Positions 1-63,673 of a stretch of 63,673 nt of DNA are shown here, one piece after another. Each line of letters begins with the position of its first letter. Position 1 is the stretch's first letter. The DNA comes from a virus. Location: IMG/VR virus record IMGVR_UViG_3300031251_000020, positions 1 through 63,673 of that record. One strand, 5' to 3'. Below the pieces are notes generated by a model, which saw only the letters and a program-made list of their open reading frames with translations, did no database searches and was not told where the DNA came from. Position numbers and translations under genes: made by a program.

Positions 1-784
1 CCGCCGGCTGCGTGAGCCGCGCCACAGCGGCCCGATGCCGGTCAACCAGCGACGACGCCTCGGCCTGCGCCTTTGCTGCCGCTTCCTTGGCCTTGTCGGC
101 CTGCTTGCGCATGCCCGTGCTGCCGCCGAGCTCGCGGATGCGGGTCATGAGTTCGCCGGCTGCGTTGGTCAGCGCCTCGACGCTCTCTTCGCTGACCGGA
201 TCGGCCTTCGCGTCGATCAGCTTTTCCATTTGCTTGACGATTTTTTCCAGCCGGTCCGCTTCTTCCGGCACATCGCCGGCCGGCTTCACGAGCAGTCCGC
301 CGATGACTTCGTCGTCGAGGATCTTGTCAGGATCGAGCAACTGGAAACGCGCGACCTTGACCAGCCCATCGAACGGCGGGTAGTCGAGCGCTTCTTTCGA
401 CGCCTTCTGCGCCTTCTGCGCAGCGACCACCTTGTTGCACAGCTCCATGCCGTTGACATGGGTGAGCAACCCGAGCTTGATCGCAGTGCGCAGCTTGCTG
501 ACCTGCTGCTTCGCGCTGGCTTGCGGCTTCCAGCCCACGCCCTGCGTCATGGCGACCTGCTTGGAATAGCGATCGAAGATGTCTTCCGCATCGGGCGCGT
601 CGATCACGCGCTTGCACGCGGCTTCGCACGTCACGAGGAACAGGCCCGGCCGCGAGTTGTCGCCCAGCCCTTCGGCCTTGCCCAAGCTCGCGATGCGAGC
701 GTGGAAGCTGCGCTTCGTGAGAGCGCCGTCTTCGATGTTGTCGGTCGGCGAAGTGTCGACCATCGCAACGATCATACCGTCCAT
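1..784 (-). CDS. Conserved phage protein, partial copy 1 (3' end cut by window)
   Basis: The reading frame is open from the ATG at 784 to the window edge, about 261 codons with no stop. The product is nearly the same as that of 62026-62847 (about 85-90% by eye) but lacks an 11-residue insertion after the EA(A/S)C near residue 60. The C-terminal half is Lys/Ala/Glu-rich and coiled-coil-like. There is no enzyme motif I recognise. It starts from the shared GGTAACACATG leader. Function unknown; it may be a DNA-binding or recombination accessory protein, but that is only a guess from charge and position. Confidence 0.75.
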   Translation of the reverse strand, partial: MDGMIVAMVDTSPTDNIEDGALTKRSFHARIASLGKAEGLGDNSRPGLFLVTCEAACKRVIDAPDAEDIFDRYSKQVAMTQGVGWKPQASAKQQVSKLRTAIKLGLLTHVNGMELCNKVVAAQKAQKASKEALDYPPFDGLVKVARFQLLDPDKILDDEVIGGLLVKPAGDVPEEADRLEKIVKQMEKLIDAKADPVSEESVEALTNAAGELMTRIRELGGSTGMRKQADKAKEAAAKAQAEASSLVDRHRAAVARLTQPA

Positions 785-808
785 GTGTTACCTCTTTGGG
801 TTCGAGTG

Positions 809-907
809 TTATGCGCGAGCCAGACAGAAGCTCACCCGCACGCGCCAGAAGCGGATGAACGTGATCCCGCCGACCTTGCGAGCGGCGAAGCGGATTGGAT
901 TGAACAT
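809..907 (-). CDS. 32-aa basic micro-protein, copy 1
   Basis: The product reads MFNPIRFAARKVGGI and ends FWRVRVSFCLARA. It starts from the GGTAACACATG leader. The copy at 62865-62966 keeps the same protein with only a few substitutions in its first 30 residues while the surrounding DNA has drifted, which supports real coding despite its size. It is basic and amphipathic. Function unknown. Confidence 0.6.
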   Translation of the reverse strand: MFNPIRFAARKVGGITFIRFWRVRVSFCLARA

Positions 908-912
908 GTGTG

Positions 913-1167
913 TTACCTCTTGAAGTTCGCGGCCAGTTCGGCCAGCATGGAAGCCATGACGGTGCTGGACGCCTTCCGAGGTCCGCTCTTGATAAGCGTA
1001 ACCTTGCCGACGTTTTGCGACCATGCCGCCTTGACCAGCGACGGCCGAATGGTCACGCTCTTGAACTCGACGCAGCTAGTCGGCGCCGCCGACATGCCAC
1101 CTTTGGAGCGGCGAAGCGTGATAAGCCCTACGGCATGGCGCGTAGGGAGCACCGTGAACGTCGACAT
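913..1167 (-). CDS. Hypothetical basic protein, 84 aa
   Basis: The start is the ATG in the GGTAACACATG leader at 1165-1175. The protein begins MSTFTVLPTRHAVGLI and is basic. Its positional counterpart at 62970-63167 begins MSTFQVCPTRTARGI, so the two share an N-terminal motif MSTF.V.PTR.A.G but diverge afterwards, more than the genes to their left. First gene of a leftward run 1167-1. No recognised domain. Confidence 0.55.
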   Translation of the reverse strand: MSTFTVLPTRHAVGLITLRRSKGGMSAAPTSCVEFKSVTIRPSLVKAAWSQNVGKVTLIKSGPRKASSTVMASMLAELAANFKR

Positions 1168-1217
1168 GTGTTACCTCATAGGGTTTCAAAGGCGCACCTA
1201 TCCATGATGCGACTATG

Positions 1218-1250
1218 AAACCCCCCGCCTTGCGACGGGGGTTTCTCGTC
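1218..1250. terminator. Strong GC hairpin, probable bidirectional terminator
   Basis: AAACCCCC (1218-1225) pairs with GGGGGTTT (1237-1244), with an inner CGC/GCG stem around CTT. A weak T-rich run (TTTCTCGTC) follows on the plus strand. It lies between the leftward genes ending at 1 and the rightward promoter at 1578. Confidence 0.6.
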
Positions 1251-1577
1251 TTGTCGTAGGGCGCACGCTTTGTCTGCGTCGTGCTGCCGAACTCAATCGG
1301 TCTTATGCCCCTCCGCGCCGCCGGTCTTGCCGTGAGCGATACGTCCCCGTATCGTCGTGCTGCGAGCGCCCCGTAGGTTGTAAGCCTACCTCTTTCGACG
1401 GTCCGACATTCGGTCGGTTTGTTGCGGGCTCCGGGTGCCCTACGTCCGCTTGAAGCTGCGGCTCAACTACAGCAATTCGTCCGAGACCCCACCGGGTAAA
1501 TGGACAGGCCGCCCGGCCCCGCGGATTTTGCTTCATCGGGTTGAAATATATTGAACCAAAAATCTCACTTATTCCCA
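1251..1577. other. Structured non-coding region with a conserved block (1464-1550)
   Basis: I see no convincing gene in these ~330 bases. Several short hairpins are visible (for example CGATACG-TCCC-CGTATCG near 1339-1356). Positions 1464-1550 match 63536-63622: both contain CAACTACAGCAATTCGTCC and TTCATCGGGTTGAAATATA separated by a variable GC-rich palindromic stretch. Each copy lies just upstream of a TTGACA promoter. It could be a small RNA, a 5' regulatory element or a protein-binding region. Confidence 0.45.
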
Positions 1578-1606
1578 TTGACAAGACACGGCTCAAGTGT
1601 TACATA
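1578..1606 (+). promoter_or_regulatory. Sigma70-type promoter
   Basis: TTGACA at 1578-1583, a 17-nt spacer, and TACATA at 1601-1606, with an AT-rich stretch upstream. It directly precedes the rightward gene run starting at 1612. An equivalent -35 with the same flank (ATTCCCATTGACA) lies at 63650, where the window ends before its -10. Confidence 0.6.
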
Positions 1607-1611
1607 CCCCC

Positions 1612-1731
1612 ATGTCACGCTCCTCGGCAATCGCTCCTTCCGACTTGGTCCCCACGGCTGAGCCGGTTGAGCCCAAAGGTAACCCGGGCTTGGTCGGGGA
1701 GCGTGGCACCCATCAAAACGTTCAAAGGTAA
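1612..1731 (+). CDS. Hypothetical protein, 39 aa
   Basis: ATG six bases after the proposed -10 box, ending TAA inside the next leader. The product begins MSRSSAIAPSDLVPTAEP and is hydrophilic. No Shine-Dalgarno is visible and the message would be almost leaderless, so this is only a plausible gene. Confidence 0.35.
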   Translation: MSRSSAIAPSDLVPTAEPVEPKGNPGLVGERGTHQNVQR

Positions 1732-1734
1732 CAC

Positions 1735-1824
1735 ATGCCATTTTGGGTCCATGCGCTGATCTACGGTTACGTTGTCATAGTCGGTTGGCTGATGTTCGGG
1801 GTGTCCGCGGGAATTTGGAGGTAA
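1735..1824 (+). CDS. 29-aa membrane micro-protein
   Basis: Begins in the leader GGTAACACATG. The product (MPFWVHALIYGYVVIVGWLM and nine more residues) is a single hydrophobic segment ending in GIWR. Stop and next start are joined by another leader copy. Probably a single-pass inner-membrane peptide; role unknown. Confidence 0.5.
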   Translation: MPFWVHALIYGYVVIVGWLMFGVSAGIWR

Positions 1825-1827
1825 CAC

Positions 1828-2081
1828 ATGGCATTCAGTTCAGGAGACGGAGACGGAGACGGAGACGGAGACGGAGACGGGGAGATCGGCTCTCGGCTCG
1901 AAGTCATTGTGTTGCCGTTTGGCAACATAGGCGTGTTCACATACGTAAATCTGGAACATTCGAAAAACGAAGAAGGCAGCGGCATCGCGTTCAGAATCGA
2001 GAAGTCTGGATTTTTCGAGGAAGTTTTTCTAAGCCGTCAGGAGCTCGAGGCGCTTCGTGATTTCCTCGTGAACTCTCTGCC

Positions 2082-2085
<4 letters not shown>
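1828..2085 (+). CDS. Hypothetical acidic protein with Gly-Asp repeat, 85 aa
   Basis: Starts at the ATG of a GGAGGTAACACATG leader. Residues 6-17 are six GGAGAC hexanucleotide repeats (1843-1878) encoding alternating Gly-Asp. The rest looks like a small folded domain with a C-terminal SRQELEALRDFLVNSL helix. A hexamer repeat changes length without shifting frame. The stop overlaps the next GTG (GTGA), suggesting coupled translation. Function unknown. Confidence 0.65.
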
Positions 2086-2441
<356 letters not shown>

Positions 2442-2450
2442 ATACACGCC

Positions 2451-2645
2451 ATGACTGACGAAAGCATGTTCGCTCAAGCGCTCGCAAAATTGAGCAAGGA
2501 CGATCAGGATCGTGTTCAGATGGACTTGGCCCTATTCGGCACGGCGATGATCGAGCATCGTGCCGACGGCACAGTGCGCTTGCTCAATTTCGAAGAAGTG
2601 CTCATTGCCGACGTCGTGCCGCAGAGACACTCTGGTGAGCTATGA
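2451..2645 (+). CDS. Hypothetical protein, 64 aa
   Basis: ATG after the proposed promoter. Starts MTDESMFAQALAKLSKDDQD and has a short helix followed by a HRADGTVRLLNFEEVL strand-like stretch. Its TGA overlaps the next ATG (ATGA at 2642-2645). No family recognised. Confidence 0.6.
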   Translation: MTDESMFAQALAKLSKDDQDRVQMDLALFGTAMIEHRADGTVRLLNFEEVLIADVVPQRHSGEL

Positions 2646-2725
2646 CCGGCCTCGGACTTTTCCTCGTGATCGTCGCCTGCATCTGGGCGATGAACAGCAA
2701 CTCGAACGGATGGCGCGACCCGTGA
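2642..2725 (+). CDS. 27-aa membrane micro-protein, paralogue of 60318-60398
   Basis: The product MTGLGLFLVIVACIWAMNSN ends SNGWRDP. It is one hydrophobic helix with the tail CIWAMNSNSNGW. A near-identical peptide (MSSLGMILVIIACIWAMNSN) is encoded 58 kb away on the other strand. Its start overlaps the previous stop (ATGA) and its stop overlaps the next GTG, so it is translationally coupled on both sides. Conservation in two unrelated contexts is strong evidence that it is a real gene; the role is unknown. Confidence 0.7.
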   Translation: MTGLGLFLVIVACIWAMNSNSNGWRDP

Positions 2726-2796
2726 ACGACTTCGAGATGATAGCCCTCTGGCTCCCTCTCGGTGTCGTCGCCGTGCTCCTCATTTTCGGCAGGTGA
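2722..2796 (+). CDS. 24-aa membrane micro-protein
   Basis: GTG start overlapping the previous TGA. The product VNDFEMIALWLPLGVVAVLL plus IFGR is a single transmembrane segment. Third in a chain of overlapping tiny genes. Its stop is followed by a TTG start five bases downstream. Confidence 0.45.
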   Translation: MNDFEMIALWLPLGVVAVLLIFGR

Positions 2797-2800
2797 TTTT

Positions 2801-3196
2801 TTGACTGAACAGCCGCGAAACAAAGACGTCGAGAAGCAGCTCTCCAACGAAACCCGTCTGGGCCTCGTCGTTGCCGACATCGAGCAGCGCCTGATGAAGG
2901 TGCCGGTCAACATCGCGTTCGGCGCTCTGGCTACCCTCGCAGGCCGCCTGATCACCATGTCGCACAAGGACGAGGACAAGCGTCGGCACAACCGCTTCCA
3001 GTTCGACCACACCGTCACGACGGTGATGCGCATGGAGGAGGAGAAAGTGGCTGCCGAAGCCCTCATCCGGCGCGAAATCGACAGGGAGGTTGAGCGACAG
3101 CAGCGTGCCGATCCACTCGTCGACGTCAATCGCAAGGCGGTCGAGCTCGACGTGCGCGCTCGCGTTCGCCAGAAGGCGGTCAAGGATGCCCACTAG
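2801..3196 (+). CDS. Hypothetical charged, helical protein, 131 aa
   Basis: I place the start at TTG 2801, six bases after AGGTG, because this begins right after the previous gene; the frame is open upstream. The product begins LTEQPRNKDVEKQLSNETRL and is rich in Glu, Lys and Arg, with a long C-terminal helix (EREVERQ-like). No known domain. It overlaps the start of the next gene by 11 bases. Confidence 0.55.
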   Translation: MTEQPRNKDVEKQLSNETRLGLVVADIEQRLMKVPVNIAFGALATLAGRLITMSHKDEDKRRHNRFQFDHTVTTVMRMEEEKVAAEALIRREIDREVERQQRADPLVDVNRKAVELDVRARVRQKAVKDAH

Positions 3197-3458
3197 GGAC
3201 AGCAACGTCGGCCCGCAGACGCAGGCGGAGTATCCGAAGTTCTTCTGGAGCACCGTCGGCGTGTCGCCCAGCATCGTGAAGCAGCTCTCCCCTGCCGACA
3301 TGGAGGCGCTGATCAACGCGTTCCATGTGCTCACTGGTGCCGATCCGCTGGGTGCCGAGAAGAGCCCGGGCCTCATGTGGGAGGAATGGAAGCGCTCGCG
3401 CGAGGGTCGGGTGCACGGCTCGCGCGCCGCGGCTGCGGCGGAGTGCGCGAGAAAGTAG
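3186..3458 (+). CDS. Hypothetical protein, 90 aa
   Basis: ATG at 3186 inside the previous gene's end. Product MPTRDSNVGPQTQAEYPKFF onward, with a middle SPADMEALINAFHVLTGADP helix and an Arg/Ala-rich tail. Directly abuts the next gene (TAG then ATG). No family recognised. Confidence 0.55.
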   Translation: MPTRDSNVGPQTQAEYPKFFWSTVGVSPSIVKQLSPADMEALINAFHVLTGADPLGAEKSPGLMWEEWKRSREGRVHGSRAAAAAECARK

Positions 3459-4103
3459 ATGCAACGTCCTCCGACCATTCCCCAGTCTGCCGGTGTCTTC
3501 GCCCTGCTCCACGCCAAGAGCAGGCAGGCGTACGTCAACGTTGCCGGCAACCTGCGCCAACGGGCGACGATCTGGGCCCATCACCTCAACGCGTCCGATC
3601 GCGACCCGACCCACAGCATGCGTGTGCGCAACTGGCCACGTTTTCCGTCGGACGAGTGGGAGTTCTGGATGATGGAGCATCTCACGCCGCCGCTCGTGAT
3701 CGAGGCGATCAAGAAATCGTTCGTATCGCAGGGCTGGTCGCTGATCAGCGGCCGCTCGCCCAAGCGGGTAGCGCATGTCGTGCAGGGCGTGTCGGACACG
3801 CTGCTGGGTCACTGCCGCCGCCTAGGCATCAAGGGCTGGGCGGGTGTCTACAAGCGGGTCGAGCGGGGCGAGACGGCAGCGCAGGCGCTGGGCGTCGACG
3901 AACGTTCCAACCTCGACCCGCGCGAGCGCATGATCGCCCAGATGCGGGTCAAGATCAGCACCGACGACGGCGAGGGGTTCCTCACGTTCGACGAGGCCAT
4001 CACGATGCGGCCGGCGCTGGGCGACGTGCGGGCCAAGATCCGCAAGATGCTCAAGAAGCAGCCCGGCATGACGTCGGTGAAGCTGTCCGAAATCGTCGTC
4101 TGA
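3459..4103 (+). CDS. GIY-YIG-like nuclease-fold protein, 214 aa
   Basis: The N-terminus, residues ~11-45 (SAGVFALLHAK, then QAYVNVAGNLRQRATIW), follows the GIY-YIG pattern: a G-hydrophobic-aromatic strand, a Y-V strand, then N-L-x-x-R placing the Arg of the active site. The first motif is degenerate (GVF), so activity is uncertain. The C-terminal ~90 residues contain a KRVERGETAAQAL segment and a basic end, possibly a DNA-binding part. Unlike the clear GIY-YIG protein at 60832 it sits among accessory genes. Confidence 0.5.
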   Translation: MQRPPTIPQSAGVFALLHAKSRQAYVNVAGNLRQRATIWAHHLNASDRDPTHSMRVRNWPRFPSDEWEFWMMEHLTPPLVIEAIKKSFVSQGWSLISGRSPKRVAHVVQGVSDTLLGHCRRLGIKGWAGVYKRVERGETAAQALGVDERSNLDPRERMIAQMRVKISTDDGEGFLTFDEAITMRPALGDVRAKIRKMLKKQPGMTSVKLSEIVV

Positions 4104-4119
4104 CCTTGAGAGGTAACAC

Positions 4120-4380
4120 ATGGCAAACGATTTTGGCTGGGCGCTGAACGAGCTTCGTGCCGGTATGCGTGCCTGTCGCGCTGGCTGGAACGGCAAGGGA
4201 ATGTGGTTGGTCATCGTCCACCCGCCACAAAAATACATCCAGTTCGCCTTTGGCAAGACGATCGAGCCGGGCCATGAATTGCTGCCTTACGTCGGCATGA
4301 AGACAGTCGACAACAAATTCGTGCCGTGGCTATGCAGCCAAACCGATATGCTCGCCGAAGACTGGGAGCTCGCAGAGTGA
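4120..4380 (+). CDS. tad2: Tad2-like anti-defence protein (DUF2829)
   Basis: 86 aa, started by a leader with the dyad ACCTTGAGAGGTAACACATG. It has the diagnostic DUF2829 features: an N-terminal FGWALNELRAGMRACRAGWN segment, GKGMWLVIV, then LPYVGMKTVDNKFVPW followed by CSQTDMLAEDWEL. DUF2829 includes Tad2, which binds and sequesters cyclic signalling nucleotides made by Thoeris (and in some homologues CBASS). Length and motif order are typical. Direct function here is inferred. It heads a chain of overlapping small genes that may also be host-takeover or anti-defence factors. Confidence 0.85.
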   Translation: MANDFGWALNELRAGMRACRAGWNGKGMWLVIVHPPQKYIQFAFGKTIEPGHELLPYVGMKTVDNKFVPWLCSQTDMLAEDWELAE

Positions 4381-4670
4381 GCGACGACAAAGTCATCGGG
4401 CTGGACGGAAAGCCGGCCGTCATTCCCGAGTTCAACGTGCGCCCCGAAGTCGTGCGCCTGCTCGAGACGTTGCTCGCCGAAGCGAAGGCCGGACGGCTGT
4501 GCAGTCTCCTCGCGTGCTACACGACGCCCGAGCCCGACGGCCAGTTCCTCTACAAGACGGAGTGGAACGGTTCACAGATTACGCTGCTCGGCGCCGTCAA
4601 TCGCGCCAGCTATGCGCTCAATCGCGGGCTCGACAATCAGGACAAGGGATGGATCGGCAACGATGCCTGA
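4377..4670 (+). CDS. Hypothetical small protein, AKAG family member 1
   Basis: GTG at 4377 overlaps the Tad2 stop (GTGA). Product VSDDKVIGLDGKPAVIPEFN onward, with a helix LLETLLAEAKAGRLCSLL. It shares the pattern DGK.V..........LLE.ALA.AKAG with the next gene, so the two are probably paralogues. Similar short proteins are common in phages of proteobacteria; no function is known to me. Confidence 0.65.
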   Translation: MSDDKVIGLDGKPAVIPEFNVRPEVVRLLETLLAEAKAGRLCSLLACYTTPEPDGQFLYKTEWNGSQITLLGAVNRASYALNRGLDNQDKGWIGNDA

Positions 4671-4926
4671 AGACAACATCTATACGCTCGATGGCAAGCT
4701 GGTGCCGGTCGCGCCCAAGACCAACCCGGTCATCATCGAAATGCTCGAAGAGGCGTTGGCGTGCGCCAAGGCGGGACAGATGATGGCGTGCGCCATCGCC
4801 ACCGTGATGGCCGACGCGCGGCTCGCCGGCACTGTGTTCCACTCGGAAGCGGGCTACCACACCGACTTGCTGGGAACAGCTCTCATACTTCAACACCGCA
4901 TGCTCGACATGGTCGATAAGGGGTAA
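4663..4926 (+). CDS. Hypothetical small protein, AKAG family member 2
   Basis: ATG at 4663 overlaps the previous stop. 87 aa, beginning MPEDNIYTLDGKLVPVAPKT, with IIEMLEEALACAKAGQMMAC in the middle. Paralogue of 4377-4670 by layout and motif. Ends in a GGGGTAACACATG leader. Confidence 0.65.
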   Translation: MPEDNIYTLDGKLVPVAPKTNPVIIEMLEEALACAKAGQMMACAIATVMADARLAGTVFHSEAGYHTDLLGTALILQHRMLDMVDKG

Positions 4927-4929
4927 CAC

Positions 4930-5259
4930 ATGGACAACGAAGCCAAGCGCCGCTTCATCCCGCAGTGGGGCACGCCGACCGTTCCGGTCGAAATTCAGGA
5001 AGGCGAGATCGCCAAAATGCTCCAGCTCGTCGACAGCCTGCGGACCGCCGTTGAAGAGGGTACGGTGGCAGCGCTGTCCATCGTGCTGCTGCGCTCCAAC
5101 TTCGTGCCGGAACATGCTATCTCCTGCGTGCCGTACTCCGCGGCGATCCTGTTGGCCGGCATGGACATGGCGATGGACGATCTCAAGGCGCATGCCCGTC
5201 AAGTGATCATGGTAAAACCGGACGCGGGGCAGGCATCTTCGGACGGGCTGAAGAACTAG
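4930..5259 (+). CDS. Hypothetical protein, possible third AKAG-type member, 109 aa
   Basis: Starts at the leader ATG. Product MDNEAKRRFIPQWGTPTVPV onward, with a helical core IAKMLQLVDSLRTAVEEGTV and a second helix LLAGMDMAMDDLKAHARQV. Placement and overall helix layout resemble the two preceding genes, but identity is low. Its 3' end overlaps the 3' end of the convergent terminase gene by four bases. Confidence 0.6.
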   Translation: MDNEAKRRFIPQWGTPTVPVEIQEGEIAKMLQLVDSLRTAVEEGTVAALSIVLLRSNFVPEHAISCVPYSAAILLAGMDMAMDDLKAHARQVIMVKPDAGQASSDGLKN

Positions 5260-6734
5260 GTCCACGCGCCCGGGGGCATGTATGTCGCCTTCCGGGCGAC
5301 TGGCCGCATCCGCTGATTGATGTAGCCCAGCAGGCCACTCTGGGCGCCGAGGGCGCCGCACTGCACGGCGTCCATGACGTGACTGTATTCGTTCTTCAGC
5401 GGCTTCGGCTTCGTCTCGCCCTGCACCGTGGCGTTGGCCGAGCGGACGTTCTCGTAGCGGTAGCCCATCTTCATGCCGGCGATGATCGTTGGGCAGCGCT
5501 TGCGGTCGATCACCATGCCGGGGCCGGTGCCGCGGGCCGACAGCAGCCAACTCTCCACCGCCCGCAGGCGAGGGTCGATATCGTTGGTCGACGCCGGGAA
5601 GGCGTGGAAGCCTTTGGAGCGCAGGAAGTCGAACGACGTCATCTCGAACACGGTGTTCTTCGCCACGCCCGCGGGGTCGCCGATCACGGCGATCGGCAGC
5701 CCGGCGTAGCGCGGGTTCATCAGCAGCGGCTTCAGCATCGTGTTGATGTGCAGCTCGAGACCCATGTGGCGCGAAATCACCTCGTCCAGCACCAGCAGGC
5801 GGCCCATCTGGTCGACCTGCATCAAGGCGGCGCACGGATCGCGGCCGAAGTCCTGCCCGATGATCAGGGTCATGCCGTACACTGGCTGCAGGTCGTCGGC
5901 GACGTGCCACGGATGGCCGTAGGCATCCCGCTCCCTGAAGATCGAGCCGAACACTGCCCGGCCGGATGGGTCGATGCCGTACTCCGCCATGACATAGCGG
6001 CGGATGTACGCCTCCGAATGGCCCTGCGCGAGCCGGGTGTAGTACGTCCGCCCCTGTTCGATGCGGCGAGGATCGTCGACGGGGAGCTTGAGCGTCTCTA
6101 CGGTCTGGTTGAGGTACGGCAGGTTTTCGGCAAACGGGCTGAGGCCGCTGGGCTGCTTGAAAATCTGCCAGCCGGCCGGCGGCTCTTCCATGAGTTTGTA
6201 CCAAGGCGAGCCGTCCTCAGGCATGTTGGTGTCCGCGATGATGAACGAGTGCGTGCAGCCGCCCATGTTGGCGCCGGGATAGCGGCCGCAACGGCCTGAG
6301 ATGTCGGCGACGAGGGCGCTCTCGATCTCGATGCACTCGGACAGCCACGCGCCGGTGAGCTGCGACGACAGGAGGCGGCGACGATCCTCGCTGTCTTCCA
6401 TTGGCAGCAAGATCCACTCGGACTTGATGTCGCCTACTTCGACGAAGATCGTGCTCTCCGACACTCGCCACGTGGCAAAGCCTTGGAGCCACTGCAGGAT
6501 GTCCTTCAGCACGGTCATCTTCAACTGCTGCAGGGTCTGGCGCAGGATGGCAAAACGGGTGTACCGATAGCCGTCATGCGACGGTGCCTGCTCGGCAGCC
6601 CGGCGGAACAGCTCGAGCACGCAAGCGGTCGTCTTGCCCGAGCCGACTGGTCCGGCGATCAGGCGAACGAACGCATCCGACACCATGAAGTTCGCGCATG
6701 TCGTCGGTGCGATATAGTCGATGGTCGCCATCAA
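5256..6734 (-). CDS. terL: Terminase large subunit
   Basis: 492 aa; the packaging motor that pumps DNA into the prohead and cuts it. The ATPase half has Walker A GPVGSGKT at residues 28-35 and a Walker B/catalytic-Glu-like AWLSECIEIE near 129-138. The nuclease half carries an RNase H-type acidic triad candidate: D295 in IIGQDFG, D353 in VIGDPAG and D455 in SHVMDAVQ. It overlaps the upstream gene 6731-7255 by four bases. It is transcribed opposite to the portal and other structural genes, an unusual split. Confidence 0.92.
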   Translation of the reverse strand: MMATIDYIAPTTCANFMVSDAFVRLIAGPVGSGKTTACVLELFRRAAEQAPSHDGYRYTRFAILRQTLQQLKMTVLKDILQWLQGFATWRVSESTIFVEVGDIKSEWILLPMEDSEDRRRLLSSQLTGAWLSECIEIESALVADISGRCGRYPGANMGGCTHSFIIADTNMPEDGSPWYKLMEEPPAGWQIFKQPSGLSPFAENLPYLNQTVETLKLPVDDPRRIEQGRTYYTRLAQGHSEAYIRRYVMAEYGIDPSGRAVFGSIFRERDAYGHPWHVADDLQPVYGMTLIIGQDFGRDPCAALMQVDQMGRLLVLDEVISRHMGLELHINTMLKPLLMNPRYAGLPIAVIGDPAGVAKNTVFEMTSFDFLRSKGFHAFPASTNDIDPRLRAVESWLLSARGTGPGMVIDRKRCPTIIAGMKMGYRYENVRSANATVQGETKPKPLKNEYSHVMDAVQCGALGAQSGLLGYINQRMRPVARKATYMPPGAWT

Positions 6735-7255
6735 TTTGCCTGCGAAGGTAACACTTGGTCATAGCTGACCGAGGAGGCTGTCTTGTCGATGATGATCGGC
6801 TCCTGTCGCCCCGCGGCGCTGAGGTTGATGTTGACGACAACCCGGTCGCCCGGCGCCACGCCCTGCTGCACCTTGTCCTTGTCGAGCCCGGCGACCCGGG
6901 CGATCAGCTTCATCATGTCGTTCTTGGCCGACATGGGCTGGCCCTGCTCGTGAAACAGCCGGTTGGCTTCCTCGAGCCATTGCTCGAACAGGACGCCCGC
7001 CTTGAGCACCGACCGCTCGTTCGAGTTGCTCGCCGAGTGCCATGCGGAGTAGGCTTCGGAGTAGAGCGCCCGGAAGCGGGGGTGCGACAGGATGTGATCG
7101 CGGAAGAAGTGCGCATCGACCTTGAACTGGTGTAGCACGTCCTCGAGCGGGTAGATGTCGCGGGCGATCTCGTTGGCGAGGCGGCTGAGATCGCTGTCGG
7201 ACATCTGCAGGGGCGCCGGCGGCGCGAGCGGTGACGGGCCCGTAGGCACTGCCAT
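6731..7255 (-). CDS. terS: Putative terminase small subunit
   Basis: 174 aa. It lies immediately upstream of terL and overlaps it by four bases, the usual terS position. The sequence is helical: an N-terminal Pro-rich arm, LANEIARDIYPLEDVLHQF (possible helix-turn-helix), then a long helical middle and a beta-like C-terminus with VVVNINLSAAGRQEP. No motif proves terminase function, so the call rests on context. The start has SD GAGGAAG rather than the common leader. Confidence 0.6.
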   Translation of the reverse strand: MAVPTGPSPLAPPAPLQMSDSDLSRLANEIARDIYPLEDVLHQFKVDAHFFRDHILSHPRFRALYSEAYSAWHSASNSNERSVLKAGVLFEQWLEEANRLFHEQGQPMSAKNDMMKLIARVAGLDKDKVQQGVAPGDRVVVNINLSAAGRQEPIIIDKTASSVSYDQVLPSQAN

Positions 7256-7286
7256 TTGACTTCCTCTCGGAAAAAGTTACTAGATA

Positions 7287-7313
7287 TGCTATAGCGACGA
7301 CTATCCATAGTCG
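7287..7313 (+). promoter_or_regulatory. Candidate late promoter with palindromic operator
   Basis: The 86-bp divergent region between terS and portal holds an extended -10-like TGCTATAGC (7287-7295), followed by the perfect palindrome CGACTATCCATAGTCG (7298-7313). No good -35 is visible, so an activator may be needed. The palindrome is placed where a regulator could control the late operon. Confidence 0.35.
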
Positions 7314-7341
7314 AGGCCCTCTCCATGGCGAATAAAATCTG

Positions 7342-9507
7342 ATGGCTGCCCTGCCAATCTCTGTTTCGGGCGCTCCGCCCCAGATGGGGCAGCGACCCGG
7401 TGGCGTGCTGCAGGCCATGAGCCTGAAGGACATGGATGCCGCGGAGAGCAAGGCGCGGGAGGCCGTGCAGGCCAGCCAGAACGTCACGCCGCTCGAGGAG
7501 ACTGGCCTCGCTGGCATTATCCGCCGCGACTGGGACATCTTCCAGCGCCACCGCAACACCAACGCCGGCTGGTCGCGACGCCTGTTGTCGGCGCTGCGCC
7601 AGTTCAACGGCCAATACGACCCGGAGAAGCTGTCCGAGATCTCCCAGTTCGGCGGTTCGACGATCTACGCCCGCCTCACCGCCATGAAATGCCGCGGTGC
7701 GAGTTCGCTGCTGCGGGATGTCTACCTCACCGAGGATCGTCCGTGGGGGCTCGAGCCGCCGGCGGACCCGGAGATCCCGATCCAAGTCTTCACCGACATC
7801 AGCACGACGGTGCAGGGCGAGATCAAGAACGTCGCCGCGGGCGGCGTCGACCCCTTGCCGAGCAAAGAAGACGTTCGCGATCGCATGATGGTGCTGATCG
7901 AGGCGGCTCGCAACGCCGCCAAGGTCAAGGCGCAGGAGCGGGTCGATATCGCCGAGGATAAGATCCAGACGCTGCTGACGGAGGGCGGTTTCTACGACGC
8001 GCTGGCCGAGTTTCTGACCGACCTGCCGATATTTCCGTTTGCTGTGCTCAAGGGTCCGGTAGTGAAAATGATCCCTGTCGTGCGTTGGCGCAACGGGACG
8101 CCGTATTCCGACACCGTGCCCCGTCTGGTCTGGACCCGTGTTTCACCGTTTGATGTGTGGTTCACGCCCGGCGTCGCTGACATCGCCAACGCCACCGTGA
8201 TCGAGCGCCTGCGTCTCACGCGCGCCTCGCTCAACGACCTGCTCGACCTTCCGGGGTACGACCACGATAACGTGCGCAACGTGCTGCGCGAATACGGCCG
8301 AGGCTACACCGAGGCGCCGGACTTCACCGACAGCCAGCGGGCCGTGATGGAGAGCCGGGAGAACCCGGCGATGAACGAAAGTTGGCTGATCGACTGCCTC
8401 GAGTATCACGGCAACGTGCAGGGCGACGTGCTGCTGCAGGCGGGCATGAACAAGAAGCTGATCCCCGACCCGCTGCGGGATTACGCGGTGGAGGCGTGGT
8501 TGATCGGCCGCTACGTGATCAAACTGCAGCTTTCCCCGAGCCCGCGCAAGCGCCACCCATACTTCATCACGTCGTTCGAGAAGGTGCCGGGCACGCCTGT
8601 TGGCAACGCCCTGCCGGATATCATCGGCGACCTGCAGGATGCCGCCAATTCGGCGCTGCGTTCGCTGATCAACAACATGGGCATGAGCTCTGGGCCACAG
8701 GTTGTCGTGCATGACGACCGCCTGTCGGGCATGGAGAACGGCGAGCAGATCTACCCGTGGAAGCGCTGGCATGTGATCAGTGATCCACTTGGCACGCCGT
8801 CGTCTGCGTCTGTCCCGCCGATCGATTTCTTCCAGCCGCAGAGCAACATTCAGGAGCTGAGCGCCGTCTTCCAGATGATGTACGGCATGTCGGACGACGC
8901 CAGCGCCATCCCCCGTTACCTGCAGGGGTCAGGCCCGGGAGGCGGCGCGGGGCGCACGGCGTCCGGCCTCGCCATGCTCATGGGCAACGCGTCCAAGGTG
9001 CTCCAGACGGTGTGCGCCAACATCGACAATTACGTGATCACGCCGGCGATGCAGAACCTGCTCGATATCGTGCTGCTCACCGACACGACGGACGTGCTCG
9101 ACGGCACCGAGAAGATCAACGTCAAAGGCGTGCAGGTTGCGATGCAGCGCGAGACGATGCGCAGCCGGCAGCTCGAGCTGCTGCAGGTCACGGCCAACCC
9201 GATCGACGCGCAGATCATGGGGCCGCGCGGCCGGGCGGATCTGTTGCGGGAAGTGGCCAAGGGTGTCGGCATGCCGGGCGTCCAGATCGTCCCGACCGAC
9301 GACGAGCTCAAGGCGCAGGAAGCTGCCGCCAAGAAGCTCGCCGCGGCCCAAGGAATGCCGGGTCACGCCATGACGCCGCCCGAGCCGGGCGCGCCGGGAA
9401 GCACCCCTGCCGGGCAGGCGCAGGGCAACCAGCCGGGCGCGCCCAGTCAGGACATGGGGCCGCGCACCAACCTGATCCCTCCGCGTATCGCTGGCGGGGT
9501 TGGCTGA
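7342..9507 (+). CDS. Portal protein
   Basis: 721 aa, the dodecameric channel at the capsid vertex. Support: first gene of the structural run, a large size typical of podovirus portals, a central region rich in Trp/Phe (YAVEAWLIGRYVIKLQLSPS, then PYFITSFEKVPGTPVG), a conserved GNALPDIIGDLQDAANSALR helix, and a Gly/Pro/Gln-rich C-terminal tail. RTASGLAMLMGNASK resembles the segment before the stem helices in portals of this type. No strong SD is seen before the ATG. Start could be slightly downstream. Confidence 0.85.
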   Translation: MAALPISVSGAPPQMGQRPGGVLQAMSLKDMDAAESKAREAVQASQNVTPLEETGLAGIIRRDWDIFQRHRNTNAGWSRRLLSALRQFNGQYDPEKLSEISQFGGSTIYARLTAMKCRGASSLLRDVYLTEDRPWGLEPPADPEIPIQVFTDISTTVQGEIKNVAAGGVDPLPSKEDVRDRMMVLIEAARNAAKVKAQERVDIAEDKIQTLLTEGGFYDALAEFLTDLPIFPFAVLKGPVVKMIPVVRWRNGTPYSDTVPRLVWTRVSPFDVWFTPGVADIANATVIERLRLTRASLNDLLDLPGYDHDNVRNVLREYGRGYTEAPDFTDSQRAVMESRENPAMNESWLIDCLEYHGNVQGDVLLQAGMNKKLIPDPLRDYAVEAWLIGRYVIKLQLSPSPRKRHPYFITSFEKVPGTPVGNALPDIIGDLQDAANSALRSLINNMGMSSGPQVVVHDDRLSGMENGEQIYPWKRWHVISDPLGTPSSASVPPIDFFQPQSNIQELSAVFQMMYGMSDDASAIPRYLQGSGPGGGAGRTASGLAMLMGNASKVLQTVCANIDNYVITPAMQNLLDIVLLTDTTDVLDGTEKINVKGVQVAMQRETMRSRQLELLQVTANPIDAQIMGPRGRADLLREVAKGVGMPGVQIVPTDDELKAQEAAAKKLAAAQGMPGHAMTPPEPGAPGSTPAGQAQGNQPGAPSQDMGPRTNLIPPRIAGGVG

Positions 9508-9550
9508 TCGGGCGTATGCTTCACGTGAAACAATTTCTCAGGAGAGAGCC

Positions 9551-9862
9551 ATGAAGGACGACAAGCCCGGCAAGATCGAGTTCATCAAGGGCGGCAACGG
9601 CCACATGTTCGGCAAGAGCGGTGCGACCCCGCAGAAGCCGGGCCAGACGTCGAAGTCGCAGGATGGGCAGGGCGGCAAGTTCATCGACGGCGGCCACGGC
9701 AACCACATGATTGCCCGCAACGGTGCCACGCCCGCGGTCGCCGGCGACACGGCCAAGGTCGAGAAGGGGCAGGGCGGCAAGTTCGCTCAGGGCGGCAGCG
9801 GCCACATGTTCGGTCGGCGCGGCTCGCAGACCCGCTCGCCCGGCTCGACCGGGGGCATGTGA
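9551..9862 (+). CDS. Glycine-rich repeat protein, 103 aa
   Basis: The ATG at 9551 follows a good SD (AGGAGAG). The protein is three repeats of about 32 residues: GNGHMFGKSGATPQKPG, GNHMIARNGATPAVAG, GSGHMFGRRGSQTRSPG, each followed by a K...GQGGKF-type linker (the last cut short). Such small repeat proteins occur between portal and scaffold in some phages. It is probably a minor virion protein, but this is inference from position. Confidence 0.6.
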   Translation: MKDDKPGKIEFIKGGNGHMFGKSGATPQKPGQTSKSQDGQGGKFIDGGHGNHMIARNGATPAVAGDTAKVEKGQGGKFAQGGSGHMFGRRGSQTRSPGSTGGM

Positions 9863-9863
9863 C

Positions 9864-10091
9864 GTGAAGCCGACGGTCGGCCGCATCGTCCATTTCTACG
9901 GCAAGAACGTTGCGCCTGTGGTCGGCGAGGGACCGTTTGCTGCGGTCGTCACTCTCGTGCGCGACGACATGCGTGTCGATCTTGGCGTATTCGCGCCGTA
10001 TGCTTCCAACGTCCTGATCGCTACCGATGTGCCGTTCAAGGAAGCACCGACATCCGGCGGCGATTATTGGACGTGGCCGCCGCGCGAATAA
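9864..10091 (+). CDS. Conserved hypothetical phage protein, 75 aa
   Basis: GTG start two bases after the previous stop. Product VKPTVGRIVHFYGKNVAPVV, then GPFAAVVTLV and a C-terminal WTWPPRE. The pattern VGRIVHFY...G.(Y/F)AA.VT.V........W.WPPR is a widespread small phage family of unknown function that I recognise from its shape. Probably a beta-barrel-like domain. Confidence 0.7.
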   Translation: MKPTVGRIVHFYGKNVAPVVGEGPFAAVVTLVRDDMRVDLGVFAPYASNVLIATDVPFKEAPTSGGDYWTWPPRE

Positions 10092-10107
10092 CCCCAAGAG
10101 GTAACAC

Positions 10108-10335
10108 TTGGCAAAGATCCCCTCAGGACCCAAGCGACCGGCGTTCGCCAAGACGCCGTTCGGCGGCGTGCCGACCAAAAGCAAGCCGGGGCCGCTGAAC
10201 ATGTTGCCCGGGCGGGCGGCGTTGGATCAACTCACCAAGGGTAACCCATCGCAGCGCAGCATCTTGGAGTTCGGCAGCAAGACACCGATCGGTTCCGGCG
10301 CACCGAACAGCAAGGTGATCAAAAACAGTTTCTGA
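10108..10335 (+). CDS. Hypothetical basic, Pro/Gly-rich protein, 75 aa
   Basis: Starts at TTG in a leader that is otherwise the consensus (AGAGGTAACACTTG), so the leader identifies the start codon. Product begins with AKIPSGPKRPAFAKTPFGG and is unstructured-looking and basic. Probably a small virion-assembly protein by position; unproven. Confidence 0.5.
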   Translation: MAKIPSGPKRPAFAKTPFGGVPTKSKPGPLNMLPGRAALDQLTKGNPSQRSILEFGSKTPIGSGAPNSKVIKNSF

Positions 10336-10341
10336 GGGTTC

Positions 10342-10662
10342 ATGTCTACCGCTATCCATAAGCAACAGATCGCGCTGATCAAGGCGCTCGACAGCATCAA
10401 GAAGTTGCAGCCGGTTCACTGGGAGACGCTCTCCCGAGGACTGCACGAGCTGCTCGACCCCGAGCTTCGCCACGTCATTCGGTGTCCGCCCGCTCTCCTG
10501 CCGACGGCGCAGGGTCGAGCCCAGATCTCCGACGAAGTCCTGCAGTTGCTCGACAAGTGTTCGGAGTTGGGCGACGAGTTGCGTATACAGGAAGCAAAGC
10601 AGCAGAAACCTGCCGCTGGCAATGCCCAAAGCGCGTCGAGTGCAGCACCGATTTTTTCGTGA
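10342..10662 (+). CDS. Hypothetical helical protein, 106 aa
   Basis: ATG seven bases after the previous stop, with GAGGG upstream. Mostly helical: KQQIALIKALDSIKKLQPVH, then DEVLQLLDKCSELGDELRIQ. Ends in an Ala/Ser-rich tail. It precedes the scaffold and may be an assembly factor; no family recognised. Confidence 0.55.
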   Translation: MSTAIHKQQIALIKALDSIKKLQPVHWETLSRGLHELLDPELRHVIRCPPALLPTAQGRAQISDEVLQLLDKCSELGDELRIQEAKQQKPAAGNAQSASSAAPIFS

Positions 10663-10676
10663 ACGAGGGTTGATAA

Positions 10677-11780
10677 ATGGCAAGACATCCCGACGCAGAT
10701 CGCCCAATCGACACGAGCGTGCGCATGCCGAGCGCAGTGACTTCTGCAGGCTCGCGCGCAGACGCGCTCATGGCGCAGGCTCGTGGCGAAGTTCCGCCCG
10801 GCACCGTCGTGCCGCCTGCTCCCCAGCCGCCGGGCAAGGAGGTGACGCCGCCAGCGCCGCAGCCCGCGCCGGTCGTTGCCCAGCCCCCTGCCGAACCGCC
10901 ACCCCACGACCCGGCGCCCCAGAACCCGACGCCTGCAACGCCGCCGCTCAACTCCGACGAGAGTTGGGAGATGCGCTATCGCTCGATGAAGGGGCGACAC
11001 GACGTTTTCGTCGAACAGTCGAACCGGGCGATCGCAGACCTCAACGCTCGGCTCGACGCGTTGCAGGCGGCGTCTCCGCCAGTTCCTGCGACGCCAGCCG
11101 GCCCGACCCCGACCGATTTCGATGAGGAAGACGACAACACGTGGGGTCCTGATTTCAAGCTCGCCGTGCAGCGCCGCATCGACGCTGCGGTGAAAGCTGC
11201 GTTGGGGCAGGTCAACGGCATCGTCGCTAAGGTCGAACAGCACACTGATGAGCAGCGCAAGGCGGCGATGGATCAGGCGCTCAATCAGGCGCTCCCGGGC
11301 GGCAACGGCTCGCCGAGCTGGATTGACCTGAACGCCGACCCACAATTTCTGGGATGGTTGGAGTTGCGCGATCCCCTATCTGGTGCTAAAAGGCTCGACA
11401 TGCTGAGAAAGGCATACGGTGAGTTCGACGCTCAACGTGTGTACAATTTCTTTGCTAGCTTCATCTCTGAGGCGGGTTCGGCTCCTGTTGGAGGCCAGCC
11501 CGGTCAGCCGGCACCGGCCCCGAACGGGGAACTACCGCCGCCGTCCAACCGGATCTCACTGGCTTCTCTGGCAGCACCGGGCCCGACCAGACCCGCGGCT
11601 TCAGCTCCTCCGTTGGCCCCGCAGGCGAAGCGCACTTGGACACACTCCGAGATCGGAGCGTTCTTCAATGCGAAGTCGCGCGGGCAATACGAAGCAACAC
11701 CAGAACTTCGAGCCATGTGCGCCGCCTACGAAGCCGACATCTTCGCAGCGCAGGCAGAGAACCGCACCGTTCCGGGGTAA
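10677..11780 (+). CDS. Putative capsid scaffolding protein
   Basis: 367 aa directly upstream of the major capsid gene, where scaffolds normally lie. The first ~100 residues are Pro/Ala-rich and disordered, followed by a helical SDESWEMRYRSMKGRHDVFV segment and a predicted coiled coil (QSNRAIADLNARLDALQAA), an acidic FDEEDDNTWG patch, and a second helical region. The final ~30 residues are helical and charged, as expected of the capsid-binding end. No protease is seen nearby. Confidence 0.75.
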   Translation: MARHPDADRPIDTSVRMPSAVTSAGSRADALMAQARGEVPPGTVVPPAPQPPGKEVTPPAPQPAPVVAQPPAEPPPHDPAPQNPTPATPPLNSDESWEMRYRSMKGRHDVFVEQSNRAIADLNARLDALQAASPPVPATPAGPTPTDFDEEDDNTWGPDFKLAVQRRIDAAVKAALGQVNGIVAKVEQHTDEQRKAAMDQALNQALPGGNGSPSWIDLNADPQFLGWLELRDPLSGAKRLDMLRKAYGEFDAQRVYNFFASFISEAGSAPVGGQPGQPAPAPNGELPPPSNRISLASLAAPGPTRPAASAPPLAPQAKRTWTHSEIGAFFNAKSRGQYEATPELRAMCAAYEADIFAAQAENRTVPG

Positions 11781-11820
11781 TTAAACCCTAACGCACCTCG
11801 AACGGTGCTGGAGCGATGAC

Positions 11821-12951
11821 ATGGACTTCAAGGACCCGCGGGTAGCCGCCCACTTCTCCGTGGGCGCTGCCACCTTCTTCGGTAGCGAGATCGACCCCGG
11901 CCTGTTGCCGGCCCATCCGGTCGAGATTTCCAAGAACGTCGCGTTCGCCAACGCAGGTCAGTTCGGCCTCGCAGGCTCCGGCACGACGCCGCCGATCTTC
12001 CCGACGGGCTCTTCGCAGCCGTCGATCGCCTACTCGGGCACGTTCATTCCCGAGATCTGGTCGGGCAAGCTGATCGAGAAGTTCTACGCGGCCACCGTGC
12101 TCGCGGCGATCTCGAACACCGACTATGAAGGCGAGATCAAGGCGTACGGCGACACCGTGCACATCCGCACGATCCCGACCATCACCGTCTCCGATTACCT
12201 GTCTGGCGGCAATCTCGCCGTGCAGCGCCCGTCGGCGCCGATCGTCGATCTGCTGATCAACAACGGCAAATACTTCAACACGATCCTCGACGACGTGATG
12301 AAGATCCAGTCCGACATCAATCAGATGGCCCTCTGGTCGGACGATGCCGGCCAGCAGATGAAGATCTCTGTCGATACCGCCGTCCTGCAGGGCATCCTGC
12401 ACGCCGCGGCAGCGACCACCAACCGCGGCGTCGCCGCTGGCGTGATCTCGGCCAACATCAATCTCGGCGTCACTGGCACGCCGTTGTCCGTCGTGGCCAA
12501 CGCGCCCGGCGTCGGGCAGGTCGACGTGGTCGACGTCGTGACCCGGCTCGGGCAGGTGCTGGACGAGCAGAACATCCCCGAGATCGGCCGTTGGCTGGTG
12601 ATCCCGACTTGGTTCGGCACGCTGATCAAGCGCTCCGAGCTGCGCGAAGTCTTCCTGTCGGGCGATCAGGTCACCATGCTGCGCAACGGCAAGCTGGGCA
12701 TGATTGACCGCTTCACGGTCTACGTGTCCAACCTGCTTCCGAACGGCACCGCGGGCACGCTCGCCGCCGGCGAGTTTGTGGTCTACGCCGGCCACGCACA
12801 CGCGCTGACCTTCGCCAGCCAGTTCACCAACGTCGAGACGCTGCGCTCCGAGTTCACGTTCGGCACGTTGCTGCGCGGCCTGCAGGTCTACGGCTACAAG
12901 GTGGTCGACCCGAAGGCGCTCGCCGAGGCGATCGTTACTCAGGGCTCCTAA
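11821..12951 (+). CDS. Major capsid protein
   Basis: 376 aa. The gene follows the scaffold and is followed by a terminator-like hairpin. Features match HK97-fold capsid proteins of podoviruses: IAYSGTFIPEIWSGKLIEKF (N-arm/E-loop region), a YEGEIKAYGDTVHIRTIP strand pair, a long spine helix around DINQMALWSDDAGQQMKISV, and RWLVIPTWFGTLIKRSELRE plus LPNGTAGTLAAGEFVVYAGH in the A and P domains. The start is the ATG at 11821. Confidence 0.88.
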   Translation: MDFKDPRVAAHFSVGAATFFGSEIDPGLLPAHPVEISKNVAFANAGQFGLAGSGTTPPIFPTGSSQPSIAYSGTFIPEIWSGKLIEKFYAATVLAAISNTDYEGEIKAYGDTVHIRTIPTITVSDYLSGGNLAVQRPSAPIVDLLINNGKYFNTILDDVMKIQSDINQMALWSDDAGQQMKISVDTAVLQGILHAAAATTNRGVAAGVISANINLGVTGTPLSVVANAPGVGQVDVVDVVTRLGQVLDEQNIPEIGRWLVIPTWFGTLIKRSELREVFLSGDQVTMLRNGKLGMIDRFTVYVSNLLPNGTAGTLAAGEFVVYAGHAHALTFASQFTNVETLRSEFTFGTLLRGLQVYGYKVVDPKALAEAIVTQGS

Positions 12952-12968
12952 GAGGTAGCAGTCGGGCG

Positions 12969-13006
12969 CGGGAGCTGGCAGAGTAGCGTAGCCAGCCCCG
13001 TTTCTC
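12969..13006 (+). terminator. Hairpin after the capsid gene, probable partial terminator
   Basis: CGGGAGCTGGC (12969-12979) pairs with GCCAGCCCCG (12991-13000) with one bulged A, followed by TTTCTC. Placed just after the capsid gene, it could reduce transcription into the tail genes. Confidence 0.55.
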
Positions 13007-13016
13007 GGAGTAACAT

Positions 13017-13364
13017 ATGGCGTTTGTCACCGTTGGTCAGTTGATCACTCAGGTCCGGGTTCTTCTGCAGGACACCGACGCGCTGGGTTATCGTTATGAC
13101 GAGGCCAGCATCTATCAGGCGCTGAACGAAGGGCTGCTCGAGACGATCCGTACCCGGCCCGACTTCTACCGCGGCCAGACGACCGTACCGCAGTATTCGA
13201 CGCCGGCTGACGTCAACACGACGCTGGTATATCCTGATGCCTACAAGCCGGCGCTGGTCGATTATGTTTGTGGGCGAGTACAGCTTCGCGATGATGAAGC
13301 CACGACGGATCAACGCGCGGGTGTGTTCATCACTTCATTCCGGCGCTTGCTTTCGTCTGGCTAA
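13017..13364 (+). CDS. Head-tail connector/adaptor protein
   Basis: 115 aa. The N-terminus VTVGQLITQVRVLLQDTDAL, followed by RYDEASIYQALNEGLLETIR and RPDFYRG, has the pattern of the phage adaptor family (DUF6682-like) that docks under the portal. It directly follows the capsid gene. Start at the ATG after GGAGTAACAT. Confidence 0.7.
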   Translation: MAFVTVGQLITQVRVLLQDTDALGYRYDEASIYQALNEGLLETIRTRPDFYRGQTTVPQYSTPADVNTTLVYPDAYKPALVDYVCGRVQLRDDEATTDQRAGVFITSFRRLLSSG

Positions 13365-13380
13365 CCTCTACAGGTAACAC

Positions 13381-15105
13381 ATGGCATTGTCGGCCTCCTT
13401 CCAGCGCTTTTATGACAACGCTGCGCCGCAGGTGGCCGGAGCACTGCCTAGCGCCATTCAGGCCGCGTTGTTCGAGACGCTGCGCGACTTCATGAAGGCG
13501 ACGAACATCTGGCAGACCGACATCGAGATCGCGATGTCGAGCGCAACCAACGTGTACCCTTTCGCTGTTCCCGTGGGCGAGTTCGAGAACGACGTTGTGC
13601 CGCCCATCATGGCGACGATCGCGGGAGGCGACCCGACAGGTTTGTCGGGGCCGATCGACATCGGCGAGAACAACGTGGCGACCCGCCTGACCCTGCCGTC
13701 GACGTGGACCGGGATCGACATCACTTTTCAGGTGAGTTCGGACGGCGGAGCAACCTATCACGAGCTGCTCGACGACATCGACAGCCCGGTCTTCGTGAAT
13801 GTCGGCCCTGACTACAGCATCGCGCTCACACCCAGCATCTGGCAGGGCATCCGCTATTTCAAGATCCGCAGCGGCACGTCTGGCGCTCCAATCACGCAGG
13901 TCGGAAGCCGCAGCATCGCCGTCACGACGGCCAACAGCACGTTGCCCAACCTTGCGACAGGGAGCCGGTCCGTATCGACGGCGACCATCAGCGCCGGGCA
14001 GGCGCTTTCCGGGCCGGTCGATCTCGGCGTGAATTTCGATGCCGTGCGGATCTCGATGCCGTCGGCATGGGACGGTACCTCGATCACGTTCATGACCAGT
14101 GCCGATGGCGTGACCTACCAAGAACTGCGCGACGACATCGGCGTCCCGGTCTTCTTCAACGTGATTGCCAATTCAAGAGTTACGTTGGACCCTGACGTGT
14201 GGCGTGGCGTGCGCTACCTCATGGTGCGCAGCGGCATTTCCGCGGCACCTGTCCCGCAGAGCGCCGGACGCATCATCACCATCACGACGGCGACGGAATA
14301 CGACCAGACGCGCATTCTCGGGGACCGCACAACCATCGTGCCGACGATGCTGAATGGCGAAGCGCTGTCCGACGTCATTGATCTGGGCAAGAACTACATG
14401 GCTGCCCGGATCGTATTGCCGACCGGTTGGGTCGGCGGTTCGCTCACGTTCCAGACCAGCGTCGACGGTGTGGCATTCGACGAGCTGCGCGACGACATTG
14501 GCGTCCCAGTCCGCATTGACATGGGCGCTGGATACAGCGTCGCCTTGATCATGCAGTTCTGGCAAGGCGTGCGTTTTCTCAAGGTGCGGAGCGGCCTCGA
14601 GAATGCTCCGGTCCCGCAGACGAACGATCAGGACATCACGATCATCATCGTCCCCCTGCCGATCGTTACGAGCGGCACGGCGGTCAACCGGCTGATGAAC
14701 CTCTACAACGCTGATGACACGATCTGCAAACGCTGGTTCTGGCCTGCTGAGCTGCGCCTGCCGAATACGATCGTGCTTCAGCGAACCCTCAATCAGAGCT
14801 ACACGCTGATTGCCACACTGGCGCTGTTCCCGCTCGATCCGGTCGACAGCTACGGCAACCCGATCTTTCCGAACTGGATACTCGACAACTATTTCGACAC
14901 CCTGTTCAGCGGCACGCTGTACCGGCTCTACGTGCAGCCACAAAAGCCGTGGTCAAATGCGGCGCTCGCGGCGACCTACTACAAGCTTTACATGAAGGGC
15001 CGCGGCATCGCTGCCGCTGACGTGCTGCGCCAGAACATCTACAACAACCAGAGTTGGTGCTTCCCGCCGGGCGGTATCACCTATGGAAGGCAGCGCGGCG
15101 TATGA
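13381..15105 (+). CDS. Tail structural protein with three tandem Ig-like repeats
   Basis: 574 aa, starting from a dyad leader (ACCTCTACAGGTAACACATG). The N-terminal ~75 residues and C-terminal ~150 residues (from VNRLMNLYNADDTICKRWFW) look like one neck/tail protein. Between them lie three repeats of about 120 residues starting near residues 79, 201 and 322. Each has (L)SGPIDLG.N, SWxG..ITFQ.S.DG..Y.EL.DDI..PV, WQG.RY.K.RSG..APV.Q. These resemble Ig-like or carbohydrate-binding beta-sandwiches inserted and tripled in a tail protein. The stop overlaps the next start (ATGA). Confidence 0.7.
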   Translation: MALSASFQRFYDNAAPQVAGALPSAIQAALFETLRDFMKATNIWQTDIEIAMSSATNVYPFAVPVGEFENDVVPPIMATIAGGDPTGLSGPIDIGENNVATRLTLPSTWTGIDITFQVSSDGGATYHELLDDIDSPVFVNVGPDYSIALTPSIWQGIRYFKIRSGTSGAPITQVGSRSIAVTTANSTLPNLATGSRSVSTATISAGQALSGPVDLGVNFDAVRISMPSAWDGTSITFMTSADGVTYQELRDDIGVPVFFNVIANSRVTLDPDVWRGVRYLMVRSGISAAPVPQSAGRIITITTATEYDQTRILGDRTTIVPTMLNGEALSDVIDLGKNYMAARIVLPTGWVGGSLTFQTSVDGVAFDELRDDIGVPVRIDMGAGYSVALIMQFWQGVRFLKVRSGLENAPVPQTNDQDITIIIVPLPIVTSGTAVNRLMNLYNADDTICKRWFWPAELRLPNTIVLQRTLNQSYTLIATLALFPLDPVDSYGNPIFPNWILDNYFDTLFSGTLYRLYVQPQKPWSNAALAATYYKLYMKGRGIAAADVLRQNIYNNQSWCFPPGGITYGRQRGV

Positions 15106-16121
15106 CCCTCTTGATCAGCCATCGTTTCGCGAGCGGTAAATCGGACAGCTCCGATCCAACACTGGTGCAGCCGTCGAATTGGAACGACGGCCACGACATG
15201 AGCACGGCGGCTGGCAAGCTCGTCGGTTCGGACACGACGGGCCCAACGACCGTGCAGGAACTTCCCGGCGCGTTCGACGCCAACGGCAACTTCGCGTTGA
15301 CGGCGGCGGCTGGTTACTTTCTCGGTGCCAAGGGTGTGACCGGCGATCGCCCTGTCGCTGGTGTCGCTTCCGGCATGGAGCGCTTCAACACCACGACGAC
15401 CAAGAAGGAGTTCTACGACGGCACCGGCTGGCAGAACATCGCCACTGAAGCCTACGTCACGGCGGCGATCGCCGCGACTGGCGGTGTGCCGACAACGACG
15501 ATCATCACCGCGACAGGCAGCAGCACGATCGTTATCGGCGCCGGCGTGAAGTTCGCCAAGATCCGCTTCGTGGGTGCTGGCGGGGGCGCCGGCGGGTGCG
15601 GCGCGACGGCAGGTCCAGCCGGTGCTGCCGGAGGTGACACGACCGTTGACGGTGTCGTTGCTAAAGGCGGAGCGGCTGGTGCTGGAAACACAACAGGTAC
15701 ACCTATTGCTGGATTTGGCGGCCCGGGCGGCACGGGCGGCACGGGAACCGCTTCGTTGCGCATACCGGGCTGGTCTGGCGGCAATGACTCTGACAGCGCC
15801 GTTGGCAAGGGCATGGGCGGAGCGAGCGGCATGGGCATGCCCGGCGCACCTCGTTCGGTTGGTGCTGCCGGTGTTGCATCCAACGGTATTTCTGCGCCGA
15901 CGAACACAGGTGGTGGCGGCGGCCCGGCGAGTTCGCAAGGCACTACGTCGCCGGGAACGGCGGGCGGTGGCGGCGAGTATTGCGAGATCTGGCGCGGCCC
16001 CGGCACATACAACTACACTCTCGGCGCGGGCGGCGCGGGCGGTGTAGGCACGGGGGGCGGCGCTGCCACCGGCGGCGCGGGCGCTGACGCGCTGATAGTC
16101 ATCGAGAGTTATTTGGCGTAG
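15102..16121 (+). CDS. Glycine-rich tail fibre/adhesin
   Basis: 339 aa. I choose ATG 15102, which overlaps the previous stop (ATGA). The N-terminal ~60 residues contain DPTLVQPSNWNDGHDM, a common fibre N-terminus; then comes GMERFNTTTTKKEFYDGTGW, a recurrent tail-fibre motif. From residue ~160 the protein is a glycine-rich domain (FVGAGGGAGGCGATAGPAGA and similar), ending in EYCEIWRGPGTYNYTLGAGG. This layout is typical of glycine-rich receptor-binding tips. Confidence 0.8.
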   Translation: MTLLISHRFASGKSDSSDPTLVQPSNWNDGHDMSTAAGKLVGSDTTGPTTVQELPGAFDANGNFALTAAAGYFLGAKGVTGDRPVAGVASGMERFNTTTTKKEFYDGTGWQNIATEAYVTAAIAATGGVPTTTIITATGSSTIVIGAGVKFAKIRFVGAGGGAGGCGATAGPAGAAGGDTTVDGVVAKGGAAGAGNTTGTPIAGFGGPGGTGGTGTASLRIPGWSGGNDSDSAVGKGMGGASGMGMPGAPRSVGAAGVASNGISAPTNTGGGGGPASSQGTTSPGTAGGGGEYCEIWRGPGTYNYTLGAGGAGGVGTGGGAATGGAGADALIVIESYLA

Positions 16122-16132
16122 TATGCGGCTGC

Positions 16133-16156
16133 CCACCTGCACCCCACTGCAGGTGG
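16133..16156 (+). promoter_or_regulatory. Perfect 9-bp hairpin upstream of a structural gene
   Basis: CCACCTGCA (16133-16141) and TGCAGGTGG (16148-16156) flank a 6-nt loop, and TAAC follows. It looks like an extended version of the ACCT-N4-AGGT-TAAC leader dyad, here 22 bases before the start. It may stabilise the message or affect translation. Confidence 0.5.
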
Positions 16157-16180
16157 TAACGAAACACAAGGAGCTGAATG

Positions 16181-16642
16181 ATGGGCGTTCAAAAGTTCGA
16201 CAGCTTGGCGACCAAGCATCTCAAGCTGATCCCGATGGCCGCCGGCATCGTGCCGAACAACGGCTTGTATGTGGACAATGCCGGTAACCTTGGCTTCGCC
16301 GTCGCCGGTGTGAAAGTCTTTGGTTCGCCGGGCGCACCGACCCCATTGTCGGTTAACGGTGCAATCCCGGTTCGCCCATCGACCAACTACGTCATCACCA
16401 AGGGCAGCATTCTGGCGGACACGCTGGCGGCTCCGACGGCTGGCACGGACGACGCCGTGACGATCCAAGTGATCTCGAGCACTGCGTTTGCGCATACGAT
16501 CACGGCGACGGGCCTGCTCCAGACGGGTAGCGCCAATGTCAACGTGGCGACCTTCGCGGCGTTCGCTGGTGCCGGCCTGACCCTGCGAGCCTACAACGGC
16601 AAGTGGATGGTTGTGGCGTCGACCGGCATCACGTTCAGCTAA
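16181..16642 (+). CDS. Putative virion decoration/fibre-associated protein
   Basis: About 153 aa. Two adjacent ATGs (16178 and 16181) follow AAGGAG; the second has the better spacing. The C-terminal half has a pattern I recognise from many phage structural proteins: YVITKGSILADTLAAPTAGT, then DDAVTIQVISSTAFAHTITA, TGLLQTGSANVNVATFAAFA and LTLRAYNGKWMVV. It forms a compact beta domain. Exact position in the virion is unknown. Confidence 0.65.
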   Translation: MGVQKFDSLATKHLKLIPMAAGIVPNNGLYVDNAGNLGFAVAGVKVFGSPGAPTPLSVNGAIPVRPSTNYVITKGSILADTLAAPTAGTDDAVTIQVISSTAFAHTITATGLLQTGSANVNVATFAAFAGAGLTLRAYNGKWMVVASTGITFS

Positions 16643-16668
16643 GCGGCGCTTACCCGCGGAGGTAACAC

Positions 16669-17115
16669 ATGCGTAAAATCGTTTTTGCGCTTCTGGCGTT
16701 TCTGTTTGTGGGCACAGAAGCGCTGGCGCAACAGAACTCGCGCCCGATCTACGACGACACACCGCAAGGCGGCGTGTACGCTCAGCCAGTCGACAGCGGC
16801 GGACATCCACTGCCAGTGTCGATTTTGGGCTTTGGTGCCGGCACGACGACGTACACCAAGACGACGCTCACTCTCAACGGAGCGTCGCAGGTCATGCTGG
16901 CTGCCAGCACGACCCGCAACGCGATGACAGTCTACAACCCGTCGACCAATGACGTCGTATGGGTCGATATTTCGGGCGGCACTGTTGCCGCCGAAGGAGG
17001 GACTGCCGTCCTGCCGGGCTTTACGTTGGCCATCACAGGCCCTTCAGTTCCTCGGACAGCAATTACGATCGTTGGCACGAGCGCGCAAAGCGTCATCGTG
17101 CAGGAGGGACACTAA
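16669..17115 (+). CDS. Secreted-type virion protein with Sec signal peptide, 148 aa
   Basis: Starts from a GGAGGTAACACATG leader. Residues 1-22 (MRKIVFALLAFLFVGTEALA plus QQ) are a textbook Sec signal peptide with a probable cleavage after ALA. The mature part has beta-strand content and a VMLAASTTRNAMTVYNPSTN, VVWVDISGG...EGGTAVLPG pattern seen in fibre-associated proteins. Signal peptides are uncommon on structural proteins assembled in the cytoplasm. Stop overlaps next start (TAATG). Confidence 0.65.
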   Translation: MRKIVFALLAFLFVGTEALAQQNSRPIYDDTPQGGVYAQPVDSGGHPLPVSILGFGAGTTTYTKTTLTLNGASQVMLAASTTRNAMTVYNPSTNDVVWVDISGGTVAAEGGTAVLPGFTLAITGPSVPRTAITIVGTSAQSVIVQEGH

Positions 17116-19217
17116 TGCGCGTTGTCGTCCGACTTCTCGCTGCGCTAACAGCACTCATCTGCGCTTCCGTAGCGCATGCACAGGGCTTCAGCCTGCAAGG
17201 CAGCGCTGTCGTCCTCGGTGCCCCGATTACTGGCGGTGCGACGCCGGGACAGTGCTTGGCGGTTGGTGGTGACGGCAAGTTGGCGCAAGTTGTCTGCAGT
17301 GCAGGCAGTTCGTTTCAGAGCGACCCAACTACTCAACACATGGGGTTTGCCCGGGCGCCTACGGGCTTCTGGATGGATTTCAACGAATGGTACACGGATA
17401 TCCCGACATCTGGAGACGAGGGTGGTGCCCTCATGTTCTTCCACATGTACGGCGAGGCGCGTCACGCGAGCCTCAACCCGATGGGGGTGCTTGACGGCTT
17501 TTACGCTCATCTCGATGGCAACATCGGCACGATGGTGAGCGGTATCACGCTCAACGAATTGTATTCGTTCCGAGGCAACGCCACGTGGAACCCGGCCGGA
17601 CATGTCGGTCAAATCGCGGGAGCCTACAACACTGGTCGAGTGCAGGGTAACGGTTCTGCAAGCACTGCCTACGGTTCACGAAATGCCGTGGCCAACGAAA
17701 GCACGACTGGCGGCACCATTACGACAGGCATTGGTGTCTTCAGCAGCGTCGCAGTGACTTCGCCGCAAACGATGCCCACGTCGATGACGTTTCGGGGGCA
17801 GACGGAGATCAACAGCACAGGCGGTATCACTGACGCTTACGGTGCGTACTTCAATATCGTTGGCGACGCGAGCCTGATCAATCTTTACCGAGCTGTCTAC
17901 GCCGACAGCACCATCACTGCGGCAAGCAACCACTACGTGTTGTATGCTTCGTCGCCGGCGCATTCTTATCATAATGGCGCGTTTGCTATCGGGCCAAGCA
18001 CCAGCAGCTCGTCCAGTAAATTCTACGTCGAGGACAACACGATATCGTCGACGACGTCGGCTGGCCTGTTCAACATGTCGGGCGCCAGTTACACTGGCGC
18101 TGTCGTCCGCATGTTGACGACTGCTGCCGCGGCAACGACGTTCAATTTCTGGACTGCCGAGCCCAACGGTGCTGTCGTTGCTTCTCTGCGAGGTGACGGC
18201 TTGCTGCTTGCGAGTGGCGTGCAGGGCACGTTCTCGATGCCCAACGCCTTCAACACGACCCAGTATAGCGTGTTGGGAACGTCTTCCTACGTTACCGGCA
18301 CGCCGGGCGCTTTAGCCAATGCGATCGGTGTTGGCGGCCTTGTGAACCATGGTGGTTCCGCTGCTCTGCCGAGTGCGATGGGGTTGCGAAGCAACTACAC
18401 TGTGACGAGCACCGGCCACGTGACGACTGGCTACGGCATTTTCGTCGGCATCAGCAGCGGCGCTAGTCTGATCGACGCTTACTACGGATTGTATCTGGAT
18501 ACGTCGATCACGAGCGGCTCAACCCATTGGGCTCTTTATTCGCCAACTCAGGCCCACTCCTACCACAATGGGTCGTTGGCGGTTGGATCGACATCGTCGT
18601 CGAGCTCGGCGAAATTGTACGTTGAGGACAACACGGCTTCGGCGACTACCAGCGCTGGCCAGTTCAATATGAGCGGTGCTTCCTACACCGGCACTGTCCT
18701 TACCATGGTGGCCGCCACTGCGGCGGCAAGCACGTACAATTTTTCAACCATGACCGCCAACGCAGTGACGCAGATTATTTTGCGTGGGGATGGTGGCGTT
18801 CTGTCGGCAGGTTCGGGTGGCATCGGCTATTCGACTGGCGCCGGCGGTGCCGTTACGCAGCTCACTGACAAAACGACGGGTGTCACGCTCAACAAGGTTT
18901 CGGGTCGGGTCACAACGGCTAATTCAGCGCTCGCTTCTGCTGCGAAGTCGACATTTACGATCACGAACTCGGCAGTCACTTCGACGGACGGTGCGTTCGT
19001 CTGGATTGTCGGGGGTTCTGGCACTGCGAACGCTTACCGTGTTTCCGTTGCTGCCGTGACCGCTGGTTCGTTGGCTGTCACGATTGAAAATATCAGCGGT
19101 GGCTCGTTGTCTGAGGCACCCATCATCGGATTTGCTATCTTCCGCGCCGTGTCGTCTGAACTACGGGGTGTTCCCGCCAATGACAACAACGCGATAATCG
19201 AGACGATGGCAGCTTAG
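17115..19217 (+). CDS. Tail fibre protein with Sec signal peptide and internal repeats
   Basis: 700 aa, ATG at 17115 overlapping the previous stop. Residues 1-23 (MRVVVRLLAALTALICASVA plus HAQ) form a signal peptide. The shaft is Ser/Thr/Gly/Ala-rich. A module of ~70 residues occurs twice, near residues 282 and 480: HSYHNG(A/S)..(A/V)G, FYVEDNT.S.TTSAG.FNMSG, then ASYTG.V..M..T. The region between also recurs (TGTPGALANAIGVGGLVNHG). The C-terminus contains a VTLNKVSGRVTTANSALASA domain common in phage fibre tips. Probable receptor-binding fibre. Confidence 0.75.
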   Translation: MRVVVRLLAALTALICASVAHAQGFSLQGSAVVLGAPITGGATPGQCLAVGGDGKLAQVVCSAGSSFQSDPTTQHMGFARAPTGFWMDFNEWYTDIPTSGDEGGALMFFHMYGEARHASLNPMGVLDGFYAHLDGNIGTMVSGITLNELYSFRGNATWNPAGHVGQIAGAYNTGRVQGNGSASTAYGSRNAVANESTTGGTITTGIGVFSSVAVTSPQTMPTSMTFRGQTEINSTGGITDAYGAYFNIVGDASLINLYRAVYADSTITAASNHYVLYASSPAHSYHNGAFAIGPSTSSSSSKFYVEDNTISSTTSAGLFNMSGASYTGAVVRMLTTAAAATTFNFWTAEPNGAVVASLRGDGLLLASGVQGTFSMPNAFNTTQYSVLGTSSYVTGTPGALANAIGVGGLVNHGGSAALPSAMGLRSNYTVTSTGHVTTGYGIFVGISSGASLIDAYYGLYLDTSITSGSTHWALYSPTQAHSYHNGSLAVGSTSSSSSAKLYVEDNTASATTSAGQFNMSGASYTGTVLTMVAATAAASTYNFSTMTANAVTQIILRGDGGVLSAGSGGIGYSTGAGGAVTQLTDKTTGVTLNKVSGRVTTANSALASAAKSTFTITNSAVTSTDGAFVWIVGGSGTANAYRVSVAAVTAGSLAVTIENISGGSLSEAPIIGFAIFRAVSSELRGVPANDNNAIIETMAA

Positions 19218-19235
19218 TTTACGCTGGAGAGGGTT

Positions 19236-19490
19236 ATGAAGAAGTTTCTGATCGCTGCGATGTCTATGCTTGTGTGTGCGGCTGCCTCCGCTCAACAGCC
19301 GCTTTCCAAACCTGACCCTGCCGTTACGGTGTGTCGGCAGATCCTCGACGAAGCCAACGGTCGGGTACTCGCCATGGGCGGTGCGGCCGAGACGCTTGGC
19401 GCCAAGGTCAAGGAATTGGAAGCTGAACTGTCGAAACTCAAGGGCGAGAAGGCGGGCACGCCGAAAACAGGAGCGCCTGTCGACAAGTAG
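19236..19490 (+). CDS. Exported coiled-coil protein, 84 aa
   Basis: Signal peptide MKKFLIAAMSMLVCAAASAQ followed by a CRQILDEANGRVLAMGGAAE helix and a coiled coil LGAKVKELEAELSKLKGEKA. It opens a group that includes holin-like and lipoprotein genes, so a role in envelope disruption (spanin-like) is possible, but no spanin signature is clear. It is the third consecutive gene with a signal peptide. Confidence 0.65.
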   Translation: MKKFLIAAMSMLVCAAASAQQPLSKPDPAVTVCRQILDEANGRVLAMGGAAETLGAKVKELEAELSKLKGEKAGTPKTGAPVDK

Positions 19491-19507
19491 TCTTTGGTGG
19501 TAGGGCA

Positions 19508-19765
19508 ATGGGAGATGGCGTGGACGGAAACGAAGATCGGGCACCGGATTTTTCGGCCGTCCGAGCCAACGCGAGGCTCGAATTGCACGAAGCTGTCTGC
19601 GCCGAACGATGGAAGGCTATCCTCTCCGAGGTGGTAGCCCTACATGCTCGCATGAGCGCCATGTCCAACCGGATGTGGGCGGTGGCCGGCGCCATGATCT
19701 TGTTATGTGTGACGGGCATCGCAGCGCTTGTTGTCCTGATCCTGACCCACGGCTTGAAGACTTGA
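19508..19765 (+). CDS. Small membrane protein, XhlA-like layout, 85 aa
   Basis: A soluble helical N-terminus (ANARLELHEAVCAERWKAIL, then ALHARMSAMSNRMW) followed by one C-terminal transmembrane helix (AGAMILLCVTGIAALVVLIL). This layout is like XhlA/haemolysin-type accessory lysis proteins. It sits directly before the holin-like gene. Confidence 0.55.
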   Translation: MGDGVDGNEDRAPDFSAVRANARLELHEAVCAERWKAILSEVVALHARMSAMSNRMWAVAGAMILLCVTGIAALVVLILTHGLKT

Positions 19766-19792
19766 CCTATTTTTTCTGCTAAGAGGGTAGAC

Positions 19793-20107
19793 ATGAACAA
19801 GGAACAGATCTTCGGGTTGCTCCGCACTCTCGGCGTCTCGCTCATGACGTACCTCGTGACGAAGGGGACGCTCACCAGCGATCAAGCGACGGCGATGACC
19901 AACTTCGCCGCCGAGTACGGCCCCGGCCTCGTCGCCGCCGGGCTGGCCGCCTACGGCTTCTGGAAGAAGCGCGACGCTGGCATGGTCAAGTCCGCCGGCA
20001 AAGTCGACGGCGCCGTTGTCGTGGTGAACCCCGACACTGCGTCGAAGTCCGTGGTCGCTGCCGCGGCAACTGCTCCGAACAACGAAGTGCAGCTCGGCAA
20101 ACTGTAG
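19793..20107 (+). CDS. Putative holin, 104 aa
   Basis: Product MNKEQIFGLLRTLGVSLMTY, TKGTLTSDQATAMTNFAAEY, GLVAAGLAAYGFWKKRD. The pattern resembles the Pam3 gp28-type putative holins: a helix with LLR.LGVSL..YLV.KG, then a second membrane helix ending in W.KK. Holins perforate the inner membrane at lysis. SD GAGGGTAGAC precedes the ATG. The C-terminal third is soluble and Ala/Val-rich. Confidence 0.6.
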   Translation: MNKEQIFGLLRTLGVSLMTYLVTKGTLTSDQATAMTNFAAEYGPGLVAAGLAAYGFWKKRDAGMVKSAGKVDGAVVVVNPDTASKSVVAAAATAPNNEVQLGKL

Positions 20108-20116
20108 GAGGTATTC

Positions 20117-20650
20117 ATGCTTGCTCGCCGCACCGTCCTCGCCGCCCCGCTCGTCCTCGCCGCGTGCGGCGGTGGCGCGCCCTCACAAACCCTTACGACG
20201 GTCGTGCAGGACGTGCAGACCATCGCGATGGGGCTGTCCAAGACGCTGACGCAACTCTCGATGCTCAACCTCCCGGGCTTGACGCCGGCCATTCTGGATA
20301 TCTGCCAGACGGCTTTGGCGGGCATCCAGACTGTCGGCCAAGCCTTGCTGGGAGTCAGCTCAACGACTGATGCCCAGCCGTTGGTGCAGCGGGTGGAGGG
20401 CTACGTGAACGCGTTCGTAGGAGCTCTTGCGTTTCTCCCGCTGCCCGGCCCCATCCAACTGGCGCTCGTTGCTGCTACGATCCTCCTGCCGATCATCGAG
20501 AGCGCTGTGAACCTCGTTGTGACAGCCAAGACGGTCATGCCCGTGACCGTTTCGTCAGGAGCTGCCAGCATCACCGTCCTGACCCCTGCCCCTTCGGCAG
20601 CGGCTCCTGTGATGACGCCGGCGCAGGCGCGGGCTACACTGACCCAGTAG
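20117..20650 (+). CDS. Lipoprotein, 177 aa
   Basis: MLARRTVLAAPLVLAACGGG is a lipoprotein signal with lipobox LAAC (Cys17) and a twin Arg. The body is Leu/Val/Ala-rich with a hydrophobic central segment (FLPLPGPIQLALVAATILLP), and the tail is Pro/Ala-rich. Position after the holin suggests an outer-membrane lysis role (o-spanin-like), but the hydrophobic centre is atypical for that. Could also be a superinfection-exclusion lipoprotein. Confidence 0.6.
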   Translation: MLARRTVLAAPLVLAACGGGAPSQTLTTVVQDVQTIAMGLSKTLTQLSMLNLPGLTPAILDICQTALAGIQTVGQALLGVSSTTDAQPLVQRVEGYVNAFVGALAFLPLPGPIQLALVAATILLPIIESAVNLVVTAKTVMPVTVSSGAASITVLTPAPSAAAPVMTPAQARATLTQ

Positions 20651-20706
20651 CCTGCAACGTGTTCTCGGCTATGACGTTGCGTAACCATCAACCTTTGGAG
20701 GCCACG

Positions 20707-21312
20707 ATGCTCGACGAAAACGACCCAGAATACGTCCGTCCGACCGAAGCGTCGCTCGCCTCGTTCGACGATCTCACCATTTCCTCTGCTGATCTCCAGA
20801 GCGAGGAGATGGCTCGCCGTGAAGTGTTCGACCGAGCTATCGCCAAGCGGCGCGCGCTCGAGGTTTCCCTGCGCAACGAGGCACAGCTCGCCCAGCTTCG
20901 CGAGCACGACGCGAAGATCCGGGACGGCGTCATTCCGCCCTCGACCCCCACGCCGACGGCGATGCCGTCCGAGCGCCACGCGGAGATTGCCAAGGAAGCC
21001 GTCGCTCGCCACATGGAGATCCCGGAAGGCGTCGACCTGCGCGACGCGGGACATCCGGGCGATCCGTCTCCCTATGTCCGCGGCCCGCTAGCGCCGGAAG
21101 TTGCCCCGCTCCCGACCGACCCCGTGCTCGATCAGCCGAAGACGATCGAGCCACTTTCGCCCGAAACTCAGAAGGAGATGCAGGCAGGCGAGAAGGCCGA
21201 GGAGGCGAAGCAGCCTGTCCCGACGTCCGACGGTTTCGGCTCGACGACGTCTGCTCCCCCGCCTCCCCCACCGGCACCGGCGCCCACCGTCATCGACCCG
21301 ACCAAAGTCTGA
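20707..21312 (+). CDS. Hypothetical structural-region protein, 201 aa
   Basis: ATG 20707 follows GGAGG at good spacing. N-terminus MLDENDPEYVRPTEASLASF, then helical (EEMARREVFDRAIAKRRALE), with a Pro-rich C-terminus (SAPPPPPPAPAPTVIDPTKV). Shares the disordered Pro-rich style of the next gene. Possibly an assembly chaperone or minor virion protein; not recognised. Confidence 0.5.
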   Translation: MLDENDPEYVRPTEASLASFDDLTISSADLQSEEMARREVFDRAIAKRRALEVSLRNEAQLAQLREHDAKIRDGVIPPSTPTPTAMPSERHAEIAKEAVARHMEIPEGVDLRDAGHPGDPSPYVRGPLAPEVAPLPTDPVLDQPKTIEPLSPETQKEMQAGEKAEEAKQPVPTSDGFGSTTSAPPPPPPAPAPTVIDPTKV

Positions 21313-21320
21313 GGTAGTCC

Positions 21321-22022
21321 GTGGACGACAAGGAACTCGACATCAGGCTGCAGGGGCTGCTCGACCCCTCTGCAGTCTCGCCGCCCCCGGTCGAAGATCC
21401 CAATGCCGTCGTAGGCATGATCATCGCGGAGCCCGTTGCGGCTCCCGCCGTGCCGCCTGAATTTCACGTGCCGACGCCAGACGAACTGCGCGGTTTCCCG
21501 CCGCCCCCGCCGATCGCCCCGCCGCCCGCGCCGCCCGCGCCGCCCAAGGGCGCCGTGTTCCCGCAGGCGACTGTCATGGTCGACAAGAGCATGCACTCTG
21601 GCCTTGTGGTCGGGCATGTTGTCGAGCAGCCTGCCGTCATCGCCGATCCACCGCCCCCGCCGCCCAAGGAAGTTCGCTTCGACGACTTGCCGGAGAAGAC
21701 CAAGGACGAGATACGCGGCGGCTGGCTGCGTACACACGGCACGATGGACGGTTTCCACTTCGGCGAGAACAACACGCCTCCGATGGTGCAGCGCGGCGAC
21801 CCTGTCTTCGATCCGCGACCCGTCGAACTGCCGCCCGAGATCGACATGTCCAAGCTGTCGGCCAAGACGCGGGCGGAACTCGAGGGCGGTGCGCGCCGCC
21901 TCGCCCAGAGGAACTCCGATTACCGGGCAGTCCTCGACAGGGTGAACGCCAGCAACGCCGCCAAGCATGACGTCGGAGGATCTCCGGTCCCGTCCAACAT
22001 GGACTACGCCAAGGGGGGCTGA
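21321..22022 (+). CDS. Hypothetical Pro-rich protein, 233 aa
   Basis: GTG start eight bases after the previous stop, preceded by GAGGTAG. Contains two poly-Pro stretches and a C-terminal helical segment (LSAKTRAELEGGARRLAQRN). The EVRFDDLPEKTKDEIRGGW segment may be a small domain. No family recognised; lies within the late operon. Confidence 0.5.
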   Translation: MDDKELDIRLQGLLDPSAVSPPPVEDPNAVVGMIIAEPVAAPAVPPEFHVPTPDELRGFPPPPPIAPPPAPPAPPKGAVFPQATVMVDKSMHSGLVVGHVVEQPAVIADPPPPPPKEVRFDDLPEKTKDEIRGGWLRTHGTMDGFHFGENNTPPMVQRGDPVFDPRPVELPPEIDMSKLSAKTRAELEGGARRLAQRNSDYRAVLDRVNASNAAKHDVGGSPVPSNMDYAKGG

Positions 22023-22047
22023 TCCCCCTTACCCTTGGAGGCAACTC

Positions 22048-22113
22048 TTGCCGCATAAAGATATCGAGAAGCGGCGCGAGGCTGGGCGTAGGAGCAGAAA
22101 TGTCAGCGGTTAA
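22048..22113 (+). CDS. 21-aa peptide resembling an HNH-endonuclease N-terminus (remnant)
   Basis: TTG start after GGAGGCAACTC. The product LPHKDIEKRREAGRRSRNVS plus G resembles the MPHKDPEKRRE start of phage HNH/zinc-finger proteins, then stops. It overlaps the next gene start. Either a tiny basic peptide or a remnant of a lost homing endonuclease. Confidence 0.35.
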   Translation: MPHKDIEKRREAGRRSRNVSG

Positions 22114-23824
22114 ATTGATGGGCTTCGGAGGCATGCTGCCGGCGATCGACCCGCGCCTCCTGCCCGACGACAGTGCTGCCGACGCGCAGAACGTCTGGTT
22201 CTATAACGGCGGCCTCGAAGGCATCCGGGTTCCGACGACGATCAACGTGCCGACGCCGGGCACTCGTGCGATATTCCGGGTTCCCAAGGCGGCGACCGAT
22301 CTCGACAACATCACCAACAGCTATTGGCTCGAATTCACTACTCTCGACATCAGCATCGTGAAGACGCCGATCGCGGAGAGCGCGGACCCGACATATTACT
22401 GGGCCAGCGGCACGGGAGTGCCGGGGTACACGTCGTTCTCACGTATCGCCGCCGGCTCCCCGCCACTCGTGCTGGGCATTCCCTCTCCGGCGATCGCTCC
22501 GGGCGTGACGCCGGCTGGCGGTGTTGGCACGACGGAAACCAGAGCATACGTGTATACGTGGGTGAGCAGCTACGGCGAGGAAGGCCAGCCCAGCCCGCCG
22601 ACTGTGGTGACAGGCAAGGTCGACGATACGTGGTCGATCACGATGACGGCGCCGTCGGTCCCCGACACGACCAACCGGGTTCTCCAATCCACCAATATCT
22701 ACCGCACCGTGACGTCGTCGGCTGGTGTCGCTAGCTACTATTTCGTCGCGCAGCTCCCGATCGGCACGCTGACATACGACGACACGCTGGCGGACGACGC
22801 CGTGATCAATGCGGGCGTCCTCCAGAGCACCGACTATGCTCCTCCACCCGCGGGCTTGCAGGGGCTTGCAGCTCTTCCCAACGGCATGCTCTGCGGTTGG
22901 CTGGGCAGCGAGATCTGGTTCTGCGAGCCCTACAAGCCGCACGCGTGGCCGGCGAAATACCAGATCGCTACCGAGTATGACATCGTCGCCATGGTTGGTG
23001 CCGGCGCGACATTGGTCATTGGCACACAGGCATTTCCGTATTTCGCGACGGGCATCAGTCCGGACAGCATGACCCTCCAGCGCATTCCGGCGGCGGAGCC
23101 ATGCTTGTCCCGCGGCTCCATGGTGGGCTCGGCTCTAGGTGCCTTCTACGCGTCGCCCAACGGGCTGATTTTTGTGAGCGCGCTCGGGCAGATCCAGAAC
23201 ACCACCCGTGAGACTGTGAGCAAGGCAGCTTGGCAGACGCTCCTCGATCTTCGCGAGTTGCGCGCTGCTCTCTTGAACGGCGCCTATTTCGTTTATTCCG
23301 GCATCACCGAGGCGGCGTTCGAGCCGACGGCGTTCGAGCCGACGGCGTTCGTGACGGTCGGCGACGGCGGCACCCGTCAAGGCGCGCTGATCGAGCTGCA
23401 GGACACTCGTGTCGGTTTCTCTCGTCTGCTGGCGCCGATGTCGATCTTCAATGTGCAGCAGGATACGTGGACAGGCGAAGTCCTGATCCTGAGCGAGGCG
23501 AAAGTCGAGGTGCTCAACCTGAGCGGCCCCGACATGATGCACTACACGTGGCTGTCCAAGATCTTCCCGCTGGCCTACCCGGATAATCTGGCGGCCATGA
23601 AAATCACATGGGAGCCCCCCGTGGGGGAAGACGCTTCGGTGGGGACGGTCACTGTGTTTGCCGACGGCAGGCAGCGCCTTTCGCGCCCCATTCCCCCCAG
23701 CGACACCGTGTTCATGTTGCCCTCCGGCTACAAAGCCAACGCCTATCAGTTCGGCGTGACCGGCAATCTCGTGATCAAGTCGATCCAGATCGCCTCGTCG
23801 ATAGAAGAGCTCCGGCAGGTGTAA
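22100..23824 (+). CDS. Tail protein (podovirus tail-tube/stopper type)
   Basis: 574 aa, ATG 22100. N-terminus VKLMGFGGMLPAIDPRLLPD, then SAADAQNVWFYNGGLEGIRV, is the typical beginning of a tail protein family in podoviruses (long beta-propeller-like proteins). Repeated strands such as YVYTWVSSYGEEGQPSPPT and GLAALPNGMLCGWLGSEIWF support a beta-rich fold. A 15-bp tandem duplication at ~23318-23350 encodes FEPTAFEPTAF. Probably part of the tail tube or nozzle. Confidence 0.75.
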   Translation: MSAVKLMGFGGMLPAIDPRLLPDDSAADAQNVWFYNGGLEGIRVPTTINVPTPGTRAIFRVPKAATDLDNITNSYWLEFTTLDISIVKTPIAESADPTYYWASGTGVPGYTSFSRIAAGSPPLVLGIPSPAIAPGVTPAGGVGTTETRAYVYTWVSSYGEEGQPSPPTVVTGKVDDTWSITMTAPSVPDTTNRVLQSTNIYRTVTSSAGVASYYFVAQLPIGTLTYDDTLADDAVINAGVLQSTDYAPPPAGLQGLAALPNGMLCGWLGSEIWFCEPYKPHAWPAKYQIATEYDIVAMVGAGATLVIGTQAFPYFATGISPDSMTLQRIPAAEPCLSRGSMVGSALGAFYASPNGLIFVSALGQIQNTTRETVSKAAWQTLLDLRELRAALLNGAYFVYSGITEAAFEPTAFEPTAFVTVGDGGTRQGALIELQDTRVGFSRLLAPMSIFNVQQDTWTGEVLILSEAKVEVLNLSGPDMMHYTWLSKIFPLAYPDNLAAMKITWEPPVGEDASVGTVTVFADGRQRLSRPIPPSDTVFMLPSGYKANAYQFGVTGNLVIKSIQIASSIEELRQV

Positions 23825-23827
23825 CAC

Positions 23828-24145
23828 ATGGTCGCCAACAAGCTCGTCTATCAGGATGTACCGTCGCCGAAAGAAGACGACCCCGCATCCCTGATCACTG
23901 CGATCAACGCTCTGCGCCAGAACGTGCAGGCGTTGACCGGCGGGCTCGCGAAAGCCAACCCGGAGAGCGTGTCGGCAACGACAGGGGCGGTCAGCCGCAC
24001 GTGGTGCTTCCGCAAGACGAACACGAGCGACGCTCCTCCTGTCGGCTTGGCCGATGGTGACTTGTGGCTGCAGCCGCCGCTCGCGCCCGGTGATAGCTGG
24101 ATCAAGCAGGTCTGGTTTCGGGGGCAGTGGATCGAATTTCCGTGA
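23828..24145 (+). CDS. Hypothetical tail-associated protein, 105 aa
   Basis: Starts at the ATG of a GTAACACATG leader. An N-terminal helix (ITAINALRQNVQALTGGLAK) is followed by a DAPPVGLADGDLWLQPP and SWIKQVWFRGQWIEFP end, a DGDLW..P...W..QVW...QW pattern common in small fibre-associated proteins. The next gene probably starts inside its 3' end. Confidence 0.6.
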   Translation: MVANKLVYQDVPSPKEDDPASLITAINALRQNVQALTGGLAKANPESVSATTGAVSRTWCFRKTNTSDAPPVGLADGDLWLQPPLAPGDSWIKQVWFRGQWIEFP

Positions 24146-24594
24146 TCCATCTCGACGATGCCGATCACGGGCAAGCGATCGCAGATCTGTTGGGCAAGCG
24201 CTTCGTGCCCCAGTTCGATCGGGCCGTCTCGATAACCTCGGCAGGTAAGCTGCTTGGCGGTGTCATCTACACCGACTACATGAAGCGTTCGATCCAGATG
24301 CACGCAGCGGCATGGAGCCCACACTGGCTGACCCGAGACATCCTGTGGACGATGTTCACGTATCCGTTCGACAATCTGGGCGTCGAGATGTGCATCGCGC
24401 CGGTGGCTTCGACGAACGCCCGGTCGGCCGCGCTGTGTTTTGGCCTCGGCTTCCGGCTGCATGCCACCATTCAAGATGTTGTGCCTGATGGCCACTTGAT
24501 GATACTGTCCATGCGCCGTGAGCATTGTCGGTGGCTGAAGTGGCGGCCACGTTACCTCGAGACGGCGATCCTCTCGGAGGAGAAAGGCGCATAA
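24142..24594 (+). CDS. GNAT-type acetyltransferase-like protein
   Basis: About 150 aa from GTG 24142, which overlaps the previous stop (GTGA); GTG 24127 in the same frame is an alternative. The fold is suggested by GKLLGGVIYTDY, WLTRDILWTMFTYPFDNLGV and the acetyl-CoA-loop-like NARSAALCFGLGFRLHATIQ (N-AR-x4-FGLGF). GNAT proteins are found between tail genes of some podoviruses; the substrate is unknown. Confidence 0.65.
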   Translation: MIHLDDADHGQAIADLLGKRFVPQFDRAVSITSAGKLLGGVIYTDYMKRSIQMHAAAWSPHWLTRDILWTMFTYPFDNLGVEMCIAPVASTNARSAALCFGLGFRLHATIQDVVPDGHLMILSMRREHCRWLKWRPRYLETAILSEEKGA

Positions 24595-24595
24595 G

Positions 24596-26119
24596 ATGAA
24601 GGGCGGCGGGGCACCGGCGGCGCCAAATTACTCCGGGCTGATTGGCGCCGCGACTGATCAGGCGAACAAGTACAACGCCTTGATGCAGCAAGAGTTGGAT
24701 TTCGCCAAGGGCGCCTACAACGATCAGCTCCCATACACCCAGAAAATTCAGGCGCTCAACCTCGATACGGCCCAGAACGCCAGCGATTTCGCCAAGAGCC
24801 AGCAGGCGCAGTATCAGCAGCTCTATCAGCCCCTGCAGGCTAAATTCGTCCAGCAGGCGCAGGACTACAACAGCCCTGATGAAGTGGCGAAGGCCCGCGG
24901 CGCAGCGATGGGCACCGTCGGTCAGCAGTTCGACGCTGCCGGCGACGCTGCCAAGCGCAGTCTCGAAAGCTACGGCATCGACCCGTCGGCGACCCGCTTC
25001 GCGGCGCTCGACGTCGGAACGCGCACGGCGAAGGCTGCGGCTACTGCGGCGGCCGGCACGCAGTCGGACGTGCAGCGCCAGCTCACGGGACTGGGGCTCG
25101 AAGGACAGGCACTCAACATCGGCAACGGCCTGCCGGGACAGATCGCTGCTGGACAGAACACGAGCACCGCTGCCGGCGCGGCGGGCAACGCGGCTGGCAA
25201 CAGCACGTACAGCACATACTCCGGCGCGCTCGGCAACCCGACAGCGTTCGGCGCGCTCGGCAACCAGTCGCTCGGGCTCGCTGGTCAGCTCACGGGCCAG
25301 CAGTATCAGGGCCAGCTTGGCCAGTTCAACGCCAACCAAAGTGCGTCGTCTGGTATTGGATCGCTGCTCGGCGCTGGTCTTGGCGCCGCAGGATCTATTT
25401 TCGGTGGCCCCATCGGCGGTTTTTTGGGAAGCGCATTGGGCAACATCGGTGGGAGTGCGTTGGGCGGTGGCAGCGGTATTACTTTCGCCGACGGCGGCGC
25501 CGTGCCGGTCGCTGGCTCTGCCGTGCCAACGGACATGTCGCCAAGCGGCGGTGCGCAGACGGACGACGTGTCGGCGCAAGTCGGCCCGGCACTTCCCGGC
25601 GCGCCGGCCCCGCAAGCGAAGATCAACGCCGGCGAGTTCATCTTCCCGAAGGACGTCGCCAACTGGCTCGGCGAAGAGAAGCTGCAGAAGATGATCGTCA
25701 AGGCCCGCGAGGCCAAGGCGCAGGCCGGTGCCAAGCCGCAGCAGGCGCCGGCTCCGAGCGCGCCGTCTTCGCAGGCGCTTCAGATCGGCGGCCCGCACAT
25801 GGCCGCTGGCGGCGTCGTCCCTGCGCCCGCTCGACCTCCGATGGTTGCTGCCGTCTCGCCGGCGTCGTCAGGCGCGCATCAAGACATGGCGCTCCCGGTG
25901 CGCGGCCCGGCGTTGAGCAACCGTTCGGTGCCTACGGCCCACGTGCCTCGCGCTGGCATCCCGCACGCGAACGTGCCTCGCATCGTCGTGGCAGCGCCGG
26001 GCGCTGGCGGCGGTGCCGGCCACATCAGCGCACTGCCTGTCGGCCGCCGGCGCATGCCCGCGCCTTATCCGGGCGGCTCCGGCGCTGGAGCTGTCCGCTC
26101 CGCCATTCCGGGAGTGTGA
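24596..26119 (+). CDS. Internal virion (ejection) protein 1
   Basis: 507 aa. N-terminal half is Gln/Ala-rich and helical (YQQLYQPLQAKFVQQAQDYN), typical of ejected virion proteins. Residues ~255-300 are a glycine-zipper membrane-like stretch (GIGSLLGAGLGAAGSIFGGP). C-terminal half is Pro/Ala/Gly-rich with AGEFIFPKDVANWLGEEKLQ, a motif seen in such proteins near tail genes. First of three consecutive ejection-type genes. Confidence 0.65.
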   Translation: MKGGGAPAAPNYSGLIGAATDQANKYNALMQQELDFAKGAYNDQLPYTQKIQALNLDTAQNASDFAKSQQAQYQQLYQPLQAKFVQQAQDYNSPDEVAKARGAAMGTVGQQFDAAGDAAKRSLESYGIDPSATRFAALDVGTRTAKAAATAAAGTQSDVQRQLTGLGLEGQALNIGNGLPGQIAAGQNTSTAAGAAGNAAGNSTYSTYSGALGNPTAFGALGNQSLGLAGQLTGQQYQGQLGQFNANQSASSGIGSLLGAGLGAAGSIFGGPIGGFLGSALGNIGGSALGGGSGITFADGGAVPVAGSAVPTDMSPSGGAQTDDVSAQVGPALPGAPAPQAKINAGEFIFPKDVANWLGEEKLQKMIVKAREAKAQAGAKPQQAPAPSAPSSQALQIGGPHMAAGGVVPAPARPPMVAAVSPASSGAHQDMALPVRGPALSNRSVPTAHVPRAGIPHANVPRIVVAAPGAGGGAGHISALPVGRRRMPAPYPGGSGAGAVRSAIPGV

Positions 26120-26120
26120 C

Positions 26121-28985
26121 ATGGCCCTCGGCCGAGAGATCCAAGACTTCCTCAACGCTTACGGCGCTGTCGACAAGTTGGCGACCAATGCCTCGAAGCG
26201 GGCGTACTACGCCAACAAGGGTACGGCTGGCGTGCCGACGAACGCTCAGCTTGCCGGCATCAGCCCGCCCGGCTGGCTCGGCGGTGCTGGTCAGCAGCCC
26301 GGCTTGCTGCGCCGGGTCGGCAACGCAATCGGCGTGACGGCTCCTGCTGCGCCGGCTGTGGCGCCGGCCGGTTCGTTCGGCTCGGGCAACATGGGCGCCG
26401 GCGGCGCGCTGAACCTCGTGCCGCCCGTGTCGGCTCCTGCCGGTCAGGGTGGCGCGTACGATCCTGACGATCCCGACAACGACCTGGATCTCACCCAGAC
26501 GTATGCCGGTGGCGGCGAAGTCGAAGTGCCAGCACTTCCGCCTCCCATGCAGTATGACGAGAACGGCCAGCCGGTCGGCTGGGGCGCGCCCGCGCAGGCG
26601 GACGTCAACACGAGCGAGCCGCCGATCCCCATGCCGCCCGCGCCGGGCGCGGCCGCTCCAGCTGCACTGCCGCCGTACGAAAACTATCCCGGCCGTGACG
26701 CCGTTCTCTCGCCAGCACCTGCGACTGCTCCCGTCATGCAGGGCGCTTTACCGATTACCCGCAAGGGTACTGCTCCCGCGGCGCCGGCCAAGCGCAAGGC
26801 GCTGAACGATCAGACCCGCACGGAAGCGTACGACCCCGAGCTCGATGGCCCGACGGAGGCGCTGCCGGTCGGGCGGCCGAATGGCGTAGCGGCGCCTGCT
26901 GTACCTGCTGGTGCGCCTGCCGCGGGCGCAACGCCGCAGACCGGCGACATGGCAGGCAACCCGGCGGCTGGCCTGTCGACCAACAACGCCCGCAGCGATC
27001 TCGAAAACGCGATCGATGGCGGCCTCAAGTTCGCCCAGCGGGTGTTTCATCTCGACGGCTCCAACGTGGCCGTCGGTGAAGATCCGCACAAGAAAGGCGG
27101 CACGGAAGCTCTGATGACCGGCGTGGGCGCGGCGACGCCCGACATGGTCAGGGCGATGGACGGCAAGATCAACTCGGGTGTGCCGCAAGGGCCGAACCAG
27201 CAGCAGATCTACGCCATCCGCCGGCTCGAAGCGATCTACCGCTGGAAGTCGATGAACGGCGACAAGGCTGGTGCGGACAAGGCGGCGTTCGAGCTCCTGC
27301 AGTTCAGCGCCGGTGTTGCGTCGCAGTTCGGTGGACAGGCCGTGCAGCAGTACAAGGCCGGCGATGTGCCCGGCGCGGTGCGCTCGATCCAAGCGGGCTA
27401 CAACCAGATCCCTGACGGGCGGCACATGGACGTGCAGGGCAGCACGGCGACGATCGTCGATACTCGCACCGGCCAGCCCGTGCAGCAAATCCAGTTCACG
27501 CCGCAGGAAGTCTTCAACGCTGCCATGGGTCTGCACAACCGCAGCCTCTACTGGCAGGTGCTGGCGCAGCGCGTCTCGCCGCAGCCCAAGGCGTCGAACC
27601 GGACGGAAGCGCAGGAAGATCTCGATCGCGCTCGGGCAGCGCTCGCCCGGGCCCGTGCCGGCAATGTCGGCAAGGGACGTGGAGGCGGCGGAGGCGCGCC
27701 GGCCAGTGTCGCCGCTCCGCTGATCGACAAGGTCAACTCATTGCCGCGTCCTGCCGGCACCGCGCCGACCCAGCCGGCCACGCCTCCACAGGGCGGCGGC
27801 GAAGAGCCCCCTCCTGTCGAGCCTGAGCCTGCTGAGCCGGAAGGAGAAACGTTTCTCGAGGCTCCTCCTGATCTCAAGGGCGACGCTGCGCCTCCTGACA
27901 GTGTGTTGCGACTGAAGCGGGCGGGTGTTGCTCCGGCGGGGCCTAACCCTCCCCCGGCGAGCGCGCCTGCTGCTGTCGGGGCGCCGGCTCCCAGTTTGGC
28001 GGCCGGGGGCCGGCAGTCCGCTGACGAACCGGGGCCGGGCAAACCCGGTAAAATCGCTGCCGAGCCCGCACCAGACCCCGATGCCGTGCCCGATCAGGAA
28101 GTCTTCCGCAACGGCGATCGGTATGCTCCGACGCCAGCACCGGGCACGCCAAAAGCGTTCGACGAGCCTGCGCCGACTGGCGTGCCGAAGGAGCTGCTCG
28201 ACGCGCAAGCGGAAGCAGCGAAGCTCACTGCCAAGCAGGGTGGCCCGGCTGCCCGCTCGCTGATCGCCAGCCGCATCAAGGAGTGGAACGACTACAACAA
28301 GAGTTACGCTTCGCGTAAGAAGGCGTTCGAGGCTGGCGAAGCGAAGCGGGTCCAGCAGGAGGCCAAGCAGGCCCAGACGGAACGCAGGGAAGCAGCGAAG
28401 GAAGCGCACGGCTACAATCTGCGCCCGCAGGACGTGCAGGCGATCGACGACAAGGTGAGCGAAGTCTACAACACGCAGGCGGAGAAGTTCCCCGACGCAG
28501 TGAAGCAGCTCGGTGACCCTGTGCGTGTCCGCGGCATCGCCACCGACATTGCCCAGCGCAACAAGCTGAGTGCCGAACAGGCGCTCCGTTTCGTCGACAA
28601 GATCACGACGACCAATACCGACACACCGAACCAGCGCCCCTACAAGGCATGGGGCCGCGACCCGCTCGGCAACGTCATCGTCACGATGGAAGGAGCGCCG
28701 CCGCTGCATCTCTCCCCGCATATCTTCAAGGCTGTGACGGAAGTCGCGAAGGCTCGGCAGGCAGCTATCGCGAAGACCGTAGAGGCGCCTAAGCCGTCGA
28801 AGCTCGAGCCGATCGCGACTGGTGTTGGACAAGTGATCGACAACGCCAAGCGAGATCTGTCGCCGCTCGCGCCGCCATATTTCGGCTATGACCGTTCCAA
28901 GTTTGCCGACCCGGTGACGGGCCGCAATCCGGTTAATCCGGCGAAGCAGCGCGGGCCGCGGGCAACGCCCCGGGTCATCGAGTAA
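26121..28985 (+). CDS. Internal virion (ejection) protein 2, 954 aa
   Basis: ATG 26121, one base after the previous stop. N-terminus MALGREIQDFLNAYGAVDKL. Long Pro/Ala-rich low-complexity regions alternate with helical blocks (QQIYAIRRLEAIYRWKSMNG; AFEAGEAKRVQQEAKQAQTE). This composition and its place before the giant gene fit a protein packaged in the head and ejected with DNA. No catalytic motif found. Confidence 0.6.
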   Translation: MALGREIQDFLNAYGAVDKLATNASKRAYYANKGTAGVPTNAQLAGISPPGWLGGAGQQPGLLRRVGNAIGVTAPAAPAVAPAGSFGSGNMGAGGALNLVPPVSAPAGQGGAYDPDDPDNDLDLTQTYAGGGEVEVPALPPPMQYDENGQPVGWGAPAQADVNTSEPPIPMPPAPGAAAPAALPPYENYPGRDAVLSPAPATAPVMQGALPITRKGTAPAAPAKRKALNDQTRTEAYDPELDGPTEALPVGRPNGVAAPAVPAGAPAAGATPQTGDMAGNPAAGLSTNNARSDLENAIDGGLKFAQRVFHLDGSNVAVGEDPHKKGGTEALMTGVGAATPDMVRAMDGKINSGVPQGPNQQQIYAIRRLEAIYRWKSMNGDKAGADKAAFELLQFSAGVASQFGGQAVQQYKAGDVPGAVRSIQAGYNQIPDGRHMDVQGSTATIVDTRTGQPVQQIQFTPQEVFNAAMGLHNRSLYWQVLAQRVSPQPKASNRTEAQEDLDRARAALARARAGNVGKGRGGGGGAPASVAAPLIDKVNSLPRPAGTAPTQPATPPQGGGEEPPPVEPEPAEPEGETFLEAPPDLKGDAAPPDSVLRLKRAGVAPAGPNPPPASAPAAVGAPAPSLAAGGRQSADEPGPGKPGKIAAEPAPDPDAVPDQEVFRNGDRYAPTPAPGTPKAFDEPAPTGVPKELLDAQAEAAKLTAKQGGPAARSLIASRIKEWNDYNKSYASRKKAFEAGEAKRVQQEAKQAQTERREAAKEAHGYNLRPQDVQAIDDKVSEVYNTQAEKFPDAVKQLGDPVRVRGIATDIAQRNKLSAEQALRFVDKITTTNTDTPNQRPYKAWGRDPLGNVIVTMEGAPPLHLSPHIFKAVTEVAKARQAAIAKTVEAPKPSKLEPIATGVGQVIDNAKRDLSPLAPPYFGYDRSKFADPVTGRNPVNPAKQRGPRATPRVIE

Positions 28986-28988
28986 CCT

Positions 28989-31900
28989 ATGGCGGTAACT
29001 CCCAGCATTTTCGGCGAACCGTCGGAGCCTCCAGAGGGACCGGCTCCGGGTGTATTCGAGACGATCGGCGACGTCGGCAAAGCAGCCGCGGCCGGCACGG
29101 CGGATGTAGCCGCGCAAGGTGTCGGACTGCTGTCCGACAGTTTTCATGCGCCGCCGGGCAGCGGCCCGCGCGAGCTGCAGGACCGGCTGAACGAAGTCGG
29201 CGACACGATCAAGGAATACATCGCGCCGGCCAACCGGAAGGCGATGGAAGCTGACATCATCCCGCAGGACGGCCAGCCGTCGGCGCTGAAAACGCCGGTG
29301 CGGTCGGGGTTGATGAAGCTCGGCTCGATGACGCCACAGCTTCTGGGCGCTCTGTTCCTGCCGGAGGGGTTGGCCGGCGTCGTATCCGGCTCTGCCCTGT
29401 TCGGCGCGCAGGGGGCTGGCCAGCTCCTGAACGACAGCCGCAAGCAGATCATGGGACTGACTGATGAAGAGTTGTCGGAGCGCTCGCCCCTGTATCGCGG
29501 CTTGCGCAACGACAACGACGAGACGACGGCCCGACAGAAGCTGATGGACGCCGGCAGCGACGCGCTGTCGGTCATTCTGGCTGCCGGCTCCAACGCGGCC
29601 GCGGGCGGCGCGATGGCCCATGCGCTCAAGGCGCAGGCTGCCAAGGGCGTGTTGCCTGCCATCGGTGTCGGCACGGGCGACGCGCTGGCTGGCGGCTTCG
29701 TGCAGGGGGCAGGCTCGGAAGCCGGGCGGCAGAACGCCGACGTCAACATGGGCACGAGCGACGGCCTCGACGTCGGCAAGGACGTGCTGGCGGGTCTGAA
29801 CAGCGCCCTGATGTTCGCTCCTCTTGGCGCCGCAGCCGGTGTCGCCCGCGGGGTTGGCGCGCGCCGCGCCTCCCGGGCCGAGCGTGAAAAGGCGAACGGC
29901 ACGGCGGTCGATCCCAACGGGCCGAGCCCGGCGCAAACCGCAGCGATCGACGGCACGCTGAACCCGGTAGCCGACGGCGACACGCCGACGCCTCCCTCAG
30001 AACCCCCTGCCGCGCCGCCCCCGGTGCCCGCTGGAGCGCCTCCTGCCCCGGCCGGCACATTGTCTGTCCGGGTCGACGCAGAGCGTGCACGGCGCGCCGC
30101 GCTGCCTCCTGAGACGCCTGTAGCTCCTCCCCCCGGAGCTGGAGTGCCACTGCGACCGCGACCCATTCATGAAGAACCACTACCCGACCTGCCGGCGCAA
30201 CCTCCTCCGCGCCCGCGCGAGCCGCTCGTCGAGCCTGTAGTCGAACCGCCGGCCCCGTTACCCGTTACCCCGGAGGGTAAGAAGCCGCTAAATGCGGCCG
30301 AGGTGAAGGCGGCGGTCGAGACGATGCCGCAGAAGAAAGCTCCTGCCGAGCCGCCCCCCGCGACAGTCGCTGATCCGTTGGATGAACTAAACACTTCTCT
30401 TGAGCGCATCACTGATCCTGCCAAAGCCGCGCTTCGCGAGCGGATGGCTACGGACGGTAAGTTTTTCATCAACGAGCTGGATGGATCGTTCACCGCTCAC
30501 AATGGGAAGCTAGGCAACGATGTACCGCTCGAGCCCACGGCAGCAGAACGCAAGGCAGCCGCTCGAGCGAAAGCAAACATTGATCTGGCTGACACGCCTG
30601 AAGAAAGAGCCGCTGCAAAGGCAGAGCTAAATGCTGCTCTCCATCCAGCCGTTCTTCGAGCGCTAAACAAAGAACAGCCTGCCGCGCCGCTGGTCGAGAA
30701 GCCTGTCGCGGCGCTGGTCGAGAAGCCTGCCGGCACGCTATCGCTCAAACGCAAGAACCCGATCACGGAGCTGCGCGAAGCTGCCAACGCCGAAGCCAAG
30801 CCGCGCGTCCTGAAGGCGAAGGTCGAACCGGAAGTCGTGGCGCTGCGTGACGCCAAGGCCGAAGCCGAGGCCGAAGCCGAGAGCGAAGTGCTGCGGGAGG
30901 CTGCCCGCAAGTCGGCCGACGCCGAGCGTAAGCGACAGGATCGCCTCACGAAGCAGACCCTGCCGAACGAGGAGAAGGCGGCCAAGGTCGTGCAAGCGTC
31001 CCATCCCGAGAAGGGATCGGAGGCTGAAGCGGACCTGCAGACGATCGAGCAGGCAGCGCTGGGCAGCGGCACCGTGCCGGGCACCGTCAACGCTCGCGAG
31101 CTGCTGCGCGGTCGCGGCAATGAGCTGGTCGCCGCTGCCGAGAACGCTGGCGTGCGCATCCCGCGTCGCACGACGTCTTCCCGAGAGCTGCCGCCTGAAC
31201 AGCGCAACCCGACGCCGTTCACGTCTCGCCTCACTGAGATCAAGCGCTTCGACGGACTGGTGAAAGTCGCCGAGCGCATCCCCGAGCCGTCTCGTCGGGA
31301 AGCTCGCCTGCGGCAGCTCTACCAGCACTACGTCATGACGGAGCGGGCGCTGCGCGCCGGCGATCTCGAGACGGCAGCCGAGCGTCGCATCCGGGCGAAC
31401 GAGGAGCGCACTGAAAAGTTCCGCAACGTCGAGCTGGCCAAGCTGGAGAAGGAACAGCGCGCCGACCAGACCGACGAGAAGGCGAACAGTCTGAAGGTTG
31501 AAGAGAGCGACGCAAGAGTTACCCGCAAGGGTAAGGTTGATCACTATGCCGTCGACGAGACGAAAGGCGTGCGGCACTCCGACGTAGAGACTGAGCTGGG
31601 TCAGCTGGCTCACGAATTTGGCCGGATGAAAGATCCGCGGGCGAAGTTGCTTACTCACATCATGCGGAAGATCGCAGACAAGGTTGGCAACACGCCGATG
31701 CACTTCGTGCACGATCCTGACATGAAGGCGTCCATCGGACTGACGCCCGATCGACCCGGTGTGTTTCGGTTCCTGAAAGAAGGCGCAGTCGGTTCGCATC
31801 GTGGCGAAATCTTCATCGACAATGACATCGTGCACGACGTGCGTGGCGCACAGGCTATCTTGCACGAAGCCATCCATCCGGCGATCAACCATGCGATCGA

Positions 31901-34900
31901 CCACAATCCGCAACTGCATGCCGACTTGATGCAGGTACGACGCATCGCCGAACAGACGCTCCGTTACGCCGGCAAAGATCCCGCCGACGAGTATGCTTTC
32001 ACAGCCACTCGCAAGGCTCCCGAATACATGCGTGACATGCCGGCGGCGAAACACGGCGTCACCGACGTGCGCGAGTTCGTTGCCGAAGCGATCGCCAAGC
32101 CGTCGCTGCGCAAGCACATGATCCAAACCAAGGCGCCCGGCTGGATGGTGCAGCAGTGGCACCTTAACAACGGTGCGTCGCTGTGGCGGGCGTTCGTCGC
32201 CCGCATCACGCAGGCGATGGGGCTGGGCGACAAGCACGTAACTCTTATGGATGCGCTGCTGCACCATGTCGACAAGGCATTGGAGTACGAGCCGCCGGAT
32301 ACTGGGCTGTCTCTGAAGGATCTGCGCAGCCCCGCACATGAAGTCGTGACGTCGGCGATCCACGTGCCGACCAAGGATGAAGTTCGCGAAGCCGCGCCAA
32401 TCTACGCCGGCTCGATCAGGAACCGTGTCCGCGGGGCGCTGAACAAAATCGCCACATTCGATCAGATCGCGCAGGGCGCCAACAAGTTGTTCGGCGAAGG
32501 CGATCTGCCGACCAAGCTGTCTCGCACCATGGCGCGCATGGCGCACGAGAAGTCGCGCATTCTCGAGGAGAGCGGCGCCAACGCGCTGGTCGACCGCACG
32601 GCCAAGATGGTGCGCAAGTACACGGCATCAAAGCAGGCCGAAGCGTACGGCAACTTCCTGCTCGACGAGACGGGCGCCGGCGTGTTCGCCGACAAGCCGC
32701 TCGCAGGACAGAAGGGCGTTACCACGCAAGGTAAGGCCCGGCATGCAGAGCTCGCCGCGGTGTACAACAGGCTGCCGGAAGAGCTGAAACGCCACCGGGC
32801 GGACGCACAGGCATACCTCAAGAAGACGCAGGATGAGGCCAGCCTCGCGCAACTGCGCAACATCGTGCGGGTGATCAACGACGGCGTGCCGGACGATGCG
32901 CTGGCCGAGCGCATCTTCCACAAGAACTACGTCGACGAAGTCGAGAAGGACGTCGTCGAGCGTGACGGTGTGATCAAGGCGATCAACAACGCCCGGGCGC
33001 TGCAGGTGAAGAAGGGCCCCTACTTCCCGATGATGCGGCATGGAGATCATGTCGTGTCGGGCGTCTACAAGATCGAGACGCCGCACGGTGCTGAGCGGCT
33101 CAACGATGAAGGCAAGCCCGACCCCAAGGGCAACGTCTTCCAGTTCAGGACAAAGGCGGAGGCCCGCAAATTCGCCGGCGATGCGACACTGCATGTGCTC
33201 AAGGAGCAGCACTTCTACGTCGACAAGGACACCGGCTCCCGTTGGGATGTCGAGGAGGACGGCACTCGCCACCGCCTCACCAAGGAAGACTGGGCAGCCA
33301 ACGACGCCGACGAAGTCTGGCGTGTGAAGCTGCAGGATCGCCACCTTGAGTTCTTCGATACGGAGGTGTATGCACGGCAACGCCATGCCGAGTTGTCTGG
33401 CCGACCCGACCTGACGTTGGACGGTGTAACGCCGGTGAAGTGGCAGCCGACCGGCCAGAACGCCACATTCCTCTCGCACGAGTTCGATCGCACCCTCAAC
33501 AGCCTGCGTCAGCGCGCGGGCTTCAAGGCGCTGCCGGAGGAAGCCCGGCGCGAAATGGAGAGCCATCTCAGGGACGCGTTCCTCTCTGCGCTCGGCCCGA
33601 CCCGCGCGCAGAGCCGCCGGCTGCCCCGCTCCTACGTCGCCGGTGCGAGCAACGATATCTTCAAGAGCCTGCGCCAGTACGCGTCATCCATGTCGGGCTA
33701 CATCGCCCGGCAGAAGCACCAGCCGCAGGTCGACGCGCTGATGAAGCAGCTCAACGACTACAACGAGGCGCACCGTTACGAAGACACCAGCCGGACTTAC
33801 CCGCGCGGGCAAGCCCTGAAGGAAATCCAGCAGCGTGTCTTCTCGCAGGGCGAGCCGGAACCGACCGGGATTTTCCACAAGGGCGTGAGCCGGCTGCTGC
33901 AACTCTCGATGCTCGACAAGCTGGCGAGCCCCGCCTATCACGTGATCAACTCGTCGGAGCCGTTCACGATCAGCCTGCCAGTGCTTGCCGGCCGGCACGG
34001 TGTTGGCAAGAGCCTGTTCGAGATCAACAGGGCGTACCGCGATATCGGTGCGGCGTCCGTCATCAAGCAGGGCGCCACGAATACCGTCCGAGCCTTCAAG
34101 AACGACATCCGGGAAGCGGACTACCTCAAGCCGATCTACGACCGGGTGAAGAAGGCTGCCGACGGTAAGCACCTGCAGGACATGATGACGGAGCTGCACG
34201 ACATCGGCGTCGTGTCGAAGGATGCCGGCATGGAGATCGGGCGCATGTCCGACCCCAACGCCGGCATGCTGGGCCGCGGCCTCGACCGTGCCGACCTGAT
34301 GGCCCGGCAACTCGGCACAGCGGTGGAGAGCGTCAACCGGCTGGTCACGGCGATCGCGGCGTACCGCCTCGAGTTCGACAAGACGAAGGACCATCAGAAG
34401 GCCAAGGACTACGCCGTGCAGCAGACCATCGACACGATGGGCGATTACTCGGGCTGGAATGCGCCGGCGGCGTTCAATCATCCGCTCGGCCGGCTGGCGC
34501 TGCAGTTCAAGAAGTACGCCCAGAAGACCTACTACCTGTTGGGCAAGACGGCGCTGGCCAGTCTCAAGGGCGACCGGGAGGCGATGAAGCAGTTCGGTGG
34601 CATCATGGCCACGCACGCACTTCTGGCTGGCGCGCTCGGCCTTCCGCTCGAAGCGGTGAAGGCAGCTTTTCTGGGAGCTGGCCTCGTCGGCGCGACGAAC
34701 TCCAACTATGGCGACTTCGAGCAATATGTGCGGCGGCAGGCGGCTGGGCTGCTGGGCAACGTCGGCGGTGAGATCGCGACCCGCGGGCTGCCGCGCTATC
34801 TGGGTGTCGACCTGTCGAGCCGTGTCGGCCTCGAAAACCTGATCCTGCCGTTCGGCGACCCCAAGAGCATGAAGCCGCAGGACTTGCTGGCCTACGCAGC

Positions 34901-35447
34901 GCAGGCGTTCGCCGGTGCGCCGATCTCGATGATCGCCGAGTATCCCAAGGGCATGAAGGCGCTAGTCGACGGGAACATCGTCGAAGCAGCCCGTATCCTC
35001 GTGCCTCTCAAGGTCTTCGCCGACACGATGCAGGCCGCTCAGCGCATGACCGTCGGCAAGCAGACCCCGTCGGGTAAGACCAGCATGACGCCCTATTCGA
35101 TCGGCGAAGCAGCAACCAAGGCGCTGGGTTTCACTCCGGGCCGGGACGCCGAGACGAGCGAGATGCGGGCAGCGACGCAGGGCGACCTGAACCGCTTCCA
35201 TGCCGATCGCTCCAAGTTGGTCAGCGGCTGGGTGACGGCAGCCCCCAACGACAAGACGACGGCGTGGCACAAGGTTCAGGAATGGAACGCTGGACAATCT
35301 GCCAATGCGAAGATCACAATGGCCGAGCTGTCGCGAGGCGTCCAACGACGCAAGCGCGAGGAAGCCAGCCCCGACAATGCCGATGCGATCAGGACAACCA
35401 ACCGCGATCGGCATATACGAGCCGACAACTCGTTCTACGTGCGATAA
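28989..35447 (+). CDS. Giant internal virion protein with HExxH motif, 2152 aa
   Basis: The largest gene of the window, three bases after the previous stop. Residues 1-300: Gly/Ala helices; ~300-500: Pro-rich linker; ~500-900: highly charged helices; HEAIH at residues 959-963 (AILHEAIHPAINHAID), a zinc-metallopeptidase-type signature in a conserved-looking block; ~1200-2100: long helical region, including LLQLSMLDKLASPAYHVINS and ALQFKKYAQKTYYLLGKTAL. This resembles giant polyvalent proteins ejected by podoviruses. Roles could include periplasmic channel formation and cleavage of a host protein. The metallopeptidase call is from the motif only. Confidence 0.75.
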   Translation: MAVTPSIFGEPSEPPEGPAPGVFETIGDVGKAAAAGTADVAAQGVGLLSDSFHAPPGSGPRELQDRLNEVGDTIKEYIAPANRKAMEADIIPQDGQPSALKTPVRSGLMKLGSMTPQLLGALFLPEGLAGVVSGSALFGAQGAGQLLNDSRKQIMGLTDEELSERSPLYRGLRNDNDETTARQKLMDAGSDALSVILAAGSNAAAGGAMAHALKAQAAKGVLPAIGVGTGDALAGGFVQGAGSEAGRQNADVNMGTSDGLDVGKDVLAGLNSALMFAPLGAAAGVARGVGARRASRAEREKANGTAVDPNGPSPAQTAAIDGTLNPVADGDTPTPPSEPPAAPPPVPAGAPPAPAGTLSVRVDAERARRAALPPETPVAPPPGAGVPLRPRPIHEEPLPDLPAQPPPRPREPLVEPVVEPPAPLPVTPEGKKPLNAAEVKAAVETMPQKKAPAEPPPATVADPLDELNTSLERITDPAKAALRERMATDGKFFINELDGSFTAHNGKLGNDVPLEPTAAERKAAARAKANIDLADTPEERAAAKAELNAALHPAVLRALNKEQPAAPLVEKPVAALVEKPAGTLSLKRKNPITELREAANAEAKPRVLKAKVEPEVVALRDAKAEAEAEAESEVLREAARKSADAERKRQDRLTKQTLPNEEKAAKVVQASHPEKGSEAEADLQTIEQAALGSGTVPGTVNARELLRGRGNELVAAAENAGVRIPRRTTSSRELPPEQRNPTPFTSRLTEIKRFDGLVKVAERIPEPSRREARLRQLYQHYVMTERALRAGDLETAAERRIRANEERTEKFRNVELAKLEKEQRADQTDEKANSLKVEESDARVTRKGKVDHYAVDETKGVRHSDVETELGQLAHEFGRMKDPRAKLLTHIMRKIADKVGNTPMHFVHDPDMKASIGLTPDRPGVFRFLKEGAVGSHRGEIFIDNDIVHDVRGAQAILHEAIHPAINHAIDHNPQLHADLMQVRRIAEQTLRYAGKDPADEYAFTATRKAPEYMRDMPAAKHGVTDVREFVAEAIAKPSLRKHMIQTKAPGWMVQQWHLNNGASLWRAFVARITQAMGLGDKHVTLMDALLHHVDKALEYEPPDTGLSLKDLRSPAHEVVTSAIHVPTKDEVREAAPIYAGSIRNRVRGALNKIATFDQIAQGANKLFGEGDLPTKLSRTMARMAHEKSRILEESGANALVDRTAKMVRKYTASKQAEAYGNFLLDETGAGVFADKPLAGQKGVTTQGKARHAELAAVYNRLPEELKRHRADAQAYLKKTQDEASLAQLRNIVRVINDGVPDDALAERIFHKNYVDEVEKDVVERDGVIKAINNARALQVKKGPYFPMMRHGDHVVSGVYKIETPHGAERLNDEGKPDPKGNVFQFRTKAEARKFAGDATLHVLKEQHFYVDKDTGSRWDVEEDGTRHRLTKEDWAANDADEVWRVKLQDRHLEFFDTEVYARQRHAELSGRPDLTLDGVTPVKWQPTGQNATFLSHEFDRTLNSLRQRAGFKALPEEARREMESHLRDAFLSALGPTRAQSRRLPRSYVAGASNDIFKSLRQYASSMSGYIARQKHQPQVDALMKQLNDYNEAHRYEDTSRTYPRGQALKEIQQRVFSQGEPEPTGIFHKGVSRLLQLSMLDKLASPAYHVINSSEPFTISLPVLAGRHGVGKSLFEINRAYRDIGAASVIKQGATNTVRAFKNDIREADYLKPIYDRVKKAADGKHLQDMMTELHDIGVVSKDAGMEIGRMSDPNAGMLGRGLDRADLMARQLGTAVESVNRLVTAIAAYRLEFDKTKDHQKAKDYAVQQTIDTMGDYSGWNAPAAFNHPLGRLALQFKKYAQKTYYLLGKTALASLKGDREAMKQFGGIMATHALLAGALGLPLEAVKAAFLGAGLVGATNSNYGDFEQYVRRQAAGLLGNVGGEIATRGLPRYLGVDLSSRVGLENLILPFGDPKSMKPQDLLAYAAQAFAGAPISMIAEYPKGMKALVDGNIVEAARILVPLKVFADTMQAAQRMTVGKQTPSGKTSMTPYSIGEAATKALGFTPGRDAETSEMRAATQGDLNRFHADRSKLVSGWVTAAPNDKTTAWHKVQEWNAGQSANAKITMAELSRGVQRRKREEASPDNADAIRTTNRDRHIRADNSFYVR

Positions 35448-35476
35448 CCTGCAAGGGTAACAACAGGAGGTAACTC

Positions 35477-35605
35477 ATGGCCAAGAAAACATTCAAGGCG
35501 TTCGAGAAGTCGAAGTTCGACAACGATAAGGGCGTGAAGGAGGGCTCGGCCGCGGACAAGAAACGCGACAAGCCCCAGTTCGCCAAGTTCAAAAAGTCGA
35601 AGTAA
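35477..35605 (+). CDS. Small basic Lys-rich protein, 42 aa
   Basis: Starts from AGGAGGTAACTCATG. Product MAKKTFKAFEKSKFDNDKGV, ending FAKFKKSK, is extremely Lys-rich. Small KFEKSKFDKD-type proteins are common next to structural genes in podoviruses and may neutralise packaged DNA; that role is inferred. Stop flows into the next leader (GTAACACATG). Confidence 0.65.
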   Translation: MAKKTFKAFEKSKFDNDKGVKEGSAADKKRDKPQFAKFKKSK

Positions 35606-35608
35606 CAC

Positions 35609-35800
35609 ATGGCCCGGAAACCAATGGAGCTGCACCTCAAGAAGGGTGCACTCCACCGGGACACCGGCACGCCGATGGGGCAGAAAATCCCGGAGGCGAA
35701 GATCCAAGCGAAATTGAACTCGTCCAATCCGCTCGAGCGGAAGCGGGCTCAGTTCGCCGAGAACGCTAAGCACTGGGCTCGCAAGGACCAAGGCCACTGA
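35609..35800 (+). CDS. Small basic conserved phage protein, 63 aa
   Basis: Product MARKPMELHLKKGALHRDTG, then AKIQAKLNSSNPLERKRAQF. The start pattern LHL.KGALH..LG and the K/R-rich end are familiar from many phages. Follows the preceding basic gene by three bases. Function unknown. Confidence 0.65.
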   Translation: MARKPMELHLKKGALHRDTGTPMGQKIPEAKIQAKLNSSNPLERKRAQFAENAKHWARKDQGH

Positions 35801-35828
35801 TTGCGGCCGCCGACTACAGGAGATCGTC

Positions 35829-35999
35829 ATGGACAAGAACTGCAAGATCGCTGGCGACATGAAGGTCAGCGTGCCGAACAAGGGGTCGGTCCAGAAGGAC
35901 TGGCCTGCGGCGACATCCGACAAGGTCGACAGCGCCATGATCGGCGGTGTCGCCAACGGCCGCCCTCTTACGAGGAACGGCGAGAAGAAGGGCGCGTAA
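35829..35999 (+). CDS. Hypothetical basic protein, 56 aa
   Basis: ATG after AGGAGATCGTC. Product MDKNCKIAGDMKVSVPNKGS, ending NGRPLTRNGEKKGA. Third of three tandem tiny basic genes closing the structural operon. No family recognised. Confidence 0.55.
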   Translation: MDKNCKIAGDMKVSVPNKGSVQKDWPAATSDKVDSAMIGGVANGRPLTRNGEKKGA

Positions 36000-36010
36000 G
36001 GGAGGCGATC

Positions 36011-36244
36011 ATACCTAGATCTGGGAAACATACTTATGGACCGTACGAGCGGGCCCACCGACATGAAACCGACGAGCGCGTGGAGGCGAGAAGGTTCATG
36101 GAGAAAAAGCTGGGGCACGAAATTCCGGCCGGTGTTGATGTGGACCACCGCAAGAGTATCAAAGCCGGCGGAGGCAATGACCCCAAAAACTTACGCTTGC
36201 GCAGCGCTCACGCAAATCGTGCGGACAAAAACTACTACGATTAA
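36011..36244 (+). CDS. HNH-like mini nuclease with unclear (non-AUG) start
   Basis: The frame ending at 36244 encodes DVDHRKSIKAGGGNDPKNLR followed by RSAHANRADK, an HNH pattern (DH, N..N.., H.N). The only in-frame ATG is just before the motif. GGAGG at 36001-36005 would fit a start at ATA 36011 or ATC 36008, both rare. Either a non-AUG start is used, or this is a decayed homing nuclease that lost its 5' end. Coordinates of the start are a best guess. Confidence 0.5.
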   Translation: MPRSGKHTYGPYERAHRHETDERVEARRFMEKKLGHEIPAGVDVDHRKSIKAGGGNDPKNLRLRSAHANRADKNYYD

Positions 36245-36260
36245 CCCAACGAGGTAACAC

Positions 36261-36431
36261 ATGGGCATTATAGGCATCGTGCTGATCGTTTTCCTCGTGC
36301 TGATCCTCGTCGGAGGCGGCATGGGATACGGCGGTGGCTACGGCTACGGCTACGGCCATCTCGGCATGGGCATCCCGGGCATCCTGCTCGTGCTGCTGGT
36401 GTTGTTCCTGTTGTTCGGGCGTGGCCTCTGA
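36261..36431 (+). CDS. DUF3309-like double-membrane-helix protein, 56 aa
   Basis: ATG of a leader (AACCCAACGAGGTAACACATG). Two hydrophobic helices (IIGIVLIVFLVLILV and IPGILLVLLVLFLLF) flank a GYGGGYGYGYGHLG linker, the DUF3309 layout, also found in many Alphaproteobacteria. Stop and next ATG overlap (TGATG). Possibly lysis-related by size; unproven. Confidence 0.6.
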   Translation: MGIIGIVLIVFLVLILVGGGMGYGGGYGYGYGHLGMGIPGILLVLLVLFLLFGRGL

Positions 36432-36682
36432 TGGACGCCACGACGGTCCAGTTCCTGACCGCCCTGTGCAGTCTGGCCGCGGCGATCATCAGCACGATCA
36501 GCATGTTGCGGCTGGGCAAGACGAACGACAACGTCCTGAAGATCGAGGTTGCCACGAACTCGATGAAGGACGCCCTGATCAAGTCGACGGCGATGGCGTC
36601 TCACGCCGAGGGCAAAGCCGAGGGCAACGTCGAAGGCAGGGCTGCCGAGTTTGCAGAGGCGTCGAAGCGCCCGAACGTGTGA
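36431..36682 (+). CDS. Small membrane-anchored helical protein, 83 aa
   Basis: N-terminal membrane helix (FLTALCSLAAAIISTISMLR), then a helical soluble part with AEGKAEGNVEGRAAEFAEAS. The layout is like an inner-membrane spanin or holin accessory. Its last 82 bases are antisense to the end of the convergent HNH gene, so the two operons overlap at their 3' ends. Confidence 0.55.
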   Translation: MDATTVQFLTALCSLAAAIISTISMLRLGKTNDNVLKIEVATNSMKDALIKSTAMASHAEGKAEGNVEGRAAEFAEASKRPNV

Positions 36683-37125
36683 GCCCGCAAGAGCCTGTTG
36701 CCCTTGGTCCTGAGATCCATCTGCACCTGAATGCAGTACAGGCCGTTGTAGTTCTGGCGGTTTTCCGACGGCGTCGCCCAGCGCAGGTTGTCTCGACGAC
36801 AGTCCAGCGTGTTGCCGCTCTTGTGGTCAGACATGATGTGCGACGGTGACGGTGGCATGCCGTGCGCTCGCAGGCAGATCGCCTTATGCAGATAGATGCT
36901 GATGAAGCGTCCGGCGTAGCGCCCCGTGCGCCGCACGTAGAGCTTCTTCTTGTTCTTCGTCGGGTTGATGCCCCACCGCCACTGCGACGCCCAAAGATAG
37001 TCTTCCTCGTCGATGACGATCTGCAGCTCGGCATGAGTGCCGACGTAGAACGGCAGGTAGGGGAGCTTGGAGTGGGCCGCCTCGGGCTCGTCGTCCTCGA
37101 GCCCCCATGGAATGTCGAACGCCAT
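36601..37125 (-). CDS. HNH homing endonuclease
   Basis: 174 aa. N-terminal DEEDYLWASQWRWGINPTKN region, then LYVRRTGRYAGRFISIYLHK and HIMSDHKSGNTLDCRRDNLR followed by ATPSENRQN: the HNH arrangement seen in phage HNH_3 nucleases (D-H ... N-T-L-D ... R-x-D-N-L-R-x-A-T). Likely a free-standing mobile endonuclease at the boundary of late and early operons. The C-terminus is Ser/Ala/Pro-rich and overlaps the convergent gene. Confidence 0.85.
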   Translation of the reverse strand: MAFDIPWGLEDDEPEAAHSKLPYLPFYVGTHAELQIVIDEEDYLWASQWRWGINPTKNKKKLYVRRTGRYAGRFISIYLHKAICLRAHGMPPSPSHIMSDHKSGNTLDCRRDNLRWATPSENRQNYNGLYCIQVQMDLRTKGNRLLRAHTFGRFDASANSAALPSTLPSALPSA

Positions 37126-37130
37126 AAGTG

Positions 37131-37337
37131 TTACCTCTGCGGGTCAACAGTTGTTGGCATTTCGTACGGTATGCCGCGCATGTTACCAGTGTTGCGTTTC
37201 GGTTCGTTTGGGGCCGGCTCCCAAATACAACGACCGCCGTCGTAGTCGTGACTGAGGACGTAACGAACAGGACCATCGGTCCATGCGAAAATGACGGGCG
37301 AACACACTTGGAAGGAGAACATGAGGAGCAAGGTCAT
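37131..37337 (-). CDS. Hypothetical protein with hydrophobic N-terminus, 68 aa
   Basis: ATG 37337 overlaps the upstream stop (TGATG). MTLLLMFSFQVCSPVIFAWT looks like a signal peptide or short membrane anchor, followed by a polar region with SHDYDGGRCIWEPAPN. Ends at the leader of the HNH gene. Function unknown. Confidence 0.5.
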   Translation of the reverse strand: MTLLLMFSFQVCSPVIFAWTDGPVRYVLSHDYDGGRCIWEPAPNEPKRNTGNMRGIPYEMPTTVDPQR

Positions 37338-37540
37338 CACACCAGTCCTCTGTTCACCGCCAGCCACTCCGGCATCGTGACCGTCAGGTTCTCCATGGGG
37401 TCCGGCCGCTCCGGGTCGAGCTGGATCTGAGACAACGGCAGGAGCAGCTCCTTGCCTTCAGCGTCCTCGATCACGATCGAAGCGCCGGCACGCCTGACGT
37501 ATGTGCAGTTGACTTCGACCGGGTCGTTGTTTCTAGCCAT
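37337..37540 (-). CDS. Hypothetical protein, 67 aa
   Basis: Starts at a perfect dyad leader (ACCTCGTGAGGTAACACATG in the sense strand). Product MARNNDPVEVNCTYVRRAGA, then IVIEDAEGKELLLPLSQIQL, a small beta-rich domain that resembles short OB-like phage proteins of unknown function. Confidence 0.6.
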   Translation of the reverse strand: MARNNDPVEVNCTYVRRAGASIVIEDAEGKELLLPLSQIQLDPERPDPMENLTVTMPEWLAVNRGLV

Positions 37541-37548
37541 GTGTTACC

Positions 37549-37764
37549 TCACGAGGTTAAGTGATCCCAGATTTTGATTTCGGTGCGTCGGATCGGCATA
37601 CTGCCTACTTCTGGATAGAGAGCTATGGGGTACGAAGTCCAGAACCTATGCGGCGTACCTACTCTCGGGCGGCTGTCAGGTGCAAACCGATAGTCCTTCG
37701 GCGTAGGATGCGTAAGTGCCAAGCCGTCGAGATTGCGTCGCCACCATTTCTTGTCCTCGCTCAT
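37549..37764 (-). CDS. WDHL-family small protein 1 (71 aa)
   Basis: Start ATG 37764 overlaps the stop of the primase-helicase gene (ATGA). N-terminus MSEDKKWWRRNLDG and C-terminus ALYPEVGSMPIRRTEIKIWD followed by HLTS. It is the most distant member from the 52-57 kb cluster of a ten-member family defined by a W(W)R N-terminal motif and EI.IWDHL C-terminus. The DNA encoding the C-terminus plus the following leader is itself repeated. Function unknown. Confidence 0.7.
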   Translation of the reverse strand: MSEDKKWWRRNLDGLALTHPTPKDYRFAPDSRPRVGTPHRFWTSYPIALYPEVGSMPIRRTEIKIWDHLTS

Positions 37765-40700
37765 AATTCGAGCATCCCTTGAAACACCGGATCGCCGTAA
37801 TTGAATTCGAGACACGGCTCCGATGCCGTGACCATCAGCGTGCCGGCACCCAGCCTGCTGCGCACTTCGACAACCCTGAACTGCTCGGCGAGCTGCTTGA
37901 AGATCAGCGGCGGTGTGAGGCCGCGCTCCTGCAGCCACTCCTCGAACGGCGCCTTGATCAGGCGCACCCAATGATCGTCCTCGCCGACGTGTATCCTGAC
38001 CGCCCGCATGCGGGTGATATCGCCTTTGAACACGATGCCCCCCTGCAGCGCGCCGACACCTGCCGGCTGCATGACGGGCCTGCCGGCCCCGCGGTGCATG
38101 ATGTTGGTCACCAGCGTGTACCCTTGGCGATGCTCGTTGAGGTAGCGGGACATGATGCCGATGACGTTGAGATCTTCGTGAATGTCCACCGTCGTCGTCT
38201 TGCGCTGGAAGCGCATCGACTGGAAGCGCTCGACGAGAAACGTGCCGAGCGCCGGCGCGTTGATGTCGGTGAGGCCGAGCTCGTTGGCGTAGTGCGCACC
38301 ACATATCAGCGTCGCCATGAGCGCCAACCAGAAACGTTCGTCGGCTTGAACCTTGTACTGCTGCTCGAGCCGACGCGACAGATCGGCGACGTCCTTGGCG
38401 ATGCGTGTATGGTTCGCTCCGAGAAACTGCGCGTACTGCAGGCCGGCAAATCCGTAGTTGTCATCGAGCGCGCCAATGATCGTCGCCGCGGCGGTGGGTT
38501 CGATCTGGCCGGTTACCCCCTTGGGTACCTCGTATTCAAACACACGGTAGAGCCCCGCTGCCGTCGTCTTTGTCTGACCGAGAATGTGGGCCAGCACGCT
38601 GCTGTTCGACGTGCTGCACAGCAGGGTCTGCCATGTGCCCGGCTCCCTGTAGCTGGTGTCGGCCGCGAGCCGCGACTTCTCTTTGCCGCTCGAAAGCTGG
38701 AACGCCAACTTCATGAATTTTTGGGTGTCCTCGTCGGTCTTCAACTCGTCCCAGAAGAGCGGCAGGTTCTTGATGTCACCGATCTTCTTCATCACGGAAT
38801 TTTGCGTATCGTCGAGCTGCTGGACAGCCCGCTGCGGGTGCCCCCAGACAGCCTGCGCAACCTTTAGCGCTGTTGTTTTTCCAATTCCAGAGTGTGTCGA
38901 ATAGGTACTTAGGTACAACCCCGTCTGACCAGTAAACCTGACCAGAGGCGCCGCGAACGAAGCGGCGAGTATTGCGTCTAGTGCAGGGCGCTGTTGCGAC
39001 GTGATGAGCTTCGACGCGGCCAGCCATGGGGCAATGTCTCCCGAAGGTTTGTACTGATTACTGAGCATTGGATCGGGATTGGCGCTCGGCCGCGGCACTG
39101 CCGTGCTCCACATGTGTCCGGCGTAGACGAAGCCCTCGAGCTTGCCGCCTTTGGTCGACCAGCCGAACGGCATCGAGTTGACGACGTTCTTGCTGTCGGC
39201 TCGCATCTTCTCGATCCATGCCACGAAGAAATCTCCTAGATCCTGAAGCCCCTGCCGGCCGGGCAGCATACCTTGCCGGGCGATCATCTTGCCGAACGCA
39301 TTTTTGTCCACGATGCTTTCGTAGGGCACCCGGATCTGGCGTTCGTAGCCTTGGTGGGTGTGGGTCGAGAAGTTGAGCACTGGCGGCTCCTGCTGGAGCC
39401 ACGGCTTCTCGATGACGAATGTCGTGATCGGCAGAAGCGTCTGCACGCCCTGATCGTCGGTTTCGACGCGGCTGATCAGGTTGTTGGCATCGTATTGGTA
39501 GTTCGATGGCAGGTCCGCCAGAGGTGTCGCGGTAGCAGGCGCCACCTGAAGTGCGCTCGCTGGAGCGCCCGGCGAAACATTACTTGCGACAACGGCTCCA
39601 TGGGCGTGCGCTTGAGATGGCGCCGCCACTTGTAGGCGAGCAAGAGGAGAGCTCCCGAGCGATAGCCGCGGGCAAGTTGCGCACTGAGGGGCGCCATAGG
39701 AAGCGATCGTCTGACAACGCGGCCATCCAAGATCACGCGCTCGCTGTGTCCCCTGCTGGCGATCATAGAATGCGTCAACGTCCGCGGCGCTGTAATTGGG
39801 GTGGCCTTGGCAAAGTTTGTGTGCAGTCGCCCGGCCACCTTGAGTAAACAAGCTGATGTTGATCGTCTGCAGCCATATCGGGTTGCTATTGTTGCTCGCT
39901 CCTCCAGTCGCGAGAGTATCGGCGAGGAATGGGCAGCCATTGGCGATCTCCTCGATTGTCGGAAGAAGGATCTCCATACCGGCCGCCAGCCCATCGGACA
40001 GACCCGGCAAGGTAACACTTGAAAACACCGCGGCAGGCGTCCCGAGCGTCGATCTGGTGACCGTGACAGCCTTGGGGACTGATGCCGAGTACATGCCGAA
40101 ATACGGCGCCAGCGGCCCTTCGAGAGCTTCGATGAACTGGTCGCCGTGGGTCTGACCTAGTTGGGTAACTGGTCGAGGTGGATCAGATTTATGGTTCCAC
40201 GTTCCCGGCACACGGAGCAATCGCACGCCGTCGACGATGCACTGAGTGTCGCCTCTAAATCCTTGCCCCACAAACGCAGCACAGAGAGCACCTGCCAGTC
40301 GGGCCCAACGATCATGGTCGATCGGGTCGACGAGTGTCCAATGCGCGTGAAAACCACCAGACCCGGAACTGATCGCGAAGGAGTGCAGCGGAAGGCGGAG
40401 GGCTTCACGGATGCGAACAAATTCGCTGACGGCCTCTTCTCGAGTGGCATATCCATGCTTGGGGTCCTCCGGCTTGACGTCGACGTCGATGTAGAGCGAC
40501 TTGTGACGGGCGATGTTGGTCTGCCCACGGATCGCAGCGTAATACTTGCGGTTTTTCTTGGAGAGCTTTTCCTCGGCAGTCCGCTGCGAGCTCATGCACA
40601 CATACACGTCGGTGCTGAGCGTGTTCGCCCACTCGATCGTGCGGGCTGCCTCTTCCGGTGAGCGACAGGCTCGGCCGGGCACCGCGACTGCCTGCTTGCC

Positions 40701-40826
40701 GTTTGGCCTCAGGAGCGGCTTGCCGGTCGTCTTGTCCGTCAGCCGGATGACGTAATGCACATTGACGTAGCTCGGCTGTTCGCCTTCTTGTGGCCACGGC
40801 AGCGCCCGAGCGAGAAACTCGCGCAT
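37761..40826 (-). CDS. Primase-helicase (AEP-like primase fused to DUF927-type ATPase)
   Basis: 1021 aa. The N-terminal third looks like an archaeo-eukaryotic-type primase: YIDVDV at residues 112-117 (metal-binding Asp pair) and SSGSGGFHAHW (~153-163) with the nucleotide-binding His. A Cys cluster (C..CATCPRL) near 380 may bind zinc. The C-terminal half has Walker A SGIGKTT near residue 645 and a downstream NLPLFWDELKTDE acidic motif, matching phage DUF927-type helicases. Primes and unwinds DNA at the fork with the polymerase encoded at 47725-49653. Confidence 0.85.
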   Translation of the reverse strand: MREFLARALPWPQEGEQPSYVNVHYVIRLTDKTTGKPLLRPNGKQAVAVPGRACRSPEEAARTIEWANTLSTDVYVCMSSQRTAEEKLSKKNRKYYAAIRGQTNIARHKSLYIDVDVKPEDPKHGYATREEAVSEFVRIREALRLPLHSFAISSGSGGFHAHWTLVDPIDHDRWARLAGALCAAFVGQGFRGDTQCIVDGVRLLRVPGTWNHKSDPPRPVTQLGQTHGDQFIEALEGPLAPYFGMYSASVPKAVTVTRSTLGTPAAVFSSVTLPGLSDGLAAGMEILLPTIEEIANGCPFLADTLATGGASNNSNPIWLQTINISLFTQGGRATAHKLCQGHPNYSAADVDAFYDRQQGTQRARDLGWPRCQTIASYGAPQCATCPRLSLGSSPLARLQVAAPSQAHAHGAVVASNVSPGAPASALQVAPATATPLADLPSNYQYDANNLISRVETDDQGVQTLLPITTFVIEKPWLQQEPPVLNFSTHTHQGYERQIRVPYESIVDKNAFGKMIARQGMLPGRQGLQDLGDFFVAWIEKMRADSKNVVNSMPFGWSTKGGKLEGFVYAGHMWSTAVPRPSANPDPMLSNQYKPSGDIAPWLAASKLITSQQRPALDAILAASFAAPLVRFTGQTGLYLSTYSTHSGIGKTTALKVAQAVWGHPQRAVQQLDDTQNSVMKKIGDIKNLPLFWDELKTDEDTQKFMKLAFQLSSGKEKSRLAADTSYREPGTWQTLLCSTSNSSVLAHILGQTKTTAAGLYRVFEYEVPKGVTGQIEPTAAATIIGALDDNYGFAGLQYAQFLGANHTRIAKDVADLSRRLEQQYKVQADERFWLALMATLICGAHYANELGLTDINAPALGTFLVERFQSMRFQRKTTTVDIHEDLNVIGIMSRYLNEHRQGYTLVTNIMHRGAGRPVMQPAGVGALQGGIVFKGDITRMRAVRIHVGEDDHWVRLIKAPFEEWLQERGLTPPLIFKQLAEQFRVVEVRSRLGAGTLMVTASEPCLEFNYGDPVFQGMLEL

Positions 40827-40850
40827 TCAACCCCCTGAAGTCCTCCTTGG

Positions 40851-40899
40851 AAGAAAAGACGCAGCGCACGCAAACCCTAGTCGGTCTACATGCGCTGCG
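40851..40899 (-). terminator. Rho-independent terminator in the leftward operon
   Basis: On the minus strand CGCAGCGCA (40899-40891) pairs with TGCGCTGCG (40868-40860) across a 22-nt loop, followed by TCTTTTCTT. It separates the ssDNA-binding-like gene from the primase-helicase gene, whose own SD (AAGGAGG) comes right after. Confidence 0.65.
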
Positions 40900-40920
40900 C
40901 CACACTCTCGGCTGGGGGGA

Positions 40921-42441
40921 TCAGCCGAGCAGCTTGCCGAGCTTGTCGTCGAGCGATGCCAGTGCGGCATCGTTCGAGGGGGCAGCACCAGCCGGCGGGG
41001 GCGGAGGAACGGGCGCCGTTACCTGCGCGGGTGCTGGCGGCGCGGCCGGGACGGGCACGGCTTCGAGGGTAGGAGCCGGCGACGGTGGGGCAGCCACGGC
41101 GCCCGTACGGCGACCGCGAGTGGCCTTTGGCGGGGCCTGCTGTGCCGCAAGATGCTCCACGAGCTTCGGCATGTAGTCCGCCATCTGCTCCGGCGTGAGC
41201 GCGCTCATTTCGGCAGGAGTGAGCTGCTTGAACGGCACTCGCACCAGACCTGCCGGGATCGGCCCCGGATCGGCCCCAGCGTCCGTGTTCATCTGCAGCG
41301 GCAGCGACGGCACGGGGGGAGCAGTCTGAACGACAGCAGGCGCAGGCGGCGGGGCGACAGGTGTGGGCGGTGCGGGCGGAGCCGCTACCACGACGGGCGC
41401 CGGCGGCTGCTTGACGAACATCTTGCCAGCCGTCATGAGCTGCTCGTCCGTCCAGCCGGACGCGAGGAACTGCTCGCGGGTGAACGTCTCGCCGGCCGCC
41501 ATCTGGTATTCGGGTGCTGGCGGGGCGGCAGGCACTGTCGAGGTGGGAGCGGGCGGAGTCGTGGGGACTGTCGGAGCCGCCGGTGTAGCAGCGGGCACAG
41601 CCACGCCCGCAGGGCCGCCGGCCACTGCACCGGCCGCGCTACCTGCGTGGGTAAGCGGCGCCGGCACCTCCGCCCTCACCTGATCGACCGCCTCCGACAA
41701 GATGCGCTTGGTGCGGGGGTCGTTCTGGATCTCGATCACCTTCTCGGCCTCGCCCGGGCTGAGAGCTCGCACCGCGGCCCAAGTGATCTTGGGGTAGGCC
41801 GACTGCATGTCGAAGCCGATCTGGGTGCGCACGGTATAGAACGCGTGACCGAACTGCTGCAGATCGGAATTGTACTTGCCCATGTCCTGTAGCGATGCCG
41901 GTGGCACTCGCAGCAGCATCGGGCCGCCGAACATCTCGTTGCCCATGTCGTCGGCCGGCACGACCACGAGACGCTTGCTGTCCTGACACGCCTTGCCCGG
42001 CTTGCCATTGGACAGCGTCTTGGAGCCCCAGACTGCCTTGGGACAGGTGGCGCACAGCTCGGACTGCTTGTGCGGCGACGCCGGATCGGGCGCCAGACCG
42101 TTGACGCTGAAGCAGTCGGGCGCTTCGCTGTCGCCCTCGGAATACTGACCCTCGTAGTAGATCTTGGCGACGGCGGGCGACGCGTGAGCGATGACGACGT
42201 CGATCGTCGGGCGCGGCTGCGGATGTCCGCCCGGTACGGTCGGCGGGATCACGAGATCGGTTTCGTCGCCGCGATACTTGATACGCCACACCTTGCCGCG
42301 CAGGGTGAGGATGGGGAAGCTGCCGCCGATGCCCTCGTTCAGGACCCCTGCCGGGACCTGCGACTGGTGGAAGACGGGTGCGGCCGCCCCGAGATGTGCC
42401 AGCGCATTCATGTTGCTCTGCGTGGTTGGTAGGTTGCTCAA
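40921..42441 (-). CDS. Putative ssDNA-binding/replication protein with Pro-rich tail
   Basis: 506 aa from TTG 42441 (SD GGAG, 6-base spacing). Residues 1-~260 form a folded domain: FPILTLRGKVWRIKYRGDET, VDVVIAHASPAVAKIYYEGQ and a four-Cys ribbon (C...NG....C.TCPKAVWGSK...C). The next ~200 residues are Pro/Ala-rich, with a helical LTPAEMSALTPEQMADYMPK insert, ending LASLDDKLGKLLG. The layout of a core, disordered linker and conserved tip is SSB-like. The core is common in podoviruses. ssDNA binding is inferred. Confidence 0.5.
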   Translation of the reverse strand: MSNLPTTQSNMNALAHLGAAAPVFHQSQVPAGVLNEGIGGSFPILTLRGKVWRIKYRGDETDLVIPPTVPGGHPQPRPTIDVVIAHASPAVAKIYYEGQYSEGDSEAPDCFSVNGLAPDPASPHKQSELCATCPKAVWGSKTLSNGKPGKACQDSKRLVVVPADDMGNEMFGGPMLLRVPPASLQDMGKYNSDLQQFGHAFYTVRTQIGFDMQSAYPKITWAAVRALSPGEAEKVIEIQNDPRTKRILSEAVDQVRAEVPAPLTHAGSAAGAVAGGPAGVAVPAATPAAPTVPTTPPAPTSTVPAAPPAPEYQMAAGETFTREQFLASGWTDEQLMTAGKMFVKQPPAPVVVAAPPAPPTPVAPPPAPAVVQTAPPVPSLPLQMNTDAGADPGPIPAGLVRVPFKQLTPAEMSALTPEQMADYMPKLVEHLAAQQAPPKATRGRRTGAVAAPPSPAPTLEAVPVPAAPPAPAQVTAPVPPPPPAGAAPSNDAALASLDDKLGKLLG

Positions 42442-42476
42442 GACGTTCTCCTGTTGTTGACGGACTGGTTACCTTA

Positions 42477-42911
42477 TCAGGTCGTTGTTAAAGCGCCGAC
42501 GAGTTCTTCCATTGAAATGCAAATTTGAGAAGCGAGTAGCGCCATCAGCTCTGGTTCTTCCCCGTCCCGCGTGAGGATGATCGTTCGCTTGCCGGCGCCT
42601 GCCATCCAACCCAATTCGAGATGGGCGGACCGCCCGCACGGCAGGAGGAGGACGCCGACATCGGCCCACTTCATGCCGTCGAAGTCGCTGTTGAAGCCGC
42701 GTTGCGCCAGTGGCTTAGCGAGCATCGACCGATACGTCGCGCTATCCCATGCCTCCCAGTTCGGGTCTAGCTCGGACCAACGAAAACCGTCTTTGATCCC
42801 GCCCGGCGGATTGCGGAAATCATAGACTTCATGTCCTGCCTGCCGAAGCGCTTCGACGGCCGCAGGCTGTTGCTGGTTACGCCAGCTCGACGCGAGATAG
42901 ATCTTGCTCAT
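42477..42911 (-). CDS. Nucleoside 2-deoxyribosyltransferase-like protein
   Basis: 144 aa. N-terminus KIYLASSWRNQQQPAAVEAL, GHEVYDFRNP and C-terminal GRSAHLELGWMAGAGKRTII match the nucleoside deoxyribosyltransferase / deoxynucleotide N-hydrolase fold (Y.AS....; D..R.P; S.....E.G...A.G). The Glu in HLELGW would be the catalytic nucleophile. May act in nucleotide salvage or base hydrolysis during infection; substrate unknown. Confidence 0.75.
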   Translation of the reverse strand: MSKIYLASSWRNQQQPAAVEALRQAGHEVYDFRNPPGGIKDGFRWSELDPNWEAWDSATYRSMLAKPLAQRGFNSDFDGMKWADVGVLLLPCGRSAHLELGWMAGAGKRTIILTRDGEEPELMALLASQICISMEELVGALTTT

Positions 42912-42914
42912 GAT

Positions 42915-43313
42915 CTAGGTCGCGCTCGGTCGGCGAACGCTGATCGTCTGCATGACGGTGAACTTGATGCCGGGCGGGAGCTGCTGGTTGGCGTCCGCCC
43001 ATGCCCGCACCGCCGGTGCGTTGGCCCGCAGGTCGGCAAGGTCCCAGTCGCCCATGTTGACGACGTGTGCGCGGAACGCCTCCATGTCGGACACCGTCGC
43101 CGACGCCCGTTCGGTGGCAGTGATCGTGCCGCCCTCGGTCTTCATGGACTTGACGTTGGCTTTTTGCAACACGTCGGCGAAGATGCCATCGAGCATCTGT
43201 CGAGCCTCGCGGTAAGGCTTGAGCTCTTCCTCGTGCTTCTTCTCGAGTTCCTTGATCTTGTCGCGGAGATCGACATATTGCTTCGCTCTCTTCGCTACAT
43301 CGACGTCTGACAT
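42915..43313 (-). CDS. Conserved phage protein, coiled-coil N-terminus, 132 aa
   Basis: I choose ATG 43313 (an in-frame ATG at 43340 is possible). RAKQYVDLRDKIKELEKKHE forms a coiled coil; the second half has KTEGGTITATERASATVSDM, WDLADLRANAPAVRAWADAN and PPGIKFTVMQTISVRRPS. This combination is common in podovirus early operons. It resembles Gam-like nuclease inhibitors in layout only; function unknown. A promoter lies upstream at 43342-43370. Confidence 0.6.
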   Translation of the reverse strand: MSDVDVAKRAKQYVDLRDKIKELEKKHEEELKPYREARQMLDGIFADVLQKANVKSMKTEGGTITATERASATVSDMEAFRAHVVNMGDWDLADLRANAPAVRAWADANQQLPPGIKFTVMQTISVRRPSAT

Positions 43314-43341
43314 AATCCAACCTTTCCTAGAAGGTAACACT

Positions 43342-43370
43342 TAGATAATGGGTAATGTAACACTTGTCAA
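43342..43370 (-). promoter_or_regulatory. Probable sigma70 promoter
   Basis: Minus strand: TTGACA (43370-43365), 17-nt spacer beginning AGTGTTAC, TATCTA (43347-43342). The -35 plus flank TTGACAAGTGTTAC is identical at 57597. Followed by a leader-like ACCTTCTAGGAAAGGT and the gene at 43313. Confidence 0.5.
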
Positions 43371-43374
43371 GGGG

Positions 43375-43542
43375 TTAATTTATCAACTGATAGATGACGC
43401 AGCCTTTATACGGCCCCCTAATAGCGCGCTCGCGCCATACTTTGCACCACCACACATAGCGGCCGGTACCCATAGCGCCGAGGCGCACTGGATACCATGC
43501 GAACCAGAAATCCGTCTTGAAACAATCGTTATAGCTCAACAT
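43375..43542 (-). CDS. Hypothetical basic Trp-rich protein, 55 aa
   Basis: Begins at a leader variant (GTAACACATG). Product MLSYNDCFKTDFWFAWYPVR, then GRYVWWCKVWRERAIRGPYK. Basic and unusually rich in Trp/Tyr. The VWWCKVWR stretch recalls the W(W)R motif of the WDHL family, but the WDHL end is absent. Confidence 0.5.
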   Translation of the reverse strand: MLSYNDCFKTDFWFAWYPVRLGAMGTGRYVWWCKVWRERAIRGPYKGCVIYQLIN

Positions 43543-43545
43543 GTG

Positions 43546-43758
43546 TTACGCCTCCCCCGGATAGGCATCCCGAGCGGCGAGCTTGGCAAACTTCTCGTAC
43601 AGCTCTGCCTTGCACCACGCTTCGTAGAATAGCGGCATGAGTTTTTGACAGCGCTCGGCCTCCCATCCGGCGTAGCGGGTCGGAGTGCCCTTCTCTTCAA
43701 AGAAGTAAATCACCATTCGGACGAAACCTTCATCGTCCGCGTTCTTGTAGACTGCCAT
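43546..43758 (-). CDS. Hypothetical helical protein, 70 aa
   Basis: Starts at GGGAGTAACACATG. Product MAVYKNADDEGFVRMVIYFF, then AERCQKLMPLFYEAWCKAEL, mostly helical. Follows the helicase gene by three bases. Unknown function. Confidence 0.55.
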   Translation of the reverse strand: MAVYKNADDEGFVRMVIYFFEEKGTPTRYAGWEAERCQKLMPLFYEAWCKAELYEKFAKLAARDAYPGEA

Positions 43759-43761
43759 GTG

Positions 43762-45285
43762 TTACTCCCTGAACATGTCCAGTAATTCCGTCTGCATGTT
43801 CTGGCTGTTGATCAGCAGACTGTAGATCCGCTTCTCAGCGGCCGTCGACTGCAGATGGATGTACTGTTGCTTGCGCGTCTGCCCGACACGTCGGATGCGC
43901 GCGTTCGCTTGATCATAGATCTCGAGCGACGTGATCGGCCCGAACCAGACAATCGTGTCGGCAGCAGTCAACGTAAGTCCATGCGCCATCACTTGAGGAT
44001 GGGCGTTGATGATCTCGTACTGCGGCGTGTTCTGGAACGCGTGAAAGATCTCGCCACGTTTACCTGCCGAGGTATCGCCCGACACGGACACGACGTCATA
44101 GCCGCCTTTCTTCATGGCGGCCTCGAGCCCGGCGAGCGCATGCTTGAACGCCGAGAACACAATTACCTTGCCTTGCTTGGCGGCAAGTATGTCCATCAAC
44201 GCCTGCAGGCGGGCATCGTTGTCGAGCTGCACGACAGTGCCCTTGTTGTCGTAGACGTAGCCGAGCGAGATCTGCAGGAGCTTGTTCAGCGCAGCGCCGG
44301 CGTTGGCCGCCGTGATCGCCTGTCCGTTGACCATACCGAAACAGTGCTTGCGCATCTCTTCATAGATCGTCTTCTGGCGCGCGCCCATGTCGACGTCGAT
44401 GCGCCGGGAGATGTATTGCGGCAGCTCCGTGACGTCCTCCAGCGCGAACCGCACGCTGGGCTGCAGCACCTTGTACGCCTGTTCGTTTGCATCCGGCCGC
44501 GGCACCCACTTGAACGCCGTGACCTTGTACATGAGCTGCTCACGGAACCGGCCGAAGCGCATCGGCACGGTGTGCGGCGTCACGATCTTGGCCTGCCCGT
44601 ACACGTCGGTCGGCGCGTGCGGTGTCGGGGCGCCGGTCAGCCCGTACACTCTTTCGCGGGTGTCGGCGAGTTTCTTCATGAGCTTCGATCGGTCGGTGGC
44701 GTTGCGATAGACAGCTAGCTCGTCTAGGCACAACACGTCGATGTCGGGCCGCTTCGTCAGCTCCTCGTATATGGTTCCGACGCCGTCATGGTTGATGATG
44801 TAGATGTCGGCGTCGCGCGCCAGCGCTTCGAGGCGCTTGGCTCGGGTGCCGTAAACGACCTCGCATTTGAGGTGCGGCACAAAATCAAACGCTTCGCGCA
44901 GCCATGTGAATTTGAGCGTGGACAAAGGTGCCACGATCAACATTTTGTTGGCCTGCTTCAGTCGTTTAAGCGCATCGAACGCCCACAACATGCAGACGCT
45001 TTTTCCGACCCCCATGCCAGACAATACATAGGCACGCTTGTTTTCAGTGAGAAGTTCGACTGTTTCTTTTTGTACCTCAAACGGTGGCTTACCTTCTGGG
45101 TGCGGAAAATTGTAGTACAATGTGACAGGCGACGGCGCGTCAATGCCGAGATTGCGCAGCATAATTACGCTACCGAGATCGTGTTTGATCGTACCTACGT
45201 CTGCGCCAGTCGACTTAAAATCGGGAAATAGGTTAATAATATCGGAGCGTGCTGGCACAGAGAGGTAGTGTTCTGCTTCGATCAT
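43762..45285 (-). CDS. SNF2-like superfamily 2 helicase
   Basis: 507 aa. Walker A SGMGVGKS (residues 89-96), motif II LCLDELA (186-192, DELA replacing DEAH), YGLTGAPTP as motif III, KVIVFSAFKHALAGLEAAMK as motif IV region, and DQANARIRRVGQTRKQ as motif VI, the SNF2-type Q..RI.R.GQ signature. Found in many phage replication modules; may remodel forks or restart replication. Start ATG 45285 overlaps the HNH gene stop by four bases. Confidence 0.88.
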   Translation of the reverse strand: MIEAEHYLSVPARSDIINLFPDFKSTGADVGTIKHDLGSVIMLRNLGIDAPSPVTLYYNFPHPEGKPPFEVQKETVELLTENKRAYVLSGMGVGKSVCMLWAFDALKRLKQANKMLIVAPLSTLKFTWLREAFDFVPHLKCEVVYGTRAKRLEALARDADIYIINHDGVGTIYEELTKRPDIDVLCLDELAVYRNATDRSKLMKKLADTRERVYGLTGAPTPHAPTDVYGQAKIVTPHTVPMRFGRFREQLMYKVTAFKWVPRPDANEQAYKVLQPSVRFALEDVTELPQYISRRIDVDMGARQKTIYEEMRKHCFGMVNGQAITAANAGAALNKLLQISLGYVYDNKGTVVQLDNDARLQALMDILAAKQGKVIVFSAFKHALAGLEAAMKKGGYDVVSVSGDTSAGKRGEIFHAFQNTPQYEIINAHPQVMAHGLTLTAADTIVWFGPITSLEIYDQANARIRRVGQTRKQQYIHLQSTAAEKRIYSLLINSQNMQTELLDMFRE

Positions 45286-45755
45286 GGTAGGTGTTTCCAG
45301 CGGAGGCGGTTGCGGATTTTATGTATCGTTCCGCGCGATACATTGTACTGTGGTGCGAGTATTGTATCCGATCGCCCATCTGCTCGAATGGCAAGGACTT
45401 GCGCCTCTGTCAGTTTAGCATACGTGCAGCGGGCGCCGTATTGATGGCGATCTTTCTGAATTTTGTCTTGCATGTTGGCGGAGACATCTCCAAGCCAGAG
45501 ATGCTTCGGGTTGACACAGCGCGGATTGTCGCCCATCGGACAGTCGTGCAACACTTGTTTGCCTGCAGGGACAGAACCATGATGGAGGGTCCACGACACA
45601 CGATGCGCAAATTCCCAACCGCGTCCGCGTGGGCCGATCCCCAGCTTGCCGTAGCCTTTCTTGTCAACGGCTGCGCGCCAAGGCCAACAGTCGTTTGGAG
45701 CGCCGCGCGTGACCTTGTTCCAGAAACGAACGTCAAGGGGGGCAGTGTGTCCCAT
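45282..45755 (-). CDS. HNH endonuclease
   Basis: 157 aa from a perfect dyad leader (TACCTTGCTAGGTAACACATG, five paired bases). N-terminus FWNKVTRGAPNDCWPWRAAV, AHRVSWTLHHGSVPAGKQVL, then HDCPMGDNPRCVNPKHLWLG: the classic phage HNH with C-W-xW, HR.SW...G, H.C..C.NP.HL. The C-terminus has a helix-turn-helix-like AQVLAIRADGRSDTILAPQY. Likely homing endonuclease. Confidence 0.9.
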   Translation of the reverse strand: MGHTAPLDVRFWNKVTRGAPNDCWPWRAAVDKKGYGKLGIGPRGRGWEFAHRVSWTLHHGSVPAGKQVLHDCPMGDNPRCVNPKHLWLGDVSANMQDKIQKDRHQYGARCTYAKLTEAQVLAIRADGRSDTILAPQYNVSRGTIHKIRNRLRWKHLP

Positions 45756-45762
45756 GTGTTAC

Positions 45763-46077
45763 CTAGCAAGGTACGCGAGCACTAGCACGAGCAAGCCAGC
45801 GACGTAGAGCTTCAAGGCTACTCGGCCCGCAGACCACAAATACGGCTGCGCCGCTCGCCAGCATGCGGAGCGCGCACTCGCGCTGTCTTGGGGTAAGATG
45901 TTCATTGCTACTCGCTTTCGTCTCGATGTAGAGCGCGTGACCTGCCACGCAGCAGTTGAAGTCGAGCCCTGATTTGCCGAAGCCGCTCGGGACCGGCATG
46001 TCATAGTACGTCATCGGCGTCGCGTTCAGCAGCGTCTTGACCTTGGCTTTGATCTTTCCCTCGGGGGTCATTTTCAT
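45763..46077 (-). CDS. VRR-NUC domain nuclease
   Basis: 104 aa, the complete small stand-alone VRR-NUC. Active-site pattern: SGLDFNCCVAGHALYIETKA gives D39...E52-x-K54. PVPSGFGKSG is the usual upstream loop. A PD-(D/E)XK-type resolvase-like nuclease acting on branched DNA or in replication/repair, next to the SNF2 helicase and the Cas4-like nuclease. Confidence 0.85.
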   Translation of the reverse strand: MKMTPEGKIKAKVKTLLNATPMTYYDMPVPSGFGKSGLDFNCCVAGHALYIETKASSNEHLTPRQRECALRMLASGAAVFVVCGPSSLEALRRWLARASARVPC

Positions 46078-46262
46078 CTTTCAAATGAAAAATTGAATAA
46101 AGTGTGAGCGCTCATACACATGCCGACGGTGAAGAGAAATATGCCTAGCATGCTGTCTCCCTGCGGTAGTGGATCAAACGAGTTCAACACTTCAGCCGCA
46201 AAAAAGCCTGTTGTTAGGCCACCAACCGCGCAAGTGTATCGGTTGGAATGTTCGACAGTCAT
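46074..46262 (-). CDS. Small membrane protein, 62 aa
   Basis: ATG 46262 overlaps the upstream stop (ATGA). Product MTVEHSNRYTCAVGGLTTGF, then DSMLGIFLFTVGMCMSAHTL. Two hydrophobic segments. Its end overlaps the VRR-NUC start by four bases. Unknown function. Confidence 0.55.
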   Translation of the reverse strand: MTVEHSNRYTCAVGGLTTGFFAAEVLNSFDPLPQGDSMLGIFLFTVGMCMSAHTLFNFSFER

Positions 46263-46990
46263 CGCGGCGACCCCTTTCCATGAAACGCGCAGCTCGTGAC
46301 AGGACACCAGCTCTTGCACAATCCGCTCGGCTTCGCAGGAAACGTGAACGTCGTGCAGGCGTGCTCGTACTGCTCAAGCTCGGGCCACAGATGGTTCCAC
46401 AGCAACACGATGTCGGCGCGGGTGAACATGATGTCGGTCTGGGCATGATTGCCGAGCCAGACGTAGCGGGTCGCGACTTTCTGCACCTGCGGATACGCAG
46501 CAAACACCCACGCCGCCATCAAGCCGAGCTGAGTAGCGTCTTCTACGATTTTACCCGTTTTGTAGTCGATGGCGATGGCAGCGTCGCCCAACACTTTAAC
46601 GACGTCGCACTTGGCTCGATACCAGACGCCTTTGTCAAAATAGTCGCACGCCGAGAAATCACGCCGCAGCGCCGCCTTCTGCTCAACCAGCAGGATCGTG
46701 CCGGGCGGCACGTAGGCTAGGATCTTCAACGCTTCTGGCTCGAAATGAGCGATCGCGGGCGGCAGGGGCACGCCCTTACTAACGCGCAGTTCCATCGCCT
46801 TGTGCACTTCGTTACCGAACTTGAGGGCTTCGCCTTCTTCCTCGGAAAAGTTTTTCGCAAGATCCACTTCGTAGTGTTTCTTCGGACAGTTGCGGTAGTT
46901 CTTCAAGCGAGAGTAAGACCAAGTAAACGGCTTCGCCTGCGCGGCCTGACCGTTCGCGTATGTGGTTGTCGTCTTGAACGGCAAAGCCAT
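46259..46990 (-). CDS. Cas4/RecB-like PD-(D/E)XK nuclease with Fe-S-type cysteines
   Basis: 243 aa. FTWSYSRLKNYRNCPKKHYE is the RecB/Cas4 start with Cys35; G-x-x-x-H follows (GNEVHKAM). Catalytic residues are D129 and the IDYKTGK motif (D142, K144). Cys225, Cys229 and Cys234 (LCKSWCPVTSC) complete a four-Cys cluster as in Fe-S Cas4/AddB nucleases. Likely 5'-3' or single-strand exonuclease in phage recombination/replication. Starts after a perfect dyad (ACCTGCGTAGGT). Confidence 0.85.
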   Translation of the reverse strand: MALPFKTTTTYANGQAAQAKPFTWSYSRLKNYRNCPKKHYEVDLAKNFSEEEGEALKFGNEVHKAMELRVSKGVPLPPAIAHFEPEALKILAYVPPGTILLVEQKAALRRDFSACDYFDKGVWYRAKCDVVKVLGDAAIAIDYKTGKIVEDATQLGLMAAWVFAAYPQVQKVATRYVWLGNHAQTDIMFTRADIVLLWNHLWPELEQYEHACTTFTFPAKPSGLCKSWCPVTSCAFHGKGSPR

Positions 46991-46995
46991 GAGAG

Positions 46996-47325
46996 TTACC
47001 TACGCAGGTGTCGGCGGGTTCGCCGGTTAAGGATCTTGTTGTACTGGCTCATGATCTCGTCGATCGGCCCGACCAACAGCCGGAACGATGCGACGAGAGT
47101 TGTCGACGGAAACTCCTCTTGATCGTCCTCCAGCGCCCCGATCTCGCCGGTGCGCCGGTCCGTCCAGCCAACATAGACCTTTCGATTTGCCGGGTCGATG
47201 TGAAGCTGGATGTCGTACAGGGGAAAGTCGTGATGTTCCCGCACGAAGCGATCCCAGCCCATGTGAGCGAAAAACCTCTCCAGAGGCCGAGGAGTGGAGA
47301 TGTTGATCGTCACTAGGTCGATCAC
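46996..47325 (-). CDS. Hypothetical protein, 109 aa
   Basis: Product MIDLVTINISTPRPLERFFA, HIDPANRKVYVGWTDRRTGE, then FPSTTLVASFRLLVGPIDEI. Looks like a folded alpha/beta domain. Overlaps the upstream gene by four bases. Not recognised. Confidence 0.55.
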   Translation of the reverse strand: MIDLVTINISTPRPLERFFAHMGWDRFVREHHDFPLYDIQLHIDPANRKVYVGWTDRRTGEIGALEDDQEEFPSTTLVASFRLLVGPIDEIMSQYNKILNRRTRRHLRR

Positions 47326-47708
47326 TTTTTCGCGGTTGTCTTCCGTGCCCAGCCGCGCCGCTTGACCTGCGCGACGAGCTTGGGGATCAACACGACCATC
47401 GCCTTGCCGCGCTTGATCTGCTGGCGAAACCTACTCGTGCACGACACGCAATCGCAACCGATGTACGACTTCATGGTCATTGCCGCGTTGGTTCCCCAGT
47501 GAGCTCTGGCTCTCGTCGGCGTGAACCAACGGCAACCGGAGTAGACCACGAAACCTTCCGGATTGTACTTGGTCGGTTTTTGCCTGACGGCGTAAATCGG
47601 ATAGCCGTAGTCTTCCTTGCGGATGATGACGTCTTTGTCTTCCGCCACCTGTTTTCTCTTGAAGCGATACAAATAAAGCTCAACCGCATCGCGATGTAAA
47701 TACTTCAT
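47322..47708 (-). CDS. Hypothetical Cys-containing basic protein, 128 aa
   Basis: Product MKYLHRDAVELYLYRFKRKQ, then YSGCRWFTPTRARAHWGTNA, MKSYIGCDCVSCTSRFRQQI and a Lys/Arg-rich end. Cysteines at YSGC and GCDCVSC may bind zinc. Not recognised. Adjacent to DNA polymerase. Confidence 0.55.
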   Translation of the reverse strand: MKYLHRDAVELYLYRFKRKQVAEDKDVIIRKEDYGYPIYAVRQKPTKYNPEGFVVYSGCRWFTPTRARAHWGTNAAMTMKSYIGCDCVSCTSRFRQQIKRGKAMVVLIPKLVAQVKRRGWARKTTAKK

Positions 47709-47724
47709 ATAACCCTCCTGTTGA

Positions 47725-49653
47725 TCAGCCTTTCGTCTTGCCGTAACACTTGCCGATGCCCACTTCGCAGTTCAAGGGGATCGTCGGCATCCACACTGGC
47801 GGCTTGCGCATTTCCTGCTCGAGCAGCAGCTTTACCGTCGGCGCGCACTCGTCCGGGCAGACATAAGCCAACTCGTCGTGCGCTTGAAGCGCCAACCTCG
47901 CTAGGTAATTAGCCGCCAGCACGTCCTTCAGTCTAAGGGCAACGTCCATCGTGATGATCCGGGCCAGTGCCTGCACAATGTTTTCGAGCAGCTTGCCGCC
48001 GTAGAGGCGCTTGATGCGGTTGCCGTACAGGAAGATCCATTCGCCTGTGAGGGCGGAGCGATGTAAATTGCGGTAATGAAGGCACAGCCCGCTGGGCAGC
48101 ACGATCTTCTCGAACATGATCCGCACGGGGCCGAGCATGAAGTCCGTGCTCGGGTTGGTCATGGCCGGGATGACGACGTTCAACAAGTAAGGCCACATGC
48201 CGGAGATTTTGTGCTTGTCGCTGCGGTAGATGTTCACGTGGCGCATGGCGTCGGCGTTGCTCAACACGATCTGCACGCCAGCCTGCTCCATAGACAGATG
48301 CTTGACGCTGGCTTGGTATTTGCGCCAGCCCACTTGAAACTGGCAGCTCAGCATGCCGGTCTTGCCGCAGAAGCGTTCGCCCACGGTCGCTCTCGTCACA
48401 GGATAGCCGAACCACTTTGTCGCCTGCGTAGAATACGGATCGCCACCGAGCCGCAGTTCTTCCAGCAGGTCGAGCTGACCGCACAGCTCCGCGCACACTC
48501 GGAGCTCGATCTGGGCTTCATCGCCGGCCACGATCGATTTACCTGCCGGGGCAACGATGCTCTCGCGCAGCATGGCCCGCGGGCGCTTCCTAGAGGGCCG
48601 GGAGAGGTTCTGCTGGTTCCATTTCCAGTCGCCCGACAGGCGATGCGTGTGGGCCCCGGAGGGCTTCAGGGCCACGGGAAACACGTTGTCGCCCCAAGCC
48701 GGGTAGTGCAGCCCAGCCGCATTGATGAACCGCTCCGTACGGGTTTCCTCGATCGTCGACTTGATGCCCAGCCGGGCCGCCGTGATGGTCTGAACCGCCA
48801 GATCAGGATGGTCGAGCAGCTCTTTCATCCCTTCGTCCGTCTTGGCGAACGCCCATGTGACTTGTTGCGTCTGCAAGGATATCTTTGTCGGCGGCGTGAC
48901 GCCCATGCCTTGCAGGATTTCGGCAAATTTGTCGTTCGACATGAGCGAGCCGATCGACTGGGCCTTCATCTCAGGAGTCGACACGTCGAGGCCGGCAGCC
49001 TGCAGCACCTGATCCTTCTCCAGCTTCACCTGCAGCAGATGCTCGCGCAGCACCGGCACGTCGAGCTTGAACTGCGGCTCGAGCGCCATGCGGTGCACCA
49101 TGTCGTTGAGGTGCAACTCCGATGCCGGCATGGAGGGAAGCAGTTTCAGAAGGCTGCCCCAGCAGAGCTCGGCGTCTTGGCAACTGTACGCGGCGTATTC
49201 ATCGTAGAAGCCGGCGTTGATGATGTCCTGCCGCCGCATGTTGGCGACCTTGTGTATGGTACTGCCCTTGCGCCCGACGCCGAGGTAATTGGCCATGCTG
49301 TCGAGATCGTGCCGCGGCAGCACGTGGCCCAGAAGGGCCCGGGACAGCGCCAGCGTGTCGATGTAGAAGCCGAACACGGCACCGTGCCGGAACGATGCGA
49401 TGCCGCCGTCAAAGAGCACGTTGTGGGCGATGAAGCAGATCTTCTTCAGGTCACCCAGCGAGGTAATGAACCGGCCGATGTCGGGGCCGTCGATCCAGAA
49501 TGTCTTCTCGCCGTTGATCTTCCACGCTGCGCCGATCTCCTCGAAGCGGGGATCTAGGATATAGGACGGCGGGTCCATTACTCGCAGAGAATACTTCTCC
49601 TTCGGGGAGTAGTAACTTTCCCAGTCGCCGATGACGTACGTCCAGTTGCTCAT
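47725..49653 (-). CDS. Family A DNA polymerase with 3'-5' exonuclease
   Basis: 642 aa from ATG 49653, which overlaps the upstream stop (ATGA). Exonuclease: VIGDWES (D10, E12), IAHNVLFDGG, and YAAYSCQDAELCW. Polymerase: motif A near residue 376 (GDEAQIELRVCAEL), motif B RFCGKTGMLSCQFQVG and motif C LQAHDELAY near residue 587. The O-helix has F in place of the usual Tyr-Gly, and motif A DEAQIELR replaces D-Y-S-Q-I-E-L-R. T7-like size class. Main replicative polymerase with the primase-helicase of 37761-40826. Confidence 0.93.
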   Translation of the reverse strand: MSNWTYVIGDWESYYSPKEKYSLRVMDPPSYILDPRFEEIGAAWKINGEKTFWIDGPDIGRFITSLGDLKKICFIAHNVLFDGGIASFRHGAVFGFYIDTLALSRALLGHVLPRHDLDSMANYLGVGRKGSTIHKVANMRRQDIINAGFYDEYAAYSCQDAELCWGSLLKLLPSMPASELHLNDMVHRMALEPQFKLDVPVLREHLLQVKLEKDQVLQAAGLDVSTPEMKAQSIGSLMSNDKFAEILQGMGVTPPTKISLQTQQVTWAFAKTDEGMKELLDHPDLAVQTITAARLGIKSTIEETRTERFINAAGLHYPAWGDNVFPVALKPSGAHTHRLSGDWKWNQQNLSRPSRKRPRAMLRESIVAPAGKSIVAGDEAQIELRVCAELCGQLDLLEELRLGGDPYSTQATKWFGYPVTRATVGERFCGKTGMLSCQFQVGWRKYQASVKHLSMEQAGVQIVLSNADAMRHVNIYRSDKHKISGMWPYLLNVVIPAMTNPSTDFMLGPVRIMFEKIVLPSGLCLHYRNLHRSALTGEWIFLYGNRIKRLYGGKLLENIVQALARIITMDVALRLKDVLAANYLARLALQAHDELAYVCPDECAPTVKLLLEQEMRKPPVWMPTIPLNCEVGIGKCYGKTKG

Positions 49654-49775
49654 CGGCGTGCCTCGAGTTCTTTCTCCAACTTCTCTATGCGTCGCAATGC
49701 GCCCCCAATAACATACATGTGCGCCACCTGCATGGTGACCAACCAAACGATAATTATTATCCACCCACCGTTCAT
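49650..49775 (-). CDS. 41-aa membrane micro-protein
   Basis: ATG 49775 and TGA 49650 overlap neighbours on both sides (ATGA). MNGGWIIIIVWLVTMQVAHM is a membrane segment; the tail RRIEKLEKELEARR is a charged helix. Too short for most gene finders but perfectly placed in the operon. Confidence 0.55.
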   Translation of the reverse strand: MNGGWIIIIVWLVTMQVAHMYVIGGALRRIEKLEKELEARR

Positions 49776-50020
49776 GAGCGCATCTCGCGCAACCTGACAA
49801 TCTTGAAGCCCTTGCCGAAACTGCGGCGATACTCTTCAGCCAGCTCGCGTGTTGAGAAAAACGGGCCGTCGCCATAGTCGCCGCTGCCGTGGATCGAGCG
49901 CATTTGCTCGTGCATGATCACATAGACTTCCAACACTTTAGGTCGTGTAGGTGCTGCAGGTCCGCAGTTCATGTAGCACGGCCCTTTCCCACAATCGAAA
50001 CAGTCAACTTGATCGCTCAT
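49772..50020 (-). CDS. Small Cys-rich protein, 82 aa
   Basis: ATG 50020 overlaps the upstream stop. N-terminal DQVDCFDCGKGPCYMNCGPA has four cysteines in C..C....C...C spacing, a probable zinc site. The rest is VYVIMHEQMRSIHGSGDYGD, then a helix. Unknown function. Confidence 0.55.
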   Translation of the reverse strand: MSDQVDCFDCGKGPCYMNCGPAAPTRPKVLEVYVIMHEQMRSIHGSGDYGDGPFFSTRELAEEYRRSFGKGFKIVRLREMRS

Positions 50021-50232
50021 GACCGCATCATCCCCAACAACCGTGTCTTGATGATCTTCTTCACCATCACGTCGTCGACCTGCCCAAAGTGAAAGCCGAT
50101 GTCGAGTGTGCTCCCGTCGCCAAACAGGGCTGTCACGATCTTGTGCCTGCCGCCGTTGAACCATCGGATCTCGATGGCCCCAGCTTCAAGCAAAGCCCGC
50201 TTGGCAGCCTGTTTGGCTTTGCGGGACATCAC
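50017..50232 (-). CDS. HicA-like small basic protein, 71 aa
   Basis: Product MMSRKAKQAAKRALLEAGAI, then EIRWFNGGRHKIVTALFGDG. The sequence G(A)xEIRWxxGGRHK resembles the dsRNA-binding fold of HicA-type proteins, but without the catalytic His in a clear GHHxKF context, so it is only a shape similarity. Overlaps both neighbours by four bases. Confidence 0.45.
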   Translation of the reverse strand: MMSRKAKQAAKRALLEAGAIEIRWFNGGRHKIVTALFGDGSTLDIGFHFGQVDDVMVKKIIKTRLLGMMRS

Positions 50233-50450
50233 ACGACGCTTACGACGACGCTGGTCGCGGGCTTGCGCCGGGTCGGCAGCGCGCCGACGAAGCGCCGGAG
50301 CAGCTCGGCCCGGCTTAGCTGCATGCGGTCGCAGTAAGCGTCGAACTTCTTCGCCGTGCTCGTGCGCATGCGGAACGACCGGATGATGTCGAAGTCCCCA
50401 GCCGTGCGACGGCGCAGCGGCATCTTGCCTCGACCCTTTTCCTTAGCCAT
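50229..50450 (-). CDS. Putative ribbon-helix-helix DNA-binding protein, 73 aa
   Basis: RSFRMRTSTAKKFDAYCDRM followed by QLSRAELLRRFV fits a ribbon-helix-helix (beta strand FRMRT, helix A, S-R-A-E helix B). N-terminus is Lys/Arg-rich. Preceded by a promoter at 50495-50523 and two leader dyads, so it could be an autoregulated transcription factor for the operon. A candidate for the protein reading one of the repeated motifs of this genome (inference). Confidence 0.55.
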   Translation of the reverse strand: MAKEKGRGKMPLRRRTAGDFDIIRSFRMRTSTAKKFDAYCDRMQLSRAELLRRFVGALPTRRKPATSVVVSVV

Positions 50451-50494
50451 GAATTACCTCTCGTGTTTACCTGTTCAGGTGACAAGTGTTACCT

Positions 50495-50523
50495 AATGTA
50501 GGTATTGTTTATGGGCCTGTCAA
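50495..50523 (-). promoter_or_regulatory. Probable sigma70 promoter with dyad
   Basis: Minus strand: TTGACA (50523-50518), 17-nt spacer, TACATT (50500-50495). The -10 lies inside the dyad TACCTAATGTAGGTA, and a second dyad (ACCTGAACAGGT) follows at ~50478-50467 before the gene at 50450. A repressor binding the dyad would block this promoter. Confidence 0.55.
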
Positions 50524-50751
50524 TAGGGAACGTGGCAGTATTTGCCAGTCCCAAATACGTATCTCTTGGCGGCGTGTCGGGAAGCTCTGCCTTGGGTACA
50601 GACGGCACGGCTGACTTACGAACAACATGCTTAGTCTAGTGTTGAGTAGGTCCGGGAAAAAACTTTCCTCTTCGACCACACCGTCTAAAAAATACTTACC
50701 GTGACCGGCATACCAATATCCGACACGCCAACACACTAATTGCGTAGCCAT
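50509..50751 (-). CDS. WDHL-family small protein 2 (80 aa)
   Basis: Product MATQLVCWRVGYWYAGHGKY, ending LYPRQSFPTRRQEIRIWDWQ plus a unique nine-residue tail. CWRVGYW matches the N-terminal WWR.xY motif and LYP...PTRR.EI.IWD the C-terminal motif. Its 3' end overlaps the promoter at 50495. Confidence 0.65.
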   Translation of the reverse strand: MATQLVCWRVGYWYAGHGKYFLDGVVEEESFFPDLLNTRLSMLFVSQPCRLYPRQSFPTRRQEIRIWDWQILPRSLLTGP

Positions 50752-51041
50752 CCGACCCTCTTCGGCTTGGCCGATGTGGCGTTCAAATCCAGCACCGCTC
50801 GCACCCGCTGCACGCTGGCGAGCGCCTTCACTTGGGCCTGCAGCGCGCCCTCACGTAGCTCCGCCGCACTCTCTCGGGCGGACACATTGGCCTCCCGCTC
50901 GGCCACGGCATGCTCGCGGGCAGAGACTTCCTCCGCGGCACGCTCGAGAAAGTCGCCGATCTTGGCTGTTTCGGCGGGGCTGATCTGCCGGAACTGGACG
51001 CGCAGGATGGCGTCAATGGCATCGCGAATTTCTGACATCAT
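50736..51041 (-). CDS. Coiled-coil protein, ~101 aa
   Basis: Product MMSEIRDAIDAILRVQFRQI, then a long coiled coil (AEEVSAREHAVAEREANVSA, AELREGALQAQVKALASV) with a basic tip. The first or second ATG may be used. Overlaps both neighbours. Unknown function. Confidence 0.55.
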   Translation of the reverse strand: MMSEIRDAIDAILRVQFRQISPAETAKIGDFLERAAEEVSAREHAVAEREANVSARESAAELREGALQAQVKALASVQRVRAVLDLNATSAKPKRVGWLRN

Positions 51042-51298
51042 TCGTCCTCCGTCAATTCAACGTCGAGATTACTGTCGACAGACAGTGTGACTGCGGGAGA
51101 GATCGACACATCCGGCAGATCGGGGTCGTCGAAGCTACAGTCGCTGATCGTGATGTCGTCGAACTCTCCGTCAGGCAGTTCGGCTGTGCCGCCATCCATC
51201 GCACGCCATAAGGTACGTGCCTCTTCAACGGACGAAGCCTTGATGTAAGCCGTCGCCTCGATGGTGATCTCGGCTCGGTAAAGTTTCTTCTCTGGCAT
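51038..51298 (-). CDS. Acidic protein, 86 aa
   Basis: Product MPEKKLYRAEITIEATAYIK followed by ASSVEEARTLWRAMDGGTAE and a strongly acidic tail (CSFDDPDLPDVSISP ... ELTEDE). The YRAEITIEATAYI(K)ASSVEEA start is a common small phage domain. An acidic DNA-mimic-like character is possible but unproven. Confidence 0.6.
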   Translation of the reverse strand: MPEKKLYRAEITIEATAYIKASSVEEARTLWRAMDGGTAELPDGEFDDITISDCSFDDPDLPDVSISPAVTLSVDSNLDVELTEDE

Positions 51299-51301
51299 GT
51301 G

Positions 51302-51505
51302 TTACTCCTCTGTGATGCCGGCCGCTTCGGCATCGGCTATAGCTATGTTGACTTGGTCAAGAAGCGAAACGCCGGTCGTGACCGACGATCCTGTTGATTG
51401 GACACGCACTAGAGCTAAAGTCGCGTGGGGATTTTTCACTACTTCCTTCAACGCTTTGAGCATAGCGCGCGCAGCGTAAGGGGCGAGCGGAGCGAGTGTA
51501 GGCAT
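51302..51505 (-). CDS. Hypothetical protein, 67 aa
   Basis: ATG 51505 follows a leader variant (GAGGTAACGCTTATG). Product MPTLAPLAPYAARAMLKALK, then HATLALVRVQSTGSSVTTGV. Mixed alpha/beta. Unknown. Confidence 0.5.
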   Translation of the reverse strand: MPTLAPLAPYAARAMLKALKEVVKNPHATLALVRVQSTGSSVTTGVSLLDQVNIAIADAEAAGITEE

Positions 51506-51564
51506 AAGCGTTACCTCTTCGGGTTTGTCGCGCACTCCGCAGCGAAGATGCTGCGCGCGACTGG

Positions 51565-52353
51565 TTAAATATCAACGATCGGATCGAAGCGCTGCGGCCA
51601 GTCCGAGTAGCTAACTTGCTTGACGTCAGCCAGCATCATGCTCACCGCCGCGTTCTGCTTGGGTGCGTCGGGAAGCATGAGCCCTTCCGATATGATCTGG
51701 TTGGCACGCTGGATGCCGGGGAGCATTTCCTCCGGCACCGGCCGGCGCGAGGCCGACGACGGTTTGGCAAGTCTGCGTGCCAGCGCTGGATCGTACTTGC
51801 TGATCAGCGGCACGAGACCAGGCAGCAGGCTCCTCGCATGCAGCCTGTCGCCCTTGTCGCAGAACTCGTTGATCCAGTTGAACACGGCGCGCACGAGGCC
51901 GTAGTTGGTGGCGCTCACCATCCACTCGCGAATATTCTCGTGGATCTGATCGACGAGCTTCGGACAAACATCGTCGTGCAGCTTGGGACTGTTGCCGGCC
52001 CATCGGGGGAAGCGGCCGACTTGGTTATCCAGCCAACCGAACACTACAGATGCGTTACTGCCGCCGAACTCATACAGCGGACTGTCGGACGATGCTTGCC
52101 ATCGCTGCTTGGGAAGGTCGATGCGGCAAACATAGGAGGAAGAGTACATGCGGCCGCCGTAATGCCGCTCCACCTGCAGTGACAGTTCCCGCTGATCCGG
52201 TGGCAGGATCGTTCGCCGCCACTGGCCGATGTCGATATCGGTCTTGCGGATCAGGTTGTTGTGCTTCATGGCGAGCTTGGCGATCTGAAGTCGGATCGCT
52301 TCGCTGTCCAGACCGTTGAATGCTGTCGTGTACTTCGGACCGTGACTTGACAT
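51565..52353 (-). CDS. Hypothetical protein, 262 aa
   Basis: ATG from a leader variant (GAGGTAACACATATG). Product MSSHGPKYTTAFNGLDSEAI, HYGGRMYSSSYVCRIDLPKQ, VRAVFNWINEFCDKGDRLHA, then LPGIQRANQIISEGLMLPDA. No recognised motif. It lies directly downstream of the WDHL cluster and the VWA gene in transcription order, so it may belong to the same functional block. Confidence 0.6.
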   Translation of the reverse strand: MSSHGPKYTTAFNGLDSEAIRLQIAKLAMKHNNLIRKTDIDIGQWRRTILPPDQRELSLQVERHYGGRMYSSSYVCRIDLPKQRWQASSDSPLYEFGGSNASVVFGWLDNQVGRFPRWAGNSPKLHDDVCPKLVDQIHENIREWMVSATNYGLVRAVFNWINEFCDKGDRLHARSLLPGLVPLISKYDPALARRLAKPSSASRRPVPEEMLPGIQRANQIISEGLMLPDAPKQNAAVSMMLADVKQVSYSDWPQRFDPIVDI

Positions 52354-52371
52354 ATGTGTTACCTCGTTGGG

Positions 52372-52644
52372 TCAATCGTTTGTATATTGGTCCCAGATGG
52401 GGACTTCCTCCCGGCGGAAGAACTCCGGCGGGGTAGCTGTTCTCTCGAGTTGCGCCGACCATGCGCCATAGCGCTTTTTCACTTGTTCCGCCTCGGCAAG
52501 AAAGCTGTTCAGTCTGTCGATCATGTAAAAGATTGTTGATCCGTCGCAAATGTGCGCATCGACCTGCACGAGTTGCCAGCCGCAGATATCACGCCACATG
52601 CACGGTCTGTAAATCGCAACCCAGCAGGTAGCACGGTACTGCAT
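52372..52644 (-). CDS. WDHL-family small protein 3 (90 aa, divergent)
   Basis: Begins at a perfect dyad leader (ACCTCCGCAGGTAACACATG). Ends FFRREEVPIWDQYTND: the IWD core is kept, HL is replaced by QY. N-terminus MQYRATCWVAIYRPCMWRDI is Trp/Cys-rich. The middle is a longer helix (INSFLAEAEQVKKRYG-like), so this member has gained or exchanged a middle segment. Confidence 0.6.
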   Translation of the reverse strand: MQYRATCWVAIYRPCMWRDICGWQLVQVDAHICDGSTIFYMIDRLNSFLAEAEQVKKRYGAWSAQLERTATPPEFFRREEVPIWDQYTND

Positions 52645-52647
52645 GTG

Positions 52648-52869
52648 TTACCTGCGGAGGTTTAGTGGAATGAAATCCCAAATTTGGATTTCAGTCATTG
52701 TGTCTGGCGGTTGAAGAGGGGCTGGCAGCGATATATAGAACACACCGTCGCTATCCGCAGACGATATATCGAGCAAGCGTGTCGGTTGCCAACTATTGCG
52801 AGGTTCAACGTAAGCTCTCGTGCCGTCGCGATAGTACACGCAACGTCGCCAGCCTTCAGGCACTGCCAT
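52648..52869 (-). CDS. WDHL-family small protein 4 (73 aa, divergent)
   Basis: Leader with dyad ACCTTGAGAGGT. Product MAVPEGWRRCVYYRDGTRAY, ending PPDTMTEIQIWDFIPLNLRR. WRRCVYYRDG matches the N-terminal motif and TEIQIWD the C-terminal one. Three bases separate it from family member 3. Confidence 0.65.
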   Translation of the reverse strand: MAVPEGWRRCVYYRDGTRAYVEPRNSWQPTRLLDISSADSDGVFYISLPAPLQPPDTMTEIQIWDFIPLNLRR

Positions 52870-52872
52870 GTG

Positions 52873-53085
52873 TTACCTCTCAAGGTGATCCCAGATAGGA
52901 ATTTCGATGCTGCGAACTGGTGTTTCGCCTAAGCACGTAGGTCGAGACATATATCTCACGCTACCGCAGCGCAGCGGCTCATCGTAAAATTTCAAAAGCC
53001 CCATTCCCCTCACTGTGTGGGAAATCACAGTGCGTTTGCCGTGCTTATCGTACCCAACCCGGCACCACTTCTCAGGCGCTGCCAT
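52873..53085 (-). CDS. WDHL-family small protein 5 (70 aa)
   Basis: ATG 53085 lies inside the 3' end of the VWA gene. Product MAAPEKWCRVGYDKHGKRTV, ending GETPVRSIEIPIWDHLER. A typical member: KWCRVGYDKHG at the start, EIPIWDHLER at the end. Confidence 0.7.
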   Translation of the reverse strand: MAAPEKWCRVGYDKHGKRTVISHTVRGMGLLKFYDEPLRCGSVRYMSRPTCLGETPVRSIEIPIWDHLER

Positions 53086-54427
53086 CGTTCGGCACCTGCA
53101 CGACTTTGCCCCACGGGTACTTCTTCGGCTCGCCGCTGATGTCACCCCAAATCACAGGGTAATCCGTCGGCTCGCGCGACGGGAACGTGCCGTCACCGTC
53201 GGTGAGGTAGACCAGCGCGTCGACGTTCTCGAGGCCCATCTCCTTGATCATCTTGAACACGGGCTTGAAACTCGTGCCGCCGCCGCCCTTGGCGCCCTTG
53301 CAGTAGGCCGTGTGCAGGTCTGTCGGGTCCTCGATGTCGTCGACACGGTGGACCTTGGCATCGCACCACATGAGCACGATGCGCCGCGGCCGCAGATCCT
53401 CGAGGATGCCGCCCACTTCACTGAAGAAGCGCTCGATCAATTTCGGCACGGCGTATATGGAACCGGAAGTATCGGCTCCTATCACGATCGTGCCGGCGCC
53501 TTTGCCGCTCTTGCCCGGCGCGCCGATGCCTCGGGTGATCAATCGGCGGTCGAGCCGGCGATAGTCGTAGGAGCTGCCGCCGACGTGCCGTGCGAACAAC
53601 GCCTCGATATGGTCGGTCCAGTGCACCTTGGGCTTGAGCAGCTCCTCGAACATCTTCTCGAGCGCTTCGGGCAGCTTTCCTGCCGAGCGGGCCACCGTCA
53701 TGGCGCCGATGACTGCCTGCTGCCACTGCTGCGGGTTGGGCTGCGCCTCCGTGCTGTCGGGGTCCTGACCGGAGCTTGCCCCGGGAGGTAAGTGCTCGTC
53801 GAACTGGCCTTGAGCGAAGCGCGAACCGGCTCCTGTTTGGTCGGGTTTGTCTCCTCCGCTGCCTTCGCCAGCGTCCGAACCTTCGCCCTTTCCACCGCCT
53901 CCCTTCTTGGCCTCCTCGAAGATCCGATGGTACGCCTCCTGCCAGCTCGTATTGCCGTCGGCGATCTTGGGATCGAGCAGCCAGCCCTTCTTGCACTCGC
54001 CGATCTTGGCTTCGACCAGCATGGCGTTGATGACGAAGTCCTGCGCGAAGTTGGCGATCAGCGGATGGTACGGCAGGCTCTTGCCGCCCCACAGCACGGG
54101 GAGCTGGCCGCGCACATGCGCATGTCTCTGCGCCAGATGCAGATGCATGGCGTGGGCGATCTCGTGACAGCAGCAAAACACCTGCTGCTGCAGGGTCAAG
54201 CCGAAGAAGAACTCCGGGTTGGCCATGATGCGCTTGCCGTCGGTCGCCATGGTTGGGTTGGGTCTGCCCGACGGTAGTTCCGTCGTGAAGTAGATCACGT
54301 TGTCGGTGTCGTCCGGGTTCATCATACGATGAAGGAGGTACGAAAAAGCGGGGACAGACCAAATTAGTTTGGACTTACATTCGTTCCATTTCTGCAATTG
54401 TGCAGGTGTAAGAGCTATCGACTTCAT
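53072..54427 (-). CDS. VWA-domain protein with HExxH metallopeptidase-like N-terminus (DUF2201-type)
   Basis: 451 aa. N-terminal domain: HEIAHAMHLH at residues 88-97, a zincin-type HExxH. Residues ~170-235 are a Gly/Asp/Ser-rich linker. C-terminal von Willebrand factor A domain: MIDAS motif IGADTSGSIY (D319-S323), a threonine-bearing GGGGTSFKPVF and VYLTDGDGTFP. This is the DUF2201 layout, known to work with MoxR-type AAA+ ATPases; that partner is encoded at 55370-56482 in the same operon. Role in infection unknown; may be a chaperone or protease complex. Confidence 0.88.
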   Translation of the reverse strand: MKSIALTPAQLQKWNECKSKLIWSVPAFSYLLHRMMNPDDTDNVIYFTTELPSGRPNPTMATDGKRIMANPEFFFGLTLQQQVFCCCHEIAHAMHLHLAQRHAHVRGQLPVLWGGKSLPYHPLIANFAQDFVINAMLVEAKIGECKKGWLLDPKIADGNTSWQEAYHRIFEEAKKGGGGKGEGSDAGEGSGGDKPDQTGAGSRFAQGQFDEHLPPGASSGQDPDSTEAQPNPQQWQQAVIGAMTVARSAGKLPEALEKMFEELLKPKVHWTDHIEALFARHVGGSSYDYRRLDRRLITRGIGAPGKSGKGAGTIVIGADTSGSIYAVPKLIERFFSEVGGILEDLRPRRIVLMWCDAKVHRVDDIEDPTDLHTAYCKGAKGGGGTSFKPVFKMIKEMGLENVDALVYLTDGDGTFPSREPTDYPVIWGDISGEPKKYPWGKVVQVPNDGSA

Positions 54428-54637
54428 GTGTTACCTCTGCAGGTTAAGTGATCCCAGATGGGGATTTCGGTACGACGAATGGGAAGATTTTCTCTTCGAG
54501 GATAAAGCACCTCCGGCCACGAATACCAATCTCCGAATTGGTCAGGAGATCTAGCATGAAAATGAAACTGACTAACCGGACCAAAGCTGTTCGGCAAGCC
54601 AGTCTTCTTAACCGTAAGAACATCTCCACCAATACAT
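54424..54637 (-). pseudogene. WDHL-family small protein 6, frame disrupted near its start
   Basis: A consensus leader with dyad ends in ATG at 54637, but that frame gives only MYWWRCSYG and a stop. One base out of phase the frame continues as VKKTGLPNSFGPVSQFHFHA through VLYPRRENLPIRRTEIPIWD and HLTCRGNT. YWWRCSYG is exactly the expected family N-terminus, so one base has been gained near 54611 (+1 shift needed after TAC), or the gene uses programmed frameshifting, or the base is a sequencing error. The stop codon lies in the next leader. Confidence 0.6.
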
Positions 54638-54640
54638 GTG

Positions 54641-54889
54641 TTACCTCTCAAGGTGATCCCAGATGGGGATCTCCACAATGTCGTTCATGTAGAACGGGGC
54701 TTGTCGTGCGAAGCGGACACTGCCGCTCCACACGCGGTGGTGATTATCGACTGTCAAAACAGGACTACGATATGTTCCTGCTCTGATGTCGAACATGAAC
54801 CGCGCAGCTCCTCCACCGGATTTGCTGAGGAAATAGCATGCGAGTATCCAGTCGCCCGCATCGGCAATGCCGACTTGGATCTGCTCACG
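54641..54889 (-). CDS. WDHL-family small protein 7 (start uncertain)
   Basis: The frame ends APFYMNDIVEIPIWDHLER at 54641. Upstream it reads GDWILACYFLSKSGGGAARF, giving a W.L.CYF version of the N-terminal motif. No ATG/GTG/TTG start occurs in frame near the end of the previous gene; a GTG at 54888 overlaps its stop (GTGA) but is one base out of phase. So it either uses a rare start or is frame-shifted like its neighbour. Confidence 0.5.
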   Translation of the reverse strand, partial: REQIQVGIADAGDWILACYFLSKSGGGAARFMFDIRAGTYRSPVLTVDNHHRVWSGSVRFARQAPFYMNDIVEIPIWDHLER

Positions 54890-55127
54890 CCTCGCTTTTG
54901 TCGCGCGTCTCCTTATCCTCCAGATCAAGATCCTCCTTGCCGGCGACGAAGTCGTCGGAGTAGAGATGCAAGTCGGGCTTGGGCGAGCCGGGGTCCATGG
55001 CACCGTGAGCCAGATGGGCCGCGCCCCAGACGTCGCGGGCGCTGTTGCGCACGACTTCGAGGATCGTCTTCTGGAGTTCCTCGTTGCTAGTGTCGAAGCC
55101 GACGACGAGGTGGTATTCCTTCTTCAT
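54885..55127 (-). CDS. Hypothetical protein, 80 aa
   Basis: Leader GAAAGGTAACACATG. Product MKKEYHLVVGFDTSNEELQK, TILEVVRNSARDVWGAAHLA, ending in an acidic, charged tail (DLDLEDKETRDKSEA). A ferredoxin-like alpha/beta pattern; not recognised. Start overlaps the upstream stop (ATGA). Confidence 0.6.
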   Translation of the reverse strand: MKKEYHLVVGFDTSNEELQKTILEVVRNSARDVWGAAHLAHGAMDPGSPKPDLHLYSDDFVAGKEDLDLEDKETRDKSEA

Positions 55128-55360
55128 GTGTTACCTTTCGGGGTTGTTTGTATATGGTCCCAGATCGGGACTTCAGTTCGACGCCTCGGGAGACAATCCT
55201 CCCGAGGATAGAGTTTCATAGGGAACGAGCACCACGTGTAAGTTTGGCCAACGGTGAGCTCGATCATCGTGTTTCTTTTTTCAGGGCCGCTACTTACTAG
55301 AGCCAAACCGCCTCCCCGATTATAGACCCAACGCCACCACTTACCTGTATAGGTCTTCAC
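55124..55360 (-). CDS. WDHL-family small protein 8 (78 aa)
   Basis: GTG start at 55360 with SD GAGGGGG. Product VKTYTGKWWRWVYNRGGGLA, ending LYPREDCLPRRRTEVPIWDH and IQTTPKGNT. The last codons read straight through the leader of the next gene (GGT AAC ACA TGA = GNT-stop). The DNA for WDHIQT also contains an exact ACCATATAC motif. Confidence 0.7.
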   Translation of the reverse strand: MKTYTGKWWRWVYNRGGGLALVSSGPEKRNTMIELTVGQTYTWCSFPMKLYPREDCLPRRRTEVPIWDHIQTTPKGNT

Positions 55361-55369
55361 TGCCCCCTC

Positions 55370-56482
55370 TTATTGAGATATCAAAGCAATCAAACCTGCG
55401 TTCTTCGGCGTGAACTTCTTGAGGAACGCCGGATGTGATAGCAGTCGGAAGTTGCGCTTGATGGCTGCGGCCCCAAAGGTTACCTGAAAGTCGGGCGGCA
55501 GCCGCAGGGCATAGTCGATCACCTTGTCGGCCGTCTCCGGCGTGATGCGGTGGGCACAGTCGTACGCTACCAACATCTTGCCGTCCGGCTTGGACGGGAT
55601 CTCCGTGCCGGCAGGGTCCTTGACGATCGTCTCGAAGTCGGGAACCTCCGTCTTCATGCGGCACCACGTCAGGAAGTGGTCAGCGGCCGCGGCGCCGATC
55701 AGGCCAGACGCCATCTCCGTCATCATCGAAAGCTGCCTCTCGTCGCCGACCGGGAGCGCGCCGCTGGCATCCTGCATCTTGCTGAAGAGATGCGAGAGCA
55801 TGACCAGCGTCCGCGGCGTGCAGTATGGCCCCTGCTTGTCCGGCACCTTCCCGCTGAACACGACGTCGATGTTGCGCTTGGCGAACGCCGTGTAGAGCGG
55901 GTCGATGTTGTTGCGCACGGCCCAGTCTTCCCACGCGTTGACGTCGGGCAGGATGTGCACCTCGGCCCGCCGGTTGATGATGAAGTCGTACTCCTTCGTC
56001 GAGCCCGAGCGGTCTTCCGCCCGGTTGGCGGCGGTCATGATGCCGATGCCGTCGTGGACGAACCAGTTGCCGGCTACGCCCTTGAGGATGACCTGCGCCA
56101 GCGCCCGCTTGGTGTCGGGGTCGACCTTGTCCCACTCGTCGAAGAAGACGATACCGCGCTTGTAGCTGTTCATCGGCTTGCCTTGACTGGACATCATCCA
56201 CGGTGGCATGGTGAACTCGCTGATGGCGACTTCCTCGGTGTCACCGTCGGAGGTAACCATCGAGCGCTTGCCCGGCACGAGGTAGCCCAGCACGTCGGGC
56301 GGCGTGAGCGCGGCCGCCATGATGGTGCACAGGCCCCACTCGAAGCCGTCCTGCTGCTTGTACTTCTCGACCAATCCCTCGACCGTCTCGGACTTGCCGA
56401 GTCCGGGCGCCGATACGAGCTGCACGGTGATGCGGGCATCAAGATAGTGACGGGCGACGTTGGCGAATTGCGTGAGGTTCAT
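55370..56482 (-). CDS. MoxR-type AAA+ ATPase
   Basis: 370 aa. Walker A SAPGLGKS (residues 24-31), Walker B GIVFFDEWDK (~110-119), sensor-type IGIMTAANRAED, and arginine-finger-like NRRAEVHILP. The motifs and insertions (ALTPPDVLGYLVPG; CTPRTLVMLSH) are those of MoxR/RavA-like ATPases, which act with VWA proteins; the VWA partner is at 53072-54427. Two WDHL-family genes and one unrelated gene lie between the two partners. Confidence 0.88.
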   Translation of the reverse strand: MNLTQFANVARHYLDARITVQLVSAPGLGKSETVEGLVEKYKQQDGFEWGLCTIMAAALTPPDVLGYLVPGKRSMVTSDGDTEEVAISEFTMPPWMMSSQGKPMNSYKRGIVFFDEWDKVDPDTKRALAQVILKGVAGNWFVHDGIGIMTAANRAEDRSGSTKEYDFIINRRAEVHILPDVNAWEDWAVRNNIDPLYTAFAKRNIDVVFSGKVPDKQGPYCTPRTLVMLSHLFSKMQDASGALPVGDERQLSMMTEMASGLIGAAAADHFLTWCRMKTEVPDFETIVKDPAGTEIPSKPDGKMLVAYDCAHRITPETADKVIDYALRLPPDFQVTFGAAAIKRNFRLLSHPAFLKKFTPKNAGLIALISQ

Positions 56483-56516
56483 GTGTTACTTCTCCTGTGT
56501 TGCCTATGAGAGGCAG

Positions 56517-56759
56517 TTACCCGTCTAGGTGATCCCAGATAGGAATTTCGATGCGTCGAACGGGCAGGCTCGCCTTCGTCGGGTAGAGCGCCACGGGAAA
56601 ATACGCTACGCCAAAGTAACGCGCGGTGCTCACGAGCTCCGCACCGTGCCCGGCGAGAGTACTGTATTTCCGCGGCTGCCAATTAGGCTTCTCTCCCAAA
56701 GGCAAGTGCACGCGCCACCACTTCCCTTGACTTGGCCGTAACTGCCCTCGCCTGCTCAT
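56517..56759 (-). CDS. WDHL-family small protein 9 (80 aa)
   Basis: Dyad leader ACCTTGAGAGGTAACACATG. Product MSRRGQLRPSQGKWWRVHLP, ending LYPTKASLPVRRIEIPIWDH plus LDG. Typical member: KWWRVxL start, VALYP...LPVRR.EIPIWDHL end. Confidence 0.72.
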   Translation of the reverse strand: MSRRGQLRPSQGKWWRVHLPLGEKPNWQPRKYSTLAGHGAELVSTARYFGVAYFPVALYPTKASLPVRRIEIPIWDHLDG

Positions 56760-56762
56760 GTG

Positions 56763-57011
56763 TTACCTCTCAAGGTGATCCCAGATAGAAATTTCGATGC
56801 GGCGTGTTGGTAGGGAGGCGAGGTCGGGATAGAGCTTCATCGGCATGGGGGAGTGCCGGATGAAGCCAAAATCCTGATGCCTTATGAAGGGTTGGCAGCT
56901 CGTGTGCGTGACATATCGTGTGCTCCCGAGCACTGTGTGACACTGAGATGTCTTGCCTCTGTATGTCAAACTAGACACCCAGCGGAAACACCACCATTCA
57001 TACTTCGCCAC
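56763..57011 (-). CDS. WDHL-family small protein 10 (82 aa)
   Basis: Product MAKYEWWCFRWVSSLTYRGK, ending LYPDLASLPTRRIEISIWDH plus LER. Start lies within the 3' end of the upstream gene. The last family member toward the operon's promoter side; the cluster 52372-57011 holds eight of the ten. Confidence 0.72.
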   Translation of the reverse strand: MAKYEWWCFRWVSSLTYRGKTSQCHTVLGSTRYVTHTSCQPFIRHQDFGFIRHSPMPMKLYPDLASLPTRRIEISIWDHLER

Positions 57012-57399
57012 GGAGCACCTCGTATATGCGCGACAGCGCGTCGTGCCAGTCGATGATGCGCTCGAAGCCGGTGAACAGCGGCGCGTCGCCGAAGAGGTAG
57101 GCCACCTGCACTTCGTCGAGCGCGAACAATTCGGTCAGCGCGTCGAACCCGGCGATCGTGTATGGTACGCCGGCCCGGTAGCGCTGCAGCATGATCGCCC
57201 CCTGCCGATTACCTGCGTAAGTGCCGGACTGCACGACGAGGCCGAGCGCTTGGAAGTGCGGATCGTGTGCGGCCCAACCGGCAACACAGCCGAACGTCCC
57301 GCATGGATGCCAGAACACACTCATGTCGAGCGCGCTGTCGGCGTCGATGCGCTGACGCACCACTTCGGCAAGGTGCTCGAGCAGGGCAATGTCAGGCAT
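56998..57399 (-). CDS. Conserved CGT-x-x-C protein, 133 aa
   Basis: Product MPDIALLEHLAEVVRQRIDA, DMSVFWHPCGTFGCVAGWAA, then LFALDEVQVAYLFGDAPLFT. The CGT..C.AGWA motif with flanking helices defines a small, widespread phage and bacterial family of unknown function. ATG overlaps the end of the upstream gene. Confidence 0.6.
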   Translation of the reverse strand: MPDIALLEHLAEVVRQRIDADSALDMSVFWHPCGTFGCVAGWAAHDPHFQALGLVVQSGTYAGNRQGAIMLQRYRAGVPYTIAGFDALTELFALDEVQVAYLFGDAPLFTGFERIIDWHDALSRIYEVLRGEV

Positions 57400-57550
57400 T
57401 AGAAGCCTTGTTGAGTAAAATTACCATGGTGCGCGCGAACCGGATTAGCTCGACCTCCGTCATCGTGAGACTGTACTTCAACAGGATGACGTAGGGCACC
57501 GTGCCCTTGTAGATCGTGAAGCGTTCCTGTCCAGTGCCGAGTGAGTACAT
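57392..57550 (-). CDS. Hypothetical protein, 52 aa
   Basis: ATG after GGAGGTAACTC. Product MYSLGTGQERFTIYKGTVPY, then SLTMTEVELIRFARTMVILL. First gene after the promoter at 57569-57597. Unknown function. Confidence 0.55.
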   Translation of the reverse strand: MYSLGTGQERFTIYKGTVPYVILLKYSLTMTEVELIRFARTMVILLNKASNA

Positions 57551-57568
57551 GAGTTACCTCCAAACCAC

Positions 57569-57597
57569 ATGTTACCATCATAGGTAACACTTGTCAA
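57569..57597 (-). promoter_or_regulatory. Sigma70-type promoter with internal palindrome
   Basis: Minus strand: TTGACA (57597-57592), 17-nt spacer starting AGTGTTACC, TAACAT (57574-57569). The palindrome GTTACCTATGATGGTAAC (57588-57571) covers the spacer and reaches the -10, so a dyad-binding regulator would compete with RNA polymerase here. Confidence 0.6.
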
Positions 57598-57640
57598 TGG
57601 GAAAGAACAAGGGGCGGCACGGCATATCCCAGCGCGTGCC

Positions 57641-57687
57641 CATGATAGCAGCATATGCTGATATCATGCAGTCTCTCCGCGGAGAGA
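57641..57687. other. Two adjacent long palindromes in an intergenic gap
   Basis: 57641-57668 is a 28-bp palindrome with one mismatched pair (CATGATAGCAGCAT/ATGCTGATATCATG). 57672-57687 is the perfect 16-bp palindrome TCTCTCCGCGGAGAGA. They sit between the end of gene 57729-58007 and the promoter at 57597. No U-tract follows, so an operator, origin or cruciform site is more likely than a terminator. Confidence 0.7.
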
Positions 57688-57728
57688 GCTGACCCCCGTC
57701 GGCAATCGGATGTTTGTTTCCCGAGTGC

Positions 57729-58007
57729 CTATTCGATGATGCGCGGATCGTCGGAGATTTTCTCCGTGACCCGCACGCTGGCAGGCAAGCCGTCGGCGTC
57801 GATCGGCCCTCGATAGAGCACGCGGTTGCGGCCGTTGCCGTGCCAGTTGATCATCTCGACCACGGCATGGACGTTGTCGTTGGCGTCCTTGCTGAGATTG
57901 ATGGCAATGCCGCCGTGCCAGCTCGCGGCAACGACCCGCATGCCCCAGTGCCCGAGTCGATGCGCTTCGCCGCGCTCACCCTGACACGATCCGTAAAACT
58001 CTGCCAT
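57729..58007 (-). CDS. Hypothetical protein, 92 aa
   Basis: Leader GAGGGTAACACATG variant. Product MAEFYGSCQGERGEAHRLGH, WGMRVVAASWHGGIAINLSK, VHAVVEMINWHGNGRNRVLY. Beta-rich; not recognised. Last gene before the double palindrome. Confidence 0.6.
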   Translation of the reverse strand: MAEFYGSCQGERGEAHRLGHWGMRVVAASWHGGIAINLSKDANDNVHAVVEMINWHGNGRNRVLYRGPIDADGLPASVRVTEKISDDPRIIE

Positions 58008-58010
58008 GTG

Positions 58011-58265
58011 TTACCCTCCAAGATCAGAAAACAAACTACGATCGCAGAACCATGTATAGCGATGTTGCCACCGTTCCTCAAAATTTATGGAGTGGCTGGC
58101 AGTGACGTCGTAAGCAGCAGCCAGCTCGTTGACGATGCTGATCTGTTCGGGAGTAGCTTCGTGCACATGCACACAGACGAACAATTCGTCGCCCAAATCC
58201 GAGAACTGGACGATGTCTGGCAGCGCCATCGTCAAGGCAGCCCGCAGCTCCAGCCACTTCGGCAT
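58011..58265 (-). CDS. Hypothetical protein, 84 aa
   Basis: Product MPKWLELRAALTMALPDIVQ, then GDELFVCVHVHEATPEQISI. Alpha/beta, acidic. Starts from a GGTAACTCATG leader variant. Unknown. Confidence 0.55.
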   Translation of the reverse strand: MPKWLELRAALTMALPDIVQFSDLGDELFVCVHVHEATPEQISIVNELAAAYDVTASHSINFEERWQHRYTWFCDRSLFSDLGG

Positions 58266-58268
58266 GAG

Positions 58269-58445
58269 TTACCTCTTGTGGTCAATCGCACTGTTGAGGA
58301 GAGACACGATGCGGTGCGCTAGCGCATCCATCTCCGTCGGACTGAACTCTCCGACGCTGTTGCGGACGCTCGTCGAGAGCACTGCGATGGGCTTACCGTT
58401 GAGGCAGAGAAGCCTGCCGGCCTCCAGTGTCCAAATGTCTTTCAT
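58269..58445 (-). CDS. Hypothetical protein, 58 aa
   Basis: ATG 58445 overlaps the upstream stop (ATGA). Product MKDIWTLEAGRLLCLNGKPI, then FSPTEMDALAHRIVSLLNSA. The pattern W.LE.GR.L...G.P...L followed by a helix is a familiar short phage family of unknown role. Confidence 0.6.
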   Translation of the reverse strand: MKDIWTLEAGRLLCLNGKPIAVLSTSVRNSVGEFSPTEMDALAHRIVSLLNSAIDHKR

Positions 58446-58768
58446 TCGTCGAACGCCCTGAAGTCGAGCTGGTCGACAGTGTATTCCTCGCCGTCGTTGG
58501 CAAGGTAAACGACCCACTTCTCGATGGCGCCGAGCTTACGCACGCGCTCTTGCGTCTGTGATCCATCCCAGAACAACTCAGTCCCGCCCTGCCATTCCCA
58601 GTCAACGCCGTTGTCCATGCTGCCTTCGGCAGCGATCTCGCCGCCCTTCATGAAGTAGGCGATCTCGGCACGAGCCGGCACCATCTCGTACGTTCCGAGG
58701 ATCTCGGAGCCGTTGGGAGCGAACGCGCTGTATCGCTTGCCCGCTTCGAGCTCGTTGTATTTTGACAT
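58442..58768 (-). CDS. Hypothetical protein, 108 aa
   Basis: Product MSKYNELEAGKRYSAFAPNG, SEILGTYEMVPARAEIAYFM, VDQLDFRAFDE at the end. Beta-rich and acidic. Leader-driven start. Not recognised. Confidence 0.55.
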   Translation of the reverse strand: MSKYNELEAGKRYSAFAPNGSEILGTYEMVPARAEIAYFMKGGEIAAEGSMDNGVDWEWQGGTELFWDGSQTQERVRKLGAIEKWVVYLANDGEEYTVDQLDFRAFDE

Positions 58769-58771
58769 GTG

Positions 58772-59068
58772 TTACCTTTCGGAGTTAAGAGTCAGCGAGT
58801 GCGGTCCGGCAGGGATGCCGGAGAAGCGCATGACGGGAATTTTAAAGTAGATGAACGCCGGAGCGTCAGCGCGTTGCACTCGCCATAGTTTGTAACCGTC
58901 GAGCACAGAGCGCACCATCGGCTCGTCCTGAAAGCGAAAGTTGAGCCTGATGTAGCCCGACCTAGTGCCAACGCTCCTGCGTAACCACGTTACCTTGATG
59001 GGTATCTGCAACAACGTGAGGCTGGCAACGAACTCCTGCCACGGCACATGGTAGACGTCCTCGCTCAT
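58772..59068 (-). CDS. Hypothetical protein, 98 aa
   Basis: ATG 59068 overlaps the upstream stop (ATGA). Product MSEDVYHVPWQEFVASLTLL, VDGYKLWRV-like middle and IPAGPHSLTLNSER end. Unknown; not a WDHL member, since the C-terminal motif is missing. Confidence 0.5.
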   Translation of the reverse strand: MSEDVYHVPWQEFVASLTLLQIPIKVTWLRRSVGTRSGYIRLNFRFQDEPMVRSVLDGYKLWRVQRADAPAFIYFKIPVMRFSGIPAGPHSLTLNSER

Positions 59069-59181
59069 GCGCCGATACGCCAGCGAATGAAGTCGGCATC
59101 GATGCCGCGCTCCTCGCACAGCCGCTCGAAGCGGTCGGGCCAGCGGCGGGCGTACCAGCGAAGGAATATGTTGCGCAGCAT
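59065..59181 (-). CDS. Basic micro-protein, 38 aa
   Basis: Perfect dyad leader (ACCTCAAGAGGTAACACATG). Product MLRNIFLRWYARRWPDRFER followed by LCEERGIDADFIRWRIGA. Basic, Trp/Arg-rich helix. Overlaps the next gene start by four bases. Confidence 0.5.
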   Translation of the reverse strand: MLRNIFLRWYARRWPDRFERLCEERGIDADFIRWRIGA

Positions 59182-59197
59182 GTGTTACCTCTTGAGG

Positions 59198-59518
59198 TTA
59201 GTAGCTCCACGTCGGCTTCTTGAGCGAACAGAACCTTGCCTCCGCACGAATGAGAGCGCGCAGCTCCTTGCTCATGACCTTGCGGGCGTGCGCGTACGCC
59301 GGCGCCTGCACGTAGTCCGGCCGGCGCTGGATGCTCGTGCCCGGCCATTGTATATGGTACCCACGCTTGTGCATCTCCGCTTCATAGAGCGCGGCAGCAT
59401 GCCGGCCCCGCTCGTACGCCACGGCGATGCCAGTGCGGCAGCGCTCGTACTTGGGCGGCGTCGGCAGGGACAGGAGCCTGTCCTGCCAGCCTGCATTGAA
59501 GGCGTGGGAAATGCTCAT
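59198..59518 (-). CDS. Hypothetical protein, 106 aa
   Basis: ATG 59518 overlaps the upstream stop (ATGA). Product MSISHAFNAGWQDRLLSLPT, then YERCRTGIAVAYERGRHAAA. Basic, helical, resembling small phage proteins of unknown role. Contains one ACCATATAC motif (59350-59358) in its coding sequence. Confidence 0.55.
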   Translation of the reverse strand: MSISHAFNAGWQDRLLSLPTPPKYERCRTGIAVAYERGRHAAALYEAEMHKRGYHIQWPGTSIQRRPDYVQAPAYAHARKVMSKELRALIRAEARFCSLKKPTWSY

Positions 59519-59754
59519 GCCTGCCACCGTGTGCCGTTAAGCTGGATCGCTTCGGCGTGCATAGGTGAGATCTGCTGCCGGCGCACGTAATCCTCCGCTT
59601 CCTCGTCGGTCTTGAAGGGCGGCATCAGTTGGGAAAAGTTGCGATCGTAGCGCCATACAGCATCATCGTAGCGCTGTATCTCATAGAGGCCGTCGTCACG
59701 CTGCGACAGCACCCAGCCTTCGTAACGGGCTTGATGGTCTTTGTAGTGTTTCAA
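59515..59754 (-). CDS. Hypothetical protein, 79 aa (TTG start)
   Basis: I place the start at TTG 59754, five bases after GGAGG; the frame is open further up, but that would overlap the preceding gene. Product LKHYKDHQARYEGWVLSQRD, YEIQRYDDAVWRYDRNFSQL, FKTDEEAEDYVRRQ. Looks like a small domain of the kind that reads W.L.....GLYEI.R.DD, common in phages. Confidence 0.55.
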   Translation of the reverse strand: MKHYKDHQARYEGWVLSQRDDGLYEIQRYDDAVWRYDRNFSQLMPPFKTDEEAEDYVRRQQISPMHAEAIQLNGTRWQA

Positions 59755-59873
59755 TCGAACCTCCGCAGGTAAGAGCGTATGGCGTGGGTGACCAGCCACA
59801 GCGTGCAGCCGATGAGCAGCAGGACGAACGCCAGCCAGAGCGTGCTACTCGTCGCGTCGGCAACTGTTGTCAT
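59751..59873 (-). CDS. Membrane micro-protein, 40 aa
   Basis: ATG 59873 from a GATAACACATG leader. Product MTTVADATSSTLWLAFVLLL, then IGCTLWLVTHAIRSYLRRFD. One long membrane helix with a basic C-terminus. Its stop overlaps the next TTG. Confidence 0.5.
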   Translation of the reverse strand: MTTVADATSSTLWLAFVLLLIGCTLWLVTHAIRSYLRRFD

Positions 59874-59883
59874 GTGTTATCTC

Positions 59884-60318
59884 CTAAGGTCCGCCGTACT
59901 TTATGATGAACGGATCCCAGCGCAGCACCTCGATGCGGTGCGCCTTGTTTCTTGTCATTGACATGCCGGCACGAGCAGCACTGGTAAGCGCGCGCCACTC
60001 GCGCAGCTTGCCGACGTCTTCCATGAGCGACTTTAGGTGTTTGCTCAGCGGCTTGCGGCTATGCTTGTGCGCCGGCTCCACTCCCTTGCGCCACGGACGA
60101 TTGTGAATGCACTCGCACAACGTCTGCACGTAGAAGCCTGTGTATGGTTCCGGCGGCATGGCGGGCAAGTCGTAGGCGCGGCAGACTTCCACGTAGATCT
60201 CCCACTTGTCGCGGGTTACCTCCGCAGGCACGAGGTAGAGCCACTTCGTACCCCACTCAAGCGTTACGTCGGGATCGGCCAGCTTGGCCGTGGCTTGGAA
60301 CTCTTGATAGTCGATCAT
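59884..60318 (-). CDS. Hypothetical protein, 144 aa
   Basis: ATG 60318 overlaps the stop of the micro-protein before it. Product MIDYQEFQATAKLADPDVTL, WEIYVEVCRAYDLPAMPPEP, then a basic C-terminus (HKHSRKPLSKHLKSLMEDVG). Not recognised. Contains one ACCATACAC motif (60140-60148). Confidence 0.55.
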   Translation of the reverse strand: MIDYQEFQATAKLADPDVTLEWGTKWLYLVPAEVTRDKWEIYVEVCRAYDLPAMPPEPYTGFYVQTLCECIHNRPWRKGVEPAHKHSRKPLSKHLKSLMEDVGKLREWRALTSAARAGMSMTRNKAHRIEVLRWDPFIIKYGGP

Positions 60319-60398
60319 CAATCGTGCCAACCGTTCGAGTTGCTGTTCATCGCCCAGATGCAGGCAATGATGACGAGTATCATGCCGAGACTGCTCAT
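60318..60398 (-). CDS. 26-aa membrane micro-protein, paralogue of 2642-2725
   Basis: Leader GGTAACACATG at 60396-60406. Product MSSLGMILVIIACIWAMNSN plus SNGWHD, nearly the same as the peptide at 2642-2725 apart from the first residues. The repeat of a 26-27 aa membrane peptide on opposite strands of the genome supports function rather than chance. Confidence 0.7.
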   Translation of the reverse strand: MSSLGMILVIIACIWAMNSNSNGWHD

Positions 60399-60414
60399 GT
60401 GTTACCTTTCAGAG

Positions 60415-60633
60415 TCAAGCGTGGTATGAATTGTGACACGACCTGCTGCAGAACAGGCCACGGTGCTCGTCGATGCGGCCGCCGTCACTTTCCGTGCGGT
60501 ACTGGTACAGATGAAACATACCAGCCTTCGTCTTGCGCACGCCGCCACACCAGCCGCACGCCTGCGACACGACCTCTACAGTCTTGCGATGTGTCTCGCT
60601 GCGAGCGAACGGATCGCGTGAGATATAAGCCAT
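60415..60633 (-). CDS. Zinc-ribbon/treble-clef small protein, 72 aa
   Basis: Product MAYISRDPFARSETHRKTVE with CGWCGGVRKTK and FCSRSCHNSYHA: a four-Cys C..C...C...C zinc site with a trailing HxxxxH. This is the small treble-clef pattern common in phage early genes. May bind nucleic acid. Confidence 0.65.
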   Translation of the reverse strand: MAYISRDPFARSETHRKTVEVVSQACGWCGGVRKTKAGMFHLYQYRTESDGGRIDEHRGLFCSRSCHNSYHA

Positions 60634-60636
60634 GTG

Positions 60637-60783
60637 TTACCCCTTCAGGTGTTCTTCGATCTGACGGATCAATACTCGAGCCTGACCTTTGGTCGAGCCG
60701 TCCCAGTTGTCGGCCTTGCCCGACACCCAGTGCCGCAGCATGGCGAGCGCATCAATCAGGAGCTCGCGTTCGTGGTCGGTCAT
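60637..60783 (-). CDS. Hypothetical helical protein, 48 aa
   Basis: Leader GAGGTAACACATG. Product MTDHERELLIDALAMLRHWV, then TKGQARVLIRQIEEHLKG. Two helices; not recognised. Confidence 0.5.
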   Translation of the reverse strand: MTDHERELLIDALAMLRHWVSGKADNWDGSTKGQARVLIRQIEEHLKG

Positions 60784-60831
60784 GTGTTACCTCCGTGGGT
60801 TGACTTGTAGTGCGGATCGTTGCCGACACCG

Positions 60832-61578
60832 CTAGATGGGCGCCGTCGGATCAGGCAAGTCGAGCGCCTCCTGCACGCTGTGTATGGTACGGGCCTCGTG
60901 CTTCGGCGGGTAGCCCAGCGGCTGTTCGGTCAGCCACTCGGCATAGAGCTCCTGTATCGCCGCAGGCGATGGGTTCATGTTGCGCGGGTTGCTGAACTGC
61001 ATGGACCTGTAGAGGTAAAGAGCGAACGGTACCGCGGTAGAGCTGGCCGCTTTCAGGCGGCGCGCATCTATCCGCCGCTCATGAGGCGGCTGCTTGTCGT
61101 AGCGCGGACCGGGCTGCACACCTAGCTTGATGCCGAGATAGCGCAACGGTGACACGCCTCGTGGTCCCCAAGGATACTGCGGATTAGTCAACGGCTTGCG
61201 CCGCACCTTGTCGAAGGGTGTGTTGAGCAGCAGCGCCGGCATTTGTGCCTGCATCATGAGGATGATGTTGTACTCCGGCCGGTTGTGCGGCTTGGCATTG
61301 CGAGTGAACACGGCAGGGCGATCAGTGCTGACCACCTTGTATTGCCAGTCATCCACGTTGCGTCCCTGATCCACCAACAGGTGAAGCACTGACGCAGGCG
61401 GCTTATAGGTCGCCCGATGGGTGCGGATGGCGTGTGACCAGTTGGTCAGGCGCTTGCGTAGGTTGTCCGTCGAGCCCACGTAGACCTTGCCCGTCGGCTT
61501 ATGCCGGAGCAAATAGGTGCCGTAGGTTTCGGGGAGGGCTTTGAGAGTGCCGGTGAGATGGTGCCAGATAGGTTCCAT
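60832..61578 (-). CDS. GIY-YIG endonuclease
   Basis: 248 aa, first gene of the leftward operon. The GIY-YIG motif is clear: YGTYLLRHKPTGKVYVGSTD followed by NLRKRLTNW, with Tyr, Arg and the expected spacing; a downstream NRPEYNIIL carries the Glu/Asn positions. The C-terminal ~110 residues, GPRGVSPLRYLGIKLGVQPG and onward, are a probable DNA-binding part. Likely a homing nuclease. Confidence 0.85.
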   Translation of the reverse strand: MEPIWHHLTGTLKALPETYGTYLLRHKPTGKVYVGSTDNLRKRLTNWSHAIRTHRATYKPPASVLHLLVDQGRNVDDWQYKVVSTDRPAVFTRNAKPHNRPEYNIILMMQAQMPALLLNTPFDKVRRKPLTNPQYPWGPRGVSPLRYLGIKLGVQPGPRYDKQPPHERRIDARRLKAASSTAVPFALYLYRSMQFSNPRNMNPSPAAIQELYAEWLTEQPLGYPPKHEARTIHSVQEALDLPDPTAPI

Positions 61579-61736
61579 GCGGAGATATTACTCACAATAA
61601 GGGATGATGTAAAGGAATAAATATAATCGCTTGTTAAAATTTATCGTAATGACAGCGCGACTAATGCACATTGGCTTGAGTTATCATGTCCTTGAAAATA
61701 GCGCGACAAAAGCCAGACTAGAGAACGCTGGTTTAC

Positions 61737-61745
61737 GTATATGGT
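61737..61745 (-). promoter_or_regulatory. ACCATAYAC motif: one of nine exact minus-strand copies
   Basis: Copies (plus-strand coordinates): 38405, 44767, 49252, 55150, 57158, 59350, 60140, 60880, 61737, each nine bases long. Near copies at 52382 (one extra base) and 53453 (last base changed). Extended consensus GNACCATAYAC on the minus strand. In coding regions it falls in all three codon phases. All point in the direction of the leftward operon. Candidate phage promoter or protein-binding site. Confidence 0.6.
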
Positions 61746-61956
61746 TCCGTTACCGGAATAGTTACCAAAGCTGAACCATCGGCTCTCAAACACAGCTCCT
61801 CAAACTTGTGTTATATCCTATATATTTTTAATAAGTTAATAAATATAAGTAAATGCGCTGTTATCTCTGCGGTCTCGGATGCTCTAAATTATTGACAAAC
61901 TTACACTAGAACAAGTTCTCCTGCTTTTCGTGCCGTTATTGTAAAAACACAGCACT

Positions 61957-61980
61957 CCCAGTTATCATGTAATAACTGGG
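61957..61980. terminator. Hairpin downstream of the right-end leftward genes
   Basis: CCCAGTTAT (61957-61965), 6-nt loop, ATAACTGGG (61972-61980). On the minus strand it ends about 45 bases after gene 62026-62847 and is followed by AGTGCTGTGTTTTTAC, a T-rich run at some distance. Probable terminator that separates the right-end genes from the main early operon. Confidence 0.5.
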
Positions 61981-62025
61981 TTATTGTCTGTTGTTACCTG
62001 TGCAGGTCTCTCCGTGCCGGCTAAA

Positions 62026-62847
62026 CTACGCCGCCGCCGGCTGCGTGAGCCGCGCCACAGCGGCCCGATGCCGGTCAACCAGCGACGACGCCTCGGCCTG
62101 CGCCTTTGCTGCCGCTTCCTTGGCCTTGTCGGCCTGCTTGCGCATGCCCGTGCTGCCGCCCAGCTCACGGATGCGGGTCATGAGCGAGCCCGCCGCTTCG
62201 GTCAGCGCCTCGATGCTCTCCTCCGAGACTGGATCGTCCTTGGCGTCGATCAGTTTTTCCATCTGCTTGACCACTTTCTCTAAGCGATCCGCCTCTTCCG
62301 GCACATCGCCCGCCGGCTTGAGCAGCAGCCCGCCGATCACATCGTCGTCGAGGATCTTGTCGGGTTGCTGCAACTGAAAACGCGCAACCTTGACGAGCCC
62401 ATCGAACGGCGAGTAGTCGAGTCCATCGTTGGCGAGCTTCAACGCCTTCTGCGCCTCGACCACCTTGTTGCACAATTCCATGCCGTTGACGTGTGTCAAC
62501 AGCCCGAGCTTGATGGCGGTCCGCAGCTTGCTCACCTGCTGCTTGGCGCTGGCCTGCGGCTTCCAGCCTACGCCTTGCGTCATGGCGACCTGTTTGGAGT
62601 AGCGGTCGAAGATGTCTTCCGCTTCGTCCGGACTCTCGACGACACGCTTGCGATGCACCGCGCTGGCATTGCCGCCGCATGACGCCTCGCATGTCACGAG
62701 GAACAATCCCGGCCTGCTGTTGTCGCCGAGTCCTTCGGCCTTGCCAAGGCTGGCAATGCGCGCGTGAAAGCTACGCTTCGTAGGCGCGCCGTCTTCGATA
62801 TTGTCGCTCGGAGAAGTGTCGACCATTGAAACAATCATTCCGTCCAT
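62026..62847 (-). CDS. Conserved phage protein, copy 2 (complete, 273 aa)
   Basis: Complete paralogue of the gene at 1-784. N-terminus MDGMIVSMVDTSPSDNIEDG, middle GWKPQASAKQQVSKLRTAIK and GLLTHVNGMELCNKVVEAQK, then a coiled coil (EADRLEKVVKQMEKLIDAKD, GMRKQADKAKEAAAKAQAEA). Leader with a perfect dyad (ACCTTAAGAGGTAACACATG). An 11-residue insertion near residue 60 (SCGGNASAVHR) distinguishes it from copy 1. Function unknown. Confidence 0.8.
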   Translation of the reverse strand: MDGMIVSMVDTSPSDNIEDGAPTKRSFHARIASLGKAEGLGDNSRPGLFLVTCEASCGGNASAVHRKRVVESPDEAEDIFDRYSKQVAMTQGVGWKPQASAKQQVSKLRTAIKLGLLTHVNGMELCNKVVEAQKALKLANDGLDYSPFDGLVKVARFQLQQPDKILDDDVIGGLLLKPAGDVPEEADRLEKVVKQMEKLIDAKDDPVSEESIEALTEAAGSLMTRIRELGGSTGMRKQADKAKEAAAKAQAEASSLVDRHRAAVARLTQPAAA

Positions 62848-62864
62848 GTGTTACCTCTTAAGGT

Positions 62865-62966
62865 TCAAGTGTTACGCGCTAGGCAGAAGCTCACTCGCAC
62901 GCGCCAGAAGCGAATGAACATGATCCCGCCGACCTTGCGAGCGGCGAAGTTAATCGGGTTCAACAT
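62865..62966 (-). CDS. 33-aa basic micro-protein, copy 2
   Basis: MLNPINFAARKVGGIMFIRF plus WRVRVSFCLARNT. Matches the copy at 809-907 except at a few positions. Stop TGA lies within the leader of the next gene, so the last residues (ARNT) come from leader-like DNA. Confidence 0.6.
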   Translation of the reverse strand: MLNPINFAARKVGGIMFIRFWRVRVSFCLARNT

Positions 62967-62969
62967 GTG

Positions 62970-63167
62970 TTACTTTCCCTTGACCAGAACATTGACCCGC
63001 GAGGCGCGATAGATCCATGTGGCTTGAACGATTTTCGCCGCGCCTTTCGTGGTTTGGTACGCTGGCGCTATCGTATCCAGCGTCTCGCGCATCCCATACA
63101 TCGCCTTGCGCTTGACCTTGTAGATGCCTCGCGCCGTGCGTGTCGGACACACTTGAAACGTTGACAT
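62970..63167 (-). CDS. Hypothetical basic protein, 65 aa
   Basis: Product MSTFQVCPTRTARGIYKVKR, ending RASRVNVLVKGK. Positional counterpart of 913-1167, sharing only MSTF.V.PTR.A.G at the start. Very basic. Unknown. Confidence 0.5.
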   Translation of the reverse strand: MSTFQVCPTRTARGIYKVKRKAMYGMRETLDTIAPAYQTTKGAAKIVQATWIYRASRVNVLVKGK

Positions 63168-63170
63168 GTG

Positions 63171-63266
63171 TTACTCCTCGATCTCGCTGCGATCGCGCAC
63201 CAGAACGATGCCAGCGCCGAAGCATGCGCCAGCGATGAAGAAACCGGCAAAGAAGAACCAGATCAT
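63171..63266 (-). CDS. 31-aa membrane micro-protein
   Basis: Perfect dyad leader (AACCTCATGAGGTAACACATG). Product MIWFFFAGFFIAGACFGAGI plus VLVRDRSEIEE: one membrane helix and an acidic tail. Absent from the left-end copy, so the two copies differ in gene content. Confidence 0.55.
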   Translation of the reverse strand: MIWFFFAGFFIAGACFGAGIVLVRDRSEIEE

Positions 63267-63285
63267 GTGTTACCTCATGAGGTTT
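63264..63285 (-). repeat. Start-associated leader repeat (representative copy)
   Basis: Consensus AACCT-N4-AGGTAACACATG. Exact GGTAACACATG copies end in the start codon at (plus) 1735, 1828, 4120, 4930, 13381, 16669, 36261 and (minus start) 784, 907, 1167, 37540, 45755, 52644, 52869, 54427, 54637, 55127, 56759, 58007, 58768, 59181, 60398, 60633, 60783, 62847, 63266. At least 14 carry exact ACCT/AGGT arms with a variable 4-nt loop. AGGT supplies the Shine-Dalgarno, so the dyad could hide or expose the ribosome site. Confidence 0.85.
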
Positions 63286-63327
63286 CGTATTCGTGAACCT
63301 ACACGGTGGCATAGGTTCACGAATACG
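63286..63327. terminator. 15-bp perfect stem hairpin
   Basis: CGTATTCGTGAACCT (63286-63300), 12-nt loop, AGGTTCACGAATACG (63313-63327). Lies between the leftward gene starting at 63266 and the conserved block, the place taken by the GC hairpin 1218-1244 in copy 1. Terminator or insulator between divergent units. Confidence 0.55.
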
Positions 63328-63649
63328 GGGGCAGCGCGTCCGAATTGACGGCTGGCGCCTTTCGCCCCTGTAGTCGGTGATCCATCGTCTCGCGCGACCT
63401 AGCTTTAGGCTACAGTCTAGGCTTGTCAGGCCGTGTGATCCTCGCGCTCAAACCGAGTGGATCTTTGTCCGTGCTGCGCTTGTTAGGTGCTCGGTGGCCC
63501 GCGCTCCGTAGGGGAGGCATTGTTTCATCCGATGGCAACTACAGCAATTCGTCCATGACCCCCGGGGGTAACTGGACAGGGGGGCGGCCGCCCGGGATTT
63601 TGTTTCATCGGGTTGAAATATAGAAAACCTAAAATCCCAAATATTCCCA
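63328..63649. other. Structured non-coding region, copy 2 (conserved block 63536-63622)
   Basis: No gene seen in ~320 bases. Shares CAACTACAGCAATTCGTCC and TTCATCGGGTTGAAATATA with 1464-1550; between them lies a GC-rich palindrome (GGGCGGCCGCCC near 63583). The rest has diverged from the left copy. Confidence 0.45.
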
Positions 63650-63673
63650 TTGACATTACACGTCCCAAGTGTT
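63650..63673 (+). promoter_or_regulatory. Truncated sigma70-type promoter, copy 2
   Basis: TTGACA at 63650-63655 preceded by ATTCCCA and followed by a 17-nt spacer ending AAGTGT, as at 1578. The window stops at the first base of the expected -10. Confidence 0.45.

Follow-up and report, generated by a model that had tools for sequence, protein, structure and literature searches.

Phages of the N4 type (Schitoviridae) encode a MoxR ATPase together with a DUF2201/VWA protein (gp24/gp25 type; phrog_1297/phrog_1314). The pair is found alongside replication genes, and in EcP1 and Pastis its two members lie next to each other. Another arrangement is that of the Rhizobium phages RHph_TM3_14A, TM27A, TM27B and TM29, whose early region encodes multi-copy AMLLG...DADTMEP small proteins, about 14 tiny paralogues (14 copies in RHph_TM3_14A). 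Early host-takeover proteins of the T7 type (Ocr, gp2 and gp5.9) are also small and encoded between essential genes, and several of them act on one host enzyme.

The window, which is the whole 63,673-nucleotide stretch of viral record IMGVR_UViG_3300031251_000020 that was analysed, carries members of the N4-type pair. Unlike in EcP1 and Pastis, an MKKE gene and copies of a small protein family, for which no counterpart was found in N4, are inserted in the window clade. A sequence-only reading had proposed ten leftward genes for this WDHL family, and all ten were recovered on the minus strand, with their stops at the lower coordinates listed below; they are the only 10 ORFs there with an IWD tail. 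Two gene boundaries were corrected, so that the gene ending at 37549 starts at 37764 and the gene ending at 52873 starts at 53085. As had also been noticed, eight copies lie close together (52372-57011, 4.64 kb) and are interspersed with the genes for the MoxR-type ATPase and the DUF2201/VWA protein. The E values for copies refer to an HMM independent of the window, built solely from the copies of two other phages (outside-genome HMM), and slots are the gene boundaries that copies occupy.

56763..57011, minus strand: copy 10, slot A, ends ...RRIEISIWDHLER; outside-genome HMM E=1e-8; GTG start, 14-nt overlap with the upstream 133-aa gene
56517..56759, minus strand: copy 9, slot A, ends ...RRIEIPIWDHLDG; outside-genome HMM E=2.7e-9
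55370..56482, minus strand: MoxR-type AAA+ ATPase (N4 gp24 type), non-family neighbour; phrog_1297 E=2.9e-58
55124..55360, minus strand: copy 8, slot B, ends ...RRTEVPIWDHIQTTPKGNT; outside-genome HMM E=2.9e-7; stop overlaps the next start (ATGA)
54885..55127, minus strand: 80-aa MKKEYHLV protein, conserved neighbour between MoxR and VWA in the window clade
54641..54868, minus strand: copy 7, slot C, ends ...EIPIWDHLER, core tail present; no clear ATG/GTG start, N-terminus extends toward the preceding gene; outside-genome HMM score not above noise
54424..54640, minus strand: copy 6, slot C, ends ...RRTEIPIWDHLTCRGNT; outside-genome HMM E=9.8e-7; frameshift near the N-terminus in this contig
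53072..54427, minus strand: DUF2201 metallopeptidase-like/VWA protein (N4 gp25 type), neighbour; Pfam PF13203 E=2.1e-23, PF09967 E=9.3e-17; phrog_1314 E=7.6e-79
52873..53085, minus strand: copy 5, slot D; outside-genome HMM E=0.016; 14-nt overlap between its ATG and the VWA stop, likewise in both relatives
52867..52909, minus strand: 3'-end/RBS module in common with copies 7, 9 and 10, whose ends match it over 28-32 identical nt; coding strand ...GCATCGAAATTCCTATCTGGGATCACCTTGAGAGGTAACACATG
52648..52869, minus strand: copy 4, slot D, ends ...EIQIWDFIPLNLRR; outside-genome HMM E=0.036
52372..52644, minus strand: copy 3, slot D, ends ...EEVPIWDQYTND; assigned by core tail only; most diverged copy, missed by the outside-genome HMM
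50509..50751, minus strand: copy 2, slot F, ends ...QEIRIWDWQILP; outside-genome HMM E=0.0029; DWQ sub-type, shared with one G002 copy
37549..37764, minus strand: copy 1, slot H, after the primase-helicase, ends ...RRTEIKIWDHLTS; outside-genome HMM E=2e-6

Searched against the window ORFs, the outside-genome HMM ranked eight family copies as its top eight matches, five of them with E values of 2.7e-9 to 2e-6; the weakest family match was at 0.036 and the next ORF at 0.092. Blind clustering of small ORFs placed 9 of the 10 copies in one group, while small-ORF groups in the control phages lambda, T7, Medea1, EcP1 and Pastis never exceeded three members. Chance or composition as the origin of the set was ruled out by this window-free profile and the five controls. 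The tail pattern [EQ][IV]x[IVL]W[DE] gave no ORF beyond the 10 in a six-frame translation of the whole window. The proteins are 70-105 aa long. The motifs first proposed for them stood in part: the E[IV]xIWD core is present in 10/10 window copies, but the fuller LYP..LP.RR type motif in only about 6/10, and the W(W)R start is followed only loosely, with a W that is near-invariant in the window alignment but missing or displaced in several of the relatives' copies. A C-terminal RRxEIx[IVL][WF]-type segment, a few residues at most from the stop, is present in the 27 copies tabulated from three genomes. Judged by sequence, the ten genes belong to one real, previously undescribed family present in three related phage lineages.

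The relatives were located via MoxR and DNA polymerase searches. The family occurs in two further IMG/VR phage lineages, one represented by G002 and G001 (99.9% identical to each other; 6 copies) and the other by G006 (about 11 copies, with junctions holding five tandem copies), and its conservation thus extends beyond the window. A profile search of viral sequences had been proposed, and it worked in one direction: the 10-row window alignment and a DNA tail pattern retrieved no relative from viral contigs, whereas the relatives' profile retrieved eight window copies. The family HMM found nothing in the VWA/MoxR relatives L035-L040 and L049-L054, the Rhizobium phage or G003, and the MoxR profile had no match in bacterial and archaeal genomes. 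The sequence-only reading did not recognise the family, and rightly so, as the window copies had no convincing profile match in Pfam, NCBIfam, PADLOC or PHROGs. The best values for 20 members were 0.059 in Pfam and 0.0017 in NCBIfam, with none in PADLOC or PDB; tblastn with single members against 50,697 phage records gave no credible relative, and no description of the WDHL family was found in the literature. A match to phrog_33250 (E=4e-5) came from one arginine-rich G006 copy only and was not confirmed by tblastn, and a match to Pseudomonas phage Medea1 at E=8, an unrelated temperate phage, was discarded as chance.

Across the three phages, which hold 6-11 copies each, the copies occupy the same gene boundaries in and around the segment from MoxR-VWA to DNA polymerase. 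In slots A and D the 14-nt start overlap with the upstream gene is identical, conserved to the base. The bodies between start and tail diverge fast: positional orthologues are 29-34% identical, versus 39-64% for five flanking genes out of six (MoxR 57-64%, VWA 54-62%, MKKEYHLV protein 45-52%, 101-aa gene 39-49%), the exception being a 262-aa gene that is likewise just 25-33% identical. GC3 of the copies is 0.45-0.78, mostly 0.5-0.7, versus 0.73-0.90 in most neighbours. The repeated duplication and fast-changing middle proposed from the window are supported by these values. Low GC3 is also compatible with weakly constrained sequence, and the fast body divergence could reflect relaxed constraint. 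Orthology of bodies by slot was rejected, since body similarity is independent of slot (permutation p=0.65); positional orthology is visible only in the start overlap.

The tail is uniform within a genome and different between genomes, reading IWDHL in the window, VFxDLRR in G002 and IDIW in G006 (Fisher p 1e-6 to 8e-6 when each copy counts as an independent observation). Its last codons often serve as the Shine-Dalgarno of the next gene: many tails end in GAGAGG, CGGAGG, TGGAGG or TGGGAG just ahead of the stop, and the next gene starts no more than a few nucleotides away. The copies are thus densely packed in the operon, some beginning within the upstream gene and many sharing their ends with the next Shine-Dalgarno. 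Such packing would be expected if the copies were translational bridges that chiefly fill junctions so that ribosomes pass between essential genes, the constant end being an embedded Shine-Dalgarno and the body minor. The exact 14-nt overlaps, the Shine-Dalgarno-like tails and the low GC3 and codon periodicity of the copies fit this reading, but we consider it unlikely: different genomes retain the W/Y/P positions and RRxEIxIW in the protein while using different codons, two G002 copies retain LRR/LKK though the Shine-Dalgarno sits after the stop, and the five-copy tandem junctions of G006 do not require a bridge. The codons bear on the tail itself as well. In G002 the conserved V-F is encoded variously as GTG TTC, GTA TTT and GTC TTT, and in G006 I[DN][ILV]W is written with mixed codons, so the tail appears to be under protein-level selection in both relatives. 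Because these tails are conserved with different codons, a purely DNA-level regulatory repeat in coding frame was rejected as the whole explanation, though it is part of it. The tail is accounted for in part by folding and in part by the ribosome-binding site of the next gene, which it overlaps.

Four window copies share 28-32 identical nucleotides at their 3' ends, so recombination there is likely; DNA identity between copies is limited to such short 3' stretches. Neutral or selfish cassettes spreading by recombination between repeated RBS modules, with no selected function, would leave near-identical 3' ends beside unrelated bodies, damaged copies and bodies lacking a slot signal, all of which are observed. 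Nevertheless, we regard this account as very improbable, as the copies have persisted, mostly with the frame intact, in three lineages with 54-64% identity between their core proteins, and the tail is uniform genome-wide though encoded by different codons.

It had been suggested that the constant C-terminus binds the MoxR/VWA complex. The copies would then be adaptors or substrates of the pair, putatively recruited via the tail. The pair is indeed encoded in all three family-bearing lineages and flanked by copies, and its bearers among the relatives sometimes have another multi-copy small family. However, the proposed partner is unsupported because the pair occurs in hundreds of phages, those searched being without the family: it matches 411-414 phage records, in which single-member tblastn found no credible family relative, and no specific co-occurrence of the family with MoxR-VWA genomes emerged. 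Moreover, EcP1 and Pastis have nothing between the two genes, some copies (37549, 50509) occupy other gene boundaries, copies are also found at a distance from the pair, and the tail is not the same in genomes that share 54-64% identity in MoxR/VWA. An adaptor role is thus quite improbable.

Most of the 27 copies are W/Y/F-rich and have a pI above 8.5; net charge reaches +15. AlphaFold2 predicted a small beta sheet with moderate confidence (two models, pLDDT 71 and 75), in which the constant C-terminal region is the best-predicted part (pLDDT about 82-92 in the best blocks) and forms the final strand in the second model. Fold searches with both models against solved and predicted structures gave nothing below E 1.4. 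Small basic beta proteins encoded inside the replication module could be nucleic-acid-binding replication accessories, in many copies for different sites. Yet copies 52372, 52648 and 54641 are acidic or neutral, body turnover is left unaccounted for by a DNA-binding role and no fold match was obtained; we find this role rather improbable.

The explanation we favour, tentatively and at somewhat less than even probability, is that the copies form a putative repertoire directed at the host and built on a single scaffold, which duplication and recombination at the 3' ends would have diversified. Different endings in relatives at the same places suggest a toolkit that changes rapidly and is probably directed against the host bacterium, and an arms race may lie behind the fast change. 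Each copy would be a small protein that inhibits, or acts as a decoy for, an enzyme or defence factor of the bacterium; duplication and recombination across the shared 3'-end/RBS module would supply new bodies on the shared scaffold, while folding, the overlapping ribosome-binding site and perhaps a phage-specific partner would maintain the constant end. Ocr, gp2 and gp5.9 of T7 would be functional analogues, resembling the WDHL copies as small proteins encoded between essential genes, but they are mostly single copy and mutually unrelated and share no genome-specific tail. A further reading, which we think has a low probability, is that the genome-specific tail docks effector bodies onto a phage-specific hub, a change of hub leading to concerted tail change via 3'-end gene conversion; if true, many quickly changing effector bodies would be plugged into one complex. 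Early genes of phages are often small and nameless and escape homology searches; here a tagged family can be recognised in different lineages even though its bodies hardly align. Conserved slots, genome-specific ends and 3' DNA copying together offer a testable model for the renewal of small host-directed proteins. Damaged or unclear-start copies (54424 and 54641 in the window, and a truncated N-terminal copy at 2008-2166 of G002) were counted against the repertoire.

Multi-copy small families recur in relatives of the window phage. The AMLLG phage of Rhizobium has a MoxR 39% and a VWA protein 44% identical to those of the window, and its small genes have overlapping starts and stops, as in the window; the AMLLG proteins are unrelated in sequence to the WDHL family, and their constant part lies toward the N-terminus. 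L049 (IMG/VR contig 3300032282_004049; MoxR 47% identical) carries a GYLIPLEDDDE array of six small paralogues with variable bodies, which resembles the WDHL copies in its constant C-terminus and in codons overlapping the next start but differs in its unrelated sequence and acidic tail. L040 encodes an LLGW small family in six copies. The same layout thus recurs with unrelated families in phages related to this one, and as cultured Rhizobium phages are among them it would be open to experiment.

Six-frame translation of the window gave exactly ten E[IV]xIWD tails (the constant C-terminal segment), without exception on the minus strand and at the stops of the ten leftward genes that the sequence-only reading had grouped together. 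Its cluster of eight beside the MoxR-VWA pair was likewise recovered, with 8/10 tails inside 52372-57011. The copies are flanked by two recognisable genes:

MoxR-type ATPase (phrog_1297, E 2.9e-58)
DUF2201/VWA protein (Pfam, E 2e-23)

This pair is annotated gp24/gp25 in N4-like phages, and matches of window proteins to a portal/head-tail adaptor and an internal virion protein suggest that the 63.7-kb IMG/VR virus record (G000) is from a podovirus-like phage. Copies are 70-105 aa long and mostly basic. Copy 54424 (54424-54640) carries its MYWWRCSYG start in one frame and the remainder in another, and may be frameshifted in the contig or contain a sequencing error, which may also explain why copy 54641 has no clear start. 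Similar ORFs (ASHVTRN..., RARQKLTRTRQKRMN...) near both contig ends (579-923 and 62612-63012) possibly represent related terminal regions.

The searches agreed that the family is unrecognised. Window copies found nothing below E 0.18 in PHROG, twenty pooled members matched nothing convincingly in Pfam, NCBIfam, PADLOC or PHROGs, the family profile had zero matches in PDB, and tblastn with single proteins detected no credible relative in 50,697 phage records. The MoxR and DNA polymerase genes led to two phages that carry the family:

G002, IMGVR_3300005530_000028: six copies, with the C-terminus VFx[DN]LRR or a variant of it (G001, 99.9% identical, is the same phage)
G006, IMGVR_3300038443_001475: about eleven copies, whose C-terminus is I[DN][ILV]W followed by 1-4 residues

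The conservation in related phages on which the earlier claim depended is thus present. The eight best hits of a profile from G002 and G006 alone are all family copies of the window (five of them at E below 1e-5), and small-ORF clustering gave a window family of nine, against a maximum of three in lambda, T7, Medea1, EcP1 and Pastis, indicating at the sequence level that the family is real and extends outside the G000 contig. G002 also holds a truncated copy (L010:2008-2166) with a family-like N-terminus (MRLWWYKLIYNWTG) and no constant C-terminus.

All three lineages have copies at four gene boundaries: beside MoxR, on either side of the gene for an 80-aa MKKEYHLV protein (MKKE) that lies between MoxR and VWA, and following VWA. 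In 3/3 genomes the first copy following VWA begins at an ATG that gives it a 14-nt overlap with the VWA gene, and in G000 and G002 the copy following a 133-aa gene begins at a GTG that likewise gives a 14-nt overlap with that gene; judged by these overlaps, such copies are positional orthologues to the base, with protein identity of only 29-34%. The proposed fast change of the bodies holds against most neighbours, which retain 39-64% identity (MoxR 57-64%, VWA 54-62%, MKKE 45-52%, a 101-aa gene 39-49%), but not against a 262-aa gene that is equally divergent (25-33%). Body similarity across genomes showed no general correspondence with boundary (permutation p=0.65), which fits bodies being changed or exchanged rapidly; no relatives at intermediate distance were found for selection analysis.

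Four window copies share 28-32 identical nt through the tail, extending in three of them over the RBS and next ATG. The bodies beside this stretch are unrelated, a pattern that speaks for recent recombination or conversion at a shared 3'-end/RBS module. Our preferred reading is that the copies form a repertoire of small proteins, built on a single scaffold and directed at the host. They lie tightly packed in what would be an early or middle operon, and duplication together with recombination at this module would renew them. The sequences themselves show the family, its boundaries, the divergence, the tail behaviour and the overlaps; direction at the host, timing and the role of the tail are inferred. 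The alternative that the constant C-terminus binds the neighbouring MoxR/VWA pair is weak and was not upheld, because the pair occurs in 411-414 phage records where single family members match no relative, EcP1 and Pastis have its two genes side by side with nothing inserted, and copies also lie elsewhere (37549, 50509).

The strongest rival to the host-directed repertoire is translational bridging by the copies, whose final codons frequently serve as the Shine-Dalgarno of the following gene:

G000: GAGAGG-TAA-cacATG
G002: CGGAGG-TAA-cATG
G006: TGGAGG-TAA or TGGGAG-TAA

The terminal LER/LRR is therefore partly a by-product of the ribosome-binding site, the GNT endings are the in-frame reading of GGTAACACATG, and bridging probably contributes to the tail. 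The same tail residues are written with different codons in G002 and G006, and LRR/LKK is kept in two G002 copies whose Shine-Dalgarno follows the stop; protein-level selection on tail residues is visible in both genomes, acting as a second force beside the embedded Shine-Dalgarno. Tails agree within each genome and differ among the three: the aromatic is F in 6/6 G002 copies and 0/21 elsewhere, D follows it in 10/10 window copies and 1/17 elsewhere, D/N stands two before it in 0/10 and 15/17, respectively, and in G006 the tail ends directly after the aromatic; with each copy counted as independent, Fisher tests give p 1e-6 to 8e-6. One copy in the window (50509-50751) and one in G002 (L010:3936-4172) end instead in I[WF]DWQ, written in both with the codons GAC TGG CAA, although they lie at different boundaries. 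The window protein at 57729-58007 has no family-like ending, unlike its 89-aa G006 homologue (L023:13977-14246), which ends VRKEVEIWDKAAD, resembling the family tail.

Two AlphaFold2 runs with different members and alignments predicted, with moderate confidence, a small beta sheet (mean pLDDT 71 and 75), for which Foldseek found zero counterparts. The constant region scored best in both models (means of 10-residue blocks reach 88 and 92), and residues of the tail form a strand in the second, which makes it likely that the constant end belongs to the fold and is more than a tag.

Some relatives without the family have another multi-copy tiny family:

RHph_TM3_14A (Rhizobium phage, MN988472.1), 21650-40323: about 14 tiny paralogues of the form AMLLG..Y...DADTMEP, annotated hypothetical
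L049 (a VWA/MoxR relative), 6790-8319: six paralogues of 62-80 aa whose bodies diverge while the C-terminus, GYLIPLED, stays constant
L040 (a VWA/MoxR relative), 2087-6095: six LLGW paralogues, two of them with the ending YERxFGLLRR

Two AMLLG members had no convincing match in Pfam or PHROG, and matches of one member in the phage set were confined to four RHph_TM phages; the LLGW proteins are possibly related to them. No small family of three or more was seen in the portions examined of L035-L039 and L050-L054. Five L049 paralogues are consecutive, the final codons of each overlapping the start of the following gene, and the sixth lies beyond an unrelated ORF. This recurrence suggests, in a small sample, that multi-copy tiny families are a habit of this phage group.
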